From: Nematopogon swammerdamellus
Lineage: Eukaryota; Arthropoda; Insecta; Lepidoptera; Adelidae
Assembly: GCA_946902875.1 (NCBI GenBank)
Contig: OX336345.1
Coordinates: 15,345,395 to 15,409,394, forward strand
Reading direction: 5' to 3'
Length of the DNA stretch: 64,000 bases
The translations under genes were made by a program, and so were the position numbers. Below, piece after piece: positions 1-64,000 of the stretch; position 1 is the stretch's first letter, and the number at the start of each line of letters is the position of its first letter. The notes below the pieces were generated by a model that saw nothing but the letters and a program-made list of their open reading frames with translations, was not told the DNA's origin and made no database searches.

Positions 1-228
1 TACATACATAATAAACAGTGGCGTGCAGTGTGAAGAGGCAAAAAAGCTAGTCTACCCTGTATATTCAGTTTAAACACTTTACTTAAAGCGAGAAACAAAC
101 AGGATTTTACACGAGTGGAATAAGGACAACATTCTGAGCTGTTAATGTGTTAATATTCTTAGTGTCGTTTGTGAGTGAGATAGATATATTATTAGTATGC
201 GCCGGAGAGAGTTAGATCTGAACTACTA

Positions 229-356
229 TATTTTTTTTTTATGGAAACGGACACGGTTGGCTACCTACATCGCCTACAACATCCGTGATGTCAGCCCATA
301 ACACCAGGTGAACTAGGTGCCATATCAGTGTTTCCCTTTATTTCGCGCCGAAGAGT
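229..356 (-). repeat. SINE tail fragment (5S-like SINE family)
   Basis: This is a 5'-truncated copy of the SINE described at 42,924, read on the minus strand. On the plus strand it begins with a T-run and TATGGAAAC, followed by the family blocks GGTTGGCTAC, ACATCCGTGATGTCAGCCC and GGTGAACTAGGTGCC, and it ends in TTTCGCGCC. The poly-T is the complement of the element's A-rich 3' end. Confidence 0.75.
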
Positions 357-1253
357 TAGATCTGAAGTACTATATGATATTATGGCGCTCTTGTGTTCCT
401 GCATGCATGGTATAAGCGATATTAAGATGTGCACAGAATCATTTGAAATAATGCTATGTTCATGCTTTGCTTTCATCCATATACTAGATATATACCTACA
501 GGGTTTGTGATGTTTTGGTTAACGAACGTGAGTACCAAATTTTTAAGTTTGACTCGACAATAATATGGTATTTATTGGTGAATTTATTATGATTTCTTAC
601 TCAGCTTACTCGGCCCTTATGCCCACTGCACACCACTGATAATAAACGACCTGTCTTCCACGACCAACCAAAATGCAATCCAAGATGATTCAAGCCAACA
701 TTGCAACGCCTCTGCCACGACTGCAACTGTCACGACACTATTGGAATTGTAAACACAAGGCATTAGGACTAGTTTCTAATACGGCAAGAAACTTGGACAA
801 ACAATTCACGCAAAACTCGCAGTTTTATACTGCACTGTGAGCTCATTCGCGCAAATTTCATAAAATTTCTTAGGACTACGCAAATTTCAGAATATCGCAG
901 ATGTCCCAAGTGGCTCCGAATCTGTCTCTGCAGAAATTCCCACATCCTTAGTCTCCTTTATTCTTGTATTAACGACCCTTCTGCTTCCGAGTCTTCCCAC
1001 CGTGTCACCTTCGCTCAAGTAATGACAATATTCTAATCCTCCACTCAAAACTGGTTATTATACAAAAACTTATTTGTTCATAACAGAACAAATAAGTTTG
1101 TGAACAGATAATATATCTGTTCACGCAGCTCGCCTGTGGAATTCACTACCACACTTTACCCAATAATGCAAATCGCTTCCCTTGTTAAAAAAAAAACAAA
1201 CACCTAAAACTATTATCTACAACAGTGTGAAACCCTAAAAACCTTTATTTGTA
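357..1253. other. AT-rich stretch with two adjacent small hairpins
   Basis: I see no gene here. The one structure is a pair of adjacent perfect inverted repeats: 1,066-1,079 with 1,086-1,099 (14-nt arms, 6-nt loop), then 1,100-1,110 with 1,114-1,124 (11-nt arms). The rest has no recognisable coding or repeat signal. Confidence 0.5.
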
Positions 1254-1755
1254 TATAAGGTCTTTCAAAATTAGTTCAGAGTACGCTAAGGGGGGGTTCT
1301 GTATCGGAAATAGATCACTTTTGAAGAACAAAGAATTTTTTTTTACAAAAATTTTTTTTTATAATTATGTAAAATGTAAAAAATTTATAAATTTAGTAAT
1401 CATTTCAGTTTCATGCCAGGAATAAAAAAGTCTTCCAACACATAGATCTCTTTCTTTCAGAAATTGTGAAAAACCACAATTTTAGTTTTATTAGTATGGA
1501 ATAGAAAGAATTTGATTTTTTTTACCAACTTACACATGTTAGATCATAATGGTGATGAAGACTTCTTTGTTACTGTTATGAAACTGAATCGATTAGGCTA
1601 TAAAAATCAACCACCTATTTTTTTATTTAAATACATAAAAAAATATTTTACATAAAAAAAGCCCAATAGGTTTTTTTATATAGGTTTTACTCCCTATATG
1701 ATACAGAACCCCCCCCTTAGCGTACTCTGAACAAATTTTGGAAGACCTTATATAA
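1254..1755. mobile_element. Foldback/MITE element with about 50-bp terminal inverted repeats
   Basis: The left end (1,254-1,307) contains AAGGTCTTTCAAAATTAG, then AGAGTACGCTAAGGGGGGG and TTCTGTATCGG. The right end (1,696-1,755) is its reverse complement with a few mismatches. The interior of about 390 bp is AT-rich and non-coding. Both outer ends run into TATA-type sequence, so the target duplication could be TATA but cannot be separated from the palindromic edge. The size and lack of coding capacity suggest a non-autonomous DNA transposon. The superfamily is not identified. Confidence 0.75.
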
Positions 1756-1859
1756 TATTTTATATATTTTGTAATTTTATGTATTCGCAGAAGTACCTTT
1801 TATTTATTTAGCATGCACTTACATGTATTATGCACCTAGGCATTCTTATTATTAATTAT

Positions 1860-2440
1860 TTTATCTTCAATTCCAGCGGCGACTCCTCTCAGTTGGCGAG
1901 GTTGGCGCCGCCAAACCGAATAAAATGAATGACACCATTAATACAGAAGTATCAGGCTAAAATAAATGTGAAAAAATTTCGGAGTTATATTATTTAAGTC
2001 ATATAATCCACGATTAATAAGATAAAACGTCAATCCCGTACCCGTTACATAATTTGAAATTTCGCGCGCGTCAAACGCGGGCGACGACGAATGACGACAC
2101 ATCAAGGCATTCATTGGCCGGTTGGCTACATTTTGAAGCGCCATCGTATTCCATACAAGGCGGAAGCGACCGATGTCCCCCCCGTCCCGCGCGGACCCGC
2201 TGATCAGCCTTTCGAGTTGGCGCAGCTGGGAGTGCATTTAGTGACGCGGTAGCGAGTAGAGCGAGCTAGCGAGCGAGCTAGGTGTGTGTGTGTTGCGTGT
2301 GTGGGTGTGTGCGCGCTGCGTCCACACGACGAGTATTCTTGTGCTGTGAAGTGCGATGCGATGCGACTAGCGAGCTAGGCTAGGTGTGTTGTATGCGCGT
2401 GTGTGTGCGCATTAGCTCGCGAGTTGATAGCTGCATAATT
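1860..2440. promoter_or_regulatory. GC- and CpG-rich stretch, possible promoter/5' region
   Basis: Base composition changes sharply from the AT-rich surroundings, with many CpGs (2,060-2,240) and then GT- and GCGAG-rich tracts (2,240-2,420). It lies just upstream of the small plus-strand ORF at 2,525. A promoter or first-exon role is inferred from composition and position only. No TATA box or initiator decides a start site. Confidence 0.3.
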
Positions 2441-2524
2441 ATATTCCGTTATGTAGGTATGGACTTTGTATGGATGAATCCTGTTCAGTGTTGTTAAATT
2501 TAAAGTGATTTATTGGTAATTATA

Positions 2525-2710
2525 ATGGCAAACTCCTACCGAGCTATCTACGGAGCACTCAAGGACAAGAGAGACTCAGTAATTTGGCACTCTTACATAT
2601 CTGTGGAAAAGGAGTTGCTAACAAAATTGAGGAAGAAAGAAGATTTTCACGATCGAGTCATCGAAAATTTCTTGTCTGTGGAACGAAGAGTGGACTTCAA
2701 GTACAAATAA
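2525..2710 (+). CDS. Small hypothetical protein (61 aa)
   Basis: The first real ATG of this frame is at 2,525 (protein starts MANSYRAIYGALK). The frame upstream of it has only a non-ATG codon. The product is hydrophilic, rich in Lys, Arg and Glu, with a predicted-helix look (KELLTKLRKKEDFHDRVIEN). It has no signal peptide and no motif I recognise. It follows a CpG-rich stretch, which fits a gene start. It could also be the first exon of a longer spliced gene or a chance ORF. No function is claimed. Confidence 0.3.
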   Translation: MANSYRAIYGALKDKRDSVIWHSYISVEKELLTKLRKKEDFHDRVIENFLSVERRVDFKYK

Positions 2711-3916
2711 AATGTAACAATTCAAGCTTGTATGCCTGTCTCGTCGTCGTCGTTCCAGAGGAGGGAGACGTCGCTGTTGTCGGCTGCAACTCGACAGCTT
2801 TGACATAACCAGTAGGTACCTACCTATCTACAGACAAATAAATCGTAAGTGAGCAAAATAAATCATTTAAACTAAATATTATAAACTATCTATATCGTAA
2901 TCGTCTTTCAGTTTTTGAACTCATTGTGGTAGAAATAAATTAACGCGTAGGTACCTAAGTTATGAAATTATGAAAAAAAAATCCTTAGCCAGAGCCAACC
3001 CAATATTCAGGACCAGGAGTCGCCGCTGTTCAATTCTCATAATCAACTCTATTGCTACTGCCTACTAACACTTCACTTTATTAAATCAACTCTCAAACAT
3101 CCAAAGGTTGACTGGAAGAAGTCTCTAACGGATAAGTCCGCCTTTGCACGTCATGTGAATGTTCATGTGTTATTTTTGTTAAATGTTTCTTGGAGCAATA
3201 AAGTTTCTTTCTGTCTAGCTAATTTCTTTAGCATGGTGAGCGTTGCAGTGAGTATACATTTCGAGTTCCATACATTTCTGTGTGATGAATAATCCTCCTT
3301 GTCATAATATAAACCAGACTAAATATTTAAGATAATATTTAATAATAAATAACTCATTCTGATAAAAGTTTAATATTTTTATTACATCTGTTTGTATATT
3401 ATTAATATTTAGAATATTGACCTTAATTTTCATATTGTGGGACAGGATACAAGCAGACTAGAAAATAGGTAGAATGCTGAGTTTAGTTGTGTGGATAATT
3501 TTTTTTATAAAATAAATCATACGTACGTAGTTAGATATATTTAAATTGTTTCGATACATCAATAATTATATTTGTGAAGAATACAGGAGTAACATACCAA
3601 AGATCCACAATTTAAAAATGTATCAGCTTGAAATTGTTCCTGTCGAGCATCAAGTCAAGTTATATTTTTACAGACTTGATGATTATAGTAGGTATACTGG
3701 TCCTGTGTAGACTTCACACGCATTACCGATCATCCTACATGATGTATCCGAAATTGTCACAAAATTATAATCGACAGTGTTTAGAAACAATAAAAATCTA
3801 GGCCATGTACGTCTTGTGACAAATAAATACCTTCAAAATATCGCTATTGCTTTTCAGTCATAATATTTTATTACATAAAATTATGATTTTTAATTAAATT
3901 GTAGTATTGTTTTTAT
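2711..3916. other. Non-coding stretch with a LINE 3' tail
   Basis: I see no gene. Positions 3,095-3,215 carry a retrotransposon-like 3' tail: AAAGGTTGACTGGAAGAAGT, then GATAAGTCCGCCTTTGCA, then GCAATAAAG. Related tails lie at 16,085-16,215 and, inverted, near 41,925-42,000. The remainder is AT-rich without recognisable features. Confidence 0.5.
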
Positions 3917-4126
3917 TTTATAAACAGAGCCTGCACGGGGTGGCTGTGCCCAAAAGTCGAATGGAAGATCCAGATCCAGAAAGGACAGAGATGCGCCATG
4001 CCAGCTATAGACGGGCAAAAAGGTTGTCGTCTAATTTATTGATGCGTTCTTTTTGAAGATCCAATGTTTAATTTATTTCAGAAAGTCTTAAATTAATAAA
4101 CTACGTACAAAATATATATATATATA

Positions 4127-4686
4127 CAGTGGTGGCCATATAATTAAGAACGATATTTAGTTAGAGGAAATTTTTAATAAAGCATGTTGTAATTTTTTGT
4201 GTTTCTTCTCAGAAGTAATTTGTTGTTCTATGAAATGGTTATGTGGATAAAGCAAACTGAATTATGAATACAGATATAAAATAAAACGTTGGATTTTTTT
4301 CTAAAGTACATTTATTTTAAACACTAACAAATTTACGTACAAATGAGCTGGACAAATAATTAAGAACGATAAGTAAACTGTTAAAAAAATTTATCAGGTT
4401 GAACTTGAAGTCAATAAATTTATATTAGAGTAAGATAATTTACATTTTAGAAGAGAAGATACTACTTCTTTGATACAACTTAATACTTAGTGGCATGTCC
4501 ACGGCTCTTAATTACAGCCTTACACCGGCGAGGCATTGATTCTATCAATTTTTGACATGTTTCAAGAGAAAGAGCGTTCCATTCTTCCAAAAAAACGGTG
4601 TACAGTTCTCTTAAATTGCCACATTGTCTATTTGATACCTTTTTCTTGACTTTTTCCGGGCTGTTAGCTGGCCAATCTAAGTCAAT
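4127..4686 (-). pseudogene. Tc1/mariner-like element remnant with transposase C terminus
   Basis: A likely terminal sequence (CAGTGGTGGCCATATAATTA) begins near 4,128 directly after a TA run. On the minus strand an open segment from about 4,686 to a TAA at 4,480-4,482 encodes the end of a Tc1-like transposase: DWPANSPEKVKKKV, then a Leu/Glu-rich helix, then ESMPRRCKAVIKSRGHATKY at the stop. Members of this family normally read DWP-x-x-SPDLNPIE-x-x-W at this point. Here the segment holding the last catalytic acidic residue is missing, so the copy could not be active. The upstream part of the gene is cut off where LINE A begins. Confidence 0.8.
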
Positions 4687-7600
4687 CCGTCAGTGCCTCC
4701 TGGGTGGTGCCAAATGAACAGCAATTAGCGTGTGGGAGATCTTCGGATCGACTGGGTTCGCCACCACACCCCGGGAGAACAATTGCACCGCCACAACAGT
4801 TCGCTGTGTTCCGGTGTACTTCCCGGGGACCCAGTAGCAGGAGGGGATGGCTGTGGTGAGGAGTAGGTCAGTGATCCCGACGCGGATTCGCTGTTCAGAC
4901 GTGATGCATCGACACGGTTGACAGGGAGACCCGGTTAAACGGTTATTCCGCTGGCCGCCCGCCGGATAGTACAGGGGCCCAATCGCGTCTAACCAACGTG
5001 AGAGGCTGCCCCGGTCAACCGGCGCATAATCCCGGAGTGGTCCGTCGTGCCGGTTGGTGACCGGAGTAGGGGTCCCGGCGGCCACTTCCGGGGGGGACCG
5101 GGGGCCCTTCCGTCTTCCTTGTCGGCGCACCACTAACCTGAGCAGTAAGCGATGAAGCTAGGGTCCACGCTTTGCCCGTGAATCACCACAGCCACCCTTC
5201 ACGCTCTTTCCCCCCTCTTATAAAATCATGGCAGTACAAAGAAAGAACATGGTTCAATCAGCGGTGCACACCCCTACACCACTATTTAGCGTCGACTCGA
5301 CCAACGTGCGGGGGTTGCACACAAATCTGAATGCCGTCCATCACCACCTGGAGACGATGAAGCCGGCCTTGCTTTTTCTGACGGAAACGCAAATATCTCG
5401 CCCTGCCGACACTTCTTACCTGCACTACCCCGGCTACACCCTGGAAGAAGCCTTCCGCTCGCGAGCCGGGGTATGCCTGTTTGTCAGGGCGGATATTTGC
5501 TGTCGTCGCCTGCGCTGCATTGAGGACCCCGAGCTCTCAATACTCTGGGCCCACGTGGATCTGGGGACGGTATCGCGGGTGTACGCCTGTCTCTACAGGT
5601 CGCACTCTGGCAATGCGGAGACAGCTCGGTTATTCGAGTACCTGAGTGGAGCGGTAGACAAAGTCCAAGAGCGGTTTCCCACCGCGGATTTGGTTCTCCT
5701 TGGAGACTTCAATGCCCATCACGAGGCATGGCTAGGCTCCAGGAGAACTGACTTTGCGGGGAGAGCCGCCTACGACTTCGCCCTGACGCATGACCTGTCT
5801 CAACTGGTAGACCAGCTCACCAGGCTGCCAGATATAGACGGTCATGAACCCTCTCTGCTGGATCTTCTGCTGACGACGAACCCCACTGGATATAAGGTCG
5901 CAGCGAGAGCCCCGCTGGGTTCTTCTGATCACTGTTTAGTGGGGTCCACGGTGCCATCTTCGCCTCCTCAGTCCCGTACTGGAGGAATGCGTCGAATTTG
6001 GCACTACGCGTCAGCAGATTGGGATGGGATGCGAGAACACATCGCATCCTACCCTTGGAGAGAGATCTGCTTCAGTTCGGACGATCCGTCGCAATGTGCT
6101 AATACCGTTGCCGAGGTGGTTATGGGGGCAATGGAAATGTTTATTCCCAGCGCCTCTGTCCACCTCGGTGGTAAAAGCCAGCCATGGTACAGCCGCGACT
6201 GTGCTGATGCTGTTGCAGCTAAATGCGCAGCTTATCGTGCATGGTCGCGCGCTCGTGCCGGACGTGATTCAAACGTATCCGAACTGAAGAAGGAATACAA
6301 CCGCCTCTCCAGATCTTGCAAAAGGGTTATTGCCAGGGCCAAATTTGACCACATCGGCAGAATCGGCGATAGACTGAACCAATACCCAACTGGGAGCCGT
6401 GAGTTCTGGTCTCTCGCCAAATCTGTCGAGTCAAATTTCTGCCGCCCCTCTCTTCCACCTCTGCAGTGTCCTGGAGGCTCACTTGCCCACTCCGCAAAGG
6501 AGAAAGCCGACTTACTGGTATCTCTCTTTGCGGGGAACTCCAACCTGGACGATGGGGGTGCCACTCCCCCATCCATACCTAGGTGTGAGAACTCCATGCC
6601 GGAAGTGCAGTTTCGACAACGGACTGTACGGGCGGAGCTTCTCTCCCTAGACGTCAGGAAAGCGAGTGGGCCGGATAGGATTCCTGCATTGGTGTTAAAA
6701 AGGTGTGCTCCCGAGCTGGCTCCAGTGCTTACGCGCCTATTCCGTCTCTCCTACTCCAATGGCCGTGTGCCGGCGGCCTGGAAATCGGCGTTTGTGCAAG
6801 CGGTCCCCAAAAAGGGTGACCGCTCAAACCCGTCAAACTACCGACCTATAGCGATTACCTCCCTTCTATGTAAGGTGATGGAGCGCATTATAAATGCACA
6901 GCTCATGAAGTACCTAGAGACGAATGACCTCATCAGCGATCGGCAATACGGCTTCCGGCCAAAACGATCTGCTGGTGATCTCCTAGCGTACGTCACTCAC
7001 CTTTGGGGGGAATCGCTTGAAGGTCATGGTGAATCCTTGGCAATTGGCCTTGATATTGCCAAGGCATTTGACCGGGTTTGGCACAAGTCGCTCTTGAGCA
7101 AATTGCCGGCTTACGGACTTCCTTCTGGCCTCTGTGACTGGGTCGCCGACTTCCTACATGGGCGTAGCATTCAGGTCCTAGTGGACGGTTGCTCGTCGGT
7201 CGCCATGTCAGTGAACGCCGGTGTACCACAAGGATCTGTGTTGTCACGCACGCTGTTTCTTCTGCATATCAATGATATGCTGTCTCTGGGCAACATACAT
7301 TGTTATGCAGATGACAGTACGGCACACGGATCCTACACCAGTCACCCTACAGCCAGTCGGGATGTTGTGGATGAGAAGAGGCGAAGACTTGTGTCTGAGC
7401 TCGAACACACACTCGGCTCTATTTCCGAATGGGGCCGTAGTAATTTGGTCGAGTTCAACGCTTCCAAGACACAAGTTTGCGCGTTCAGTGCGAAGAGAGC
7501 GGCGTTCACACCGGCTCCTTCATTCCAAGGCACGTCGCTTAAATTAAGCGAACACCTCGGGGTCCTCGGAGTCGAACTGTCGCACGACCTGAACTTTCGT

Positions 7601-8240
7601 CGCCATATCGAGGGGAAGGCCAAGCTGGCTTCTAAAAAGCTGGGCGTACTCAATAAGGTGCGACGGTACTTCACGCCGGACCAAAAGCTGCTTCTGTATA
7701 AATCGCAGATCAGGTCCTGCTTGGAGTACTGCTCGCACCTGTGGGATGGCTCTGCCAAATACCAGCTTGCGCCTCTGGACTCAATCCAGCGTCGAGCCGT
7801 GCGACTAGTGGGTGACCCCGAAGTGTCCTGCGATCTAGAACCACTGCAACACCGTAGGGATGTCGGCTCCCTAAGTGTGTTCTATCGCTTATTCCATGGG
7901 GAGTGCTCGGAGGAGCTGTTTAATGCGATCCCGCCGTCCCTTTCCACCTTCGCACCACGCGCACTGGGCAGGGATTGCATCCCTACACGCTGGACTTACC
8001 GCGGATGCGTACCAATCGATTCTGCAGATCGTTCCTCTACAGAACCGGTAAACTCTGGAACGCTCTCCCTGCCCATATATTTCCCCCCAAGTACAGTCTC
8101 GGGTCCTTCAAGAGGGGCGTGAATGGGCACCTGTCAGGCCGGCATGGCATTCGCAACCCCAGCATACGACCGAATGTCCATGGGCGTCGTTAGACACCTT
8201 ATGGGTGGCTCGGCGCCATATGTCGCGCTGTCAATAAAAA
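4687..8240 (+). mobile_element. Non-LTR retrotransposon (LINE A), nearly full length
   Basis: A GC-rich leader (4,687-5,227), one long ORF and a short 3' region end in an A-run (8,236 onward). It abuts the truncated Tc1-like gene, which suggests insertion into or beside it. No separate gag-like ORF1 is visible. The 3' end, with blocks CGAATGTCCATGGGCGTCGT and GGGTGGCTCGGCGCCA, recurs as 5'-truncated copies at 9,731, 16,236, 17,222 and 18,062, so the family has been active in this genome. No clear target-site duplication was found. Confidence 0.85.
5228..8122 (+). CDS. LINE A endonuclease/reverse transcriptase (C-terminal frameshift)
   Basis: The 964-residue ORF starts at a true ATG. Residues about 20-240 form an apurinic-type endonuclease of the exonuclease-endonuclease-phosphatase fold (NVRGL, LTETQI, LLGDFNAHHEAW, SDHCLVG). 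Residues about 500-780 are the reverse transcriptase: KKGDRSNPSNYRPIAITSL, QYGFRPKRSAGDLL, LDIAKAFDRVWH (first catalytic Asp), AGVPQGSVLS and CYADDSTA (catalytic Asp pair). The last part is out of frame. The family C terminus (RTGKLWNALPAHIFPPKY, then GRHGIRNP) is read from about 7,975 in another frame to 8,193, as in the copy at 17,267-17,569. A frameshift near 7,970 therefore separates it. The enzyme would copy its own RNA at a nicked target site. The clade is uncertain (jockey-like by appearance). Confidence 0.85.
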   Translation: MAVQRKNMVQSAVHTPTPLFSVDSTNVRGLHTNLNAVHHHLETMKPALLFLTETQISRPADTSYLHYPGYTLEEAFRSRAGVCLFVRADICCRRLRCIEDPELSILWAHVDLGTVSRVYACLYRSHSGNAETARLFEYLSGAVDKVQERFPTADLVLLGDFNAHHEAWLGSRRTDFAGRAAYDFALTHDLSQLVDQLTRLPDIDGHEPSLLDLLLTTNPTGYKVAARAPLGSSDHCLVGSTVPSSPPQSRTGGMRRIWHYASADWDGMREHIASYPWREICFSSDDPSQCANTVAEVVMGAMEMFIPSASVHLGGKSQPWYSRDCADAVAAKCAAYRAWSRARAGRDSNVSELKKEYNRLSRSCKRVIARAKFDHIGRIGDRLNQYPTGSREFWSLAKSVESNFCRPSLPPLQCPGGSLAHSAKEKADLLVSLFAGNSNLDDGGATPPSIPRCENSMPEVQFRQRTVRAELLSLDVRKASGPDRIPALVLKRCAPELAPVLTRLFRLSYSNGRVPAAWKSAFVQAVPKKGDRSNPSNYRPIAITSLLCKVMERIINAQLMKYLETNDLISDRQYGFRPKRSAGDLLAYVTHLWGESLEGHGESLAIGLDIAKAFDRVWHKSLLSKLPAYGLPSGLCDWVADFLHGRSIQVLVDGCSSVAMSVNAGVPQGSVLSRTLFLLHINDMLSLGNIHCYADDSTAHGSYTSHPTASRDVVDEKRRRLVSELEHTLGSISEWGRSNLVEFNASKTQVCAFSAKRAAFTPAPSFQGTSLKLSEHLGVLGVELSHDLNFRRHIEGKAKLASKKLGVLNKVRRYFTPDQKLLLYKSQIRSCLEYCSHLWDGSAKYQLAPLDSIQRRAVRLVGDPEVSCDLEPLQHRRDVGSLSVFYRLFHGECSEELFNAIPPSLSTFAPRALGRDCIPTRWTYRGCVPIDSADRSSTEPVNSGTLSLPIYFPPSTVSGPSRGA

Positions 8241-8987
8241 AAAAAAAAAAATATATATATGATAATGGTATAATATCATTTGGCATTTGTGTCAAATGAG
8301 CCGTCAAAGTCGTCCGCCTAAGTATCTTTTTTGCTTTATATTCGTCTTCTATGAAGGCCAACAAAGGTCAGGAAGGCTATATATAGACTTCTGCATTAGA
8401 CGACACATAGTATTCTTGTTTACCATGACAGCCATAAGCTGGTATTCTCCGTTTAGTCAACACCTTATTATACTGCTATACGTTTTAGTCACACTCAACT
8501 CAAAGGTAAGTTACGCACCGGACGATAGAAGGCTGCAGAAAAAAATGGGTGCGTGTACTTATGCATCTTTCCACGTGCATGTCGTAAAAGGCGACTAAGG
8601 GATGAGGACGAGATGCTGTGCTATAGGGCCACAGGCTAGCCACCTCTCACCTTGGCACGGTCCTTCCACCGAGTCACGCAGCAGGTGGGTCTGGCGCGCC
8701 TTACTTGCTGCTTGATATTATCTCATCCAAACTATTGAGAGATCACAATAGATCTGTCTAGGTCACAGTGATAACTTTAAACTTTAACTTGAAATAAAAA
8801 ATAATATGTACGCACATTAGAAATTATACTTCTTTGGTGTGATTAAAAAAAAACCTACTTACAAATAATTTGTATGCAGTGATGATGACGGTGACGTTTT
8901 TTCTCAGTTTACTCCCCATTTTCATAATGCACCTAAAGAATTATAACTTCAAAAGATCAAGAAGTGTCGCTATAAGGTATTTTTATT
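8241..8987. other. Repeat-derived spacer
   Basis: No gene is seen. Positions 8,294-8,321 (TCAAATGAGCCGTCAAAGTC and following bases) recur at 44,667-44,695. Positions 8,625-8,720 (AGGCTAGCCACCTCTCACCT, then GCAGCAGGTGGGTCTGG) match the repeat at 55,525-55,620. These are fragments of dispersed repeats of unknown class. Confidence 0.5.
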
Positions 8988-11692
8988 TTATTTACAGTAT
9001 CTATCAGCCTTCATCTTGCTTCTCCGGTCCAGAAGTGTTTCGTGCAGGTTTCCTTCCAACTTGGCTCGCTTCAGTTCCGACTTGTCACCTTCGTTCACTC
9101 GGAGCTTCTTGTCTTGAAACTTTTGGAATTTTTTTCTGCAAACAAATTGTATGGTTTTATTAAGTACGGCACCTGCCAAAGTTTGGGGCTACACAAAGTG
9201 CTAAAACTTGTCAGCCCATTGCACAGACAGGAGTTATGTGCCAACTGTAGGAACTTAGTAAAAAGGGATTCTTAGTTGGTAGGGTTTAACCCGCCTGGGT
9301 TGATACCACCACACTGAATGAAAGATTAATCGAAACTGCTATGTAAATAGTTCATGTTTTCTGTCCACTTCCGTGGAGCCGGCAGCACAAGGGAAACACT
9401 GACACGTCACCTAGTTTACCAAGGTGTTATGGGTATCATGGATTTTGCCAACTGCAGTTTCATAAAAAAAAACTTCCCTCTGATCGTTCTGGCTATGCTG
9501 AACTTGAAGGAAAATGCAAGGCATCTCATGACAGTTTGAGCAGACTTTCAATCAGTGCAGTCGTACCAATCCGGACAGCCGGAGCAAGCTACTATGGGGT
9601 GACATCACGAATGTAGCAAACAAGTGATTTAGCTAAGCTTGTCAGGTTCCATTGCAGGTAGAGAGAGAGGTGCTAATGGGAAAACGTAACTACCTACTTT
9701 GTGTGTTTTTTTTTGTTGTTTTGTTTTTTTGTGGCGCCGAGCCACCCTTAAGGTGCCTAATGATGCCCATGGACATATTTTGGTCATATGCGGGCGTTGC
9801 GAACGCCATGCAGGCCTGACAGGTGCCTATTCACATAATAAAACTAAAAGGAAATATTTGCACGACGAGCAATGCTCGGCATTTCTTTAATACGAAATAC
9901 GACAAAGAACCAAGGTAGTCAACATTGCTAAGAAAATTAACAAGCTGAAGTGGCAGTGGGCTGGGTGTTCGAATGAGACGTTGGTGGGACGCCCCTCGGC
10001 TAGGTGGAAAGAAGACCCAAAAGAGATAGCCGGGAGTGGATGAACGAGAAGAGCGAAATGCCGCGCGTGGTAGCCTTGGGAGAGGATGTCCAGCAGTCGA
10101 ACGATGCGGGCTGATAATGATGGTGAGAAATCTGGATTTAGAACGATCAGTCAGGCAGTGTCCTGTCTAATAATAAATAATAATACCGCTGCCAGTGGTG
10201 GAAACTCTGTTTTTTTATATTAAATTTAGGTTTTAATTTTTTTTTTATGTAACATTTATATAAAAAGAAACGTGTAAATAAATGGATAAAATAAAAAACT
10301 TACACATAATTAATCTCCACCTCATCGAGATCGCCGCGCTCCTCGTCGGGCACGGAGGCGCGTGTGTCGAGCTCGCGGGCGGCGAGCGAGCGCACGCTAC
10401 ACACGCACGTGTCGTCGGCCGTCGCGCTCCGCGCCACCACTGAGTCGTCTTCCGCCTCCACAGAGATAAACTTGCCCAGCGTGCTCATTATTGCTGTCTT
10501 ACCTGCACATTTGAAGCATCAACTGTTTATTTTTATTGACACAGTACAAATTCAAAATGGTTCCAACAAAACCATGGTAATCATTGTCACTTCCTATTCA
10601 AAAGGAACAAATTAAACCTTAATTGGTATGGTAAACCTTAATCGTTGGCGATATTTTGGAGTGGGAGTGCAACCCTGCCCCGGCCCTCCCTGTACCTTCC
10701 TCATTTGTGACACGCTATCGGCTGCCGAGTACCTACACTTGTGTTCTGTGCTGTACCGTTTCTCGTATATTACATGGATGCGTCTGGTGGACGTCATCAT
10801 ACCAGTTACGTAACACTTTTTGGCAAGGTAAGTACTTAAGTTGAAAATAACTTTATGTTGTTTGTTATGAATGTATAACTTGTTTGTATAGAATTTTCTC
10901 AAAGTTTTGTACATCTCTTTTTTTGTAATAAAACTTAAACTTATCTCATTGATTTTTATTTATAAATATCATACATTTCATATGAAACCCCCTATCGCAG
11001 GAAAAACAAGTATTTGGAATTAAAATAGGGCTTTCAAATAATGTGTCTGTCAGACGTCACCATACCAGTTATGTGAGCAAAATTCACCATACCAATTGAA
11101 GGTTAAACGGGCAACTCTTGTAAAAACATTTTCAAACAATGAAAACACAGCTCACCTTCCTGCCAGATGGGTTCCCACTGCTCCATAGCGCCGACCGCAT
11201 CCGATCTCCCGACCACCACCCCGTCCTTGCTGACGCCCAAATATTTGCCATAGCCCGACTTGAGCGCAAACTTTCCCTCGCCCGCCGGGAATGCTGTGAA
11301 GATCTCCTCCGGGGCGGGCCCCTCGCCATCGCCGTGCGGCGCTCCTAGAGTGAACAGACCGTTGTCTAGCGCGGAGATGTAGGAGTTGTTGCCGTATTCG
11401 AGGGCTATGGCGCCAGTGACATCCTCTATACGACCCACGCGCCACCAGCCGGCGTGACGTAGGGCATCTTCGTCTACGCCTGACCCGGCTGCACCACTTT
11501 CTTTGTGCTTCTTGTGTTTGCGTTTTTTCGCCCTGCAATAATAAGAAATGTGAAGTCAGGTCATGAAGATGACCTGAACATGAAGTCAGGTTCTTCGTTG
11601 CGCGAGGAAAGTGGCAGTAAACAGTAAACTCACTTAGGCTTATCTCCTTTAAGCACTAGTTTTCCACGTTTTACCGCGTCGTATTCCGACAT
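8988..11692 (-). CDS. FRG1: FRG1 orthologue, four coding exons
   Basis: I read four exons on the minus strand: 11,692-11,634, 11,532-11,156, 10,502-10,304 and 9,135-8,988 (stop TAA). Every junction has GT/AG ends (donors GTGAGT, GTGAGC, GTAAGT; acceptors TTGCAG, GTGCAG, TTGCAG). Phases fit, giving 783 nt and 260 aa, against 258 for human FRG1. The protein begins [16 protein letters not shown] and has a Lys/Arg-rich stretch ([10 protein letters not shown]). The family core follows ([42 protein letters not shown]). The end is [11 protein letters not shown], then LHETLLDRR, then KADRYCK. FRG1 is a nuclear, actin-binding protein linked to RNA processing, with a beta-trefoil fascin-like fold. An AATAAA overlaps the region just past the stop. 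The third intron (9,136-10,303) has collected SINE and LINE fragments. No frameshift is seen, so the gene is probably functional. Confidence 0.95.
9274..9475 (+). repeat. SINE fragment in FRG1 intron 3
   Basis: A diverged copy of the 5S-like SINE body. It shows GTAGGGTTTAACCCGCC, CACTGAATGAA, CGAAACTGCTATGTAAATAG, GGTGTTATGGG and an A-run near 9,465. The promoter head is missing. It lies antisense to FRG1. Confidence 0.7.
9731..9836 (-). repeat. 3' tail of LINE A family in FRG1 intron 3
   Basis: The plus strand reads GTGGCGCCGAGCCACCC, then GATGCCCATGGACAT, then GGCCTGACAGGTGCC. This is the reverse complement of the 3' end of LINE A (8,120-8,220). It is a short, 5'-truncated insertion in the same transcriptional sense as FRG1. 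Confidence 0.75.
9915..10125 (+). pseudogene. LINE 3' ORF fragment in FRG1 intron 3
   Basis: The sequence around 9,940-10,100 resembles the C-terminal end of a craniofacial-development-protein-like LINE ORF: a basic [12 protein letters not shown] stretch, then the GAGAGGATGTCCAGCAG block. Related tails with this block occur inverted at 34,030-34,080 and direct at 41,820-41,860. It is too short and broken to encode a protein. Confidence 0.5.
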
Positions 11693-12100
11693 AATGAAAT
11701 TAAATTCGTGCGCACTTTTTATATGCGCGTCCAGAGTCGCCTCTATAATATAATACTACTAGGGGTTCGCTCGCTCGTGCCGTGCACTACAACAACACAA
11801 CATGGACCACAACAGACAGCACAGTCCACTTCCAATGTCTGTTGTTTTCTTCTCGTATTGCGAGAATCTCAAAAATATAGTATGCTCTAATACAATACGA
11901 CGACGCGGCAAATAAACTTGCTCAGCCGCCATTCAATCAATGACAGACAAATTAATACCAGACAGACACAAGACAAGAGATTAGCTGTTGTTGTTGTTGT
12001 TGTTGTTATTGTTTTCGCCATAAATAGGCAGGCAAAGATCATTTGACCATACAGCCAATTCACAATTCTTATATAAGTATTTTGGTTATATTTTTCCAAT
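11693..12100. promoter_or_regulatory. FRG1 upstream region with a TTG microsatellite
   Basis: This is the DNA upstream of the FRG1 start codon. No convincing TATA box or initiator is visible, so the promoter position is inferred only from the gene. A trinucleotide run (TTG repeated about seven times) lies at 11,985-12,007. Confidence 0.3.
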
Positions 12101-12110
12101 TGTATTTCTC

Positions 12111-12258
12111 ATGCCGGCACTTCACTTGGCTTAGCGTATTCGTGTTTATTGCAAACATTTTAGTTTTATCTCGCTCTAAACAAGCCATTAAAGGGAGACG
12201 AAACGGAATTTTTTGCCAAATACACGAATACGCTAAGCCAAGTGAAGTGCCGGCATTA
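12111..12258. repeat. Inverted repeat with 35-bp arms
   Basis: The left arm (12,111-12,145: ATGCCGGCACTTCACTTGGC, then TTAGCGTATTCGTGT) is the near-perfect reverse complement of 12,222-12,258. The right arm is also the start of the tandem repeat that follows, so the structure may be the end of a foldback element that was later duplicated. Confidence 0.7.
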
Positions 12259-12781
12259 TATAAGTGTACTGGGGTCTCTCTTCTTCTTCTTCTTTTTTTA
12301 AATAGTGGCAACCAAACGAATAGGAAATTCGTTTATTACTGCCAGTATCCAGTGACGGAGTTGCACGGTATAAATTTGTGATTACTTCTGGGGTCTCTCT
12401 CTTTGTAGTAACTTAGTAAGCACCTGACAGTTAACTACTTTTTTTTTCTTACGGAAAGGCAATGATAGTGTAACCGTATAGCCATGTCTTGTTTTTTCAT
12501 ACACTACAATACACGAATACGCTAAGCCAAGTGAAGTGCCGGCATTATATAAGTGTACTGGGGTCTCTCTTCTTCTTCTTCTTTTTTTAAATAGTGGCAA
12601 CCAAAAGAATAGGAAATTCGTTTATTACTGCCAGTATCCAGTGACGGAGTTGCACGGTATAAATTTGTGATTACTTCTGGGGTCTCTCTCTTTGTAGTAA
12701 GCACCTGACAGTTAACTACTTTTTTTTTCTTACGGAAAGGCAATGTTAGTGTAACCGTATAGCCATGTCTTGTTTTTTCAT
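12222..12781. repeat. Tandem direct duplication, period about 289 bp
   Basis: Two nearly identical copies (12,222-12,500 and 12,511-12,781) each run from ACACGAATACGCTAAGCC through CTTCTTCTTCTT, GTGACGGAGTTGCACGG and GTAACCGTATAGCCATGTC. The second lacks a short piece after TTTGTAGTAA. ORFs across it are frame artefacts of the repeat. Confidence 0.85.
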
Positions 12782-12879
12782 TCTTCTTCTCAGTTGCATT
12801 TGTTTTTTTCTTTTCTTTATTCCAATTAAGACTTAGCCTGCGGAAATCAAAACTGGGGCCAAAAATAAAAAAAAATAAT

Positions 12880-13545
12880 TTCACTAAAAAATTGGTTGTC
12901 TGTAAAGTTGGTTTACGGACGATAGTTTTACGTGATGATGTCATAAAGTAAATCAGTTCCGGCGGATATTTACCATGTAAAATTAATGTACATGGTAAAG
13001 ATGTGATAATAACTAACAAAAAATATGAGAAAATAACGACTATTAATTTTTATAAACCTACATAACGCCATCTACATGTTCAACGTTGCAACAATTACCT
13101 AACTGCTAAATCAAGTATACCGCTGGCTGAAGTATTTAAAATATTGACGCTAGATGTGGACGCTAGATGTCGCTCCATGAAATTCACATATGAAAGTCAC
13201 ATACTGTTGAGAAAATTTGCAGCGATAAGTACACGGTCGATAGCCTGCGTGGATAACACGTCTGGTCAGTGATGGTGGCAGGGACCGCGGGTTCGAGGCT
13301 CGCATAAGACGGAGAAATATATTTTGTATTTTCTACTATTGTATATGCCTCTCTATCGCGCTCTCGCTTGCACACACAGGTCTCTATCGCGCTCTCGCTT
13401 GCACACACAGGTCTAGATGGAACGTTACACTTCTTCGTGCGTGCAGCCGGTGTTCATCAATTTATAAGACTTGACCGTAGACTGAAAAAATAGTTTAGTA
13501 AAAATATTTTTTATGATCGAAGGACGTGACATCATCACGTCAAAA
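12880..13545. mobile_element. Dispersed repeat R, copy 1
   Basis: The element begins near AAAAATTGGTTGTCTGTAAA and has a subterminal ACGTGATGATGTCA. It ends near 13,545 with the inverted form TGACATCATCACGTCA. The interior has a 32-bp direct duplication (CTCTATCGCGCTCTCGCTTG and following, 13,351-13,413). Copy 2 is at 14,829. It is non-coding. Subterminal inverted repeats suggest a non-autonomous DNA transposon, but the class is not certain. Confidence 0.7.
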
Positions 13546-13892
13546 CAATTTAATACAAAATGTCGACTTCCGCAAATTTATTTTCAATAGCGACTTAGGA
13601 TTGCCTCTTCTCCGGCGCTGCGGGAAGTGCAGCCCCGTCGTTCTTGCGTAGCGTAACACAACACAACACAGCGCACTCCGGCTTATATAAACACACTATG
13701 GAATATCCACACTAACAGGTTTATGTCGGCCGGTAGACCACCTGAAAGCCTTGGCGGCTCCCGCGACTCCTGCGGCTCCTTCAATGTGTGGTATGAGTGG
13801 CTATGAGTGAGGTTTTGGTGGTTTTAAAAAAAAATAACCAGGGTATATAAAGACGATGCGTCGCTGTGCGACGCATCTTCTCTATATTAACC

Positions 13893-14180
13893 CTAACGTA
13901 ATGTTGAGGCGGTGCATGTCGTTTTTGTTACGTTTCGAGCTGAGTGTTTCGTTTCAAGCTTTCTTAGGTGGTTATAAAAAAAAATAACCCTTAATTTTAA
14001 CACCCTAACATTGCTAAAAAAAACAAAACAAAACAAATATTGACAAAAGGGACACGAACCCATGGTCGAGATTCGGGATCGTGAAAATAAAAACCCTACA
14101 CTCTTATACCACTGAGCCAACAAATTACATAAACGACCAAATGAATATGGGGTTGGGTTGGTTCGTCTGAAAGGAGCCGC
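13893..14180 (-). repeat. tRNA-like SINE fragment
   Basis: Read on the minus strand, 14,130-14,045 has a tRNA-type A box (TGGCTCAGTGG), then CCCGAATCTCGACC, then a B-box-like GGGTTCGTGTCC about 58 nt after the start of the A box. That is slightly wider than in a real tRNA. There is no CCA-adjacent acceptor stem, so this is a tRNA-derived SINE head, not a tRNA gene. The rest of the element is poorly delimited. Confidence 0.5.
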
Positions 14181-14207
14181 ATGAGCCGCAGGAGCCGCAG
14201 GAGCCAC

Positions 14208-14828
14208 TAGAGGTGTCAGGTGTCAAACCCTTATGTCGGGGCGGTGGATTTAGTTTTTCCGCAAAGTATGTTCATTTATATGATTTATGGGGAATGCGTG
14301 ATTTTTTAATATGTTAATTATTTTAAGATATTATGTTATTTTCATGTTGTATTTCCGGAACAAAATGTTGTCTATATGGCAGCACACATCTTATTTAAGT
14401 ATGTATACCATTCTGTACGAAACGCACTTCAAACTTACTCTAGTCCCAGGTGGTACCTTGTCACATTAAGTAGTAGTAAGTAAGTGTATGTGTACAGCAA
14501 GCGAGTGAGTGTGACAAAGTCGCATATACCGAAAAAAAAGTGTTTTATTAATTTTTTTCTCCGAAACTACTAATTTCTGCAAAATAAAAAGTAGATCTTC
14601 AGAATCGTAAAAACCTAAACTACACGCCTATCATACCAGCTAGTTGAAAGAAAGTTGTACGTATTGGAAACCCCAGCCACAGCCTTTTCTATTGTACTTC
14701 TTACTTAGATATTTTTTCCGACACCGCGCCTTGGAACTTATGGAAACGAGTGGGCAGAGGGCTGACTCATGCGTTATATTTCAGTCAGCTTGATAAAAAA
14801 TAATAAGAGTTTAACAGCTTTGCCCTGT
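14208..14828. other. No feature recognised
   Basis: AT-rich DNA between two repeats. I see no coding or RNA signal. Confidence 0.5.
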
Positions 14829-15442
14829 TAAAAAATTGGTTGTCTGTAAAGTTGGTTTACGGACGATAGTTTTACGTGATGATGTCATAAAGTAAATCAG
14901 TTCCGGCGGATATTTACCATGTAAAATTAATTTAAGTACATGATAAAGATGTGATAATAACTATTATAAAATATGAGAAAATAACGACTATTAATTTTTG
15001 TAAACCTACATAACGCCATCTACATGTTCAACGTTGCAACAATTACCTAGCTGCTAAATCAAGTATACCGCTGGCTGAAGTATTTAATTTAATATTGACG
15101 CTAGATGTGGACGCTAGATGTCGCTCCATGAAATTTACATATGAAATTCACATACTGTTGAGAAAATTTACAGCGATAAGTACACGGTCGATAGCCTGCG
15201 TGGATAACACGTCTGGTCAATGATGGTGGCAGGGACCGCGGGTTCGAGGCTCGTAAAAGACGGAAAAATATAATTTGTATTTTCTACTATTGTATATGCC
15301 TCTCTATCGCGCTCTCGCTTGCACACACAGGTCTCTATCGCGCTCTCGCTTGCACACACAGGTTTAGATGGAACGTTACACTTCTTCGTGCGTGCAGCCG
15401 GTGTTCATCAATTTATAAGACGTGACATCATCACGTCAAAAA
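14829..15442. mobile_element. Dispersed repeat R, copy 2
   Basis: A close copy of 12,880-13,545 in the same orientation. It shares the terminal ATTGGTTGTCTGTAAAG and ACGTGATGATGTCA, the internal duplicated CGCGCTCTCGCTTG unit (15,306-15,361) and the ending CGTGACATCATCACGTCAAA. It differs by small indels: an added TTAA-rich bit near 14,930 and a loss near the 3' end. Confidence 0.7.
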
Positions 15443-15479
15443 ACGGCAAATTATATAACTTTTAAAATTAACAGTATCA

Positions 15480-15900
15480 GCCAAGTGTAAATACCGTCCG
15501 CCGGCGGTGACAGGGGCAGCAGCGGCGGCGGAGGGGTAGATCGCGCGTACCGCGACCGGCTACAGTTTTGCATCCCCCGTCTATGTCCCTCCCCCGGCAT
15601 ACACGCCGTGCGATTTCCCCCCAGGCGAAACGAACGAGCAAACGAATTTCAGTTCGTATTTGACGTCAGAGGGGTAAAGTTGTGCGCGTTCTTTCTCAAA
15701 AAAATTGTAATTACGAAACCAGACATGGAATATCTCTCAGAAGTGCATATCTTTTGAAATAAGTTATTTTGGATTAATGAAAAAGTTATTTTAGTTGTGT
15801 TTCAGTGGGTTTTATCGTCATAGTGATAATTCTTGTGGTTGTTAGAGCTTTTTACTGATTCCTTTGCTACTTGGTGAGTAAACAATATTTTTATAAATAG
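15480..15900 (+). promoter_or_regulatory. GC-rich stretch followed by a splice-donor-like site
   Basis: Positions 15,490-15,660 are GC-rich with many CpGs (CGTCCGCCGGCGGTGAC, GCGCGTACCGCGACCGG). A donor-like CTTGGTGAGTAAAC follows at about 15,870-15,883. This could be a promoter and non-coding first exon. The call rests on composition and one splice consensus only. Confidence 0.25.
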
Positions 15901-16084
15901 GTATAACCTGTAGGTACAAAGAACTATAATTTCATAAAATTGTTCTTATTTTTACAATAATGAAATCAAGTTTAAAAGTTTCCGCGTGTTTCAAAATAAT
16001 CTATCTATAAACCTGCTTACCGAATAAAATTTTTCTAGAACTTACAGTATTTTTATCACATTGGTACCGAAAGTAAAGGTAGAT

Positions 16085-16305
16085 TAGAAGAAATCACTGA
16101 TAGTGATAAGTCTGCCTTTGCATGATATTTATTATTTTGTTTCTCTGTGTATTATTGTTTATTTCTATTGTTCTTTGAATATTTTCTTCACGCATCATTG
16201 TTTGTGTGCAATAAATATGTGCATCCACAGACTTGGTAAACTCTGGAACGCTCACCCTGCCCACATACGTATTTCCCCCCAAGAACAGTCTCGGGTCCTC
16301 AGGCG
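16085..16305 (+). repeat. Two LINE 3'-tail fragments
   Basis: 16,085-16,215 matches the tail type at 3,095 (AGAAGAAATCACTGATAGTG, GATAAGTCTGCCTTTGCA, GCAATAAAT). 16,236-16,305 matches the C-terminal coding end of LINE A (GGTAAACTCTGGAACGCTC, CGTATTTCCCCCCAAG). Both are 5'-truncated and non-functional. Confidence 0.65.
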
Positions 16306-17221
16306 CGGATCCAGCCCTCAAAAAAGGTTGTGGTCACGGCTACCCGAAAATCGGCAAAGTACGAGTCGGACTACTTACGGATTCGCAAAATTCGGACATT
16401 CCTACAAAGGAGTTTACAAAATGTATGACGCTCCGGCCAAGACCTTGTACGTACAGTGTATACGCACAGACAGATGAGATATGGTATAGGTCCACGCGGG
16501 CAAAGCTGCGGTGCGAACACTAATACCTTTAATAAAATCCAACGTCTGCTTTCTGTCTGTCCGCTTATAACTCGAGAACCAGTGAACCGATTTTAATAAA
16601 AAAAAATATCTGCGGATAGCTTCATTCTTCCCATCAACTATAGACGCTACTTACTATCACGCTAAATGGCTTATTATGAGGTTAGCACAGAAGTCAAATA
16701 TGAGAGCAGGCGGAGCCTAGCCGCGGGCACAGCTACATAGTCAATAAACCTGTAAAATGTTAGTCTGTTTGCTCACGAAAATAACAAAAGTAACTGTGTG
16801 TTTGTTTGCACACCACAATATCAACTATAGACTCTAAATTACTCAACTGATTTTGATGAAACTTTTTACAGCATATCGTTGCGTTGGAAATCACGCCCCA
16901 CCTAATTAGGGTTGTGGGCACAGATCAGAGAAGTATTAGCGAGATATGTGATGATGACTGATGGATGACGCCCGCTCGCAGTCGGAACCGCTGTGGCAAG
17001 TTTTCTATCGCACACAAACACAATTCACACGGACGCGTCCGGACGTGCGCACAAATGCATTCGCACTAGCCAATCCCGCGCGTCCTAAGGTCCTAACCAC
17101 CCTCGTGAACGCACACATCGACGTGTCGACGCGTGTGTCTTGTCTTGCTTGCTTGTCGTGTCCGTGAATAAACTAACTAGGGATTGACCACATCGACTTT
17201 ATTATTATTATTTTTTTTTTT
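16306..17221. other. Dispersed repeat debris, no gene
   Basis: Fragments resembling the ends of repeats seen elsewhere in the window occur at 16,370-16,480 and 16,545-16,745 (ends in GCCGCGGGCACAGCTAC, cf. 56,880-56,902). The 17,000-17,160 part is rich in ACG and CGTG words. No coding signal is convincing. Confidence 0.4.
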
Positions 17222-17460
17222 ATTGATAGCGCGACATGTGGCATCGTTTCACCTACAAGTAGGTGTCTAACGATGCCCATGGACATTCTGTGATGCACGG
17301 GGATTGCGAATGCCATGCCGGCCTGACAGGAGCCTTTTAACGCCCCTTTTGAAGAACCCCAGGTTGTACTTGGGAGGAAATAGATGGGCAGGGAGTGCGT
17401 TCCACATTTTCCCGGTTCTGTGAATAAAAGATTCGTTATATCGACTATCGATAGAGCTAA
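17222..17460 (-). pseudogene. 5'-truncated LINE A copy
   Basis: On the minus strand the translation gives the LINE A C terminus in the correct frame (RTGKMWNALPAHLFPPKY, then GRHGIRNPRASQNVHGHR), followed by the 3' tail and an A-run (complement of the T-run at 17,211-17,222). This copy shows what the intact family end looks like and so exposes the frameshift in the copy at 5,228. Confidence 0.8.
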
Positions 17461-18061
17461 AATTATAAAACATAATGTTTAAGAATGTGCATCCGGTATG
17501 TGCATTCGGTAGATGGCGCGCGCGCCATCTATCGAATAGATTATGAAGCATTTTAACTAATCGTGACATTTAAGTAATATGATAAGCATTCATAACACAC
17601 CATCTAGATGGCGCGAGTGGAGCTAGCCATGACATGGCGATACGGAACCCTTATACATATCTGTACGTTTCATCTCTTTCTGGATTTTTAGATCGGTTCG
17701 GTAGGGGGCATAGGGAGGGACAGGCAAACAGCAATCTGCCTAATGGTTGAATGAATTAATCGTGCGCAATCAGCAGGCGCGGCGGGATGCAATATTCATA
17801 AAGGCCGTGTTTGCTGGGATGACGTCACGGGCGCAGGAAAGGCGACGACGGCGCTTTGATTATACGCGTCATTACTATAATTGCCAAATATAGTGGTCAC
17901 CAAAAAAATCATTTTCCGCTTCAATCATGTAAATTAATAAATATTGATGAGGGCGTGTCACATCAACCTTAAGCTTAAGGTCGACACATAAAAGCGGTGC
18001 GTAGCGACGCGCGACGTAGCGTCAGGTGACCATTCTTCCTACGATCGTGAACCTTGCTGGA

Positions 18062-18222
18062 CGAATATTTCCCCCAAAGTATAGTATCGGGTCCTTCAAG
18101 AGAGGCGTGAATAGGCACCTGTCAGGCCGCCATAGCATTCGCAATCCTCGCGTACGACCGAATGTCCATGGGCGTCGTTAGATACCTTATGGGTGGCTCG
18201 GCGCCACATGTCACACTTTCTA
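18062..18222 (+). repeat. 5'-truncated LINE A 3' tail
   Basis: TTTCCCCCAAAGTATAG, TCGGGTCCTTCAAGAG, GGCACCTGTCAGGCCGCC and GGGTGGCTCGGCGCCACATG match LINE A 8,085-8,225. Only the terminal 160 bp are present. Confidence 0.8.
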
Positions 18223-18385
18223 TATAAAACAAAAAACGTACCTATTGTCTTGACTGTCTGCCTGTCTGTTAATATTATTATTAAGGAGACATTACATGAT
18301 AAGTATGAAGAAAAATAAACAGAGAAGATGAGCCCTGATCGCAACTATGCTACTGGAAAATACGAAGCATTAAAAATAGATGGTT

Positions 18386-19392
18386 TTTAGGGTTCCGTAC
18401 CTCAAAAGAGGAAAAAGCGGAACCCTTATAGGATCACTTCGTTGTCCGTCTGTCTGTCTGTCAAGACCCTTTTTCTCAGGAACGCGAAGAGGTATGAAGT
18501 TCAAAATCAAACCTAAACCTATATGGTATTTTCCTTGACCTAGAATGATAAAATTTGGTAAGAAGCAAGTTTTCACAGCAAACTAAAAGGAAAAAATGCG
18601 AAAACTGTTAATTTGTAATTATATCACATAAAAAAAAATTTTACTTGTTTTGTTGTCTTGACATACCCTTTTTCTCAGTCCCGGGTCAAGGTATCAAGTT
18701 CAAATTAATACAAAATACTATACATTACCTAATACGTCTACCATTGCTTAGAGGTGTAGGAAACTCAAGCTTCTAAATTAACACAATTAAAAGATACGGG
18801 TATTTATGTTATATTTTGATACTTGCAAACTCACTCAAAACAAATCAAAACCTATAGGGTACTTTCCGTTGACATAGAATCATAAAATTCAGTAAGAAGC
18901 AAGGTCTCACAACACAAATAAAGGAAAAAATCCGAAAATTACAAATTCATAGTTATATCACATAAAAAAAATTTTAATTGTTTTGTATGTCAAGACCATT
19001 TTTCTCAGGATATCAAATTCAAATTAAGGATATCAAAGTCAAGGTATCAAATTCAAATTAATACACAATACTAACGTCTACGATCGCTTAAAGGTGTAGG
19101 AAACTCAAGCTTCTAAAACTAATCCCGCCTTTGACCGCAATATCACCTAATGATGATAAGTCAAGTTAACGTCGAAGACGGAGCACACCGATTCTATAAT
19201 GCCGATACCATGCTGTAATTATACGTTTCGGGGAATGATTTTCGGGGGAAAACTTAAAACATAGGTACTAGAAAAAAAAAACGGGCTAAAATCTTCGAGA
19301 CTTGATTTCCGTGATGGACGAACTATCTACATACAAGTTTGTACCGAACCCTCGGTGCGCGAGTCAAACTCGCACTTGTCCGGTTTTTTTTT
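18386..19392 (+). mobile_element. Dispersed repeat starting AGGGTTCCGTACC
   Basis: It starts AGGGTTCCGTACCTC, then CGGAACCCTTATAGGATCAC with a CTGT microsatellite. It ends CCGAACCCTCGGTGCGCGAG, then CACTTGTCCGGTTTTTTT. Internal blocks are partly repeated (TCTCAGG, then GTATCAAGTTCAAATTAATAC). Repeats of this type are common in lepidopteran genomes to my knowledge. Short pieces recur at 16,330-16,440, 44,900-44,955 and 59,697. It is non-coding and the class is not assigned. Confidence 0.6.
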
Positions 19393-19670
19393 TAAATATT
19401 AGAATGAGCATTTGATGAGCTATAGCATGTTATGACAAAATAATCATAAGGGAACTGCTTGACTCCATGAGTTCTAAAGACCAACTAAAATGTATGGCCA
19501 ACAAGTGTGACGTCACATCGCCAGAATGCACGCCGCGATGCATGTGATGCATTGCATGTCGCAAGTTTCCGCGTTGCGACGACGACGACGGGGGCGTCGT
19601 CGTCACCGATTCTGAACGTACGTAGGCGATATAATATAATATATTATATAGCCTACGCACCGTCAGAATT

Positions 19671-19773
19671 ACTTTACCTACGACTCTACCTGCGCCATAC
19701 CTATTACCTACATAATACCTATATTATATTATGTAGGTAATAGGTATGGCCCAGGTAGAGTCGTAGGTAGAGT
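19671..19773. repeat. Long near-perfect hairpin (about 48-bp arms)
   Basis: Arm 1 (19,671-19,719) reads ACTTTACCTACGACTCTACC, then TGCGCCATACC, then TATTACCTACATAATA. Arm 2 (19,726-19,773) is its reverse complement with about one or two mismatches and a loop of about 6 nt. Just upstream, 19,621-19,656 forms another short hairpin (GTAGGCGATATAATA with TATTATATAGCCTAC). The size fits a microRNA-type precursor or a tiny MITE; sequence alone does not decide. Confidence 0.7.
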
Positions 19774-20289
19774 ATGGAAAACGCGCCAGTCAAGGGGTGC
19801 CGGCCGGTGGCAGATGAACGCCGTTTGCTTCTGCAAACATCCAAACAAAACAAAATTACAGTTGTAAGTCGACAACTTCTTATTCTTTTTATGGGTCACC
19901 TTCTAGCTAGAGAAGGTGGCTACCATTAGGACGAGACTGCCGGCTCGGAAGAGATAGCGTGGTGCGGACATAGGCATCTACCATTGACGAAGGTTCTTCA
20001 GCCAGGATGCGGCTCTCCTGCCTCTTCATCTTCTCTCCGAATCTTCCTTCGCTCCTGCATGATAGATAACTAAAGCAGTTTTTAGCTGTCGCTACATATT
20101 TGGCAGAAATATTCAACTTTCCAAGTTTAATGTTATTGAGTCAGCTATGGAAAAAAATTTATAAATAAAGTGTCTCTATGATACTTACATACACAAGTTG
20201 AACAACGCAGTAGGAAACGGAAACTCATGCATGACTGAAATGTGGAATATTAATTCGGAACCAGATTACGAATATGTTAAAGCTCACAT
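19774..20289. other. No feature recognised
   Basis: This is unique-looking DNA without a convincing ORF, RNA or repeat. Confidence 0.5.
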
Positions 20290-20461
20290 AGTCGGTCGAA
20301 ACGGCTATGTAAATAGTTCGTGTTTTCCGTTCAGTTCAGTTTAGCCGACATGAAATGGAGGGAAGCACGGACATGGCACCTAGTTCACCCGGTGTTATGG
20401 GCTGACATCACGGATGTTGTAGGTGATGTAGCCAACCGTGTCAGTTTCCATAAAAAAAATT
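20290..20461 (+). repeat. SINE tail (5S-like SINE family)
   Basis: GTCGGTCGAAACGGCTATG, AGTTCGTGTTTTCCG, TTCACCCGGTGTTATGGG and AGCCAACCGTGTCAG are followed by CATAAAAAAA. This is a well-conserved 3' part without the promoter head. Confidence 0.8.
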
Positions 20462-21381
20462 GGGTAGCTATAAATTAGAATAGTTATGATGTTACATATT
20501 TCTTTGTTGATTTATCAGTCTGCCTGCAGACTATCCTTGCCAAACTCTCGAATTTTCGCGATTTCCTAATGCCCCTCCTATATCCAACCGAGCGATACAA
20601 GATCATTCTGTGTGTGTGTGTGAAATGTTCAATTAAAATACCAATCGATACAGCGAATATTTTCGTCCCCCATTTTTCCGCTCCGGCAAGTCTGGCATTG
20701 GGCGGGGCGCACCGCGCCGCCGCACCGTCAATTCGTTACAATTTGTGTTGCGAAATCGTAAAATAATATGGCCATATTTTATTATTTCTGCGGAAGATGT
20801 GACATTAATTTTAGTAAGCTTGTTCGGCGTTGGGGATCTCTTGTGACTCTCTTTCAATAATCCCAAATAATATAAATGTTCATAGGTACATTTGCAAAAT
20901 GTCTAGAAATCGCTTGTGCGATGGAATTATCAGACATACATCCCAGTTTGTCATTAAATCAGCGCATTTGTGTGTTATACTCTGTATATAAGTTTTCAGT
21001 ATACCTAGCAATATAAATAAAAACAATAAGGAATAGTATATTTAGATTGTACAATTTTACGATGGACTAGAGAGCGCGCGCGTCATTTGTTTCCCCCAAG
21101 GTAGAGAACGAGAAAAACCAATTGTTGGCAAACATTACACTAAATATCGTCATCAGTCTTTTCATCCTGATTAAATAAAACTATCTGGCATCATTACAGC
21201 GGTCATAAGAAAAACCGAATAAACATTTAAAATATTATCTTTAATTTTATAATTTACAAATTTGGTAAGTATCATTTTACATATTTTGCGCGTATAAGGT
21301 AGATAATAATTGGAGAAAATTTGTCTGCGTCTAAGTATCGGAAATTATATATATATATAGGTATATAAGTATAGAAGCAGT
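20462..21381. other. No gene; short GC-rich patch
   Basis: Apart from a GC-rich patch at 20,690-20,730 (GGGCGGGGCGCACCGCGCCG) nothing is recognisable. The last 100 bp lie directly downstream of the OTU-like gene and contain a TA repeat at 21,346-21,358. Confidence 0.4.
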
Positions 21382-22383
21382 TCAGAGGTTGGGGTGGCGC
21401 GGGTACATGGTCTGAATGAACACGTTGGCGTCAGGGTTGTTGTACTCGCCCTGGAAATGTTGTAGTACCAGCGTGACGGTGCCCACATCGAAGCTCTCCG
21501 TCCGGTTCCCGCTGATCCACGTACCGGCTGGGACAGGTCGGGGTAGCGCCAGATCATCGCGAGATAAGTGCACTACCACCCGCATGTTACCTATGTTCAG
21601 GGCGTCCATAGATTGTCTAGTCTTTGTGTTAATCAAAGCGTAGTGAGCAACAAAATCCTGGTCGCGATAAGACTCGAATCCAGTCTTTCGGCCCTCGAAG
21701 GAGTAAGCTTCGATACCGACACCGTTCGGATTGGAGACGTGATTTCTGGGATGAGCTCTCGCTGGGAACTTTTGACCCCGTTTTCCTTGACACTTGTCCA
21801 GGTAGCAGCCGGCGTCTTGAGGCCCGTTCCCGGTGTAGGTTGCTCCTCCCCATAGTAAATCGACACCGTCGTACACTTCAAAAGTCACAAAGCTCGCAAT
21901 GCGTTCTAGCGTGAAGGCCTTTAGGGTAGTTGGATTTATACCAGTATGGTCACTTATGCAGTTATACAGACACATATTTTCTTGTTCTGACGACGCGAAC
22001 GGTTCTCTGGCTCCTAATAACGTATAATGTTGAACATCTTTATGGTATTGCACTTGGACGGGTAGTTCGTCACATGTTTTATTTCCAACTTTAACGTTTA
22101 GTCGTTCCTTCTGATCGTAAATCTCTATGGGTTTATTGATTAATTCACTGATCGCTTCCAAATGTGGAATTCCAGCGAAATTGTGGTTCAATACACGATC
22201 AGAAATTTTATTATTATCAATAGGAATAGCTTCAGATTTATCAATACTAGTTGCATTTGATATTACTTTACTGGGAATAAAGTACATTGCGTAGTCGTGT
22301 AATCTATTGAAAATACAATTTTGGTAATTGAGGAGACAATGTAAAATTGAGTTTGTTTGGGTTAAAATTTCTGTTAGATTCAT
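21382..22383 (-). CDS. OTU-like C-terminal protein, paralogue of the SecA/OTU giant
   Basis: 333 aa from an ATG at 22,383. Residues 1-70 are unique. From about 74 the protein aligns by eye with the last 285 residues of the 2,528-aa protein at 45,066. Shared blocks are LEAISELINKPIEIYD, QYHKDVQHYTLLG (His119), NMCLYNCISDHTG (Cys138), HPRNHVSNPNGVG (His211, His215), GFESYRDQDFVAHYAL and TLVLQHFQGEYNNPDANVFI. The His119-Cys138 spacing of 19 equals that of the giant protein. The blocks around the Cys and the NKPIEIYD segment look like halves of an OTU cysteine protease. It has no motor, no membrane segment and no signal peptide. A splice acceptor (TTATTTTCAG) at 22,520 suggests a 5' leader exon. 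The ankyrin gene lies 509 bp upstream on the same strand. It may be a working small paralogue or a remnant of a longer gene. The reading frame is intact. Confidence 0.7.
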   Translation of the reverse strand: MNLTEILTQTNSILHCLLNYQNCIFNRLHDYAMYFIPSKVISNATSIDKSEAIPIDNNKISDRVLNHNFAGIPHLEAISELINKPIEIYDQKERLNVKVGNKTCDELPVQVQYHKDVQHYTLLGAREPFASSEQENMCLYNCISDHTGINPTTLKAFTLERIASFVTFEVYDGVDLLWGGATYTGNGPQDAGCYLDKCQGKRGQKFPARAHPRNHVSNPNGVGIEAYSFEGRKTGFESYRDQDFVAHYALINTKTRQSMDALNIGNMRVVVHLSRDDLALPRPVPAGTWISGNRTESFDVGTVTLVLQHFQGEYNNPDANVFIQTMYPRHPNL

Positions 22384-22520
22384 TTTTAGAAAAATTTTGT
22401 ACTTAAGTATTTTGAAACCAAGTAGTTGGACCGAATGTAAGTATATATCTTGTTTAGAGACTTGCTTAGTGGAAGGATGGAAAACGGGAGTATTGTTACT
22501 TGCGATTTCTTACGTTCTGC
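22384..22520 (-). promoter_or_regulatory. Probable 5' leader exon of the OTU-like gene
   Basis: On the minus strand a long pyrimidine-rich tract ends in TTTTTATTTTCAG, with the exon beginning at 22,520 (GCAGAACGTAAG). The start codon of the 333-aa ORF follows 137 nt later. The donor of the upstream exon is not identified. Confidence 0.4.
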
Positions 22521-22891
22521 CTGAAAATAAAAACAAAAATTTTAAAACGTCAAGTATAGATTCCCTCGTTATCCATGGTACCTATTGAGTTCCCCGCGAT
22601 CTAACTGCGTGGTGCACGCTCGTCTTATGATGACTTTAAGTACTGAAGTACATTAATCTAGGATGAATCAATTTCATTCAATTAAGTATTGGAGATATGG
22701 TTCATGTATCGTTCTATAATTCTATACCAGATATGACTAACCAAACTCAATAGGAAGAAATCTCAACAAATTGTGTATTACATTTACTGAAATAAATTAC
22801 ATCTAGGCCATATGTATATAATTAAAATTACATTAGAATTTCTTGAAATGAGTTTCAAAGTGATCATATTGTGCATGAAATAACAAGTATT

Positions 22892-23554
22892 TTAATCGAA
22901 ATAATCTTTGACGTCTTCGATGTCTTTACTGCCTCTTTTCGCCAAAAATTTGGCAATGCTTATACGATCATTTTGAGCAGCGACGTGAATTGGGCGGTCG
23001 CCGATGTCGTCCATGTGATTTATATTTGCCTTGTATTTATCCACCAAAACACGAGACAGCTCTTCGTATCCATTTCGAGCAGCGACATGCAGCACGGTGC
23101 AGTTGTATCCCCCTCTGTCAACCGCGTTTACGTCGGCCGCTTGGGTTTCGATCAGTTCAGAAACTTTAGTGATATCGTTTGCTGCGACAGCTTCGAATAA
23201 TTTGTCCACCTCTTCACAGTTGAGGAGACCCTGTGCGTACTCAGATAGCTTGGAGTTCCTGTCGATGAGAAACCTGCACAGTTTTGCGTGGTAATTGTCT
23301 TTGGCTATTTGAAGAGGTATTTCTCCGTGGTCGTTGACCGCGTTGACGTCCGCTTTATACTTGTCGACCAGGAGTTGAGCTAGCTTATCATAACCCTTGT
23401 ACGCGGCAAGGTGTAGAGCTGTTGCGTTCTTCTCGAGGGTGTTTCGCGCGTCCACCATTATTTTTTTCGTTTCCAACATTTCCTCTATTTTGCCCAGATC
23501 GTTTTCGTTAGCAGCTTTAAAGAAAATTGCTATGTGTTCTCCGTCAGCACTCAT
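22892..23554 (-). CDS. Ankyrin-repeat protein (module copy 2)
   Basis: 220 aa from the ATG at 23,554 (MSADGEHIAIFFKAANEND). The frame stays open further upstream but only through a likely intron boundary (acceptor TTTTTCTAAG before 23,602). The product is almost entirely ankyrin repeats, with five or six helix-pair units: ATALHLAAYKGYDKLAQLL, GEIPLQIAKDNYHAKLCRFL, TVLHVAARNGYEELSRVLVD and DRPIHVAAQNDRISIAKFL. There is no signal peptide or membrane segment, so it is probably an intracellular protein-binding protein. It is very similar to the protein at 53,569-54,273, down to the inter-repeat words VDKYKANIN and DIGDRP. Both sit directly upstream of an OTU-like gene on the same strand, which suggests shared ancestry of the pair and possibly joint function. 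Confidence 0.8.
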   Translation of the reverse strand: MSADGEHIAIFFKAANENDLGKIEEMLETKKIMVDARNTLEKNATALHLAAYKGYDKLAQLLVDKYKADVNAVNDHGEIPLQIAKDNYHAKLCRFLIDRNSKLSEYAQGLLNCEEVDKLFEAVAANDITKVSELIETQAADVNAVDRGGYNCTVLHVAARNGYEELSRVLVDKYKANINHMDDIGDRPIHVAAQNDRISIAKFLAKRGSKDIEDVKDYFD

Positions 23555-23602
23555 TTTTAAGTATAGCGTCTTCGAAAGCGCAATTATCTTCACGAATGTT
23601 TT

Positions 23603-24159
23603 CTTAGAAAAATAAAAAATAGGTTGAGTCTTCATAGATTGTAAGTGCCTAGCTTTAGGAAACTTACTTTTGCATATAACCGTAATGGGCACAATTTGCA
23701 GGATCTATGCAGGTTCGATCTTCTGTATGGTATTACCCAGATTATCATGAATATTTGAAGATCGTAGATATTGTCTGAAAGAAATAAAACACATTTTCTA
23801 CACTATACTAATATAACACTTTTATTTAATAGGAGGCCTAAGAACAAGTGAAAAATAGTACTCTACTTCGACTTCAGTCCATCTCCACCCTATACAATGT
23901 TGAGTTAAAATGAATAAAATAAATAGAAATTAGCAACCTATGTAGATTATTCTGAGTTTTTTGAGTGGTCTAATATTGTCATAAAAAACCAAAGACTGTG
24001 GTGAACTATATACTATATAGTAAAATGCTAACTGTCTAAAATGTCATGTAATGTATGTGTCATATTCTTTCTGCTTCTACAACATGTATTTTGTTGATTA
24101 AAGCCTAATACTAAATAATAGGCAATGTGTTTATTTACGATCACCTCAATTTAATCAAC
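23603..24159. other. Upstream region of the ankyrin gene
   Basis: No gene is seen. On the minus strand it holds the likely acceptor for a 5' leader exon at 23,602. The rest is AT-rich. The exact promoter is not visible. Confidence 0.35.
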
Positions 24160-25280
24160 AAAATGGAAAAATATCTCCGACCGGAACGCTTCAACGCGGA
24201 CCCCAGGGCGGACACCGACTTGTCCCCTCAGTGGACTCATTGGAAGAAAACCTTCGAAAATTTTCTTCAGTCAGCTGCTTCGGTAGACTCAGGCAAACTC
24301 ACAGATCACACAAAATATCAACTCCTCGTCAATCATCTCTCGTCCGAAGTTTACAATCACATAAAATATTGCTCGGACTATCAAGCATGCATTTCGAAGC
24401 TGGACGAGTTATTCATAAAGGCTCCGAATGTGGTCATATCTCGTCACAAGCTGGCTAATCGAAAGCAACAAACAGGCAACATAATCGACCTGTTCCTTCA
24501 AGAACTGAAGCTGCTCTCAAAAGATTGCTGTTTTCAATCTGTCACAGCTGAACAGAACGAGAAAGACTACACCAGAGACGCGTTTATATCAGGTCTTGCT
24601 TCGCCTCTCATTAGGCAGCGTCTGCTCGAGAACAGCTCCTTGCAACTAGACGACGCGCATAGTCAAGCCAGAGCTTTATAACTAGCTCAACTCCACAACT
24701 AGAACTATGAGCACCAAGAACTTAACTTCAACGCAGTTCTGGCTCTTGTGACGGCCAACGCTGCTACTTCTGCGGGCATAAAAAACATGCTCGCGAAGAT
24801 TGTCCTGCAGCAAATGTGACATGCACAAAATGTCAGAAAAGGGGACATTTTGCAAAAGTTTGCCGCAGTAAGTTGAACAGAACGGCCGCTATTCGAACAT
24901 CTATCGCCATCGATAGCGATAACGAGAGCAATGTGCATACAACTACATGCGTAATATCAGCTACAGGCTTAAGTAAGGCTATAACATCTATATACATAAA
25001 CGACATACCGGCAAAAGCATTGATAGACTCGGGTAGCATACCGAGTTGCATCGATAGTCGTTTTGTCCATAAACATAACATAAAGAAAGACTACTCCTTG
25101 CAACCAACGTGTATCAATGGCATCTTCAATGTTCGCCATAGACATAGACACGCTCTGCACTGTGGATGTACAAATGCAAGGCGACACGACTACAACAGAC
25201 TTATTTGTCATGAAAAATTTATGGTTCAATGCCATAGTAGGCAAACACGTACTAGATATGTACTCGTCAGTTGAAATATA
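24160..25280 (+). pseudogene. Ty3/gypsy-like gag and protease fragment
   Basis: An ATG at 24,163 (MEKYLRPERF) opens a Gag-like region of about 170 aa ending at a premature TAA (24,679-24,681). Further on, in another frame, are two CCHC zinc knuckles at about 24,750-24,870 (CYFCGHKKHAREDC and CTKCQKRGHFAKVC). Then comes an aspartic protease-like stretch with KALIDSGSIPSCIDSRFV near 25,015-25,070, and the frame breaks again near 25,125. Gag binds the element's RNA and the protease processes it. The reverse transcriptase and integrase are missing and no LTRs were seen. This is a dead fragment lying between the two ankyrin/OTU modules. Confidence 0.75.
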
Positions 25281-26109
25281 CTAAGGCGGCCCTCGATCGC
25301 TATTGAAAATCTGCGCCCTCTTTGAAGCCTCTTTCGATCCAGTGAGCATATTTCCAAATATCGCCAAACATTATATAGACAAACTAGTAGGTAGTATATT
25401 CAACATATTTAAATCTCTTTGTGAAAAACAAATCGCCTCACCAGCCAGCCTCTCACCAGAAGTCTCATTAAATTCCAGTCGGTTGATAGCGTTCCATTTT
25501 ATTGGCGGACCCAGCGGCATTGAAAATCTCCAATCCCGGCCTCGTACGACCATATTGATAAGGTATACCGACTATAGAAATAACCTAAAGCAACATGATT
25601 ATTTTTTCCGTCTACGAAAGCAACTTACCAAGATATCCTTTTTCTGTCAGAGAACTTGGTGGTAACTACGTGTGGTAAAAGGTAAACACTAAATTTAATA
25701 CTATTTAATGTTAAACACTTCAAGAATCCACAGTGGTTGACATGTGGATTCAGTCGAATTTTTATGACATTTCTATTCAATTGTTACCATCTTTTATTTT
25801 ACGAATAGAACACAGATTACCAATAGAATGATAGCCACAGACTCAATCATAGCCGTTCACAGTCGTTCGCAAAGAGTTTGTCGTTCGTTTTCCGAATTAG
25901 TTTTTCGCTTCGAGTAAAAATAGTTTTGCGCGTTCAGGTTTACGTATCAACTTTACTGTTCTATTGTCAAAATATTTTATGAATGCCAGTAAGCAACGAT
26001 TCCTTGACCAATAGCGGCGACATTAAAAACAAGTTTTTCACGTAGCCCATGGCCGGATTAAAATATAAAGATTGTTTTTATTGAACGTGACATGGTGGCA
26101 CCATCACCT
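25281..26109. other. Degenerate tail of the Ty3-like fragment and plain DNA
   Basis: 25,290-25,665 may hold broken remnants of the element's downstream region, but no motif is clear. The rest has no recognisable feature. Confidence 0.35.
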
Positions 26110-26200
26110 TATTAGCACAACCGTGATTCAGGCCATAACACCTTGGTGAACTAGGTGACATGTCAGTGCTTCCCTTTGATCGTGGCGGCAACCGGACCAG
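26110..26200 (-). repeat. SINE tail fragment
   Basis: The plus strand reads CAGGCCATAACACC, then GGTGAACTAGGTGACATGTC, then AGTGCTTCCCTTTGATCG, the reverse complement of the SINE 3' body. It is short and diverged. Confidence 0.6.
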
Positions 26201-26675
26201 GTAGATCTAGGCTTTACGCCAAATAATAAAGATTGTTAAGTGCGAAATTTGTTCACAGGTAGTAATTTAGGCTATGAAAGACCTTTTCATGGATGATGTA
26301 GGTCCTAGTTACGACCTGTTAAATAAATATTTTTATTTTTAACTACGTTTTTGTGGCCTATATTAATTAAAGTTGAGGACCCTTGACATTGCTAACACAT
26401 GAAATGTTGTTATCTCCCGGGAATCTATAAACATTCCAAGTTTAAAGAAAATGCATCGAACCGTTTAGGACCCACAGGCTGTGACAGACAAACAGACGAA
26501 TGGACGCACGGACAGACGAACAGACACCTGGCCGATTTTATATGGGTCCCTGTCAGTGCCGATGGCTACATAATCCTAAACAAACATCTAATAGAACATA
26601 ATTTAAAAAGAGCAAAACATTTATTTGAATCGTCAAAACCCTTTCCAACGACATGCTTATATCTTTTTTTTAAAT

Positions 26676-27218
26676 TCTCAGTATCCAAAAAAATTGCAAT
26701 GAATAAAAATCCGTCAAAAAAATAATTATTAAATAGTTCGAATTAAGCTGGTTCCTCCCCTTACCTTATGCATGGTAGGCTAAAACCCGACAGTCTACAC
26801 CACCGTCTACTAACACAGCGACGACATCACTAACACAGTATTAGTCTATGACATGTCAGTATCCAAAAGATATGCAATGAATAAAAATCCGTCAAAAAAA
26901 ATAATTGTTAAATAGATCGAATTAAGCAGGTTCCTCCCCTCATTTTATGCATGGTAGGCTAAAACCCGACAGTCTACACCGCCGCCGTCTACTAACACAG
27001 CGACGACATCACTAACACAATATTACTCTATGACATGTCAGTATCCAAAAAATATGCAATGAATAAAAATCCGTCAAAAAAAATAATTGTTAAATAGTTC
27101 GAATTGAGCAGGTTCCTCCCCTTATCTTATGCATTGTAGGCTAAAACCCGACAGTCTACACCGCCGTCTACTAACACAGCGACGACATCACTAACACAAT
27201 ATTACTCTATGACATGTC
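26676..27218. repeat. Tandem array, three units of about 181 bp
   Basis: Units start near 26,680, 26,855 and 27,036 with TCAGTATCCAAAA, and contain ATGAATAAAAATCCGTCAAA, GGTTCCTCCCCTTA, GGCTAAAACCCGACAGTC and CACAGCGACGACATCAC. They differ by a few substitutions and an extra GCC in the second unit. No coding capacity. This may be a young local duplication or a short satellite. Confidence 0.85.
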
Positions 27219-27288
27219 GGATTCATAAACAATCTAATAATTTCCTCACATATTCTAGACAGATTAGATACGAATACTTTATTGCTCT

Positions 27289-27488
27289 AAAAAAAAGTAG
27301 AACTAAAAAACTATTTAAAATAAAAATATTAAAACCGCCTTCAAAAATATATGAAATAAAAACCTAAAAAAAAAACGAACCCTAGAGTTGAAGGCGGTGC
27401 TTTTTTTTTAGGTTTTTATTTCATATATTTTTGAAGGCGGTTTTTATATTTTTATTTTAAATAGTTTTTTAGTTCTACTTTTTTTAGG
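27289..27488. repeat. Palindrome with about 85-bp arms
   Basis: The left arm (27,289-27,373: AGTAGAACTAAAAAACTATT, then ACCGCCTTCAAAAATATATG, then AAATAAAAACC) is mirrored almost perfectly at 27,402-27,488. A loop of 28 nt holds AACCCTAGAGTTGAAGGCGG. This is a foldback MITE or inverted duplication. A related single arm occurs near 41,180-41,250. Confidence 0.85.
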
Positions 27489-27640
27489 AAGTCGGTTTTA
27501 TGTTTTTTAAATCATTTTATTTCACAGTTTTTTTAGTAATTTTTTGCTATTAATGTACTCGGCGGAATCGCTCGGCCTTCGGCCGCCTCCGCCTCGCTAC
27601 GCTATCCAATCCGATCTTGACCCAATTAAAATAGGACCAA

Positions 27641-28036
27641 GTCAGCCTCGATAGCTCAGTGGTGCAGACAGTCAACTGTCGCTATTGAATGTTAAGCAAC
27701 GCTGGGTGCAGTCAGTACTTGGACTTGGATGGGTGAACGCTGACCGTTGGAGGCTGACCGAGGTTTGGATTCATCGTAAAACTGTAGGTCCCTTCCCTCC
27801 TAATCTTACTTGGTGGTAGGGTTTAACCCGCCCGGGTTGGTACCACAGCACTGAATGAAACGTCGGTCGAAACGGCTATGTAAATAGTTTGTGTTTTCCG
27901 ACCAGTTCAGTGTAGTCAGCACGATCAAAGGGGGAAGCACTGACATGTCACTTAGTTCACCCGGTGTTATGGGCTGACATCACGGACGTTGTAGGTGATG
28001 TAGCCAACCGTGTCAGTTTCCATAAAAAAAAACCTT
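27641..28036 (+). mobile_element. SINE with tRNA-like A box and 5S rRNA-like head
   Basis: The head has CTCGATAGCTCAGTGG (tRNA A-box form). 27,691-27,740 follows 5S rRNA closely (GTTAAGCAACGCTGGGTGC, GTCAGTACTTGG, GATGGGTGA), interrupted by a small GGACTT insertion. A body with AACCCGCCCGGGTTGGTACC and the common tail with GGTGTTATGGGCTGACATC follows, ending in CATAAAAAAAA. It is about 390 bp and non-coding. Pol III transcription and mobilisation by a LINE are inferred from known SINE biology. Confidence 0.8.
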
Positions 28037-28452
28037 ATCCCCTTTCAAACAAAAAAAAAAGAATTTTCAAAATCGGCCCACAATTGACGGAGTAATCGCG
28101 CAACAAACATCCAAATAAAGAAAACATACCGTCGAATTGAGAATCTCTTAGGTCTAAAGTAAATTGCTCGTGAAGACAAATGCAACGAGCCCAAACACGA
28201 TGGGTTTATCATGGTGTAGTTTAGGAGTTCCTATCGCCACCTTCCGTCTCCATCATCAGACCAGCTCGATGGTACTCGTACCATAATATATTAAGTGCAC
28301 TGAAAAGAAAAAAGAGAAAAAAACAAATCTGGCCGGTCGGAAAAGAAAAATTTCAAATTTAGAATATTCATGAAACAAGGGTCCGAATATGTATCACTAG
28401 TATATCGATTCATGTATTTTAACAGGACAGAGAAAATGTCAAAATATTAGGT

Positions 28453-31380
28453 ACTAGCTGAGCCCGCGGCTCCGCTCGCGTGAAATTCGTATTTCAAAGA
28501 AGACAGTAAGTAACTATGGGCGAGGCCGAAGGCCGAGCTGCGTTCAGGAAGTCGATAAACTATCTATAAGAAAGTAAGTAATTGAGCGCGAGGCCGAAGA
28601 CCAAGCTGTGTTAAGGTAAACGATAAACCTTTTCAAATAAAGTAAGTAACTACCGGCGAGGCTTCAGGCTGAGCTGCATTCTAGAAAGATAATAAACCTT
28701 CTCAAAGAAAGTAAGTAACTGAGGGCGAGGACGAAGGCCGAGCTGCGTTCAGGAAGACGATAAACCATCTTTAAGAAAGTAAGTAATTAAGGAAGAGGCC
28801 GAAGGCCGAGCTACATTCAGGAAGACCATAAACCTTTTCGAAGACAGTAGGTAACAGAGGGTGAGGCCGAAGGCCGAGCTGCTTTCAGAAAGACTATAAA
28901 TCTTCTCGAAGAAAGTAAGTAATTAAGGACGAGGCCGAAGGCCGAGCTACATTCAGGAAGACCATAAACCTTTTCGAAGACAGTAAGTAACAGAGGGTGA
29001 GGCCGAAGGCCGAGCTGCGTTCAGGAAGTCGATAAACCATCTCTAAGAAAGTAAGTAATTGAGCGCGAGGCCGAAGGCCAAGCTGTGTTAAGGTAAACGA
29101 TAAACCTTTTCAAATAAAGTAAGTAACTACCGGCGAGGCTTCAGGGTGAGCTGCATTCTAGAAAGATAATAAACCTTCTCAAAGAAAGTAAGTAACTGAG
29201 GGCTAGGCCGAAGGCCGAGCTGCGTTCAGGAAGACGATAAACCATCTTTAAGAAAGTAAGTAATTAAGGGAGAGGCCGAAGGCCGAGCTACATTGAGGAA
29301 GACCATAAACCTTTTCGAAGACAGTAAGTAACAGAGGGCGAGGCCGAAGGCCGAGCTGCGTTCAGGAAGACTATAAACCTTCTCGAAGAAAGCAAGTAAT
29401 TAAGGGCGAGGCCGAAGGCCGAGCTACATTCAGGTAGACCATAAACCTTTTCGAAGACAGTAAGTAACAGAGGTTGAGGCCGAAGGCGAGCTGCGTTCAG
29501 GAAGACGATAAACCATCTCTAAGAAAGTAAGTAATTAAGGGCGAGGCAGAATGCCGACCTGCGTTCAGAAAGACTATAAACCTTCTCAAAGAAAGTAAGT
29601 AACTAAGGGCGAGGCCGAAGGCCGAGCTGCGTTCAGGAAGATGATAAACCATCTCTAAGAAAGTAAGTAATTAAGGGCGAGGCCGAAGACCGAGCTACAT
29701 TCAGGAAGACCATAAACCTTCTCGAATACAGTAAGTAACTGAGGGCGAGGCCGAAGGCCGAGCTACATTCAGAAATACCATAAACCTTCTCGAAGAAAGA
29801 AAGCGACTGAGGGCGAGGCCGAAGGCCGAGCTGCGTTCAGGAAGACGATAAACTATCTCTAAGAAACTAAGTAACTAAGGGCGAGGCCGAAGGCCGAGCT
29901 GCGTTCAGGAAGATTATAAACCTTCTTGAAGAAAGTACGTAACAAAAGGTGAGGCCGAAGGCAGAGCTGCGTTCAGGAAGACGATAAATATTCTCGAAGA
30001 AATTAAGTAACTGAGGGCGAGGCCGAAGGCCGAGCTGCGTTCCGGAAGACCATAAACCTTCTCGAAGAAATTAAGTAACAAAGGGCGAGGCCTAAAGCCG
30101 AGCCTAGAAGACGATAAACTTTCTCGAAGAAAGTAAGAAACTGAGGGCAAGGCCGAAGGCCGAGCTATGTTCAGGAAGACCATAAACCTTCTCGAAGGAA
30201 GTAAGTAACTGAGGGCGAGGCCGAAGGCCGAGCTGCGTTCAGGAAGACTAAACCTTCTCGATGAAAGTAAGTAATTGAGGGCGAGGCCGAAGGCCGAGCT
30301 ACGTTCAGGAAGACGATAACCTTTTCGAAGAAAGTAACAGAGGGCGAGGCCCCGAAGGCCGACCTGCGTTCAGGAAGACCATAAACCTTCTCGAAGAAAG
30401 TAAGTAGCAAAGGGCGAGCCCGAAGGCCGAGCTGCGTTCAGGAAGACGATAAACCTTATCTAAGAAAGTAAGTAAGAAAGAGCGAGGCCGAAGGCCGAGC
30501 TGCGTTCAGGAAGACGATAAACATTCTCGAAGACAGTGAGTAACTATGGGCGAAGCCGAAGGCCGAGCTGCGTTCAGGAAGACTAAACCTTCTCGATGAA
30601 AGTAAGTAATTGAGGGCGAGGCCGAAGGCCGAGCTACGTTCAGGAAGACGATAACCTTTTCGAAGAAAGTAACAGAGGGCGAGGCCGAAGGCCGAGCTGC
30701 GTTCAGGAAGACTATAAACCTTCTCGAAGAAAGTAAGTAGCAAAGGGCGAGCCCGAAGGCCGAGCTGCGTTCAGGAAGACAATAAACCTTATCTAAGAAA
30801 GTAAGTAAGAAAGAGCGAGGCCGAAGGCCGAGCTGCGTTCAGGAAGACGATAAACATTCTCGAAGACAGTGAGTAACTATGGGCGAAGCCGAAGGCCGAG
30901 CAGCGTTCAGGAAGAGGATAAACCTTCTCGAAGAAAGTACTCGTAAGTAACTGAGGGCGAGGCCGAAGGCCGATCTGCGTTCAGGAAGACTATAAACCTT
31001 CTCGAAGAAAGTAAGTAACAAAGGGTGAGGCCGAAGGCCGAGCTGCGTTCAGGAAGACCATAAACCTTCTCGAAGAAAGTAAGTAGCAAAGGGCGAGGCC
31101 GAAGGCCGAGCTGCGTTCAGGAAGACGATAAACTTTCTCGAAGAAAGTAAGTAACTGAGGGCGAGGCCGAAGGCCTAGCTACGTTCAGGAAGACCATAAA
31201 CCTTCTCGAAGAAAGTAACCGAGGGCGAGGCCGAAGGCCGAACTGCGTTTAGGATAAGTATGTATAAACTATGGGTGAGGCCGAAGGCCGAGCTGCGTTC
31301 AGGAAGAGGAAAAATCTTCTCGAAGAAAGTAAGTAACTAAGTAACGAATGAACGTAACTAAGGGCAAGGCCACTGTCACC
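28453..31380 (+). repeat. Minisatellite array, unit about 67 bp, 40-odd copies
   Basis: It begins with a dispersed-repeat start (ACTAGCTGAGCCCGCGGC, CGTGAAATTCGTATTTC). Units then repeat the pattern AAGTAAGTAACTGAGGGCGA, GGCCGAAGGCCGAGCTGCG, TTCAGGAAGACGATAAACC, TTCTCGAAGA. Units vary by substitutions and small indels, and a longer block of several units is itself repeated. The word GGCCGAAGGCC can fold into a small hairpin. The unit length is not a multiple of three, so the long ORFs on the other strand are artefacts. The same unit appears at 34,202 and, inverted, at 34,893. Confidence 0.95.
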
Positions 31381-31828
31381 CCAAATCCCCCCCCCCCCCC
31401 CACACCCCTTTAAATGTGAAATCCAAAATCCCTGAAACACGTAATCATTTATTTATGATGAGTAGCTAGAATTATGATTTTCAAGTTTCTACCTTTACAA
31501 AACCTGATACTCCTATTAAATTTTTAACCCCCCGTTTCCCCCTCTTAAAATGTGATAATCCGAAAATCTTGAAACATGTCATTATTTATTTACGATGAGT
31601 AGCTACAATTATGAAAAAATCTAATTTTGAAATCATCCCCTATTTTAATATAGGGTTGATTTTGCAAAAAACGCTGAGACACGTAATTCTTTATTTCATA
31701 CCAAAAGCCTAAATATGAATTGTCATATCCCTAACTTGGAGAAATGCTGGGTTCCCCATACAAACTTTCATCCCCTATTTCACCCCTTAAGGGTTGTTTT
31801 TTGAGACAAAAGGTAGCCTATTAGTGGG
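31381..31828 (+). repeat. Tail of dispersed repeat after the minisatellite
   Basis: It contains a poly-C run (31,388-31,401), CACGTAATCATTTATTTATG and a diverged second copy, TCATCCCCTATTTTAAT, and GAGACAAAAGGTAGCCTA. 31,630-31,820 matches 40,820-41,020 in the same orientation. It looks like the 3' half of the repeat that hosts the minisatellite. Confidence 0.6.
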
Positions 31829-32722
31829 GGATTTAGTGCGATAGTTTGTATGGACACCCTGCATTTTTACTTAGAAGGCTCATACTTGCAACAGTTGTTC
31901 CTTAGGTGCTCCTGAGTGGATTTCCACCGGTAGACATCGGGGGTCACCGCGGGGGTGGCGGGGGGAGGGGGTGGAAGTTTGCTTCTGCCGCGCTTCACTT
32001 TGTACCCTATTCCTTCAAAACTATAGGTATTAGGGCAAGTGTGATGTCATTTTCAGATAACTCAAGGACGACGGATTCATTTCTGGAAGAAACATTTTGC
32101 CTTTCTATACAAAAAAATATAAATATTAGGCAAAACTCACAAAACGTGAAAATATTTTTTTTAAATAAACGTCGTTTACTTTTGAACTACTAAAGATAAA
32201 GATAAATAAAAAATATTTGCTAAAAGCTGCATTTACCAGAATTACAAATGTGTAAATTTTATTGGGATGGAGTAATAATAAGTGAGTGAAAAAAAAAATC
32301 AAAACAGTGCGGTGTATTTACATTTTGAGGCTAACATAGCGAAAACAGTACCTAGGTGATACGTGATAATTATTATTATTATACATTTGTAAAATTATTG
32401 CTAATTAAACATTAAATTATTCACATACACACACACACACACCCTCAAATACACACACACATACCTACCTTACCCATGTTTGTGATTGCTACCTAAAGTA
32501 AATGCTTTATATTTATTACCATGTCGTCATTTTTTTATGGAAACTGACACGGTTGGCTACATCACCTACAACATCCGTGATGTCAGCCCGTAACACCGGG
32601 TGAACTAGGTGCCATGTCATTGCTTCCCTTCATTTCGCGCCGGCTACACTGAACTGGACGGAAAACACGAACTATTCGCATAGCCGTTTCGACCGAAGTT
32701 CTATAAATTTCATAAAGTTCTA
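31829..32722. repeat. Left arm of a large inverted duplication
   Basis: This arm of nearly 900 bp is the reverse complement, with small differences, of 39,856-40,757. Shared content in mirror order: TGCATTTTTACTTAGAAGGC, GGATTTCCACCGGTAGACAT, GGGTGGCGGGGGGAGGGGG, a CA microsatellite (32,428-32,460), a SINE tail (32,537-32,695) and CATAAAGTTCTATTA at the inner end. The identical reading frames starting MLLSGFPPVDIGGH on both arms come from this repeat and are not genes. Confidence 0.9.
32537..32695 (-). repeat. SINE tail inside the left inverted arm
   Basis: ATGGAAACTGACACGGTTGG, then ACATCCGTGATGTCAGCCC, then CGGGTGAACTAGGTGCC, then AGCCGTTTCGACCGAAG. It is present in both arms, so the SINE inserted before the inverted duplication formed. 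Confidence 0.8.
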
Positions 32723-32746
32723 TTAACAGTTTATATTAGTTCTATA

Positions 32747-33395
32747 ATTTTTTTTTTCTGATTTAGCCATCTGCCATCGGAACTCTACCATAAGCAGATT
32801 ATTTGTTGTTTGGGGTATGGCGTTTGAGGTGAGCCATCCATTGACGGCTCTCCCTTTTGGTTGTTAGTGTCGAAGATCTAGGGTCAACACTTGGTGTCGT
32901 TTCAGCCTTCCAGGGCCGGTGTGGTCCAGGAGTGCCGTGGCCAGAATATTTGGGTGATTTTTTAGCCTCGTCTTGTATCTGGTACAATTCGACTGGATCT
33001 CAGCTTTTATGCTCGGCACTTTGAGATGCTCGTGTATGTCATCGTTTTTAGAGAACCATGGTGCGTTTGATATGTTTCGAAGCACTTTGTTTTGGAATCT
33101 CTGCAAGATCTCAATGTTACTGTTGCCAGCAGTGCCCCACAACTGTATGCCATATGTCCACACCGGCTTGATGACCGCTTTGTAGATGAGGAGTTTGTTG
33201 GATGTGCTCAGTTTAGAGGTTCTGCCCATCAGCCAGTGCAGTTTGTTGAGCCGTAGGTTCAGCTCCTGTCTTTTGCGCCTGATGTGCTCTTTGGATGTCT
33301 GCCTCCTATCTAAGTGCATTCCTACATAACGCACGGAGCTAGTGTGTGGTAGGGTTTCGCTTCCAAGTTTCACAGGAGGACAGTCGCCGACTCGA
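32747..33395 (-). pseudogene. 5'-truncated jockey-like LINE fragment
   Basis: On the minus strand about 170 codons (33,373 down to the stop at 32,864) encode the end of a reverse transcriptase. They read VRYVGMHLDRRQTSKEHI, KLHWLMGRTSKLSTSNKLL, PVWTYGIQLWGTAGNSNIEI, RFQNKVLRNISNAPWF, then KNHPNILATALLD. These are typical of jockey-clade elements. No ATG start is present and the catalytic motifs are missing. A T-run at 32,748-32,757 is the complement of its poly-A. Confidence 0.8.
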
Positions 33396-33479
33396 CTATT
33401 AATTACTAATTAACTACTCTATTAATTTGTAGATTATTTATTAGGTAGGTACGTAGTAAGTACGTACCTATGCCTACTC

Positions 33480-33609
33480 ACCTATATCCATTAGAGCCGA
33501 GCGGGCGGGGGATAGCTGCGGGGTGCGTATGATTTTAGTCGGCCCCCGCGCCGCACCGTACGTGCGCCGCCGCCGCGTTTAAGAGCGTATAAGAGCGACA
33601 GTCTAAAAA
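33480..33609. other. Short GC-rich patch
   Basis: GCCGAGCGGGCGGGGGATAG, then GGCCCCCGCGCCGCACCG, then GCGCCGCCGCCGCG. It lies upstream of the PIN-like fragment. A promoter role is possible but unsupported. Confidence 0.25.
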
Positions 33610-33647
33610 ATATAACTAGAGGAAAACGTGGCACTGGACAAAAAACA

Positions 33648-34008
33648 CTGGTGTCTGCTACGGCCAATATACCTAAAGGCTGGGGGAATTTCCTAAGGGA
33701 CAATTCAAACAAAGAAGGACTGTTTCACTTGCTTTCGATACTCTGCCAATCCTACGCAAACGAAATTGAGAATGGGAAAGAAGTTTGCATCATGGATGGG
33801 CCAAATATTTTCACCAACATCACCCGTGCGCGTGACACACAGCGATTAGCCCCGTGTAATCATGAAGAGGCGGATACTCGCATGATGGGCTTAACAAAAA
33901 TTATGCTACGTACTGTAGATACCGATGTCGTAGTGCTAGCAGTTGCACAGGTGCAAAAATTACCTCAGTTTGAAGAGCTGTGGGTGCACATAGGTACTGG
34001 AAAACACC
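33648..34008 (+). pseudogene. PIN/FEN-like nuclease-fold protein, 5' fragment
   Basis: An open frame from about 33,648 reads TANIPKGWGNFLRDNSNKEG, then CNHEEADTRMMGL, then RTVDTDVVVLAVAQ, then LWVHIGTGKHHQYL. The HEEADTR and DTDVVVLAV blocks are acidic motifs of a PIN-like nuclease fold. This family is widespread and repetitive in invertebrates, as I recall it. The next conserved block is missing here but appears at 36,418, so the gene is split by 2.4 kb of repeats. It may be a relic of a transposon-borne or captured gene. Biochemical role unknown. Confidence 0.5.
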
Positions 34009-34019
34009 ACCAGTACCTT

Positions 34020-34160
34020 TCAGTCAGTCAGTCAGCGTGTAAGCGTCCACTGCTGGACATACGCCTCTCCAGTTTTCCTCCAGTCTTCCCGGCCTTCAGC
34101 GGTACGGAACCGCTGCTTTCCGCCAGTAACTTTGCTGCCATGATATTGCGACTTCCATAA
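34020..34160 (-). repeat. LINE 3'-tail fragment
   Basis: GTCAGTCAGTCAGCGTGTAA, then GCGTCCACTGCTGGACATAC, then GCCTCTCC is the mirror image of 41,815-41,871. It interrupts the PIN-like fragment immediately after its last recognisable codon. Confidence 0.65.
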
Positions 34161-34201
34161 GTAAAGACTTAAATGTTTGCATTACCTATACCTATATTAA
34201 G

Positions 34202-34545
34202 TACTAGCTGTTGCCCGCGGCTTCGCTCGCGTGAAATTCGTATTCCAAAGAAGAATATAAGTAACTAAGGGCGAGGCCGAAGGCCGAGCTGCGTTAAGGT
34301 AATCGATAAACCTTCTCAAAGAAAGTAACTAACTAAGGGCGAGGCCGAAGGCCGAGCTGCTTTCAGGTAAACGATAAACCTTTCTCAAATAAAGGAAGTA
34401 AGTAAGGGCGAGGCCGAAGGCCGAGCTGCGTTCAGGAAGACGATAAACCTTCTGGAAGAAGAGAAGGAACTAAGTGCGAGGCCGAAGGCCGAGCTGCGTT
34501 CAGGTAAACCAAAAACCCTCTTCCGCCTTCGGGCCTCGCCCTTAA
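34202..34545 (+). repeat. Minisatellite, short second array
   Basis: It starts with the same repeat end (ACTAGCTGTTGCCCGCGGC, CGTGAAATTCGTATTCC) as at 28,453, then has four to five units with GGCGAGGCCGAAGGCCGAGC. Confidence 0.9.
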
Positions 34546-34559
34546 AGACTTCACTGGCC

Positions 34560-34860
34560 GACTTCACTTTGGCTTCACTGCTCACGGACCGAGGGTCTCA
34601 ACCGCAAACGCAACAAATTCGAAATCTTGAATTATATTTCTATATTTGTTGCGTTTGAGGCTCTCCGCCCCAGCCTCGGCCGCGCCAGCCGCTCTTGAAG
34701 ATGTCCTAACATTACTTGGAGCCAATGTGAAAATAGTCCATGGCACTAAGGTGTCTTGCCAGCATCGGGCCTCTTGCCATCCAGCCGGGAATAACCGCGA
34801 GGTTCTAGGATGCACGGTATATTTGCCGTCAGAAGCGTGGACTTTATAATAAAATTTAAA
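34560..34860 (-). pseudogene. Possible LINE C-terminal fragment
   Basis: The minus strand reads LVPWTIFTLAPSNVRTSS, then SLKRNKYRNII, then FVAFAVETLGP. This resembles a C-terminal block found in some LINE ORFs (a Lys/Arg-Lys-Tyr stretch followed by PFAVETLGPW). The frame stops soon after. The identification is from memory of the motif only. Confidence 0.3.
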
Positions 34861-34892
34861 TTTAATTAACTCAATCTTAATATTAATTAACT

Positions 34893-35605
34893 TTATTCGA
34901 GATGGTTTAGCTTCTTCCTGAACGCAGCTCGGCCTTCGGCCTCGCCCTTAGTTACTTGCTTTCTTCGAGATGGTTTATCATTTGTCAGAACGTAGCTCGG
35001 CCTTCGGCGTCGCCTTAGTTACTTACTTTCTTCAAAAATGTTTACCTTTTTCCTGAACGCAGCTCGGCCTACGGCCTCGCCCTTAGTTACTTGCTTTCTT
35101 CGAGATGGTTTATGGTCTTCCCGAATAGAGCACGGCCTTCGGCCTCGCCCTTAGTTACTTTCTTTCTTCAAGATGGTTTAGCTTCTTCCTGAACGCAGCT
35201 CGGCCTTCGGCCTGGCCCTTAGTTACTTGCTTTCTTCGAGATGGTTTTTCAATTATCAGAACGTAGCTCGGCCTTCGGCCTCGCCTTAGTTACTTACTTT
35301 CTTCAAGATGATAAGCTTCTTCCTGAACGCAGCTCGGCCTTCGGCCTCGCCCTTAGTTACTTGCTTTCTTCGAGATGGTTTTGCAATTATCCGAACGTAG
35401 CTCGGCCTTCGGCCTCGCCTTAGTTACTTACTTTCTTCAAGATGGTTTAGCTTTTTCCTGAACGCAGCTCGGCCTGCGGCCTCGCCCATAGTTACTTTCA
35501 TCGAGAAAGAATATCGTTTACGTGAGCGCAGATCCGCCTTCGGGCCCACCTTTAGTTACTTACTTTCTTTTTTTGAAATACGAATTTCACGCGAGCGAAG
35601 CCGTT
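34893..35605 (-). repeat. Minisatellite, inverted array
   Basis: About ten units on the opposite strand (CTGAACGCAGCTCGGCCTTC, then GGCCTCGCCCTTAGTTACTT). It ends at 35,580-35,605 in the inverted repeat start (GAAATACGAATTTCACGCGA). With 34,202-34,545 it forms an inverted pair around a 350-bp spacer. Confidence 0.9.
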
Positions 35606-36404
35606 ATTGCACCAATGACAGCGACATAACTTCGACTTTCAATTATTTTTTTTATTTATCAAACAATTTGTCACCGGCCAGCTCACGTCGAGATGACAGT
35701 TCTCCGTTGTCAACATGACATTTAAAATTGTTTTTTACCATTACTTTGGATTACGTGATTTTTATTATATTTTTTAATTATTATGTTAATCCGGGATATA
35801 CAATGTCACTATAAAAAGTTTCGTCAAATTCCGTTCAGTGGTTTTTGCGAGATGCGCGTACAAATAGACATTTTTGCATTTACGATTTTATTATATGTAT
35901 AGAAAGAATAAAGAATAGATATGTATAGACTGTTGTGTTCAAGTTATAAAAAAGAAGAACTTGTCATTTTGGTTGTATCTACTTTTTTTAAAATTTCGAA
36001 TGAATATTTTATTCAAATTGTATTTGCTGCCAGTTCTCAAGATGTAATTATGCACTTTGGACTACGTGATTTTAAACGCGCAATAATGTTTTTATTATTG
36101 TTTAATTTTTTTTTTATTTTTTTTTTTTTTTTACGTATTATGTTAACCCGGCATATAAACTGCCACTATACAAAGTTTCGCCTAATTCCGTTCGGTGGTT
36201 TTTGCGTGATGCGCGTACAGACAAACAAACAAACAAACAAAAATTTTAAAAACTGTTCTAAAATGTTCAGTATCTTATTTTAAGCCACCCTGGTTAGTTT
36301 TTTTCCGAATACATTCAATGTACAGACTTTCTTACCTCTACGATTTTATTATATGTATAGATATACACAATAGATGCTTTATATTATAATGTAATTTTTT
36401 TACA
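35606..36404. repeat. Two successive 3' tails of the dispersed repeat
   Basis: Two copies of an end sequence lie in tandem: AAGTTTCGTCAAATTCCG, then TGGTTTTTGCGAGATGCGCG, then ACGATTTTATTATATGTATAG at about 35,815-35,902, and similar at 36,170-36,362. They look like tails of the repeat that carries the minisatellite. No coding content. Confidence 0.6.
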
Positions 36405-36617
36405 GTACCACAGCGAGCGAGGGCCTTGCCTCTGTTTCATGCGTTTTCTGGGTGTGACGCTGTCTCTTGCTTCAACGGAAAAGGCAAGAAAAGTGCTTTT
36501 GAAGCATGGGAGGCCTTTCCCGCTTTAACTGAGAGTTTGGTGTCAGCGACTGAAGGGCGGCTCGAAAAGGCAATGACGACGATTGAAAAATACGTCGTTA
36601 TTTTTTATGACATGTAG
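36405..36617 (+). pseudogene. PIN-like protein, 3' fragment
   Basis: After an acceptor-like TTTTTTTACAG the frame reads RARALPLFHAFSGCDAVSCF, then GKGKKSAFEAWEAFP, ending YVVIFYDM and a stop. This is the block that follows GTGKH-type sequence in the family, so it continues the fragment at 33,648-34,008 after about 15 missing residues. Either the 2.4-kb repeat block is an intron with a lost exon, or the gene was broken by insertion. The early stop supports decay. Confidence 0.5.
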
Positions 36618-36746
36618 ATTTACTAATATTTTTTTGAAGTGGATACTTCTTTGTTCGCCTTATGGGCCCCCCTTTTCAGAACTTCTACGTCACTTCCGAA
36701 ACGACTTTTTTAACTAATATAACTAATATAAACTGTTAAAACATAG

Positions 36747-39620
36747 ACACATATTATTCTTAGGGCTGTTTTAAATTCTGATTACGATGTGATATGTTTA
36801 ACGGAAACTTGGCTACTTCCTGGTATTTTCAACGCGGAACTATTTGGTCAAGAATATAATGTTTACCGTTGCGATCGCCAGTATGACGAGTTAGGTAAAA
36901 AATTGGGAGGTGGTGTCCTAGTAGCTGTGAAGAGAGGAATATCCGTGTGTGCCTCCATGGACGCGCCTCTGCCCCCTCCGCTGCCAGGCGCCGAGGTGGC
37001 CGCGGTCACCATCGCTATCGGCGGCGGAGGCGCCTCGGCCTCGCCTGCCGCGATCCAACGCAGATCGCGTAAGTTACGAATATATTGCGCTTATTTCGTA
37101 CAGTGCCCTGAACAGGCACAAGCCCAAACAGAATTTTATGATTTTATCACTAATATTTACAATGATCACCCCCGCGACTCGTACTTTATCGTAGGTGATT
37201 TTAATGTAAGTAACGCTCAATGGGTTTACTCCGCGGATGGAGACCGCTCTCTGAGTATCAATAATTCATTAAACGGACCTTTAGTGTCTTCCTTATCCGC
37301 CTTCCTAAATCTGAGTAGTATGAAGCAATATAACAATGAACTTAACGTTAATAATAGGGTGCTCGATTTGGTTATATCTAATAATGTATGCTCGGTGGAG
37401 AGCAGTGAGAGCCCGCTAGTCCCGGAGGACGCTCACCATAAGTCCCTCCACATTCAGATCCGGCTGGAAGGTGAGTCGCGCCTCACCGCGACTCCTCGCA
37501 CTATCCGCTTGTTCCACGCTGCCGATTATAATATTATAGAAAGAGCTATTGGTGAAGTTGATTGGCAGACTGAACTTAACGATTTAGATATTGACTCAGT
37601 TATTGTACGATTTTATGAATTAATTAATGCCATAATAAACTCTTACGTACCGACGAAAACAACTAAGAAATCTGGTAAAAGTCCTCCATGGTTTAGTCCG
37701 GCGTTATTAAAAATTATTAAAAATAAGTTAAAATTTCATAAAAAATATAAAATATATGGTCGAGTGGCAGACTATGAAATGTTCACATTACTTAGGAAAC
37801 GTCAGAAGGAAATGGAGCAAATATGTTATGATGCTTATATTCATAAAGCTGAAAATAATATTAAATCAAATTGTAAATTTTTTTGGACCTTTGTCAAATC
37901 GAAACAGCAGTCTAGTAGTTTACCTTCCAATCTATTTCATGGGGATATTCATGTTTCCGGTGGCCAGCAAATTTCCGATGCATTTAATGAATTTTTCCAG
38001 TCTGTGTTCGAACCTCCTGTAAACTTAGCCCCGCGTTCCTCCACTGGCACCGACATCGGGACCGGAGTAGACTCACCCGTCAACATGAGCACTATCCGCA
38101 TAGACCGGCGCAAGGTGGTCAAGTACTTACGATCTGTTGACGAATCGAAAGGCACCGGCCCGGATGGCCTGCATCCATTATTTATTAAGCGTTGTGCTGA
38201 TTCGTTATCATCTCCGATTCATATTATCTTCTCGAAATCGCTCACTAGTGGTATATTCCCATTAGAGTGGAAGAAATCGTTTGTAGTGCCGATCTTTAAA
38301 AAGGGTGATGCTCACGACATATCCAACTACCGACCGATCTCCAAACTTTCAGTCTTACCCAAATTATTTGAAAAGGTTGTTTATGATATAATATTTCCTG
38401 TGTTACGTCCACATTTCATAAACAACCAACACGGTTTCTTAAATAAAAGGTCTACGGAAACGAACCTGTGTGAATTCGTGGACACGGTTCTCGGTGCCAT
38501 GAGCGATGGTTTCCAGGTAGACGTCGTGTATACCGACTTTTCTAAATGTTTTGATAAAATACCTCACAGCTTACTTTTGCGAAAAATGGAGAACTACGGT
38601 ATGCACGGCGACCTGCTTCGCTGGTTTGCATCGTACTTAGAGAACCGTAGTCAAGCGGTAACAGTCAGTGGTTTCTGCTCGAGTTTCGTGCCAGTTTCTT
38701 CCGGAGTGCCCCAGGGATCTCATATGGGACCACTCCTGTTTAATATATTTATCAACGATATTCTTTCCTCTATTGTCTCGTCTGAACTCTTACTCTATGC
38801 AGATGACGCAAAAATAATAAAAATAATTACATCAGTTCATGATTGCAACAATCTACAACGAGATCTGGGTCGCTTGGGCAAATACTGCAGTGACAACTTC
38901 ATTCAACTTAATGTTGACAAATGTAGCTGTATCACATATACGAGGAAACCTAACTTCATTAAGTATAACTATAACCTAAACAATCAAATACTAAAGCGAG
39001 TGGACGAGATTCGGGATCTTGGTGTCATATTGGACAGCAAATTGCTTTTTAAGTCCCACATCGAAAGCATAACCAAAAAGGCATATCGGATGTTGGGTTT
39101 CATTTTCCGCACCTGTGCGGTTTTCAAAAATCATACAACCTTTTGCTTGCTTTACTCAGCCTACGTCAGGTCTCACCTAGAATACGCCTCGATTATTTGG
39201 AATCCACAGTACAGCGTTTATATTAATGAAATCGAACGTATACAAAACAAATTTTTAAGATACGTAGGCTATCGAACTCTGAATGGTGAATCTAGAGATA
39301 AAAATATATTTTCTTCATATCCTCTTTCGCAGAGAAGGCAAGTTTCGGACGTTACCTTCTTATACAAAATTATTAACAACATTGTCGAATCTCCCTACTT
39401 ACTGGAGAGAATTAAATTCAGATGCCCAAACAAACGAACACGTTCCAACGACACTTTCATTTTATATAAAACCCACTGTAATTACAGTAAACATAGATTT
39501 ATTAATAGAAGTTGTAAATTATATAATGAAATTTTCCATAGTGTAGACATATTTAATTCAAAATTAGGTAGTTTTAAGAAACAGTGTTTAACTTTGTGCA
39601 CAAAAATTAATTTGCTCTAG
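36747..39620 (+). CDS. LINE B endonuclease/reverse transcriptase (5'-truncated)
   Basis: The frame is uninterrupted for about 950 codons. The first part is an endonuclease of the EEP fold (VICLTETWLLPG, GGGVLVAVKRG, YFIVGDFNVSNAQW, then DAHHKSLHIQI). The middle is a reverse transcriptase: FKKGDAHDISNYRPISKLSV, NQHGFLNKRSTETNL, VYTDFSKCFDKIPH (catalytic Asp), SGVPQGSHMGPLLFNIFIND and LLYADDAKI (catalytic Asp pair). The C-terminal region has RSHLEYASIIWNPQY. It differs from LINE A in sequence and motif wording and so is a different lineage of jockey/CR1-like appearance. The long intact frame suggests a fairly recent insertion. Confidence 0.85.
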   Translation, partial: THIILRAVLNSDYDVICLTETWLLPGIFNAELFGQEYNVYRCDRQYDELGKKLGGGVLVAVKRGISVCASMDAPLPPPLPGAEVAAVTIAIGGGGASASPAAIQRRSRKLRIYCAYFVQCPEQAQAQTEFYDFITNIYNDHPRDSYFIVGDFNVSNAQWVYSADGDRSLSINNSLNGPLVSSLSAFLNLSSMKQYNNELNVNNRVLDLVISNNVCSVESSESPLVPEDAHHKSLHIQIRLEGESRLTATPRTIRLFHAADYNIIERAIGEVDWQTELNDLDIDSVIVRFYELINAIINSYVPTKTTKKSGKSPPWFSPALLKIIKNKLKFHKKYKIYGRVADYEMFTLLRKRQKEMEQICYDAYIHKAENNIKSNCKFFWTFVKSKQQSSSLPSNLFHGDIHVSGGQQISDAFNEFFQSVFEPPVNLAPRSSTGTDIGTGVDSPVNMSTIRIDRRKVVKYLRSVDESKGTGPDGLHPLFIKRCADSLSSPIHIIFSKSLTSGIFPLEWKKSFVVPIFKKGDAHDISNYRPISKLSVLPKLFEKVVYDIIFPVLRPHFINNQHGFLNKRSTETNLCEFVDTVLGAMSDGFQVDVVYTDFSKCFDKIPHSLLLRKMENYGMHGDLLRWFASYLENRSQAVTVSGFCSSFVPVSSGVPQGSHMGPLLFNIFINDILSSIVSSELLLYADDAKIIKIITSVHDCNNLQRDLGRLGKYCSDNFIQLNVDKCSCITYTRKPNFIKYNYNLNNQILKRVDEIRDLGVILDSKLLFKSHIESITKKAYRMLGFIFRTCAVFKNHTTFCLLYSAYVRSHLEYASIIWNPQYSVYINEIERIQNKFLRYVGYRTLNGESRDKNIFSSYPLSQRRQVSDVTFLYKIINNIVESPYLLERIKFRCPNKRTRSNDTFILYKTHCNYSKHRFINRSCKLYNEIFHSVDIFNSKLGSFKKQCLTLCTKINLL

Positions 39621-39860
39621 GTTCTTAAAATTTAATTACTATTATTATAATATTATTATTATTTTTTGCATATATTTCACTTCTTTTATTTTATTTTTCA
39701 TGATAAACTAGTGTTGAAAACATGTTTCCTAATTGTGGAAACTTTACTGGTTTATGATATTACTTTATGTTTATTTAATTTAAGATATTTATAACTGTGT
39801 GTTTCCCTAAAATAAATAAATAAAAAAATAAAATAAATAAAATAAATAAAATAAAAAACT
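36747..39860 (+). mobile_element. Non-LTR retrotransposon (LINE B), 5'-truncated
   Basis: The coding frame is open from 36,747 without an ATG at the right place, so the 5' end, including the first part of the endonuclease, is lost. The 3' end is an AAAT/AAATA-rich tail (39,808-39,855) after a 200-bp untranslated stretch. It lies inside the space enclosed by the large inverted duplication. Confidence 0.85.
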
Positions 39861-40757
39861 TTATGAAATTAATAGAACTTCGGTCGAAACGGCTATGTGA
39901 ATAGTTCGTGTTTTCCGTCCAGTTCAGTGTAGCCGGCGCGAAATGAAGGGAAGCATTGACATGGCGCCTAGTTCACCCGGTGTTATGGGCTTACATCACG
40001 GATGTTGAAGGTGATGTAGCCAACCGTGTCAGTTTCCAAAAATCTAAAATGACGACATGGTAATAATATAAGCATTTACTTTAGGTAGCAATCACAAACA
40101 TGGGTAAGGTAGGTATGTGTGTGTGTATGTGAGGGTGGGTGTGTGTGTATGTGAATAATTTAATGTTTAATTAGCAATAATTTTACAAATGTATAATAAT
40201 AATAATTATCACGTATCACCTAGGTACTGTTTTCAATTCACTACGCATCTTAGCACGATGTTCGCCTCAAAATGTAAATACACGGCACTGTTTTGAATTT
40301 TTTTTCACTCACTTATTATTACGACATCCCAATAAAATTATATATTTGTAATCCTTGTAAATGCAGCTTTTAGCCCATATTTTTTATTTGTCTTTATCTT
40401 TATTAGTTCAAAAGTAAACGGCGTTTATTTAAAAAAAATATTTTCACGTTTTGTGAGTTTTGCCTAATATTTATATTTTTTTGTATAGAAAGGCAAAATG
40501 TTTCTTCCAGAAATGAATCCGTCGTCCTTGAGTTATCCGAAAATGACATCACATTTGCCCTAATACCTATAGTTTTGAAGGAATAGGGTACAAAGTGAAG
40601 CGCGGCAGAAGCAAACTTCCACCCCCTCCCCCCGCCACCCCCGCGGTGACCCCCGATGTCTACCGGTGGAAATCCACTCAGGAGCACCTAAGGAACAACT
40701 GTTGCAAGTATGAGCCTTCTAAGTAAAAATGCAGGGTATATCGCACTAAATCCTCCA
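39856..40757. repeat. Right arm of the large inverted duplication
   Basis: Reverse complement of 31,829-32,722. It begins with ACTTTATGAAATTAATAG, then a SINE tail (39,873-40,037), a GT microsatellite (40,117-40,150), GGAGGGGGTGG on the opposite strand and the block that mirrors GATTTCCACCGGTAGACATC. The arms differ by small indels. Confidence 0.9.
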
Positions 40758-41096
40758 CTATATGTCCTTCCTCAGGATGCAATTCATCTCCGTACAAAAT
40801 GTTATAAAATCCTAAAATATTATTTTGAAATCATCCCCTATTTTGATTTAAGGGTTGATTTAGCAAAAACGCTGAAACACGTAATTCTTTATTTCATGCC
40901 AAAATCCTAAATATGAATTGTCATATCCCTAACTTGAGAAATGCTAGGTTCCCCATACAAACTTTCATCCCCTATTTCACCCCCTTAAGGATTGTTTTTT
41001 GAGACAAAAGGTAGCCTATGTCCTTCCTCAGGATCCAATTCATATCCGTGCAATATTTCATTGAAATCTGTTCAGCGGTTTAGGCGTGAAAAGGTA

Positions 41097-41128
<32 letters not shown>

Positions 41129-42923
41129 CAGAGTTACTTTCGAATTTATAATATTAGTATGGAAGTATGGATTTAATACTTTTTAGTTCTAGTTTTTTTT
41201 TAAAGTGGGTTTTATATTTTTTAAAACAGTTTTTATTTTATTCTTTTTAGTAATATTACATAAAAAAGAATAATCGAAATCGAATAATCGAAATCGGTTG
41301 AAGTGGTACAGAATTATTCGCCATTTGTGTCAAGCTGCAAATTGCTGAATAAGTCCACATCTCAAAAGTTTTGCTGAAGGTAACCACACATCATAGTATT
41401 ATGTTGATTTTTCATAAACCGCTCAACCAATTTCGATAAAATTGAAATGGGACCACTTCTGAAGTATGACCTACCAAACAAAAAAATAATTTTCTAAATC
41501 GGCCCTCAATTGACGGAGAAGTCGCGTAACAAACATACAAAAAAAAAGAAAAAAAAAAATTACAAAAAAACCTCCTCCTTTTTTGGAAGTCTGTTAAAAA
41601 CATTTTACAGAAACATGCTTGATCGAGTTTGTGCCCCCGCCAAGTCGAGCAAACACGGCCGTGCCATCCTTTTCTCGAAGCACTCAGGGTACTTTTGGCA
41701 CTTGTATCTTTGTTGTGGATAGAGGTATTAATCGGACAGCTAAAATATTATAACAATACCAGTTTGTTAGTAAACCGAAAAGAAATATTTACGAAGTGAT
41801 TTGTTTATGCTGAAAATTGGAGAGGCGTATGTCCAGCAGTGGACGCTTACACGCTGACTGACTGACTGACTTGTTTATGCTATATTTTTGATGGGTACCT
41901 ACCTACCTCTATTTTACAGGCAGAGGAGGACTTATCCCTTTCAGTGATTTCTTCCAGTCAACATTTGGATGTTTGAGAGTTGTACTAGTATTTTGTAAAT
42001 TAAATGTAGTAGTAGCAAATGCCTTGAGCGTGTGGTGAGTAGATTCTGTTCTGTTTGAACCGTGTATGTGCGGCTTGCGAGTTCATGATTCGTTCACCTT
42101 TTATTTCGCGATATAATATTGTATCCTTTTCTGCAGCGCTGCGGTTAGCCACTGGCTCGGGTGTCTACTGCCTAGTAACTAGTAATCTGGCTTCGGTGTT
42201 TATTGAAAATTAGCTCTTCATGGGACCTCGCTAGTGCGGACTTGGTTTGAACCAAATTTCCTGGGTCCTGGTGTTTAAAAAAAAAGGTAACGTGCCCATA
42301 TATGCACCAGGCATTTCAATGTTATACAGAATGTTTCAGGATAGGCTTGAGAAACTTCAGGAATAGAAGTACTCATTATTAGAAGGAAAAAATTCTTATC
42401 ACTCAAATCGAAATTCCGTACTTTTTTTTTCATACAAAAATTGGAAATTGTTATAAAAACTCGATGGACAGTGAGTATGGGGAGGTGGTCTAGGTCTAGG
42501 TAGTGCATTGACCTAGTCCAGTCCCCTTTTTCTATTGATGTAATTTAATTTTAATTGTTTGGAATTTACCTACATGCAGTTCAATTCTACTAGTTAAAAT
42601 TGCAATTTAGTCATTTTATTTTTATTTAAAAAGGCGGACGTTAACCGTCCACCAAATCTCGATGAAACTATTTTCACCAAAAAGTACTATAAAATGACCG
42701 AATCTGGGAATAAGTTTCAGAGCTTTTCGTTTTCAAATATGGACCCCTTTGGAACCCTGAAGTTACGAAACCCTATCCTGAAACATCCTGTATATTATAC
42801 TCGTAATAGTACGGAATGTTACCATACGCACCTATACCTATTCTGTTTCTACCCCTGGATGTCGGCCTTGGTAGTTAGATGCTGTGATGTTACGGTGACT
42901 GAAAGCCAGAGATAGAAAGATAG
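40758..42923. repeat. Dispersed repeat debris, no gene
   Basis: 40,820-41,020 is a direct copy of 31,630-31,820. A CAGA microsatellite lies at 41,096-41,127, followed by a repeat end (TTTATAATATTAGTATGG). 41,430-41,545 matches 28,045-28,115 (AAATCGGCCC, then AATTGACGGAG). 41,815-41,871 is a LINE tail (GGAGAGGCGTATGTCCAGCA) and 41,925-42,000 is an inverted LINE tail of the 3,095 type. From 42,010 nothing is recognised. Confidence 0.5.
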
Positions 42924-43373
42924 AGTCAGCCTCGATAGCTCAGTGGTGCAGACAGTCGACTGTTGCTATTGATTGTTAAGCAACGCTGGGCGCGGTCAGT
43001 ACCTGGATGGGTGACCGCTCGACCGTTGGAGGCTGACCGTGGTTCGGATTCCACGTAAAACTGTAGGTCCCTCCTACTTTACCTTACTCGGTAGGGTTCA
43101 ACCCGCCCGGGATGGTACCACCGCACTGAATGAAACGTCGGTCGAAACGGCTACCTATGTAAATAGTTTGTGTTCTCCGTCCAGTTCAGTGTAGCCGGCA
43201 CGATCGAAGGGAAGCACTGACATGGCACCTAGTTCACCCGGTGTTATGGGCTGACATCACGGATGTTGTAGGCGGGGTCAGTCTCACTAGTATACCCGAT
43301 TAGTTCAACCGTTGAAATAGTGATACTTTTTTGTCCCAGTAGTTCAACTAGGTAATCAGTTTCCATAAAAAAA
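42924..43373 (+). mobile_element. SINE with 5S rRNA-like promoter, best-preserved head
   Basis: CTCGATAGCTCAGTGG (42,931-42,946) has the tRNA A-box form. 42,975-43,018 is almost the 3' half of 5S rRNA (GTTAAGCAACGCTGGGCGCG, GTCAGTACCTGGATGGGTGA, CCGC), which includes the 5S internal promoter. Then come GGTTCGGATTCCAC, AACCCGCCCGGGATGG, GTCGGTCGAAACGGCTA and the usual tail. At 43,270 the common tail switches to CGGGGTCAGTCTCACTAG and an unrelated stretch with GTTCAACCGTTGAAATAG, before the final TCCATAAAAAAAA, so this copy is chimeric or carries an insertion. Confidence 0.85.
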
Positions 43374-43377
43374 AGAT

Positions 43378-43707
43378 AAGCACCGGGGCGGTCTGACTTT
43401 AGACGGGTGACTGTCCGACCGTTGAGGCTAGCCGTGGTTCGGATTCCACATAAAACCTGTACTGTGTGCCTCTTCCCCTTCGACAAGGTGGTCGGGTTCA
43501 ACCCGACCTGATTGATACCGTCGCGCTGAGTGAAGTTCGGTCAAAGACATGATCGAAACGACTAAGTATGGAAAATTTGTTCGTGCATTCCATCCGGTTC
43601 ACCCAAGGGGGAAGCGCTAACATGGCACCTACTTCACCAAGGTTTTATGGGCTGACATCACGGTTGTAGAAGGAGAAGTAGCCAACCAAGCCATGTTCTT
43701 TAAAAAA
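43378..43707 (+). mobile_element. Diverged second SINE copy
   Basis: Directly after the previous SINE, it shows AAGCACCGGGGCGGTCTGAC, GGGTGACTGTCCGACCG, GGTTCGGATTCCACAT, GTTCAACCCGACCTGATTG, then GGTTTTATGGGCTGACATCA and a TTAAAAAAAT end. It lacks the tRNA-like start and has drifted from the other copies, so it is an older or different subfamily. Two SINEs thus lie head to tail. Confidence 0.7.
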
Positions 43708-45065
43708 ATGCCTGCTTGTCTGGTTGAAGAAATCAAAATCTGGTTTAAATGAAGCAATATTTTTTATTTATGAAATTATTCTTATATACGAGCTAGAGAA
43801 AGATAGCACAAAGTTTTGTGATTTGTTTTCACAATAAACTTACCTAAAAAACAATATGAAAAAGTTTGCAGAGCACATTTTCTTTCATTACACTAATAAA
43901 TACGTTCATAGAAAATATGTTTTTTTGTTTCATGTTTTATGGAAGAAGATGGAAGTATGGTCAATGAAGCCGCGATAAATTTAATATTAAATTTCCTACA
44001 CGAAAAATTGAATTGTATTGATAGTAACATAGGAACTTGAGGTAGGTACGTCATGTAATCGCCACTCAGTTAATGTAAAAACATAATTAGGCGGACAAAG
44101 GTAACAGCTAAAATGTTGCCAGTTTTGAAACATTTGAATAGTGATGAGAAAAAGTAGATATTTATGATTAAATAAAAGTAGATGTACATATTTTTACTAC
44201 ATATTAATGTAAGTAAGGAAGGGAAAATATTATTACATTGATAATAATAATATTTGTACGAGTACTTACATTCAAAATAATATTTACTTAAACTGAACGA
44301 ACGATGAATAATAATTTAAAAGCTTAACAAAATATTTTATTGAAATACATTTATTATTTTTAATTTTAAAGATTGTATTTACCAGTTTATTGTAAGTGTG
44401 TAATTAGTTTGTGAAATTAGTTTTGGTTAATTAAAACGTTAAGGTATTAAGTAACGGTCATCTAAGACGCAATAATAGACGAATTAAATATTCAGAAATA
44501 AAAATTTATTCGTTTTTATCCATGTGTAAAAAAATATGTTTTGAGTTCAGTGTTAATAATTTTTGTTATTCAAAATTTTCTACTAAGTATATTGTACGAA
44601 AGCGAAAATAAACATTGATCATAATATCGATACGCATAACACTAGTAGTTATGGCATTATTTGTATCAAATGAGCCGTCAAAGTCGTCCGCCATATCCTG
44701 TCAAATGCCGGAGCCATATTTGCAAAATCACCCCGCAAGTGCCAGGCACTTTTCGTCAGAGGGCGTGCGCCCGCGCACGCCCCGTCGCCGCGCGTTCTAG
44801 ACCATATTTCTAGACTTTTTTATAAGAAACCTATGTGAAAAGCCTATATCAACTAGGAAAAATGGTAATATATACATACAAGCATCAACCTTGGTGTGAC
44901 TATAGTGCAAACTCTAAAGTAAAGCGAGTCCGACTCTCACTTATCCGTTTTTTTTACTTTAGTCGGAAGTTAGCGTAGAAAAATAATACAAGGTAAGTAC
45001 AATCTATAAATGCATAGTTTCGTGTTATATTTCCCTTGAAATCTATTTATAACTAATGAATACAT
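43708..45065. other. No gene; short GC-rich repeat fragment
   Basis: Mostly AT-rich. 44,655-44,800 carries the TCAAATGAGCCGTCAAAGTC repeat word also seen at 8,294, followed by a GC-rich end (GTGCGCCCGCGCACGCCCCG). 44,900-44,955 is a short end of the AGGGTTCCG repeat. This is the downstream flank of the SecA/OTU gene. No clear AATAAA was found near its stop. Confidence 0.4.
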
Positions 45066-48000
45066 TTATGGTTTTGGAAAGATGGTATGAATAAAGACTG
45101 GTGCACCTGCATTGGTATATTGACCCTGGTGGTGCTGCAGAACCAACACAACCTCCTGCAGCTCCCACCTCGACTGCTGTATGCCGTTCAACCACTTGCC
45201 TCCTTTTGTAAAGGTTGGGTGGCTGGGAAGGTTTAATTCCGCCCGCGTCAGCTTAACTGTCTGACGATAACTACCTGGTGTATTAGATTTATTCAACATG
45301 CCAATTTTTTTCTGAGTTTTCGGGTGTTGCAAAGCGTAGTGAGCTACAAAATCTTGAGCGTCGTACGACAGGAAGCCAGTTTTTCCAGCTGGATCAGTTT
45401 TTGAATATTCCTCTACAGACTCGTTTTGGCCTACTGCTGAGGGGTTTGAAGCGTGACCTCTGGCGTGACCGGGCGGTGGTACATAATTAGGATTTGAATT
45501 TGAAGAGTGCCCCGATATGCCTTGAGAATGATCGATGAACGACTTCGCGTCGCTTGGACTCTTTCCGGCGTACTGAGCACCGCCCAAGCACAGTTTTAGA
45601 CCATCGTAAATCTCTAATCGAGTTATGTCTGCCGATTGTTTGGATAATTCCACCTTGTTGCTTTCCATCCAATCCAAGGTACACTTCTTCAAGGTATCGG
45701 AATTGACGCCAGTTTGATCACTAATTACGTTAAAAAGACACATATTAGCACCTTCGCTTTGAGCGAATGATTCCCTATTTCCGACGACAGTGTAATGTTC
45801 CCTGTCTTTGTGGTGTTGTACCTTCAGAGGTTCCCCGCTCTTATTGTCTCCGATTGTAAACTTTAAACGTCCCTTCTCGTCGTAAACTTCTATCGGTCGA
45901 TTCGTTACGTCACTTATAGCACCTAGTTGTGGAAGGCCACATTTCTCTCCGTTTCGAACCTCTTTTATAAGTTCATTAGCTTTATGTATCGAAGGATCAT
46001 TTTCGTCTATGCTTTTATTAATTAATTTGTTTTTCGATTCTCCTCGGTAGCCTTCGTTTTGATAATGAATAACACGTTTTAAAGATCTATAGTTTTCGAT
46101 GTCTTGATTTAGAGTCGCATCAAGCCCACTTGTAATTGTTTGCATACTGTAATTAACACCTGCTTGTAGTGCGGGATTGATCATTTTACCTTTTATAATG
46201 GATAACATATTCATGGAAACACTACTGACTATTATTTTTGACAGTTGTGACGAATCTGTGACTTTTTTTCTCTTCGGTTTATCAGATCTAACCTGCTCCT
46301 CCGGTCCTTTATTAAGTTTAATATCGTCTTGTACATCCATTGGTTCTGGGTTACTTTGGGTTGCAGTTGCTTCTTCATTTACAATATTTTCGCTTTGCTT
46401 GAATGGTTTTTTATCGTCATATTGCTTTTTTTCATCTTCATTTTGGAGCATTGAACCAATTTCACTTTCTTTTTCATTCAGCTTGTCAGATTTCGCCTTA
46501 TTCTCTATTTTCTCATTTAGCTTACTAATAAATTTTGGGACAAATGATGAAAGATCGTTTAAGGCCATTACTGCTTCCCCAATTTTTCGTCCCGTAGCAA
46601 AATATTTAATTTTACCGTCTGCGATTCCTGTTGCAATTTGTTTCCCAATATTCAATAATTTAGATTTACATGTCGTATCGAGTAGTTCGAATGCCGCCGA
46701 TTTGACAAAATTTTCGTAACCGTTATTTTGATTTTTTGCGTCCAGCTCTAACATGATTTTGATATATTTATTATTTTGCAACGCGTCCTGTATATCACCT
46801 TCAATAATTTCAACAAGTTTTTCTTGAATCATCGGTATAAGTGTCTTTTCGAGACCATAGTTTGCTAAATCATTAACAATTTCTTTTGCAACTCCCTTAG
46901 CTAGTTCGGTACCAATTTTGTTTGCCACTAATTTCCAACCACTTTTCACAGTTTCATTTATAACTTTTTTACCTAATGTTTTCACCCCAGAAGAAACTGT
47001 GTTTGCGACATCTTTAATAGCGCCTATTCCGGCACAAACAACACTCACTGTAATGCTAATTGCCTTTTGAATAGCCCAGCTTGCCCAGTTGAAATCTCGA
47101 TTAATTATACCGTCTTTTACAGCAGCGATAATATCGCTTATGCCTTCAGTGATAAGGCTCATTGCAAGTGTAGCGCCAGAACCTAAAGTATAAACAGCAA
47201 GAGCAGCACCAGCAATTAGCTGACCCAACCCTAGAACCATTAAACCAAATACTGCTTTCCAGTCTATTGGTTTTATTTCAGAAACTTTAAAACTACCAAC
47301 AAAGCCATTTCTGTTAAATTCTTCAATTTCATCTTTATAAAACTCCATTTCATTCTCAGGTAAGCATTCACTTATATTCATTAGTTTAACATCAATATTT
47401 CTTTTCCTTTCTAGTGCCCCTTCAATGACGCCTTGGCGCTTTTTATCGGTTTCCATTGTTTGAATTAAATCCTCAATATTTCTGATTTCTTCTTTTTTAT
47501 CTTTGTGTGTTGCTTCTAATCGGTTATTTAAAGATTTTATTTGCTCATCTATTTCATCTCTGTCTGGTCCGATAGCTAGATCTATAGCTTGTTTCTGAAT
47601 GTTATAAAGATTCATTTTATGTTGAACTTGTTCAGAAAAAATCTCCGAGCTTGATGCTCTTTGAATCAAATGTAAGTCCGCTTCTCTTTTTTGTATTAAT
47701 TTTCTAGCTTTCCTTAAGTTACTAATAGCATCTTCAATCTTTAATTTATTTTCAGACACTGTATTTCCATATTGTGCGAGTAAACAGTAACCATGGTTGT
47801 AATAAGCATGCTCGGCGAAGTGTTGGTCTAAGTCTATAGCTAATAAAAACTCCTCACCAGCCTTTTTATATTTCTTTTGACTCAATAATGCTCTCCCAAT
47901 CAAGACGTGGAAGTATGCATTTTTGATAAGCTTAGAATGGCGATCATCGTCAAGGATATTGTCTTCAAATGTTTTGAAATGTTGAATAGCATCACTTCGA

Positions 48001-51000
48001 GTTTTGTTGTTTATAAAGTTTTCCTCTAATTTTAACCACAAAGCGAATCTTTCTTGAACGGCTCTTAATTCAATACTTCTTCTGTCATTGTCACGTCCTT
48101 TTATTTTATCCAGAAGACGAAGAAAGTTAGCAAAAATTATTTCCTTTGTCATCACGATTTCTACATCTTTTTCAGCTTTAGATATAACATTGTTTTGATT
48201 ATCATCTCTTTCTTTTCTAATATACTTGATGTCTTTTCCACTTTTGTGAAACAACATCAATTGGCTTGTGCCTCGGTTACCGGTGCGCGATGTTCGACCC
48301 GAATTTTGTTCTTCGACTCTTGTGTTAATCGGTAAAAAAGTGAGACATACATGAAGCCCACCATTTTCATTAATTGACGGTGCTAATTTTATATCTGTTC
48401 CTCTTCCTGCTATATTCGTAGTCAATATTATTTCGCCGGGCTGAATCACTCTTTCAACTACTTTTGTATCTTCATCTGTTTTAAATAACAGTATTTTTGA
48501 AGTATCATACTTAGTATCATTAAATTTTAGGTATAATTCATCTATTTCTTTTATAAATTTAGTGATTACCAGGACAGCGCGGCCACAGTTAAGCTTTGAG
48601 ATACAGTTACTAACTATTTCTGTGTGCCATTTGCTCTCTGTGTTATATATTATAGGTGTTAACTTGACGTGTTGTTTTTTCTTGAAAGGCGGTACAATGA
48701 CAGTGTCAAGTTTGTATACCTTTTCTAAAAAGTCACTACTTTTTTTATCACCTAGAGTTCCAGTTAAACCATATATTTTATTGGTATATCTTGTAAAAAA
48801 ACCAATATTTGATATATAATTATTGGTTAAGCTTTCAGGATATAATTTGGCACCATGCTTTATTTGTAAAAACTGATGCACACCATTACTCCAGTGTTGA
48901 TTTTCTTGTACTATCCCAGTGTTTTGTGCATCTACTGGCAATACTTTACCATCACGTATTAAATAATGTTTCGTGTTTTCATATACATATTTGGCTGTTA
49001 TGGCACTGTCAATCCATTTTGGAATTTGAATGTTACAGACGAAGTCTCTCAAGTGATTAGGAATTTGAACTTCAGGATAGTCACTCCCTACATCTACTTT
49101 ATCGCGAACTAACTTACGTATGTGTGTTTCTGTAGCGTCTTTAATGAATTTTTCGATTGTGCAATTGAGAGGAATGGCATTTACTTGTCCTTCTATCTTC
49201 ACCGTACCATCATTATTTATTCTATTTTCAGGTTGAAGATAATACGGTTTTCCGTTTATTTCTTTAACACAATTAGCGACGGCATCGATTTGAATAACAA
49301 TAGCAGCCAGTAATGTTTCTAAATTGTTCATACCGGGCATGTTATCAGCTAACATGACGATATGGTTATTTCCGTCAATAAACATACTGTCTACTTCGTC
49401 TACTATAACCACATCAAACTTTCTACCATGCCGCCGGTTCGATTTGTTGCATTCATCGCGTAGTACATCTGCTTCAAAATCTAACACAGGTCCATAACAT
49501 ATATTTGCGAGATACCCCTCTGTATTATTAAAATTATGAGAAACTGATAGATCTAACATAGAATAAAATTTTCTCTGCTGGTCGCACTGAGGTACTGCTA
49601 ACACAGGTGAGGTTGTTATAACGTCGACTTGGTGTTTGTGTAAACCATGGTACGCAGCGATCATTGCAATTATAGTAGTTTTACCTTCACCAGTATTTAT
49701 CTGCGCAAGTCTCCCCTTTTCCTTTGCTGGATTAACCATCAGTAATACTGACATTATTTGAATAGTTCTGGGAGTTATGCTCGATGCTAATTCCATTGCT
49801 TTTTTTATGACAGCAATTTTCTCGGATTGTAGGACGATATCGTTGTTACGATTTTCTTTTAAACATTTTGCCCAATTATTAATTTCACTGGGATTCCAAT
49901 CTTTAATGGACATTCTCGTGACAAATAGAACAGAGTTTCCATTATAGGCCTCAATTACTTCGTGGAAGGATCTTCTTAGCTCACTGTCTTTTAAAATATC
50001 GATATTTTTATTTTGGTTTAATTCTTTGAGTTCATTTAATAAATCAGCTTCTTTTTTTTCATATGTTCCCGCGAATTTCTTTGTTATGGCATACTGAAGA
50101 ACGTTCGCTTCCAATTTAGCAGTATTACATTTTTTTATAATTTGTTCGATTCCGTCCTCCTCTATTAAGTCATAGTCGATAATAATTTTGATAGCATTTG
50201 TTAATTTGTGTATTTTATCTAACGAATCGAGACTTTGAACGAACAAGGCTATACGTTGTATAGACCAACCTCCGAGGCTTAAAAGTTTTGCCGTGTTCTC
50301 CTCCATTTGATGAAGCCCACTACTCAATTGCTCATACAAATTACATTTATCGTCACCCAAATAATCGTTCAGTAGGTTCTTTTCGCCACTGCTCTTATCG
50401 ATAAACTTAGAGCGTTTTGTTTCTTTTTTGCTGGGAAATATTTTGTTCAATTGACTTTGCATTTTGCTCGATTTTTTTTTTATTTTAATGGGAATTTGAG
50501 GTTCGTTAGATTTCTTATTACTATAGTTCGGAAATTCATTGCGAATTAAATGGCGAACGACTAAGTGAGATAGCTGAAGTTTCCACACATCAATGCTTTC
50601 AGAACTCAATTTTCTTAAGAAGACATGTTTATTGTAATCTGTTAGATGACTGTCATTTAAAATGTTGACCAAACATATTAAGTCAAACATATTTGATTCT
50701 TTTTTAACTTTATTTATAAATGTTTTGACCGTACTCACGTCGTATATTTCTAAGAGCTGGTGCAATTGATATAAATCTGAATGACTGTCTGAATTTATAT
50801 TTATTTTTCTATTTCTTAAAATCTGTCGATCATCACACATCTTGCCCAGCCATAAAAACTCCATATCAATCAATTCTTCTATAAAGTTGCAATCATCATT
50901 AAGCAATATATCTACGTGGACGGATTGAGTCTGAGAAACTATTAATATGTTGATAATTTGACTTAAATTAAAATTGTACTTGTTTTGTTTATTTATCAGT

Positions 51001-52652
51001 GACTTCAATAAATGTTCAATTCTTCTTGTGCTTAAAACATCGTTGCTAACATTCTTCCTTACAAAACTCTTCAGCAAATTAATTTGTTCCATGAATTCTT
51101 TCACTTTAATTTCACTCCACCCTTGAATATCAGATTCTATTGACCTTCCTAACAATATATATGTCAAAAGTTCGCTATGCCATTCCTTTGGTTTAAAATT
51201 ATTAAAAATAGAGGTATCGATTGTATACCCATTGTATAAAATTACGGACAGTGTTTCGAGCAGAGCAAATCTTTCTTTTGTTGTTATAGTATGACTACCG
51301 AGACGTTTATCTAATTTGGACAATTCTACAGCCTTGATGGTCAGCATTCGTGCCTCTGATCCCACTTTTCCATGTGAAGTGTGGTTAGACAACTTAAGGT
51401 TGGATCGAATGTTAATATTGTAATAATTATCGTAAAAATCATACGGCAACTCTGTCATAAACTGTTCCATACATTGTAATGCAATCAAGCTTATTAAAAG
51501 TTCTTTGTTCTCATATGTTGAACCTTTTGGTTGGAGTGCAATCCTTTTCAATGATTTTATTACGCTAGGATTCTCTACAAACGCTGGATTCAGTTGAATT
51601 TGCTTTATTAAAGCATTTGAGGCGTAAATTCTTTCACCGATTCGGACGTCAGTATTTTTGAAAATATTCAAGGACAGGCGGAATATCTTTTTGTTACTTT
51701 TGTTCATAATGCTCGATAGTCTTACTAATTCTACGACGTTTAAATGGCCAAGTTCGTGCTTGTGTAGTATCTGTTTTATTATATTACATTTACTGATTAG
51801 TTCGTCGGAGTCGGGTTTAGTTTCCTGCAGAAAAATCGATATAAAACTAGGAGTAATAAGGTTTGTATTATTAGAACCTAGATCAATAATATTTTTTCGC
51901 GTTTCTTCCTTCAGCTTATTTGATCTCGACAAATTAAGCAATAACTTGGCTATATTTTCAGGTGACGAGCTTACAGTCCATTTCTTTATCAGTGTTGATA
52001 TATCATCGTCCTTTACATCGAAACCGTACTTGAGGGATGTACGAATTGTTGTTAAATTAGACATGTTTTCATCTGCCGTCAGAAATACTATCGATAGACA
52101 TAAATCAAATAATGCGAAAGAATTAAAATATTGATTAACTGAAAAGATGTGAAATAATATAGTAATACTTATACATATTGCTGATGTATTAGTTTTACCT
52201 GTTAAATATTTTAGAAGTTCTGCGATTCGAAAATTAGTTTTGTAATAGATGTTCTCAAAATAATAATAGGAACCATGACCTAAGATCATTAAGACAGCAA
52301 AACATATTGGATACAACCAGACCAACTTAATGTAGAAGTAAATTAGAAAATTGAAAGCGTGTCTTGATTTTAAGAATTCATAGTTATTTTTTGATACTGA
52401 TGACTGCGGAAACAAAGTAAAGATTGAAAAAAGTATACAAACTAGAAAAACTACCCAATATTGGAAGCCTTTTTCAAAATGTGCATAATGAACAACTGAG
52501 ATTGTAATAATAGATGTTATGTAGCTAACTACTTCATGTAATCGTTTACGTTGCAATACTTTTCCATTGCGCAAAATATTAGCAATGTAATAGGTGTTTA
52601 AAATACATAAAATAACTCTGATTACTACGGCGATTGCTGGTGATACTGACAT
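45066..52652 (-). CDS. Giant SecA-like motor / OTU-like protein (2,528 aa)
   Basis: The first ATG is at 52,652 (MSVSPAIAVVIRVIL); codons upstream in the frame lack an ATG. There is one 7.6-kb coding exon. Residues about 3-200 hold five or six hydrophobic spans, so the N terminus is probably in a membrane. About 200-900 is helical with no recognised motif. About 970-1,470 is a SecA-type DEAD motor: TGEGKT at 987-992 (ATP binding), DEVD at 1,085-1,088, TNIAGRGTDIKL with GRGTD at 1,416-1,420, and GRTSRTG from 1,452. About 1,570-1,625 looks like TPR helices (LIGRALLSQKKYKKAGEEF), then coiled coil to about 1,760. About 1,794-1,865 is a glycine-rich hydrophobic segment, and 2,041-2,131 a charged linker. 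About 2,240-2,528 is the OTU-like end (His2286, Cys2305, His2396/His2400, His2438). Bacterial SecA drives protein export; here only the ATPase signature is seen, and the cell role is unknown. A close C-terminal paralogue lies at 21,382. Confidence 0.8.
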   Translation of the reverse strand: MSVSPAIAVVIRVILCILNTYYIANILRNGKVLQRKRLHEVVSYITSIITISVVHYAHFEKGFQYWVVFLVCILFSIFTLFPQSSVSKNNYEFLKSRHAFNFLIYFYIKLVWLYPICFAVLMILGHGSYYYFENIYYKTNFRIAELLKYLTGKTNTSAICISITILFHIFSVNQYFNSFALFDLCLSIVFLTADENMSNLTTIRTSLKYGFDVKDDDISTLIKKWTVSSSPENIAKLLLNLSRSNKLKEETRKNIIDLGSNNTNLITPSFISIFLQETKPDSDELISKCNIIKQILHKHELGHLNVVELVRLSSIMNKSNKKIFRLSLNIFKNTDVRIGERIYASNALIKQIQLNPAFVENPSVIKSLKRIALQPKGSTYENKELLISLIALQCMEQFMTELPYDFYDNYYNINIRSNLKLSNHTSHGKVGSEARMLTIKAVELSKLDKRLGSHTITTKERFALLETLSVILYNGYTIDTSIFNNFKPKEWHSELLTYILLGRSIESDIQGWSEIKVKEFMEQINLLKSFVRKNVSNDVLSTRRIEHLLKSLINKQNKYNFNLSQIINILIVSQTQSVHVDILLNDDCNFIEELIDMEFLWLGKMCDDRQILRNRKININSDSHSDLYQLHQLLEIYDVSTVKTFINKVKKESNMFDLICLVNILNDSHLTDYNKHVFLRKLSSESIDVWKLQLSHLVVRHLIRNEFPNYSNKKSNEPQIPIKIKKKSSKMQSQLNKIFPSKKETKRSKFIDKSSGEKNLLNDYLGDDKCNLYEQLSSGLHQMEENTAKLLSLGGWSIQRIALFVQSLDSLDKIHKLTNAIKIIIDYDLIEEDGIEQIIKKCNTAKLEANVLQYAITKKFAGTYEKKEADLLNELKELNQNKNIDILKDSELRRSFHEVIEAYNGNSVLFVTRMSIKDWNPSEINNWAKCLKENRNNDIVLQSEKIAVIKKAMELASSITPRTIQIMSVLLMVNPAKEKGRLAQINTGEGKTTIIAMIAAYHGLHKHQVDVITTSPVLAVPQCDQQRKFYSMLDLSVSHNFNNTEGYLANICYGPVLDFEADVLRDECNKSNRRHGRKFDVVIVDEVDSMFIDGNNHIVMLADNMPGMNNLETLLAAIVIQIDAVANCVKEINGKPYYLQPENRINNDGTVKIEGQVNAIPLNCTIEKFIKDATETHIRKLVRDKVDVGSDYPEVQIPNHLRDFVCNIQIPKWIDSAITAKYVYENTKHYLIRDGKVLPVDAQNTGIVQENQHWSNGVHQFLQIKHGAKLYPESLTNNYISNIGFFTRYTNKIYGLTGTLGDKKSSDFLEKVYKLDTVIVPPFKKKQHVKLTPIIYNTESKWHTEIVSNCISKLNCGRAVLVITKFIKEIDELYLKFNDTKYDTSKILLFKTDEDTKVVERVIQPGEIILTTNIAGRGTDIKLAPSINENGGLHVCLTFLPINTRVEEQNSGRTSRTGNRGTSQLMLFHKSGKDIKYIRKERDDNQNNVISKAEKDVEIVMTKEIIFANFLRLLDKIKGRDNDRRSIELRAVQERFALWLKLEENFINNKTRSDAIQHFKTFEDNILDDDRHSKLIKNAYFHVLIGRALLSQKKYKKAGEEFLLAIDLDQHFAEHAYYNHGYCLLAQYGNTVSENKLKIEDAISNLRKARKLIQKREADLHLIQRASSSEIFSEQVQHKMNLYNIQKQAIDLAIGPDRDEIDEQIKSLNNRLEATHKDKKEEIRNIEDLIQTMETDKKRQGVIEGALERKRNIDVKLMNISECLPENEMEFYKDEIEEFNRNGFVGSFKVSEIKPIDWKAVFGLMVLGLGQLIAGAALAVYTLGSGATLAMSLITEGISDIIAAVKDGIINRDFNWASWAIQKAISITVSVVCAGIGAIKDVANTVSSGVKTLGKKVINETVKSGWKLVANKIGTELAKGVAKEIVNDLANYGLEKTLIPMIQEKLVEIIEGDIQDALQNNKYIKIMLELDAKNQNNGYENFVKSAAFELLDTTCKSKLLNIGKQIATGIADGKIKYFATGRKIGEAVMALNDLSSFVPKFISKLNEKIENKAKSDKLNEKESEIGSMLQNEDEKKQYDDKKPFKQSENIVNEEATATQSNPEPMDVQDDIKLNKGPEEQVRSDKPKRKKVTDSSQLSKIIVSSVSMNMLSIIKGKMINPALQAGVNYSMQTITSGLDATLNQDIENYRSLKRVIHYQNEGYRGESKNKLINKSIDENDPSIHKANELIKEVRNGEKCGLPQLGAISDVTNRPIEVYDEKGRLKFTIGDNKSGEPLKVQHHKDREHYTVVGNRESFAQSEGANMCLFNVISDQTGVNSDTLKKCTLDWMESNKVELSKQSADITRLEIYDGLKLCLGGAQYAGKSPSDAKSFIDHSQGISGHSSNSNPNYVPPPGHARGHASNPSAVGQNESVEEYSKTDPAGKTGFLSYDAQDFVAHYALQHPKTQKKIGMLNKSNTPGSYRQTVKLTRAELNLPSHPTFTKGGKWLNGIQQSRWELQEVVLVLQHHQGQYTNAGAPVFIHTIFPKP

Positions 52653-52933
52653 GACACAAATCAATCAATTCGTATCAGTAATAATTTGTATTGATCTAAT
52701 GAGTTTCAACAAAGCTTTGCATTCTCGTTACAAGGCATATCCGAGGTATTCAGGCCACATCTGGTAAGAGAACCGGCTGCCGAACGGTTCTCGTGAGGCG
52801 AGTGACGAGGTCCACCGGCACTGCGGGATCTCTCAGCTGTGTTAAGGCGCCGCCCAAACACAGGCGGCGACGCTGGTCGCGGAAGCACATCCCTCGTCAA
52901 TCGAAGCCATATTGCATACGAAATGCGATCCCC
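52653..52933 (-). promoter_or_regulatory. Probable 5' leader exon of the SecA/OTU gene
   Basis: On the minus strand CTTTCATTTCAG precedes 52,933, where GGGGATCGC begins. The 280 nt to the ATG are GC-rich in their middle (52,780-52,900) and contain upstream ATGs. The splice acceptor is a good match. The donor, and therefore the promoter, is not identified; 53,000-53,060 holds candidate sites. Upstream ATGs might damp translation. Confidence 0.4.
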
Positions 52934-53568
52934 CTGAAATGAAAGTTTATAATAAAATATCTGACAACAAACTCAATATGCACGTGGACAAGGTAACAGA
53001 GGTGTGATAGGACCGCACCTGGAGTGGAGCCTGCCTCGCCCTGCTGGAACGTTTGTGTACGTATGTGTGTAAATATAATATTTTCTATCGTCAACTAATT
53101 AATTATTATTGTTCTTAAAAAAAAAAGACTTATCTGCGAGTGCATGCCTAAAACACATTATTTTTACATTACATGTAAAAATATATATATTTTATATTTT
53201 CCGACTATGTTGAGCTTTTTCGTGTTGTTAAAAGACTTGATGTATGTTGGAAATTCAAAAAGATAAGACCGTAAGATTCATAAGGAACTTGAAGATATAA
53301 ATTGAATAGCATTGAATTTATTTTGATGGCTGCATTTATTTTGAACTCAGTGAGTATTTCAAACCTGACGGACATGAATGTACAACGTTATCAATTGCAA
53401 AAAAAACCCTCAAGACTTGTACCTACCTATACTACAAAAACAAAACAGATAAGATAAAAATTTTAACGTTTTAATTGATCATCGATTTCACTATGAATGT
53501 AAATATTTTTCAACGGTTGACACAATTAGTGAAATCTCAATTTATTTACTATAATAACTTACGAATAC
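52934..53568. other. Spacer between the SecA/OTU gene and the ankyrin gene
   Basis: A GC-rich piece at 53,005-53,060, then AT-rich DNA. No other gene is seen. This spacer holds the likely promoter of the SecA/OTU gene, since the ankyrin gene ends upstream on the same strand. Confidence 0.4.
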
Positions 53569-54273
53569 TTAAGCGTCCTTATTAGTTTTTTCTTGTGCCA
53601 TGAGAAATTCAAGTATTCCATTATTGTTATTTTGAGCTGCTACGTCTACAGGTCGATCCCCTATTTCGTCAGTAAAGTTAATGTTGGCTTTGTATTTATC
53701 AACCAAAATGCGAGCTAAATCTTCATATCCATTTCGAGCAGCGACGTGTAAGATGGTGCCATTGTAGCTTCCCTTGTCAGGACAGTTCACGTCGACGGCT
53801 TTGCTTTCGATCAATTCAGAAACCTTAGCGATATCATTTGCTTCAGCCGCTTCCACAAACTCTTCGATATCTGGAGTATTCATCACAGCGCTGGCGTACT
53901 CGGGCTTATTGGAGTTTCTTTTGATAAGGAACTTGCATATTCTTGCGTGATAGTTGTCCATAGCTACTTCGAGTGGTATTTGCCCAGAATCATCGGTAGC
54001 ATTGACGTCAGCTTTGTATGTGTCTACGAGTAGCTGAGCGATCTTCTCGTGTCCCCAGAACCCGGCGCGGTGCAGTGCTGTTGCATTTTCTTCAGTTGTG
54101 TTTCTGGCTCCTACGGGAACTTGGTTAGTCTTCAGCATTTCATCAACCTTCTCAATGTCACCCACGTCGACTGCTTCGAAGAAATCGACATATCGTTCAG
54201 TGGTAGAACTCATGGTTCGAACACTGCGTGCACTTAGGCGTACCAAATTTATTTTGGTCAATACGCTTTGCAT
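53569..54273 (-). CDS. Ankyrin-repeat protein (module copy 1)
   Basis: 234 aa from the ATG at 54,273; a second ATG at 54,213 (MSSTTERYVDFF) aligns with the start of the paralogue at 23,554. The first 20 residues (MQSVLTKINLVRLSARSVRT) are free of acidic residues, hydrophobic and Arg-rich, as in mitochondrial targeting sequences. If used, that start could change localisation. The rest is ankyrin repeats: ATALHRAGFWGHEKIAQLL, GQIPLEVAMDNYHARICKFL, TILHVAARNGYEDLARILVD, then DRPVDVAAQNNNNGILEFL. It differs from the paralogue at scattered positions but keeps the same repeat order and spacing. It lies 917 bp upstream of the SecA/OTU gene on the same strand. Role unknown; protein binding is the usual ankyrin function. 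Confidence 0.8.
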   Translation of the reverse strand: MQSVLTKINLVRLSARSVRTMSSTTERYVDFFEAVDVGDIEKVDEMLKTNQVPVGARNTTEENATALHRAGFWGHEKIAQLLVDTYKADVNATDDSGQIPLEVAMDNYHARICKFLIKRNSNKPEYASAVMNTPDIEEFVEAAEANDIAKVSELIESKAVDVNCPDKGSYNGTILHVAARNGYEDLARILVDKYKANINFTDEIGDRPVDVAAQNNNNGILEFLMAQEKTNKDA

Positions 54274-54453
54274 TCAAAAGTGATTCGATATTCTTGAACT
54301 TGCAATAAACGTAATCTGATTGATGATAAACTTACTTAGAATTATGTCGAAGTAGGTAAGTACAGAAATGTGGATCGAATAATCTCGTCTAGATAACGTG
54401 GCTTGGTGTCTCGCGCCACTCAAGTGTTCCAGGAAATCTTGTTGTCGGATATC
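54274..54453 (-). promoter_or_regulatory. Probable 5' leader exon of the ankyrin gene
   Basis: On the minus strand TTTTATTTTGTTGCAG precedes 54,453 (GATATCCGAC), a strong acceptor consensus. The 180 nt from there to the ATG would be leader. A GTAAGT motif near 54,339 is too close to the next AG for a normal insect intron. Confidence 0.4.
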
Positions 54454-54624
54454 CTGCAACAAAATAAAAATGTGTTATTTTTAAATTTCGAAGATATACA
54501 TTTTATAAAGTGTTGGTCAGATGTCTGAAAACTTTATATATATGAATATTTTTCAACCTGCCTATGATTATGGAAAAATATGCTCTAAGTAGGTACCTAA
54601 CAAATTCTAAATGCTGACAATATA

Positions 54625-55350
54625 ATCCCACCAAAAACATATAATATAAAAGATGCCAAGTCTCGCACTCAACCTTTCCACCGTAAAAAGTTCTAAGATC
54701 CCATGCAGAGCTAAGTCTTTTCATATCATTGAAACCCGAATTCAACAATGTTGCCATAAATTATATTTTCTACCTTATAATAATCAAATTTAACATCTTC
54801 ATTTCTATAAAAAAACACCTTGACTTGGCAATCGGACAGCACAAACAGATCGCTTCGTAAAGATTCCTTTTCGGTTTACAACAAAGTAAACATACCATAC
54901 AGCAGGTGGGTCTGCATATCTTACCTGCTGCTTGATCGATTGAATCTTGTTCGAATAGGTACTTTGCGAAACGCGGTAGTCGGTGTTGTGGTGTAATTTA
55001 GCAGAGTTCTTGCAGCACAACACAGAATATTCTGCTTACCCCGATTGTCGGGATTCAGCGTGTGTGATAGGATAGTATATGTATGTAACAAACTGGTATT
55101 AGGTTCGTTCATATTATTGTTATAATATTTTAGCTGCCCGACTGCCAAGTCAAGGTGTTTTTTATAGAAATGAAGATGTTAAAAATATTGATTATTATTA
55201 AGTAGAAAATATAATTTATGGCAACATTGTTGAATTCGGTTTCAATATATGAAAAGACTTGGCTCTGCATAGGATCATACAAATTTTTACGGTGGAAAGG
55301 TTGAGTGCGAGAGTTGGCATCTTTTTATAATATTATATGTTTTTGGTGGG
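54625..55350. repeat. Inverted repeat, arms about 205 bp, 310-bp spacer
   Basis: 54,625-54,826 is mirrored at 55,139-55,350 with about 90% identity by eye. Shared blocks are GCCAAGTCAAGGTGTTTTT, AGAAATGAAGATGTTAAA, TTTATGGCAACATTGTTGAA and ACGGTGGAAAGGTTGAGTGC. The spacer contains another repeat piece (GCAGCAGGTGG-like at 54,900 and TCTGCTTACCCCGATTG at 55,032). It is probably a foldback element or inverted duplication. It lies upstream of the ankyrin gene. Confidence 0.85.
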
Positions 55351-55433
55351 ATCTCATTTCTTTTTGTAGGTATTTTTCCCTTTATAACGGTTTTATTTTT
55401 TAGCTTGACTCCGTATATTTGTTTATATCTTTG

Positions 55434-55821
55434 TGGATACGGCGTGTGATGTGTATGTGTATGTGTACTTATGCAACTGACCAAATTATTTGTCATAGAC
55501 TTTGTATGGAAAGGTACCCGCATAAGGGCGATAGGCTAGCCACCTCTCACCTTGGCACGGTCTTTCCACCGAGTCATACAGCAGGCGGGCCTTCATGCCT
55601 TATTAGTTATTACTTGCTGCCTGATCTGAGTTATCTTATCCGAACACTTTGCTTAAACGTAGTGGTCGGTGTTGTGCTGTAATTTACCAGAATACTTTTA
55701 GCACAGCACCGATTACTCTGCTTACCCCAATTGTCGGAATACGGCGTGTGGTGTGTATGTGTATGTGTATGATGCAACTGACAAAATTATTTGTCATAGA
55801 CTTTGTATGGAAAGGTAAGCT
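55434..55821 (+). repeat. Direct duplication with a dispersed repeat inside
   Basis: GATACGGCGTGTGATGTGTA, then CTTTGTATGGAAAGGTA (55,434-55,518) is repeated at 55,738-55,821, about 304 bp apart. Between them lies AGGCTAGCCACCTCTCACCT, also seen at 8,629. The piece TCTGCTTACCCCAATTG is part of the same family as at 55,032, 59,088 and 60,988. Confidence 0.7.
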
Positions 55822-57000
55822 TACCCAACAAAAAAAAACGGGGCTTAAATTTTAGGATGTTTTACTTTTTCCTTTCGTTGTGGGCTAAACATGAGCTGAG
55901 TACAAAATTTCTAAGATAAATAAATTAAAAAAAATAAATTTAAAAAAAATAAATTGGTAGGTCTGCTGGAAGTACCTTAGATTTTTGATGATCGGTCAGT
56001 GAGTCAGTAAAAACCGGAACTTTGACTGGCGATATCTCGCAAACTATAATAGGTACAAACTTATAATTTGGGGGTAGAGCTAGGTTTGGTAAGTACTCTT
56101 GGTAACTAATTATAGGTGTTTATCTCTATCCGCATCGAAGATACAGGAGGCCAAAAGTACCCTGAGTTCCTTGGAGAAAAGTACGGTAACAGCCGTGTTT
56201 GCTCGGCTTGGCTAGCAAGATCAGATTAATGTTTGTTTTTTATTTCCTATAAAATAAAAAAAAAAACAAACTGCATAATTTGTAGAAAAAAACAAACTGC
56301 ATAAATTTGTAGAACTACTTACAACGGAAACCAATGGTAGGTAATTCGATTTGTGTTCTAAGGATTTTCTTGTACTATTTTTCTATTATTGTACGGGTAT
56401 TATTGTACGGGTACAATGAATGGAAGCACCTTTCAAGGAATGTAGAACTTCGCTTTAGTTCAATTCAATGTGCTATATCCATATATACACGGTTTTGCAG
56501 TTGCCCCCTTAATATTTTTAACTGACATACATAAGGGGGTTATTCTATATGTGAAACTAAACAACTTCTGAGGCGAAAAAAAATTTTTTGACACAAAAAA
56601 AAAAAATTATTTTTTCCATACAAATTTTAAATACCTATTCTCAAAATGTATGTAAAAAATTTTTTTTTTCTTCAAATTAAAAAGCCATAAAACAAAAGTT
56701 GTTCTATTTCACGCTTTTTCGGGTTTTACGGTTGGGGTTGCATTGCAACACCGTGTATATAATTCTTCTGTACGTGTACGTACGTGTGTTTGTCACCTAA
56801 CTCCGCCTAAACGGCTGGACCGATATGGTTTGACAATACAATTGACCCTGGTAGATGGCGTCGTGATAAGTTCACGCGGACGAAGTCGCGGGCACAGCTA
56901 GTTAAATAATAAAATGAATATCTGTTGAGGAGAGGATGAATGAGTAAGCTAGTTAGTGTAGGTAGTTCGTAAAGAGAGTAAGCATGTGCGAACTGCGAAT
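55822..57000. other. No gene; repeat end at 56,870-56,905
   Basis: Runs of A and T at 56,575-56,670. GTTCACGCGGACGAAGTCGC, then GGGCACAGCTAGT at 56,870-56,902 is the inverted start of the dispersed repeat type that begins at 28,453 and 34,202. No coding signal. Confidence 0.45.
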
Positions 57001-57480
57001 CATCACGTAGGCAGTCGGATTCCCCCCTCCCCAACCACATCAGCGCGCGCGGGGACGGACGACAAACAGACAAGAGTGTAGAGTGCGTTTCACGAGAGCA
57101 GTTCCTGGGCGGGAATGATTTTCGGCGTTCCTGATTTGTCCCAGACAACAGATACCTTTAATCGATTTTGCGGTGCGATTAATTTCTAAATAAACGTTTT
57201 ACGGAACGGTGAGAGTATAGGAACCAAGACTTTTGAGCGAACAATTTATCAACGCTTCTATATGTGACTTAAGTGTACTTATATAAAATTTTTATTTATT
57301 CACTTTGGGTATAATTGATCCTAAATTTCATTATATGTTGCATGCGTGTTTTGTAAATAAAATAGGGGTACCTACTTGGTTTTAATTTTATTGCAGAGCG
57401 AAGGGACGCCTCTGGTGAAACGTCCTCTACTCAAGAATTTCCCGTCGTATGTTGTATGAGTGCGTGCTATTTGCTTAGGT
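57001..57480 (+). promoter_or_regulatory. Possible promoter with two small exons
   Basis: 57,000-57,140 is richer in G and C than its flanks. A donor-like GGAACGGTGAGAG lies at 57,203-57,215, and an acceptor-like TTTTAATTTTATTGCAG ends at 57,396. The following segment reads SEGTPLVKRPLLKNFPSYVV and then a stop. A second donor-like CTTAGGTATGAAT follows at 57,475. The pattern suggests small spliced leader exons. Evidence is consensus matching only. Confidence 0.25.
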
Positions 57481-60400
57481 ATGAATATATAATTAGCGGT
57501 TCGTGATAATATATATACTTATTCCTACTTATTATAAAATAGCTAAATATAAAATAGGTAAATAAACCCGCAAAATATATTTAGAATTCTGAAAATAGCC
57601 TTTCTGAAGCCAACATTTCGTATTCGGTCGACCAATACGAAATTGATATAAAAATATAATACAATTATTTATTGCATACCAAAAATATTAAGTACTAGCT
57701 TTCCTTTATTCATAGTTTATCTCTAAGAGCAAACCTGGTGTAAGTATATGTAAAGGATTACTACACTAAACAAAATAATTATTTACATTCTGCAATAGAA
57801 GTAAAATGCAATAAGTAAGCGTTAGTAATATTTATATATTAATAAGAATATATTTATGTACCTACTTCTATGTAGGTACTTACACATTTTTGTATTTGGT
57901 TCTCCACATCAATTAATACATTACAAATACACTATAACAACAGCGAAGAGCTGGCGAACGTAACTGGGGATAGTTATGATTTTGCTTTAATTGGGTTTAT
58001 TTTGCATCGTGAATTTTTTCATGTCGCGACCCCAAATTTCGAGGAATCTTGGCTCAAAAATGTACTTTTATCAAAAGTCGATGATTTCTAAACCTAAGTA
58101 AAATATTACATCAATAAAATTTTCAGCCAAACCGAACAAATTTTCATAAATTAGGTGTTCCATTTTAGTATTAGTTTGCTTTCAAAAGTGGGTGATTTCT
58201 CTTTTTCGCTTTTTCTCGTATTTGTTCAAAACTTGCTTATTAAGTATTTTGTTACATTTTTTTTTTGGTTATGGCAATATTCATTTTCAATGAGTCAGCG
58301 GTTCAGTGTAGCTGTGCAGAGGCAAATTCATTGTTCGCTACAAATGGTTACCGTACTCACCGTGTGTGTCATGTCATGTTGAAAATGTTCACGTTTTCAA
58401 TCAAAACTTTATTTAACAATCTGCCTAATATTAATTGAAATACAAAAGCTTTATCATAATGCGGTAAATAAAATTAAATAAATAAATAAGGTATATTATG
58501 TCCATCTCCTAACATTTATGATTTACGAAAGACAATTATTCTATAAGTTGGGAAAACACACTCACCTGTTTCGTGTTCTGGCTGGATTATTTTACGCTAT
58601 GGACACGCACATTTAATTTTTGTGTAGCCGATATTCGGTGCGTCGGAGCTGCCTGTCAGTCTTGGTCTGTCTAGTGTCTTGAATTGAGTCTAGAGTCTAG
58701 CTAGACTCAAACAAACGAAGTCGACCGCAGCCTGCCCTGCCAGTCAGTCAGAAATACAGACTGACTGACTGAACGAATAACATAAACACACACACACCCA
58801 CATCGACTGAACTGCGATGGTATGTAAGTTAGGGGTGTGCTCATTCGTATTGACGCAACAATCAATCGAATATTGATTGTCTCGAATTTAAATTTTAGTA
58901 GACCTATACAAAGTGGCAGTTTTAAAGATGAGTACTCTTCTAAATTACAGCAGGACACCGACCACTACCAAAATATTAGTTTCAAATGTAAGTATGCCAA
59001 ACTGACCAGCTGAACTTTTCTATGAAGAGAAGCGAATGAATGCATTGTAATTGTAATTTGTTTAACTAATAACTCTTGCAGCACAACACCGATTATTCTG
59101 CTTACCCTTATTGTCGGGATTCAGCGTATGTGATATGTAATAAATAACTATAACATTCAGATTGAGGTTAGTTAGGCGTTTCGACATGGAATAAAATATC
59201 CCCGAAATTCTTCGACAAACTGTTCGGCAGCAATTGCCCTGAGAAATAAACGTTGTAATTTTTGATGGCGAAAAATAGATTTTGCGAACTCGCGGCGAGT
59301 TCTTGCGACCGCAAATGTTTCCAAGATTATTACGATTAACACGATTGGTAAAACTTTTCGAATTTGCACATCTCTAAAGACTGTTTGATCTACTTCTACA
59401 TAATCTACGCACCAAACGCCTCCTGTCTGTCAAGGCCAAACAGCGCGCCGCGCGCTTGTGCGTGAGATAATAATGGTAATGTGCATTTCGACCAATCAGA
59501 AACTTGTTTCGCGATAACAATATGCGCTGGGCAAATAAATAACCTCTTGAATCTATACTTAGATTTCTGAAAATTTGCGTTCCTGAAGCCAAAAATACGT
59601 ATCTACTTTATCGACGACGTTTATCGACCACTGTTTCTAACTTGAGTGAGAAAGATAATAATATAGTTATAGTTAAGATCACATACCTATTATTTTTAGG
59701 GTTCCGTAGTGAGACCAGGAATTACTTCTCTCCTTAGGCCCTCTTGAATCAACACGAGTTTAAAGTTAAGTAGCGAGTTATGGATTTAAACGCGGTTCCC
59801 ACAGTCAACGGGTGCTAGCTTAACGAGTTAAACTGGTTTATATATTAAATTTGTGTTGGTGCAAGTGGGCCTTCTCCTCTACTGCTAATGGGCCCGGATA
59901 CGTTCGGTGAATCTATCGCTAGCTTATTAGTTCGACACCTTCCCCTTCCTCTACTACGTAAGCTATGTTATGTACTACTGTATGTCCGTCCCTCTGTCTA
60001 TATGTCTGTCAGAACTCAGATCACGTAGCACAAGTTATGCGCTGTTTGCCAAAGCCGAATGTACCTACTGTGAAACTTAAATTAGTGTAATAAGTACGTA
60101 GATATTAAATTATTCGTCATATTATTTTTATAATGTAGATACTGTATATAATGTAGGTATATTTATCATTCATTCATTACATTGAATGAATGATTGTAAA
60201 TTAGGCACGTCCGACAGACAGACAGACATTGTAGCTAGACCAATAAGGTTCCTAGTTACGCAGAAAGTTTCAAATTGCTAGTAAAATATTCCGCAGGTGT
60301 GGTTCGAATATAGCTATATTTTCATCTATACCTACAGTTTATATGAATTACCTGTCTAGATTGGGTTAGGTACTTCCGTGCTCTCGGCTATATTCTGTGG

Positions 60401-63258
60401 GTGGTCGCACTGGAGTGATGGTGCTTATTTATGTCGGTATATGCATTTCAGTAAAGGCGTTTCTGTAGAAATGTTTTTTACAGAATGTTGCATGCAGCAC
60501 TTTCTTTTCGAATTTGAAAGCAGATTCGTGGAATCAATAGGATAAATACATTTTATTACCGTAGGGGGACCGTTCAAGTAGAATGTCGTTGACCGTTCAC
60601 ATACCACGTGAATACTTTTTGACCCCCCCCCCCCCCCTACCCCTCCCCCCTTTGTCCACGTGGAAAATTCGGTTTTTTTTCCTGTTACTGTGTGACGCAC
60701 TTTAGAGTTTAAGGTTAAAAAAACCGTTTAAAAACGCGATATTTTTTGAAGATGGACTTAAAGAAGACGCAGGAAGCTGAATGGATGAGAAAGTAGTACT
60801 TGCAATTTTTGTCATTTAATTTAAAATGTCAATAAAATTGAGGGTAACATAAAATAAAGGGCTGAGAGACATGCGTGCGGCTGTGTGTACCTACTCAAGC
60901 GAGCGAGCGGCTACAAACAGCCCAGTTCGCGGCATTGTGAGTTTAAAAAAAATCCACGTGGACGGTCTCTGTAAGAGTCCGACTGCTCTGCTTACCCCGA
61001 CTGTCGAGATACAGAGTGTTGTGGTATGTATGTAGTTAGCGGTTTCAGTATTTCTAACAACTCAAATAGCAGGGGCGGAGTTGAGATATTATAGTTTATT
61101 TGTATTAGTACGAAGATTCGACGTCTCCTTCCTTAATCTCCGGCGCCACACTATTCTCCTCCCTGATCTTATATTCAATTATCCTTCAGAATGAATCTTC
61201 TGAATATTAATAGGATTATGAAGCATGGCCCATTATGATGTAGCCTACCTACGTCTGCCACTAATTCTCTACAATTTATCTGCACACGCTACTATCGTAT
61301 CTAAAATTGAGATGGTACCCTTTTGAGCTATAATCGCCTTGTGCATTTATATATTTTATGTTATTATGCGGAGATGGGTCAATTTTGTCATCAGTAAATA
61401 TTTTGTAATTTATGTTTTTAATACAAATATTAATCCAATTAATGTAGGCACATTTTCTTTGTTTCTATAAAATTACTATGTATTTTTGATGAAAATAAAC
61501 GTTATTTTCTTTCGTGAATTTATTTCTTTCAATATAATTATTTAGGAAAAGTAAACTACTTACCGATTATTTTCTTCTTCCCAAATCTTTTTCCCAACTT
61601 ATAATCACGGAGGTGCTTCCCCAACTCCATGCTTATAATACGGTGGGAAATTACATGATTTTTAATAGTTTAAATTAAACAATAGCTTAGACCTTATGGT
61701 CTATAGACCGTAAAGAAAGAATGTATGTAAAAAAGAAAGTACGTAAATAAATAATCTGTTGAGGTCGGGTCGTTATAACCACTATTACTAGGAACGTGGG
61801 TTCGTCGCGGCCATCTTGCTAGGAGTAGTGGCGAGGATAACATGTTCAATTGCTTATTTTTATTTTTATTAGAAATTATTTCAATGTGTCAAAACAAAAT
61901 ATGTTTTACTTTACTTCGAAATTCGAAGCCGATTCCCGCCAGCGCGTAAATCTGGGAAAACATCTTCAATTCATCTGCTCTCGGATTAATTAATTGAAGA
62001 GAAGAGAGCGGATTTATTAATATTAATTATTTGATAAATCCGTGCTACATTTTACTGGCAGGCTCGGCAGGTAACAGCTAAGAGAGATAAGTCTGAGTAG
62101 GTATAATCGCACTCAATAAAGATGGACGATTGGATGACATCACAATAAGCAGAGATGATCGGTATATAGTTATAGCGAGAGTTATAGGTACATTACGCCA
62201 TTTAAAATTTGAATTTTTGTTCCCTGTAAGTCTAATCCGCATAATGTTAACGGGTTTTTACCCTTTATTTTCATAAAATATAAAAAAAAGTAATACTAAT
62301 AGTAATAATAACTAAAGAATTAAAACCTACCTAACAAACATTAAAAAACTATCAAAAGGGGCGTTTTCAAATTGTTCCTAGAACACATGCGCCATTACCC
62401 CGCTGGATGGCAAGGCTTATTCTTTGAATGAAGTAGGCCCTTATTGTGGACCAGCAGCAGAGGGCCAAGCCTCTTCAAGAAGCTTTTACGGGTTTTTAAA
62501 GTAAGTATGTCAATAATTGTTTGGAAGGTAAGATTGGTATAATATATATTTGTGATTTATTTTTGGGGCTTTAAATAATAATTTGTTAATATCAGCCCTA
62601 TAATACTCTCATCTTTTCTATACATTAGAGCCCAGAGTCCCTATTATCTTACTTTTTAATCTTCTACCTATATACATTTGTAATAATATTTTAATTGTAT
62701 ATTTTTTTATTATAATTTGTATATTTGTCTTAAAAACATATATATACCTAACAAATCTAGTCAGCTGCAATGTTTTAATTGTATTTTTTTATTTAATTGC
62801 ATTATTTTATATTGTATGTGTGAAACTAATGGAATGAGTACCATAATACAGAAATTATACTATTACTATAGGTAACTATAGATGCAAATTTCAAAAAAAT
62901 ATAATAAAAATGATTTGAACATAGACCTCTGACATAAACCGTCAGATCACATATAGTGACGATGCTAAGATTAAAATCTACGAAGAAAGGACGAAGCGTC
63001 CGGGCCGAAATAACTTCGACAAATCATCTCCATTCATTTCAGATGAAACGTAATGAAAAAAAATCTGTCATAATATTTTTCTTTGATTTCTTATTTTCTC
63101 GCTTCGTTCGTTTGGCTGTAGGTATTGTAATTATTTTCTCATCTGTAGGCAAGGCACAGGCAGGACACCGGTATTATTTTTGTGGTATTCATTTATTTTT
63201 GCCCTCAACGGTACTCGTGTATAATAGAATAGGCGACTATTTATTGAAAAAATAGGTA
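57481..63258. other. Long stretch without recognised genes
   Basis: I found no convincing coding exon. Small items: a CA run at 58,785-58,798, a repeat piece with CTGCTTACCC at 59,089 and 60,988, an AGGGTTCCGTAG fragment at 59,698, and a poly-C tract at 60,622-60,640. GACAGACAGACAGAC lies at 60,210-60,224, and 62,395-62,500 looks like a LINE or SINE tail. Short ORFs (for example minus 59,172-59,369 and plus 62,956-63,255) have no recognisable features. Confidence 0.5.
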
Positions 63259-63370
63259 CCACTGCACCTCAGTGTAACCACGACCAAAGAGTGAAGCACT
63301 GACATGGCACCTATCTCCCTGGGGCCTGATGGGCTGACTTCCTGGGTGTAGGAGATGATGTAGTTGTTAG
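63259..63370 (+). repeat. SINE tail fragment
   Basis: TACCACTGCACCTCAGTGTA, GAAGCACTGACATGGCACC, then GGCCTGATGGGCTGAC matches the SINE body and tail with many changes. It has no promoter head. Confidence 0.6.
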
Positions 63371-63587
63371 TTTACTTTATTTTATTGTTTTGTTAGTATT
63401 TTCTTCTTCTCTGTTTGCTACCCTTATAAGTGTTCATAATTAATTCAGGTTGACTGCCAGAGATTGCCTTTTGTGCAATTTTGTATTGGAAAGCAATAAA
63501 GTATCTATATTCTATTCTATTCATCCATGTATAATAAAAAAATCCGTTATCAAATTTCCATAATAAAAAAGATACGTAGCTACCTAG

Positions 63588-63815
63588 TTAGAGTGTTTTC
63601 ATTTTACGAAGGCACGAGGGGTATGAGGTAGGAAGTGGTGAGACCGCGCGGAGCTCAGTAGGGAACGACTCGGTTCGACGGAGCGACGCGGAGACGTGTA
63701 GAACGTGTTACGGACCGGGCACCGAGTTCGTTCTCTACTGAGCTCCGCGCGGTCGCCTCTCGCACCCACCTACCTCGTACCCCTCGTGCCTTCGAAAAAT
63801 GAAAACACTCTACCA
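63588..63815. repeat. Foldback element with about 90-bp arms
   Basis: The left arm (63,588-63,690) has AGAGTGTTTTCATTTTACGA, then AGGCACGAGGGGTATGAGG, then CCGCGCGGAGCTCAGTAG. The right arm (63,722-63,815) is its reverse complement with small indels. The 30-bp centre is GC-rich (GACGCGGAGACGTG). The arms are unusually GC-rich for the window. A hairpin MITE or inverted duplication is likely. Confidence 0.85.
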
Positions 63816-64000
63816 CTACCTTGCGGTCATTATGGTATATCCACGAAGGACAACTCTACAATTTTCGCGATATTTCTCAATGTGCACGGGCAGGCGAAGT
63901 CACGAAGTGAATCTCAGATGGTGCCACACTCGCTGGTACCCATAAGCCATGGGTACCCAGCAAACACCGAGCCAGCAAGTGTGTTCAATCATGGGTCATG

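Follow-up and report, generated by a model that had tools for sequence, protein, structure and literature searches.

The window, by which we mean the whole stretch of 64,000 nucleotides of Nematopogon swammerdamellus analysed here, holds two minus-strand gene pairs, each with an ankyrin gene upstream of a gene for a toxin-like protein, and the pair duplicates as a unit. The module may be a horizontally acquired RNase toxin kept with a dedicated ankyrin partner, a reading to which we give a little less than an even chance. If this is true, a toxin was captured and multiplied together with its apparent antidote, which bears on how a genome tolerates and reuses a cell-killing enzyme. The analysis further suggests what may be encoded by insect genes currently annotated as "protein translocase subunit SecA" or "uncharacterized protein", genes that occur in pests and in vectors of disease (Plutella, Pectinophora, Aedes, and Phlebotomus). 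Animals do acquire single bacterial toxin genes; our literature searches found no paper on an ankyrin plus SecA-fused toxin module in insects, which is not proof that none exists.

Gene pairs in the window

The two minus-strand pairs proposed in the initial annotation were confirmed, with the open reading frames (ORFs) placed as it described and the short gene lacking the SecA part (Table 1). The ankyrin genes were rightly called close paralogues, as they share 56% identity over 219 positions (E 8e-92). The common end of the long and short toxin genes, estimated before at about 285 residues, also held, with 42% identity over 315 positions (E 2e-70); however, it is not one OTU-like end and is better read as two domains, first a permuted OTU-like one and then an RNase A-like one. 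These two E-values rule out a chance resemblance between the pairs. The ankyrin ORF of the short pair spans 22892-23692 (266 aa), with an ATG at 23554. The transposon sequence expected between the pairs is present and includes a LINE reverse transcriptase ORF and a retroelement protease/zinc-knuckle ORF. Bacterial contamination was ruled out by the 24 Mb contig, within a 699 Mb genome, and by the LINE ORFs in the window.

Table 1. Coordinates of the paired genes, their predicted domains, and associated features (window positions unless a contig is named)
Feature	Position	Strand	Details
Long gene, single-ORF SecA-fused polymorphic-toxin-like protein	45066..52664	-	Intact ORF, 2532 aa, first ATG 52652; SecA_DEAD E 2e-31
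N-terminal hydrophobic stretches, long gene, residues 1-197, possible membrane segments	52074..52664	-	Hydropathy scan; extent of true N-terminus unsure
SecA-like motor, residues 880-1471, GEGKT (992), VDEVD (1088)	48252..50027	-	Pfam PF07517, PF21090, PF01043; motifs
Conserved hydrophobic domain, residues 1803-1887, after TPR-like stretch, common across the SecA-fused family	47004..47258	-	Alignment A2, hydropathy
Permuted OTU-like domain, long gene, residues 2213-2353	45606..46028	-	His2290 before Cys2309
RNase A-like domain, long gene, residues 2397-2532	45069..45476	-	His2404, Thr2527, Phe2529 at inferred catalytic positions
Ankyrin gene of long pair, upstream of toxin gene, proposed inhibitor	53569..54273	-	ORF 234 aa; Ank_2 E 1e-23; pI 4.8
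Short gene, permuted OTU-like and RNase A-like domains, no SecA, no hydrophobic segment	21382..22383	-	ORF 333 aa; model; 42% identity to end of long protein; hydropathy
RNase A-like domain, short gene, residues 208-333	21385..21762	-	His215, Thr325, Tyr327 at inferred catalytic positions; Lys233 candidate
Ankyrin gene of short pair	22892..23554	-	220 aa from ATG 23554; 85% identical to C26 ankyrin
LINE-type reverse transcriptase ORF between both pairs	36789..39620	+	RVT_1 E 1e-29
Unit duplicated between window and C26 (about C26:6800718-6803247), about 2.5 kb, only two genes inside	21299..23800	.	blastn pieces 21299-23535 and 23645-23800, about 80% identity
C26 ankyrin, third pair	L006:294-1001 = C26:6802293-6803000	-	
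C26 toxin, third pair	L005:8780-9799 = C26:6800779-6801798	-	

A third pair and the duplicated unit

The whole-genome searches covered 699 Mb in 39 contigs, and all counts are lower bounds. The short toxin protein and the ankyrin of the long pair each gave at least three matches. The ankyrin of the short pair gave at least five, comprising the same three (55-100% identity) and two distant ankyrins (26-29%), and Pfam SecA_DEAD matched at least once. A third pair, with the gene order and orientation of the window pairs, was found on contig C26. The duplicated two-gene module was therefore correctly described as a unit, but its copies number three instead of the two claimed. Among the copies found genome-wide (at least three of each gene), all three toxin ends adjoin a close ankyrin, and all three close ankyrins are paired.

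Between the short pair of the window and the C26 pair, dS was 0.425 for the toxin (bootstrap 0.322-0.551) and 0.378 for the ankyrin (bootstrap 0.257-0.523). As these values are alike, the two short pairs do not fit the objection that the ankyrin and OTU-like genes were duplicated at different times. Both genes of the short pairs are under purifying selection and conserved as protein-coding. Comparisons of the long pair with the short pairs are near or at synonymous saturation for both genes, so that this duplication is undatable, and the intergenic stretches of the long and short pairs gave no blastn match. An assembly duplicate is unlikely, given that roughly one residue in two differs between the window pairs and that contig C26 carries a further pair.

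The duplication could also be explained if the toxin gene had been domesticated alone and the ankyrin gene were an unrelated neighbour carried in a 2.5 kb segment duplication. The copy on C26 is an ordinary segmental duplication that took in the intergenic DNA (71% over 475 columns), other family members showed no separate ankyrin partner, and the small bacterial neighbours scanned (loci L010 and L032) are not ankyrins. Nevertheless, we consider a passenger less likely, since the toxin and ankyrin genes have stayed neighbours in both the long and the short pairs despite saturated or nearly saturated synonymous sites and the lack of a blastn match between the intergenic stretches, the duplicated unit contains exactly the toxin and ankyrin genes, and the ankyrin is constrained at least as much as the toxin (dN/dS between the two short pairs 0.20 against 0.33, with overlapping intervals). 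That the two proteins work together or were acquired as a unit, as first suggested, may hold, and the pair does duplicate as a unit.

The long protein and its relatives

The long gene had been read as a SecA/OTU-like protein. The SecA-like motor stands, but the protein is not a SecA preprotein translocase, as it reached 175 bits against the NCBIfam secA equivalog cut-off of 800, and it is better described as a SecA-fused polymorphic-toxin-type protein. Its search returned 272 relatives at E <= 1e-3; first among the best 120 of these 272 was a Plutella xylostella protein, with 52% identity over 91% of the query. In the family tree of 121 rows (the window protein and the best 120 of 272 relatives), the window and Plutella proteins fall within an insect clade of 14 rows (SH-aLRT 100) that excludes the rotifer and Rickettsia rows. 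A further analysis used 56 rows, each of which aligns 90 or more residues with the query stretch. Judged by sequence comparison, it is fairly well supported that the long protein belongs, as an insect representative, to a giant SecA-fused polymorphic-toxin-like family of intracellular bacteria, rotifers, and insects, in which a SecA-like motor is joined to TPR-like and hydrophobic regions, a permuted OTU-like domain, and a variable C-terminal effector.

The giant SecA-family proteins of Rickettsiales, Amoebophilaceae, and Cardinium resemble it in the SecA motor, the hydrophobic domain, the OTU-like domain, and the variable C-terminus, whereas the short insect copies have lost SecA. The search of plasmids and phages with the long protein returned mostly records annotated as SecA or without annotation. 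By hydropathy scan, a single N-terminal hydrophobic segment is present in each of the relatives from Plutella and Pectinophora. A Ulp/RickCE-type domain occurs in P0038 and several rotifer members; the window protein gave no match to it, and it is not listed for the Plutella, Pectinophora, Aricia, and bee relatives.

C-terminal domains

In the four relatives scanned, which were chosen for their precomputed domains, all four had C-terminal toxin domains, namely AHH (Toxorhynchites and Aedes), Ntox50, and CdiA_C. Moreover, P0051 and P0056 share 93% identity over 3149 positions yet are wholly different after YMGG. The family thus appears to combine a long conserved body with exchangeable C-terminal toxin domains, as polymorphic toxins do. 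The replacement of the terminal domain by other effectors elsewhere marks it as the business end of the protein. Across the window protein and the best 120 of 272 relatives, the OTU-like profile matched 93 of 121 and the RNase-like profile 20 of 121; without the rows used for profile training, the counts were 67 of 95 and 12 of 113. The positions of these profile matches refer to the first and not the best stretch and are unreliable for several proteins, among them P0007, P0034, P0038, and P0043. The RNase-like match of P0044 falls 502 residues ahead of the protein end.

For the terminal domain, 5e3e, the RNase A-like CdiA toxin of Yersinia kristensenii, ranked first in the fold search with both the short- and the long-protein models, and amphinase, onconase, RNase 6, and ECP were also among the matches listed for the short-protein model. 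PMC9086364 gives His175, Thr276, and Tyr278 as the active site of 5e3e and describes little sequence similarity within the RNase A superfamily. When the aligned ranges are matched at their ends, these residues fall on His215/Thr325/Tyr327 of the short protein and His2404/Thr2527/Phe2529 of the long protein, and the inferred catalytic positions are kept in most aligned relatives. For the Arg/Lys that belongs to the catalytic set of the superfamily, a candidate Lys, placed by sequence order only, is present in 17 of 28. The RNase A-like domain had no Pfam or PDB sequence match, and the BFVD fold search gave no match at E <= 0.001. The short-protein search yielded 785 candidates, none at E <= 1e-3, and the C-terminal alignment A1 returned nothing useful from prokaryote genomes and viral contigs. 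On the structural models, an RNase A-like fold of the bacterial CdiA-CT kind is fairly well supported for this domain.

The Yersinia kristensenii CdiA toxin is therefore the nearest known system by fold, with His/Thr/aromatic positions that apparently align and a partner gene that adjoins. It differs in that there is no detectable sequence match and that two of the insect copies have Phe for Tyr; furthermore, the insect partner is an ankyrin protein placed upstream, not CdiI, and the setting is the nucleus of an insect. Ribocin (RbcN) of Pseudomonas aeruginosa has an RNase A-like fold whose nearest counterpart is CdiA-CT Ykris, and it acts on eukaryotic rRNA (PMC13189344); unlike the insect terminal domain, it is a stand-alone bacterial protein.

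The domain ahead of it was matched to EschOTU by the long-protein model in the fold search, and its OTU-like His and Cys are invariant. The His...Cys order is described for EschOTU (PDB 6W9S), a deubiquitinase, in PMC7396840. The model points to an OTU fold with this permuted order. In contrast to the Asn/Asp/Glu of EschOTU-like OTUs (Asn in EschOTU itself), the residue at His+2 is Thr in the window sequences, and the window domain precedes a further effector domain. Pfam OTU scored the short protein at 15.8 bits against a cut-off of 23.3, with no match listed for the long protein. An invariant Gly-Gly lies between the OTU-like and terminal domains, and it is after this Gly-Gly that P0051 and P0056 diverge.

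These features could suit a module in which activity resides in the OTU-like domain, the ankyrin protein is a substrate adaptor, perhaps split off from fused repeats, and the terminal domain is secondary. An adaptor role is also allowed by the ankyrin repeats found within the SecA-family protein in 11 of the best 120 of 272 relatives, including Adineta P0041, and it agrees with the invariant His and Cys and with the activity of EschOTU. However, the Thr at His+2, the catalytic positions kept by the terminal domain in most aligned relatives, and its exchange for other effectors elsewhere make this explanation improbable.

The ankyrin partner and the proposed mechanism

The search with the ankyrin protein yielded 355 candidates, none at E <= 1e-10, and no close relative outside this genome, a result that speaks against conservation of the pairing beyond this lineage. 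Against plasmids and phages, it matched ankyrins at 25-32% identity, including those of phage WO and a Cardinium plasmid; against viral contigs, neither the ankyrin nor alignment A2 returned anything useful. Ankyrin repeats are listed among immunity proteins (Imm-ank, PMC3482391), and the ankyrin protein Bd3460 of Bdellovibrio inhibits endopeptidases of its own cell (PMC4686830). The window protein is likewise an ankyrin-repeat protein and a candidate inhibitor, whereas the other two restrain a harmful enzyme of their own cell, and their targets (Tox-AHH and endopeptidases) have other folds than the window RNase-like domain. We infer, with about even chances either way, that the ankyrin is the antidote of the toxin.

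If an RNase toxin was indeed acquired and kept with its ankyrin partner, the toxin gene would have been transferred from a bacterium. In polymorphic toxins, releasing peptidases are thought to free the toxin; by analogy, the OTU-like domain would set the RNase free at the Gly-Gly junction or close to it. The freed RNase-like domain would then cut RNA, and the acidic ankyrin protein would bind and block it, so that a toxin copy would not be kept without an ankyrin copy. Most likely, the pair serves the insect as a held-back effector, for defence or regulated RNA cleavage, and not for protein export. We put forward more tentatively, as possible yet doubtful, that an animal nuclear genome keeps a working toxin-antidote pair from the polymorphic-toxin arsenal of an intracellular bacterium. 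Here the RNase would be freed by a permuted OTU peptidase and held by a purpose-evolved ankyrin inhibitor, and the pair, with its delivery machinery shed, would copy itself to other places in the genome as a minimal two-gene cassette, comparable to bacterial orphan toxin/immunity cassettes. A selfish element that spreads by killing offspring without the pair, with the ankyrin as the zygotic antidote to a toxic RNase end, would account for the tight two-gene linkage, the three copies with one on another contig, the nuclease-like fold, and the SecA part lost in two copies, but it is the least probable explanation, as dN/dS is low and not elevated and the long-gene lineage is common to other insects.

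Genes next to the bacterial relatives

Seven bacterial loci were read, and as L034, L035, and L036 reach the contig end, four show the gene after the toxin gene. In L032, the next gene follows after 8 bp and has a weak match to a WapI immunity family (22.5 bits, below the 27-bit cut-off). The next genes of L010 and L033 lie on the same strand and belong to no Pfam family, and that of L037 lies on the opposite strand and encodes a U-box. In L036, the ankyrin, UCH, and SecA parts are divided between two ORFs. Finally, L009 has an ORF of 165 aa that overlaps the end of the family gene.

Three copies of an ankyrin and toxin-like gene pair

The initial annotation described two minus-strand gene pairs, and all four genes were confirmed at their positions in the order ankyrin, then toxin. 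In the toxin, a permuted OTU-like domain is followed after Gly-Gly by an RNase A-like C-terminal domain. Aligned over 315 positions, the OTU-like end of the long (SecA-fused) protein is 42% identical to that of the short protein; for the two ankyrin proteins the figure is 56% over 219. We searched the 699 Mb genome (39 contigs; window at C13:15345395-15409394). The short toxin and the long pair's ankyrin each gave three matches, and Pfam SecA_DEAD gave one. The short pair's ankyrin recovered the same three ankyrins (55-100% identity) and two distant ones (26-29%), with no other close relative in the genome. The close ankyrins and toxin ends occupy the same three places. Both annotated pairs stand, and a third on contig C26 matches them in gene order and strand arrangement.

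Protein-coding features of the window
Feature	Position	Strand	Basis
LINE-type ORF, endonuclease and reverse transcriptase domains, uninterrupted	5228-8122	+	domain matches
Short toxin gene (333 aa, no SecA)	21382-22383	-
Ankyrin gene of the short pair	22892-23554	-
Retroelement protease and zinc-knuckle ORF	24816-25274	+	domain matches
LINE-type ORF, endonuclease and reverse transcriptase domains, uninterrupted	36789-39620	+	domain matches
Giant SecA-fused gene	45066-52664	-
Ankyrin gene of the long pair	53569-54273	-

Duplication and selection

The C26 pair aligns at ~80% identity to window positions 21299-23535 and 23645-23800, so the copied unit hardly extends beyond the two genes. Between the C26 and short window copies, dS was 0.425 (0.322-0.551) for the toxin and 0.378 (0.257-0.523) for the ankyrin, with dN/dS of 0.333 (0.231-0.469) and 0.202 (0.122-0.328), respectively. 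These similar values indicate that the two genes were probably copied jointly and both retained as proteins. The long/short duplication is much older, as pS of the short copies against the long pair was 0.71-0.80; the intergenic stretches of long and short pairs gave no blastn match, and adjacency was nonetheless kept. In the OTU-like-part tree, the long and two short copies group (99/68, not starred) adjoining Plutella (99/96), so the duplication may postdate the split from Plutella, with fast-changing short copies.

Relatives and origin of the long protein

The long protein was searched against 5.8 billion proteins, and the best 120 of 272 relatives were listed. The first was from Plutella xylostella (52% identity over 91%). 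Others among those listed came from further insects (bee, moths, butterflies, mosquitoes, sand flies), bdelloid rotifers, nematodes, and bacteria (Rickettsia, Megaera, Cardinium, Amoebophilaceae). In the motor-part tree (quick method, midpoint root), the window and Plutella proteins fell inside a 14-row insect clade (SH-aLRT 100) that includes eight Lepidoptera, the window counted, and one bee. Rotifer and Rickettsia rows lay outside it, and mosquito genes elsewhere with Cardinium and Amoebophilaceae. These placements fit several transfers between animals and intracellular bacteria, in a direction that we infer. Of the 291 genomes in the taxonomic order to which the Amoebophilaceae genome G001 belongs, 8 gave a match. 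Scoring 175 bits where the secA cut-off is 800, the long protein is not a true SecA. An earlier paper (PMC5062602) counted SecA among the phage WO domains whose sequences lie nearer to those of invertebrates than to those of bacteria.

Family genes also lie on plasmids. That of Candidatus Megaera (CP113870.1, 57 kb) has two giant 'SecA-like domain' genes in tandem (L007:347-20815, about one third of the plasmid), and that of Legionella geestiana (NZ_CP041715.1, 13.8 kb) is mostly one 8.8 kb SecA-family gene.

Polymorphic-toxin-like architecture

Judged from sequence, the SecA-fused family has an architecture like that of polymorphic toxins. Four relatives, picked because precomputed domains suggested toxin ends, carried AHH nuclease (Toxorhynchites, Aedes), Ntox50 and CdiA_C domains. 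The relatives P0051 and P0056 share 93% identity across 3149 positions; directly past the Gly-Gly behind the OTU-like domain, their sequences no longer resemble each other. Among 121 proteins (the window protein and the best 120 of 272 relatives), the OTU-like profile matched 93 (67/95 without training rows) and the RNase-like profile 20 (12/113), the latter covering all 14 insect-clade rows, five of them training rows.

The AHH-ended proteins of Toxorhynchites (P0072) and Aedes albopictus (P0090) group with Cardinium and Amoebophilaceae outside the moth clade, and possibly represent a separate capture. In proteins from bee, Pectinophora, Aricia and Papilio (P0009, P0012, P0026, P0032 and relatives), the alignment shows ~130 additional residues that separate the GHPxxH-type motif from the RNase-like domain and resemble a second OTU-like piece.

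The ankyrin partner

The ankyrin partner is small and acidic (pI 4.8-5.7), and a protein database search gave no close relative at E <= 1e-10. Our best guess, at about even odds, is an inhibitor of the toxin. Immunity proteins of polymorphic toxins include ankyrin-repeat ones (PMC3482391), and Bdellovibrio Bd3460 is described as an ankyrin protein blocking endopeptidases of its own cell (PMC4686830). Four bacterial loci showed the gene behind the family gene. In a Bacteroidota genome, a 136 aa gene (L032:1013-1423, minus strand) 8 bp behind had a weak WapI match (22.5 bits, below the 27-bit cut-off), which makes it a WapI-like immunity candidate. The others were a 184 aa gene 13 bp behind without family assignment (L010), an overlapping 332 aa gene without Pfam family (L033), and a U-box gene on the opposite strand (L037). 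Alternatively, the moth gene is possibly an adaptor split off from a family protein, since 11 of the best 120 of 272 relatives carry ankyrin repeats in the same protein. In one family member (L036:1-11206, plus strand), SecA occurs together with ankyrin repeats and a UCH-type domain whose match is divided between two ORFs.

Proposed mechanism

Each part of the module resembles known things; in the literature searched, we found no published description of its pairing with a separate ankyrin gene, of its three copies, or of its paring down, in an animal nucleus, to a cassette of two genes. In the scheme with the ankyrin as inhibitor, a SecA-OTU-RNase gene would have been captured from an intracellular bacterium, a step supported in outline, and an ankyrin gene would have arrived upstream and become its restraint. 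The toxin end and ankyrin without SecA form a minimal 2.5 kb cassette on two contigs. The OTU-like domain would release the RNase, which would cleave RNA unless ankyrin-bound. Our first choice for the pair's use is defence against intracellular microbes or viruses, and the second a selfish toxin-antidote role.

Rest of the window

The two LINE-type ORFs are possibly young insertions. Positions 28001-32000 show strong AT skew (0.30, 0.22) and GC skew of 0.12 and 0.11, a pattern that most of the window does not share.
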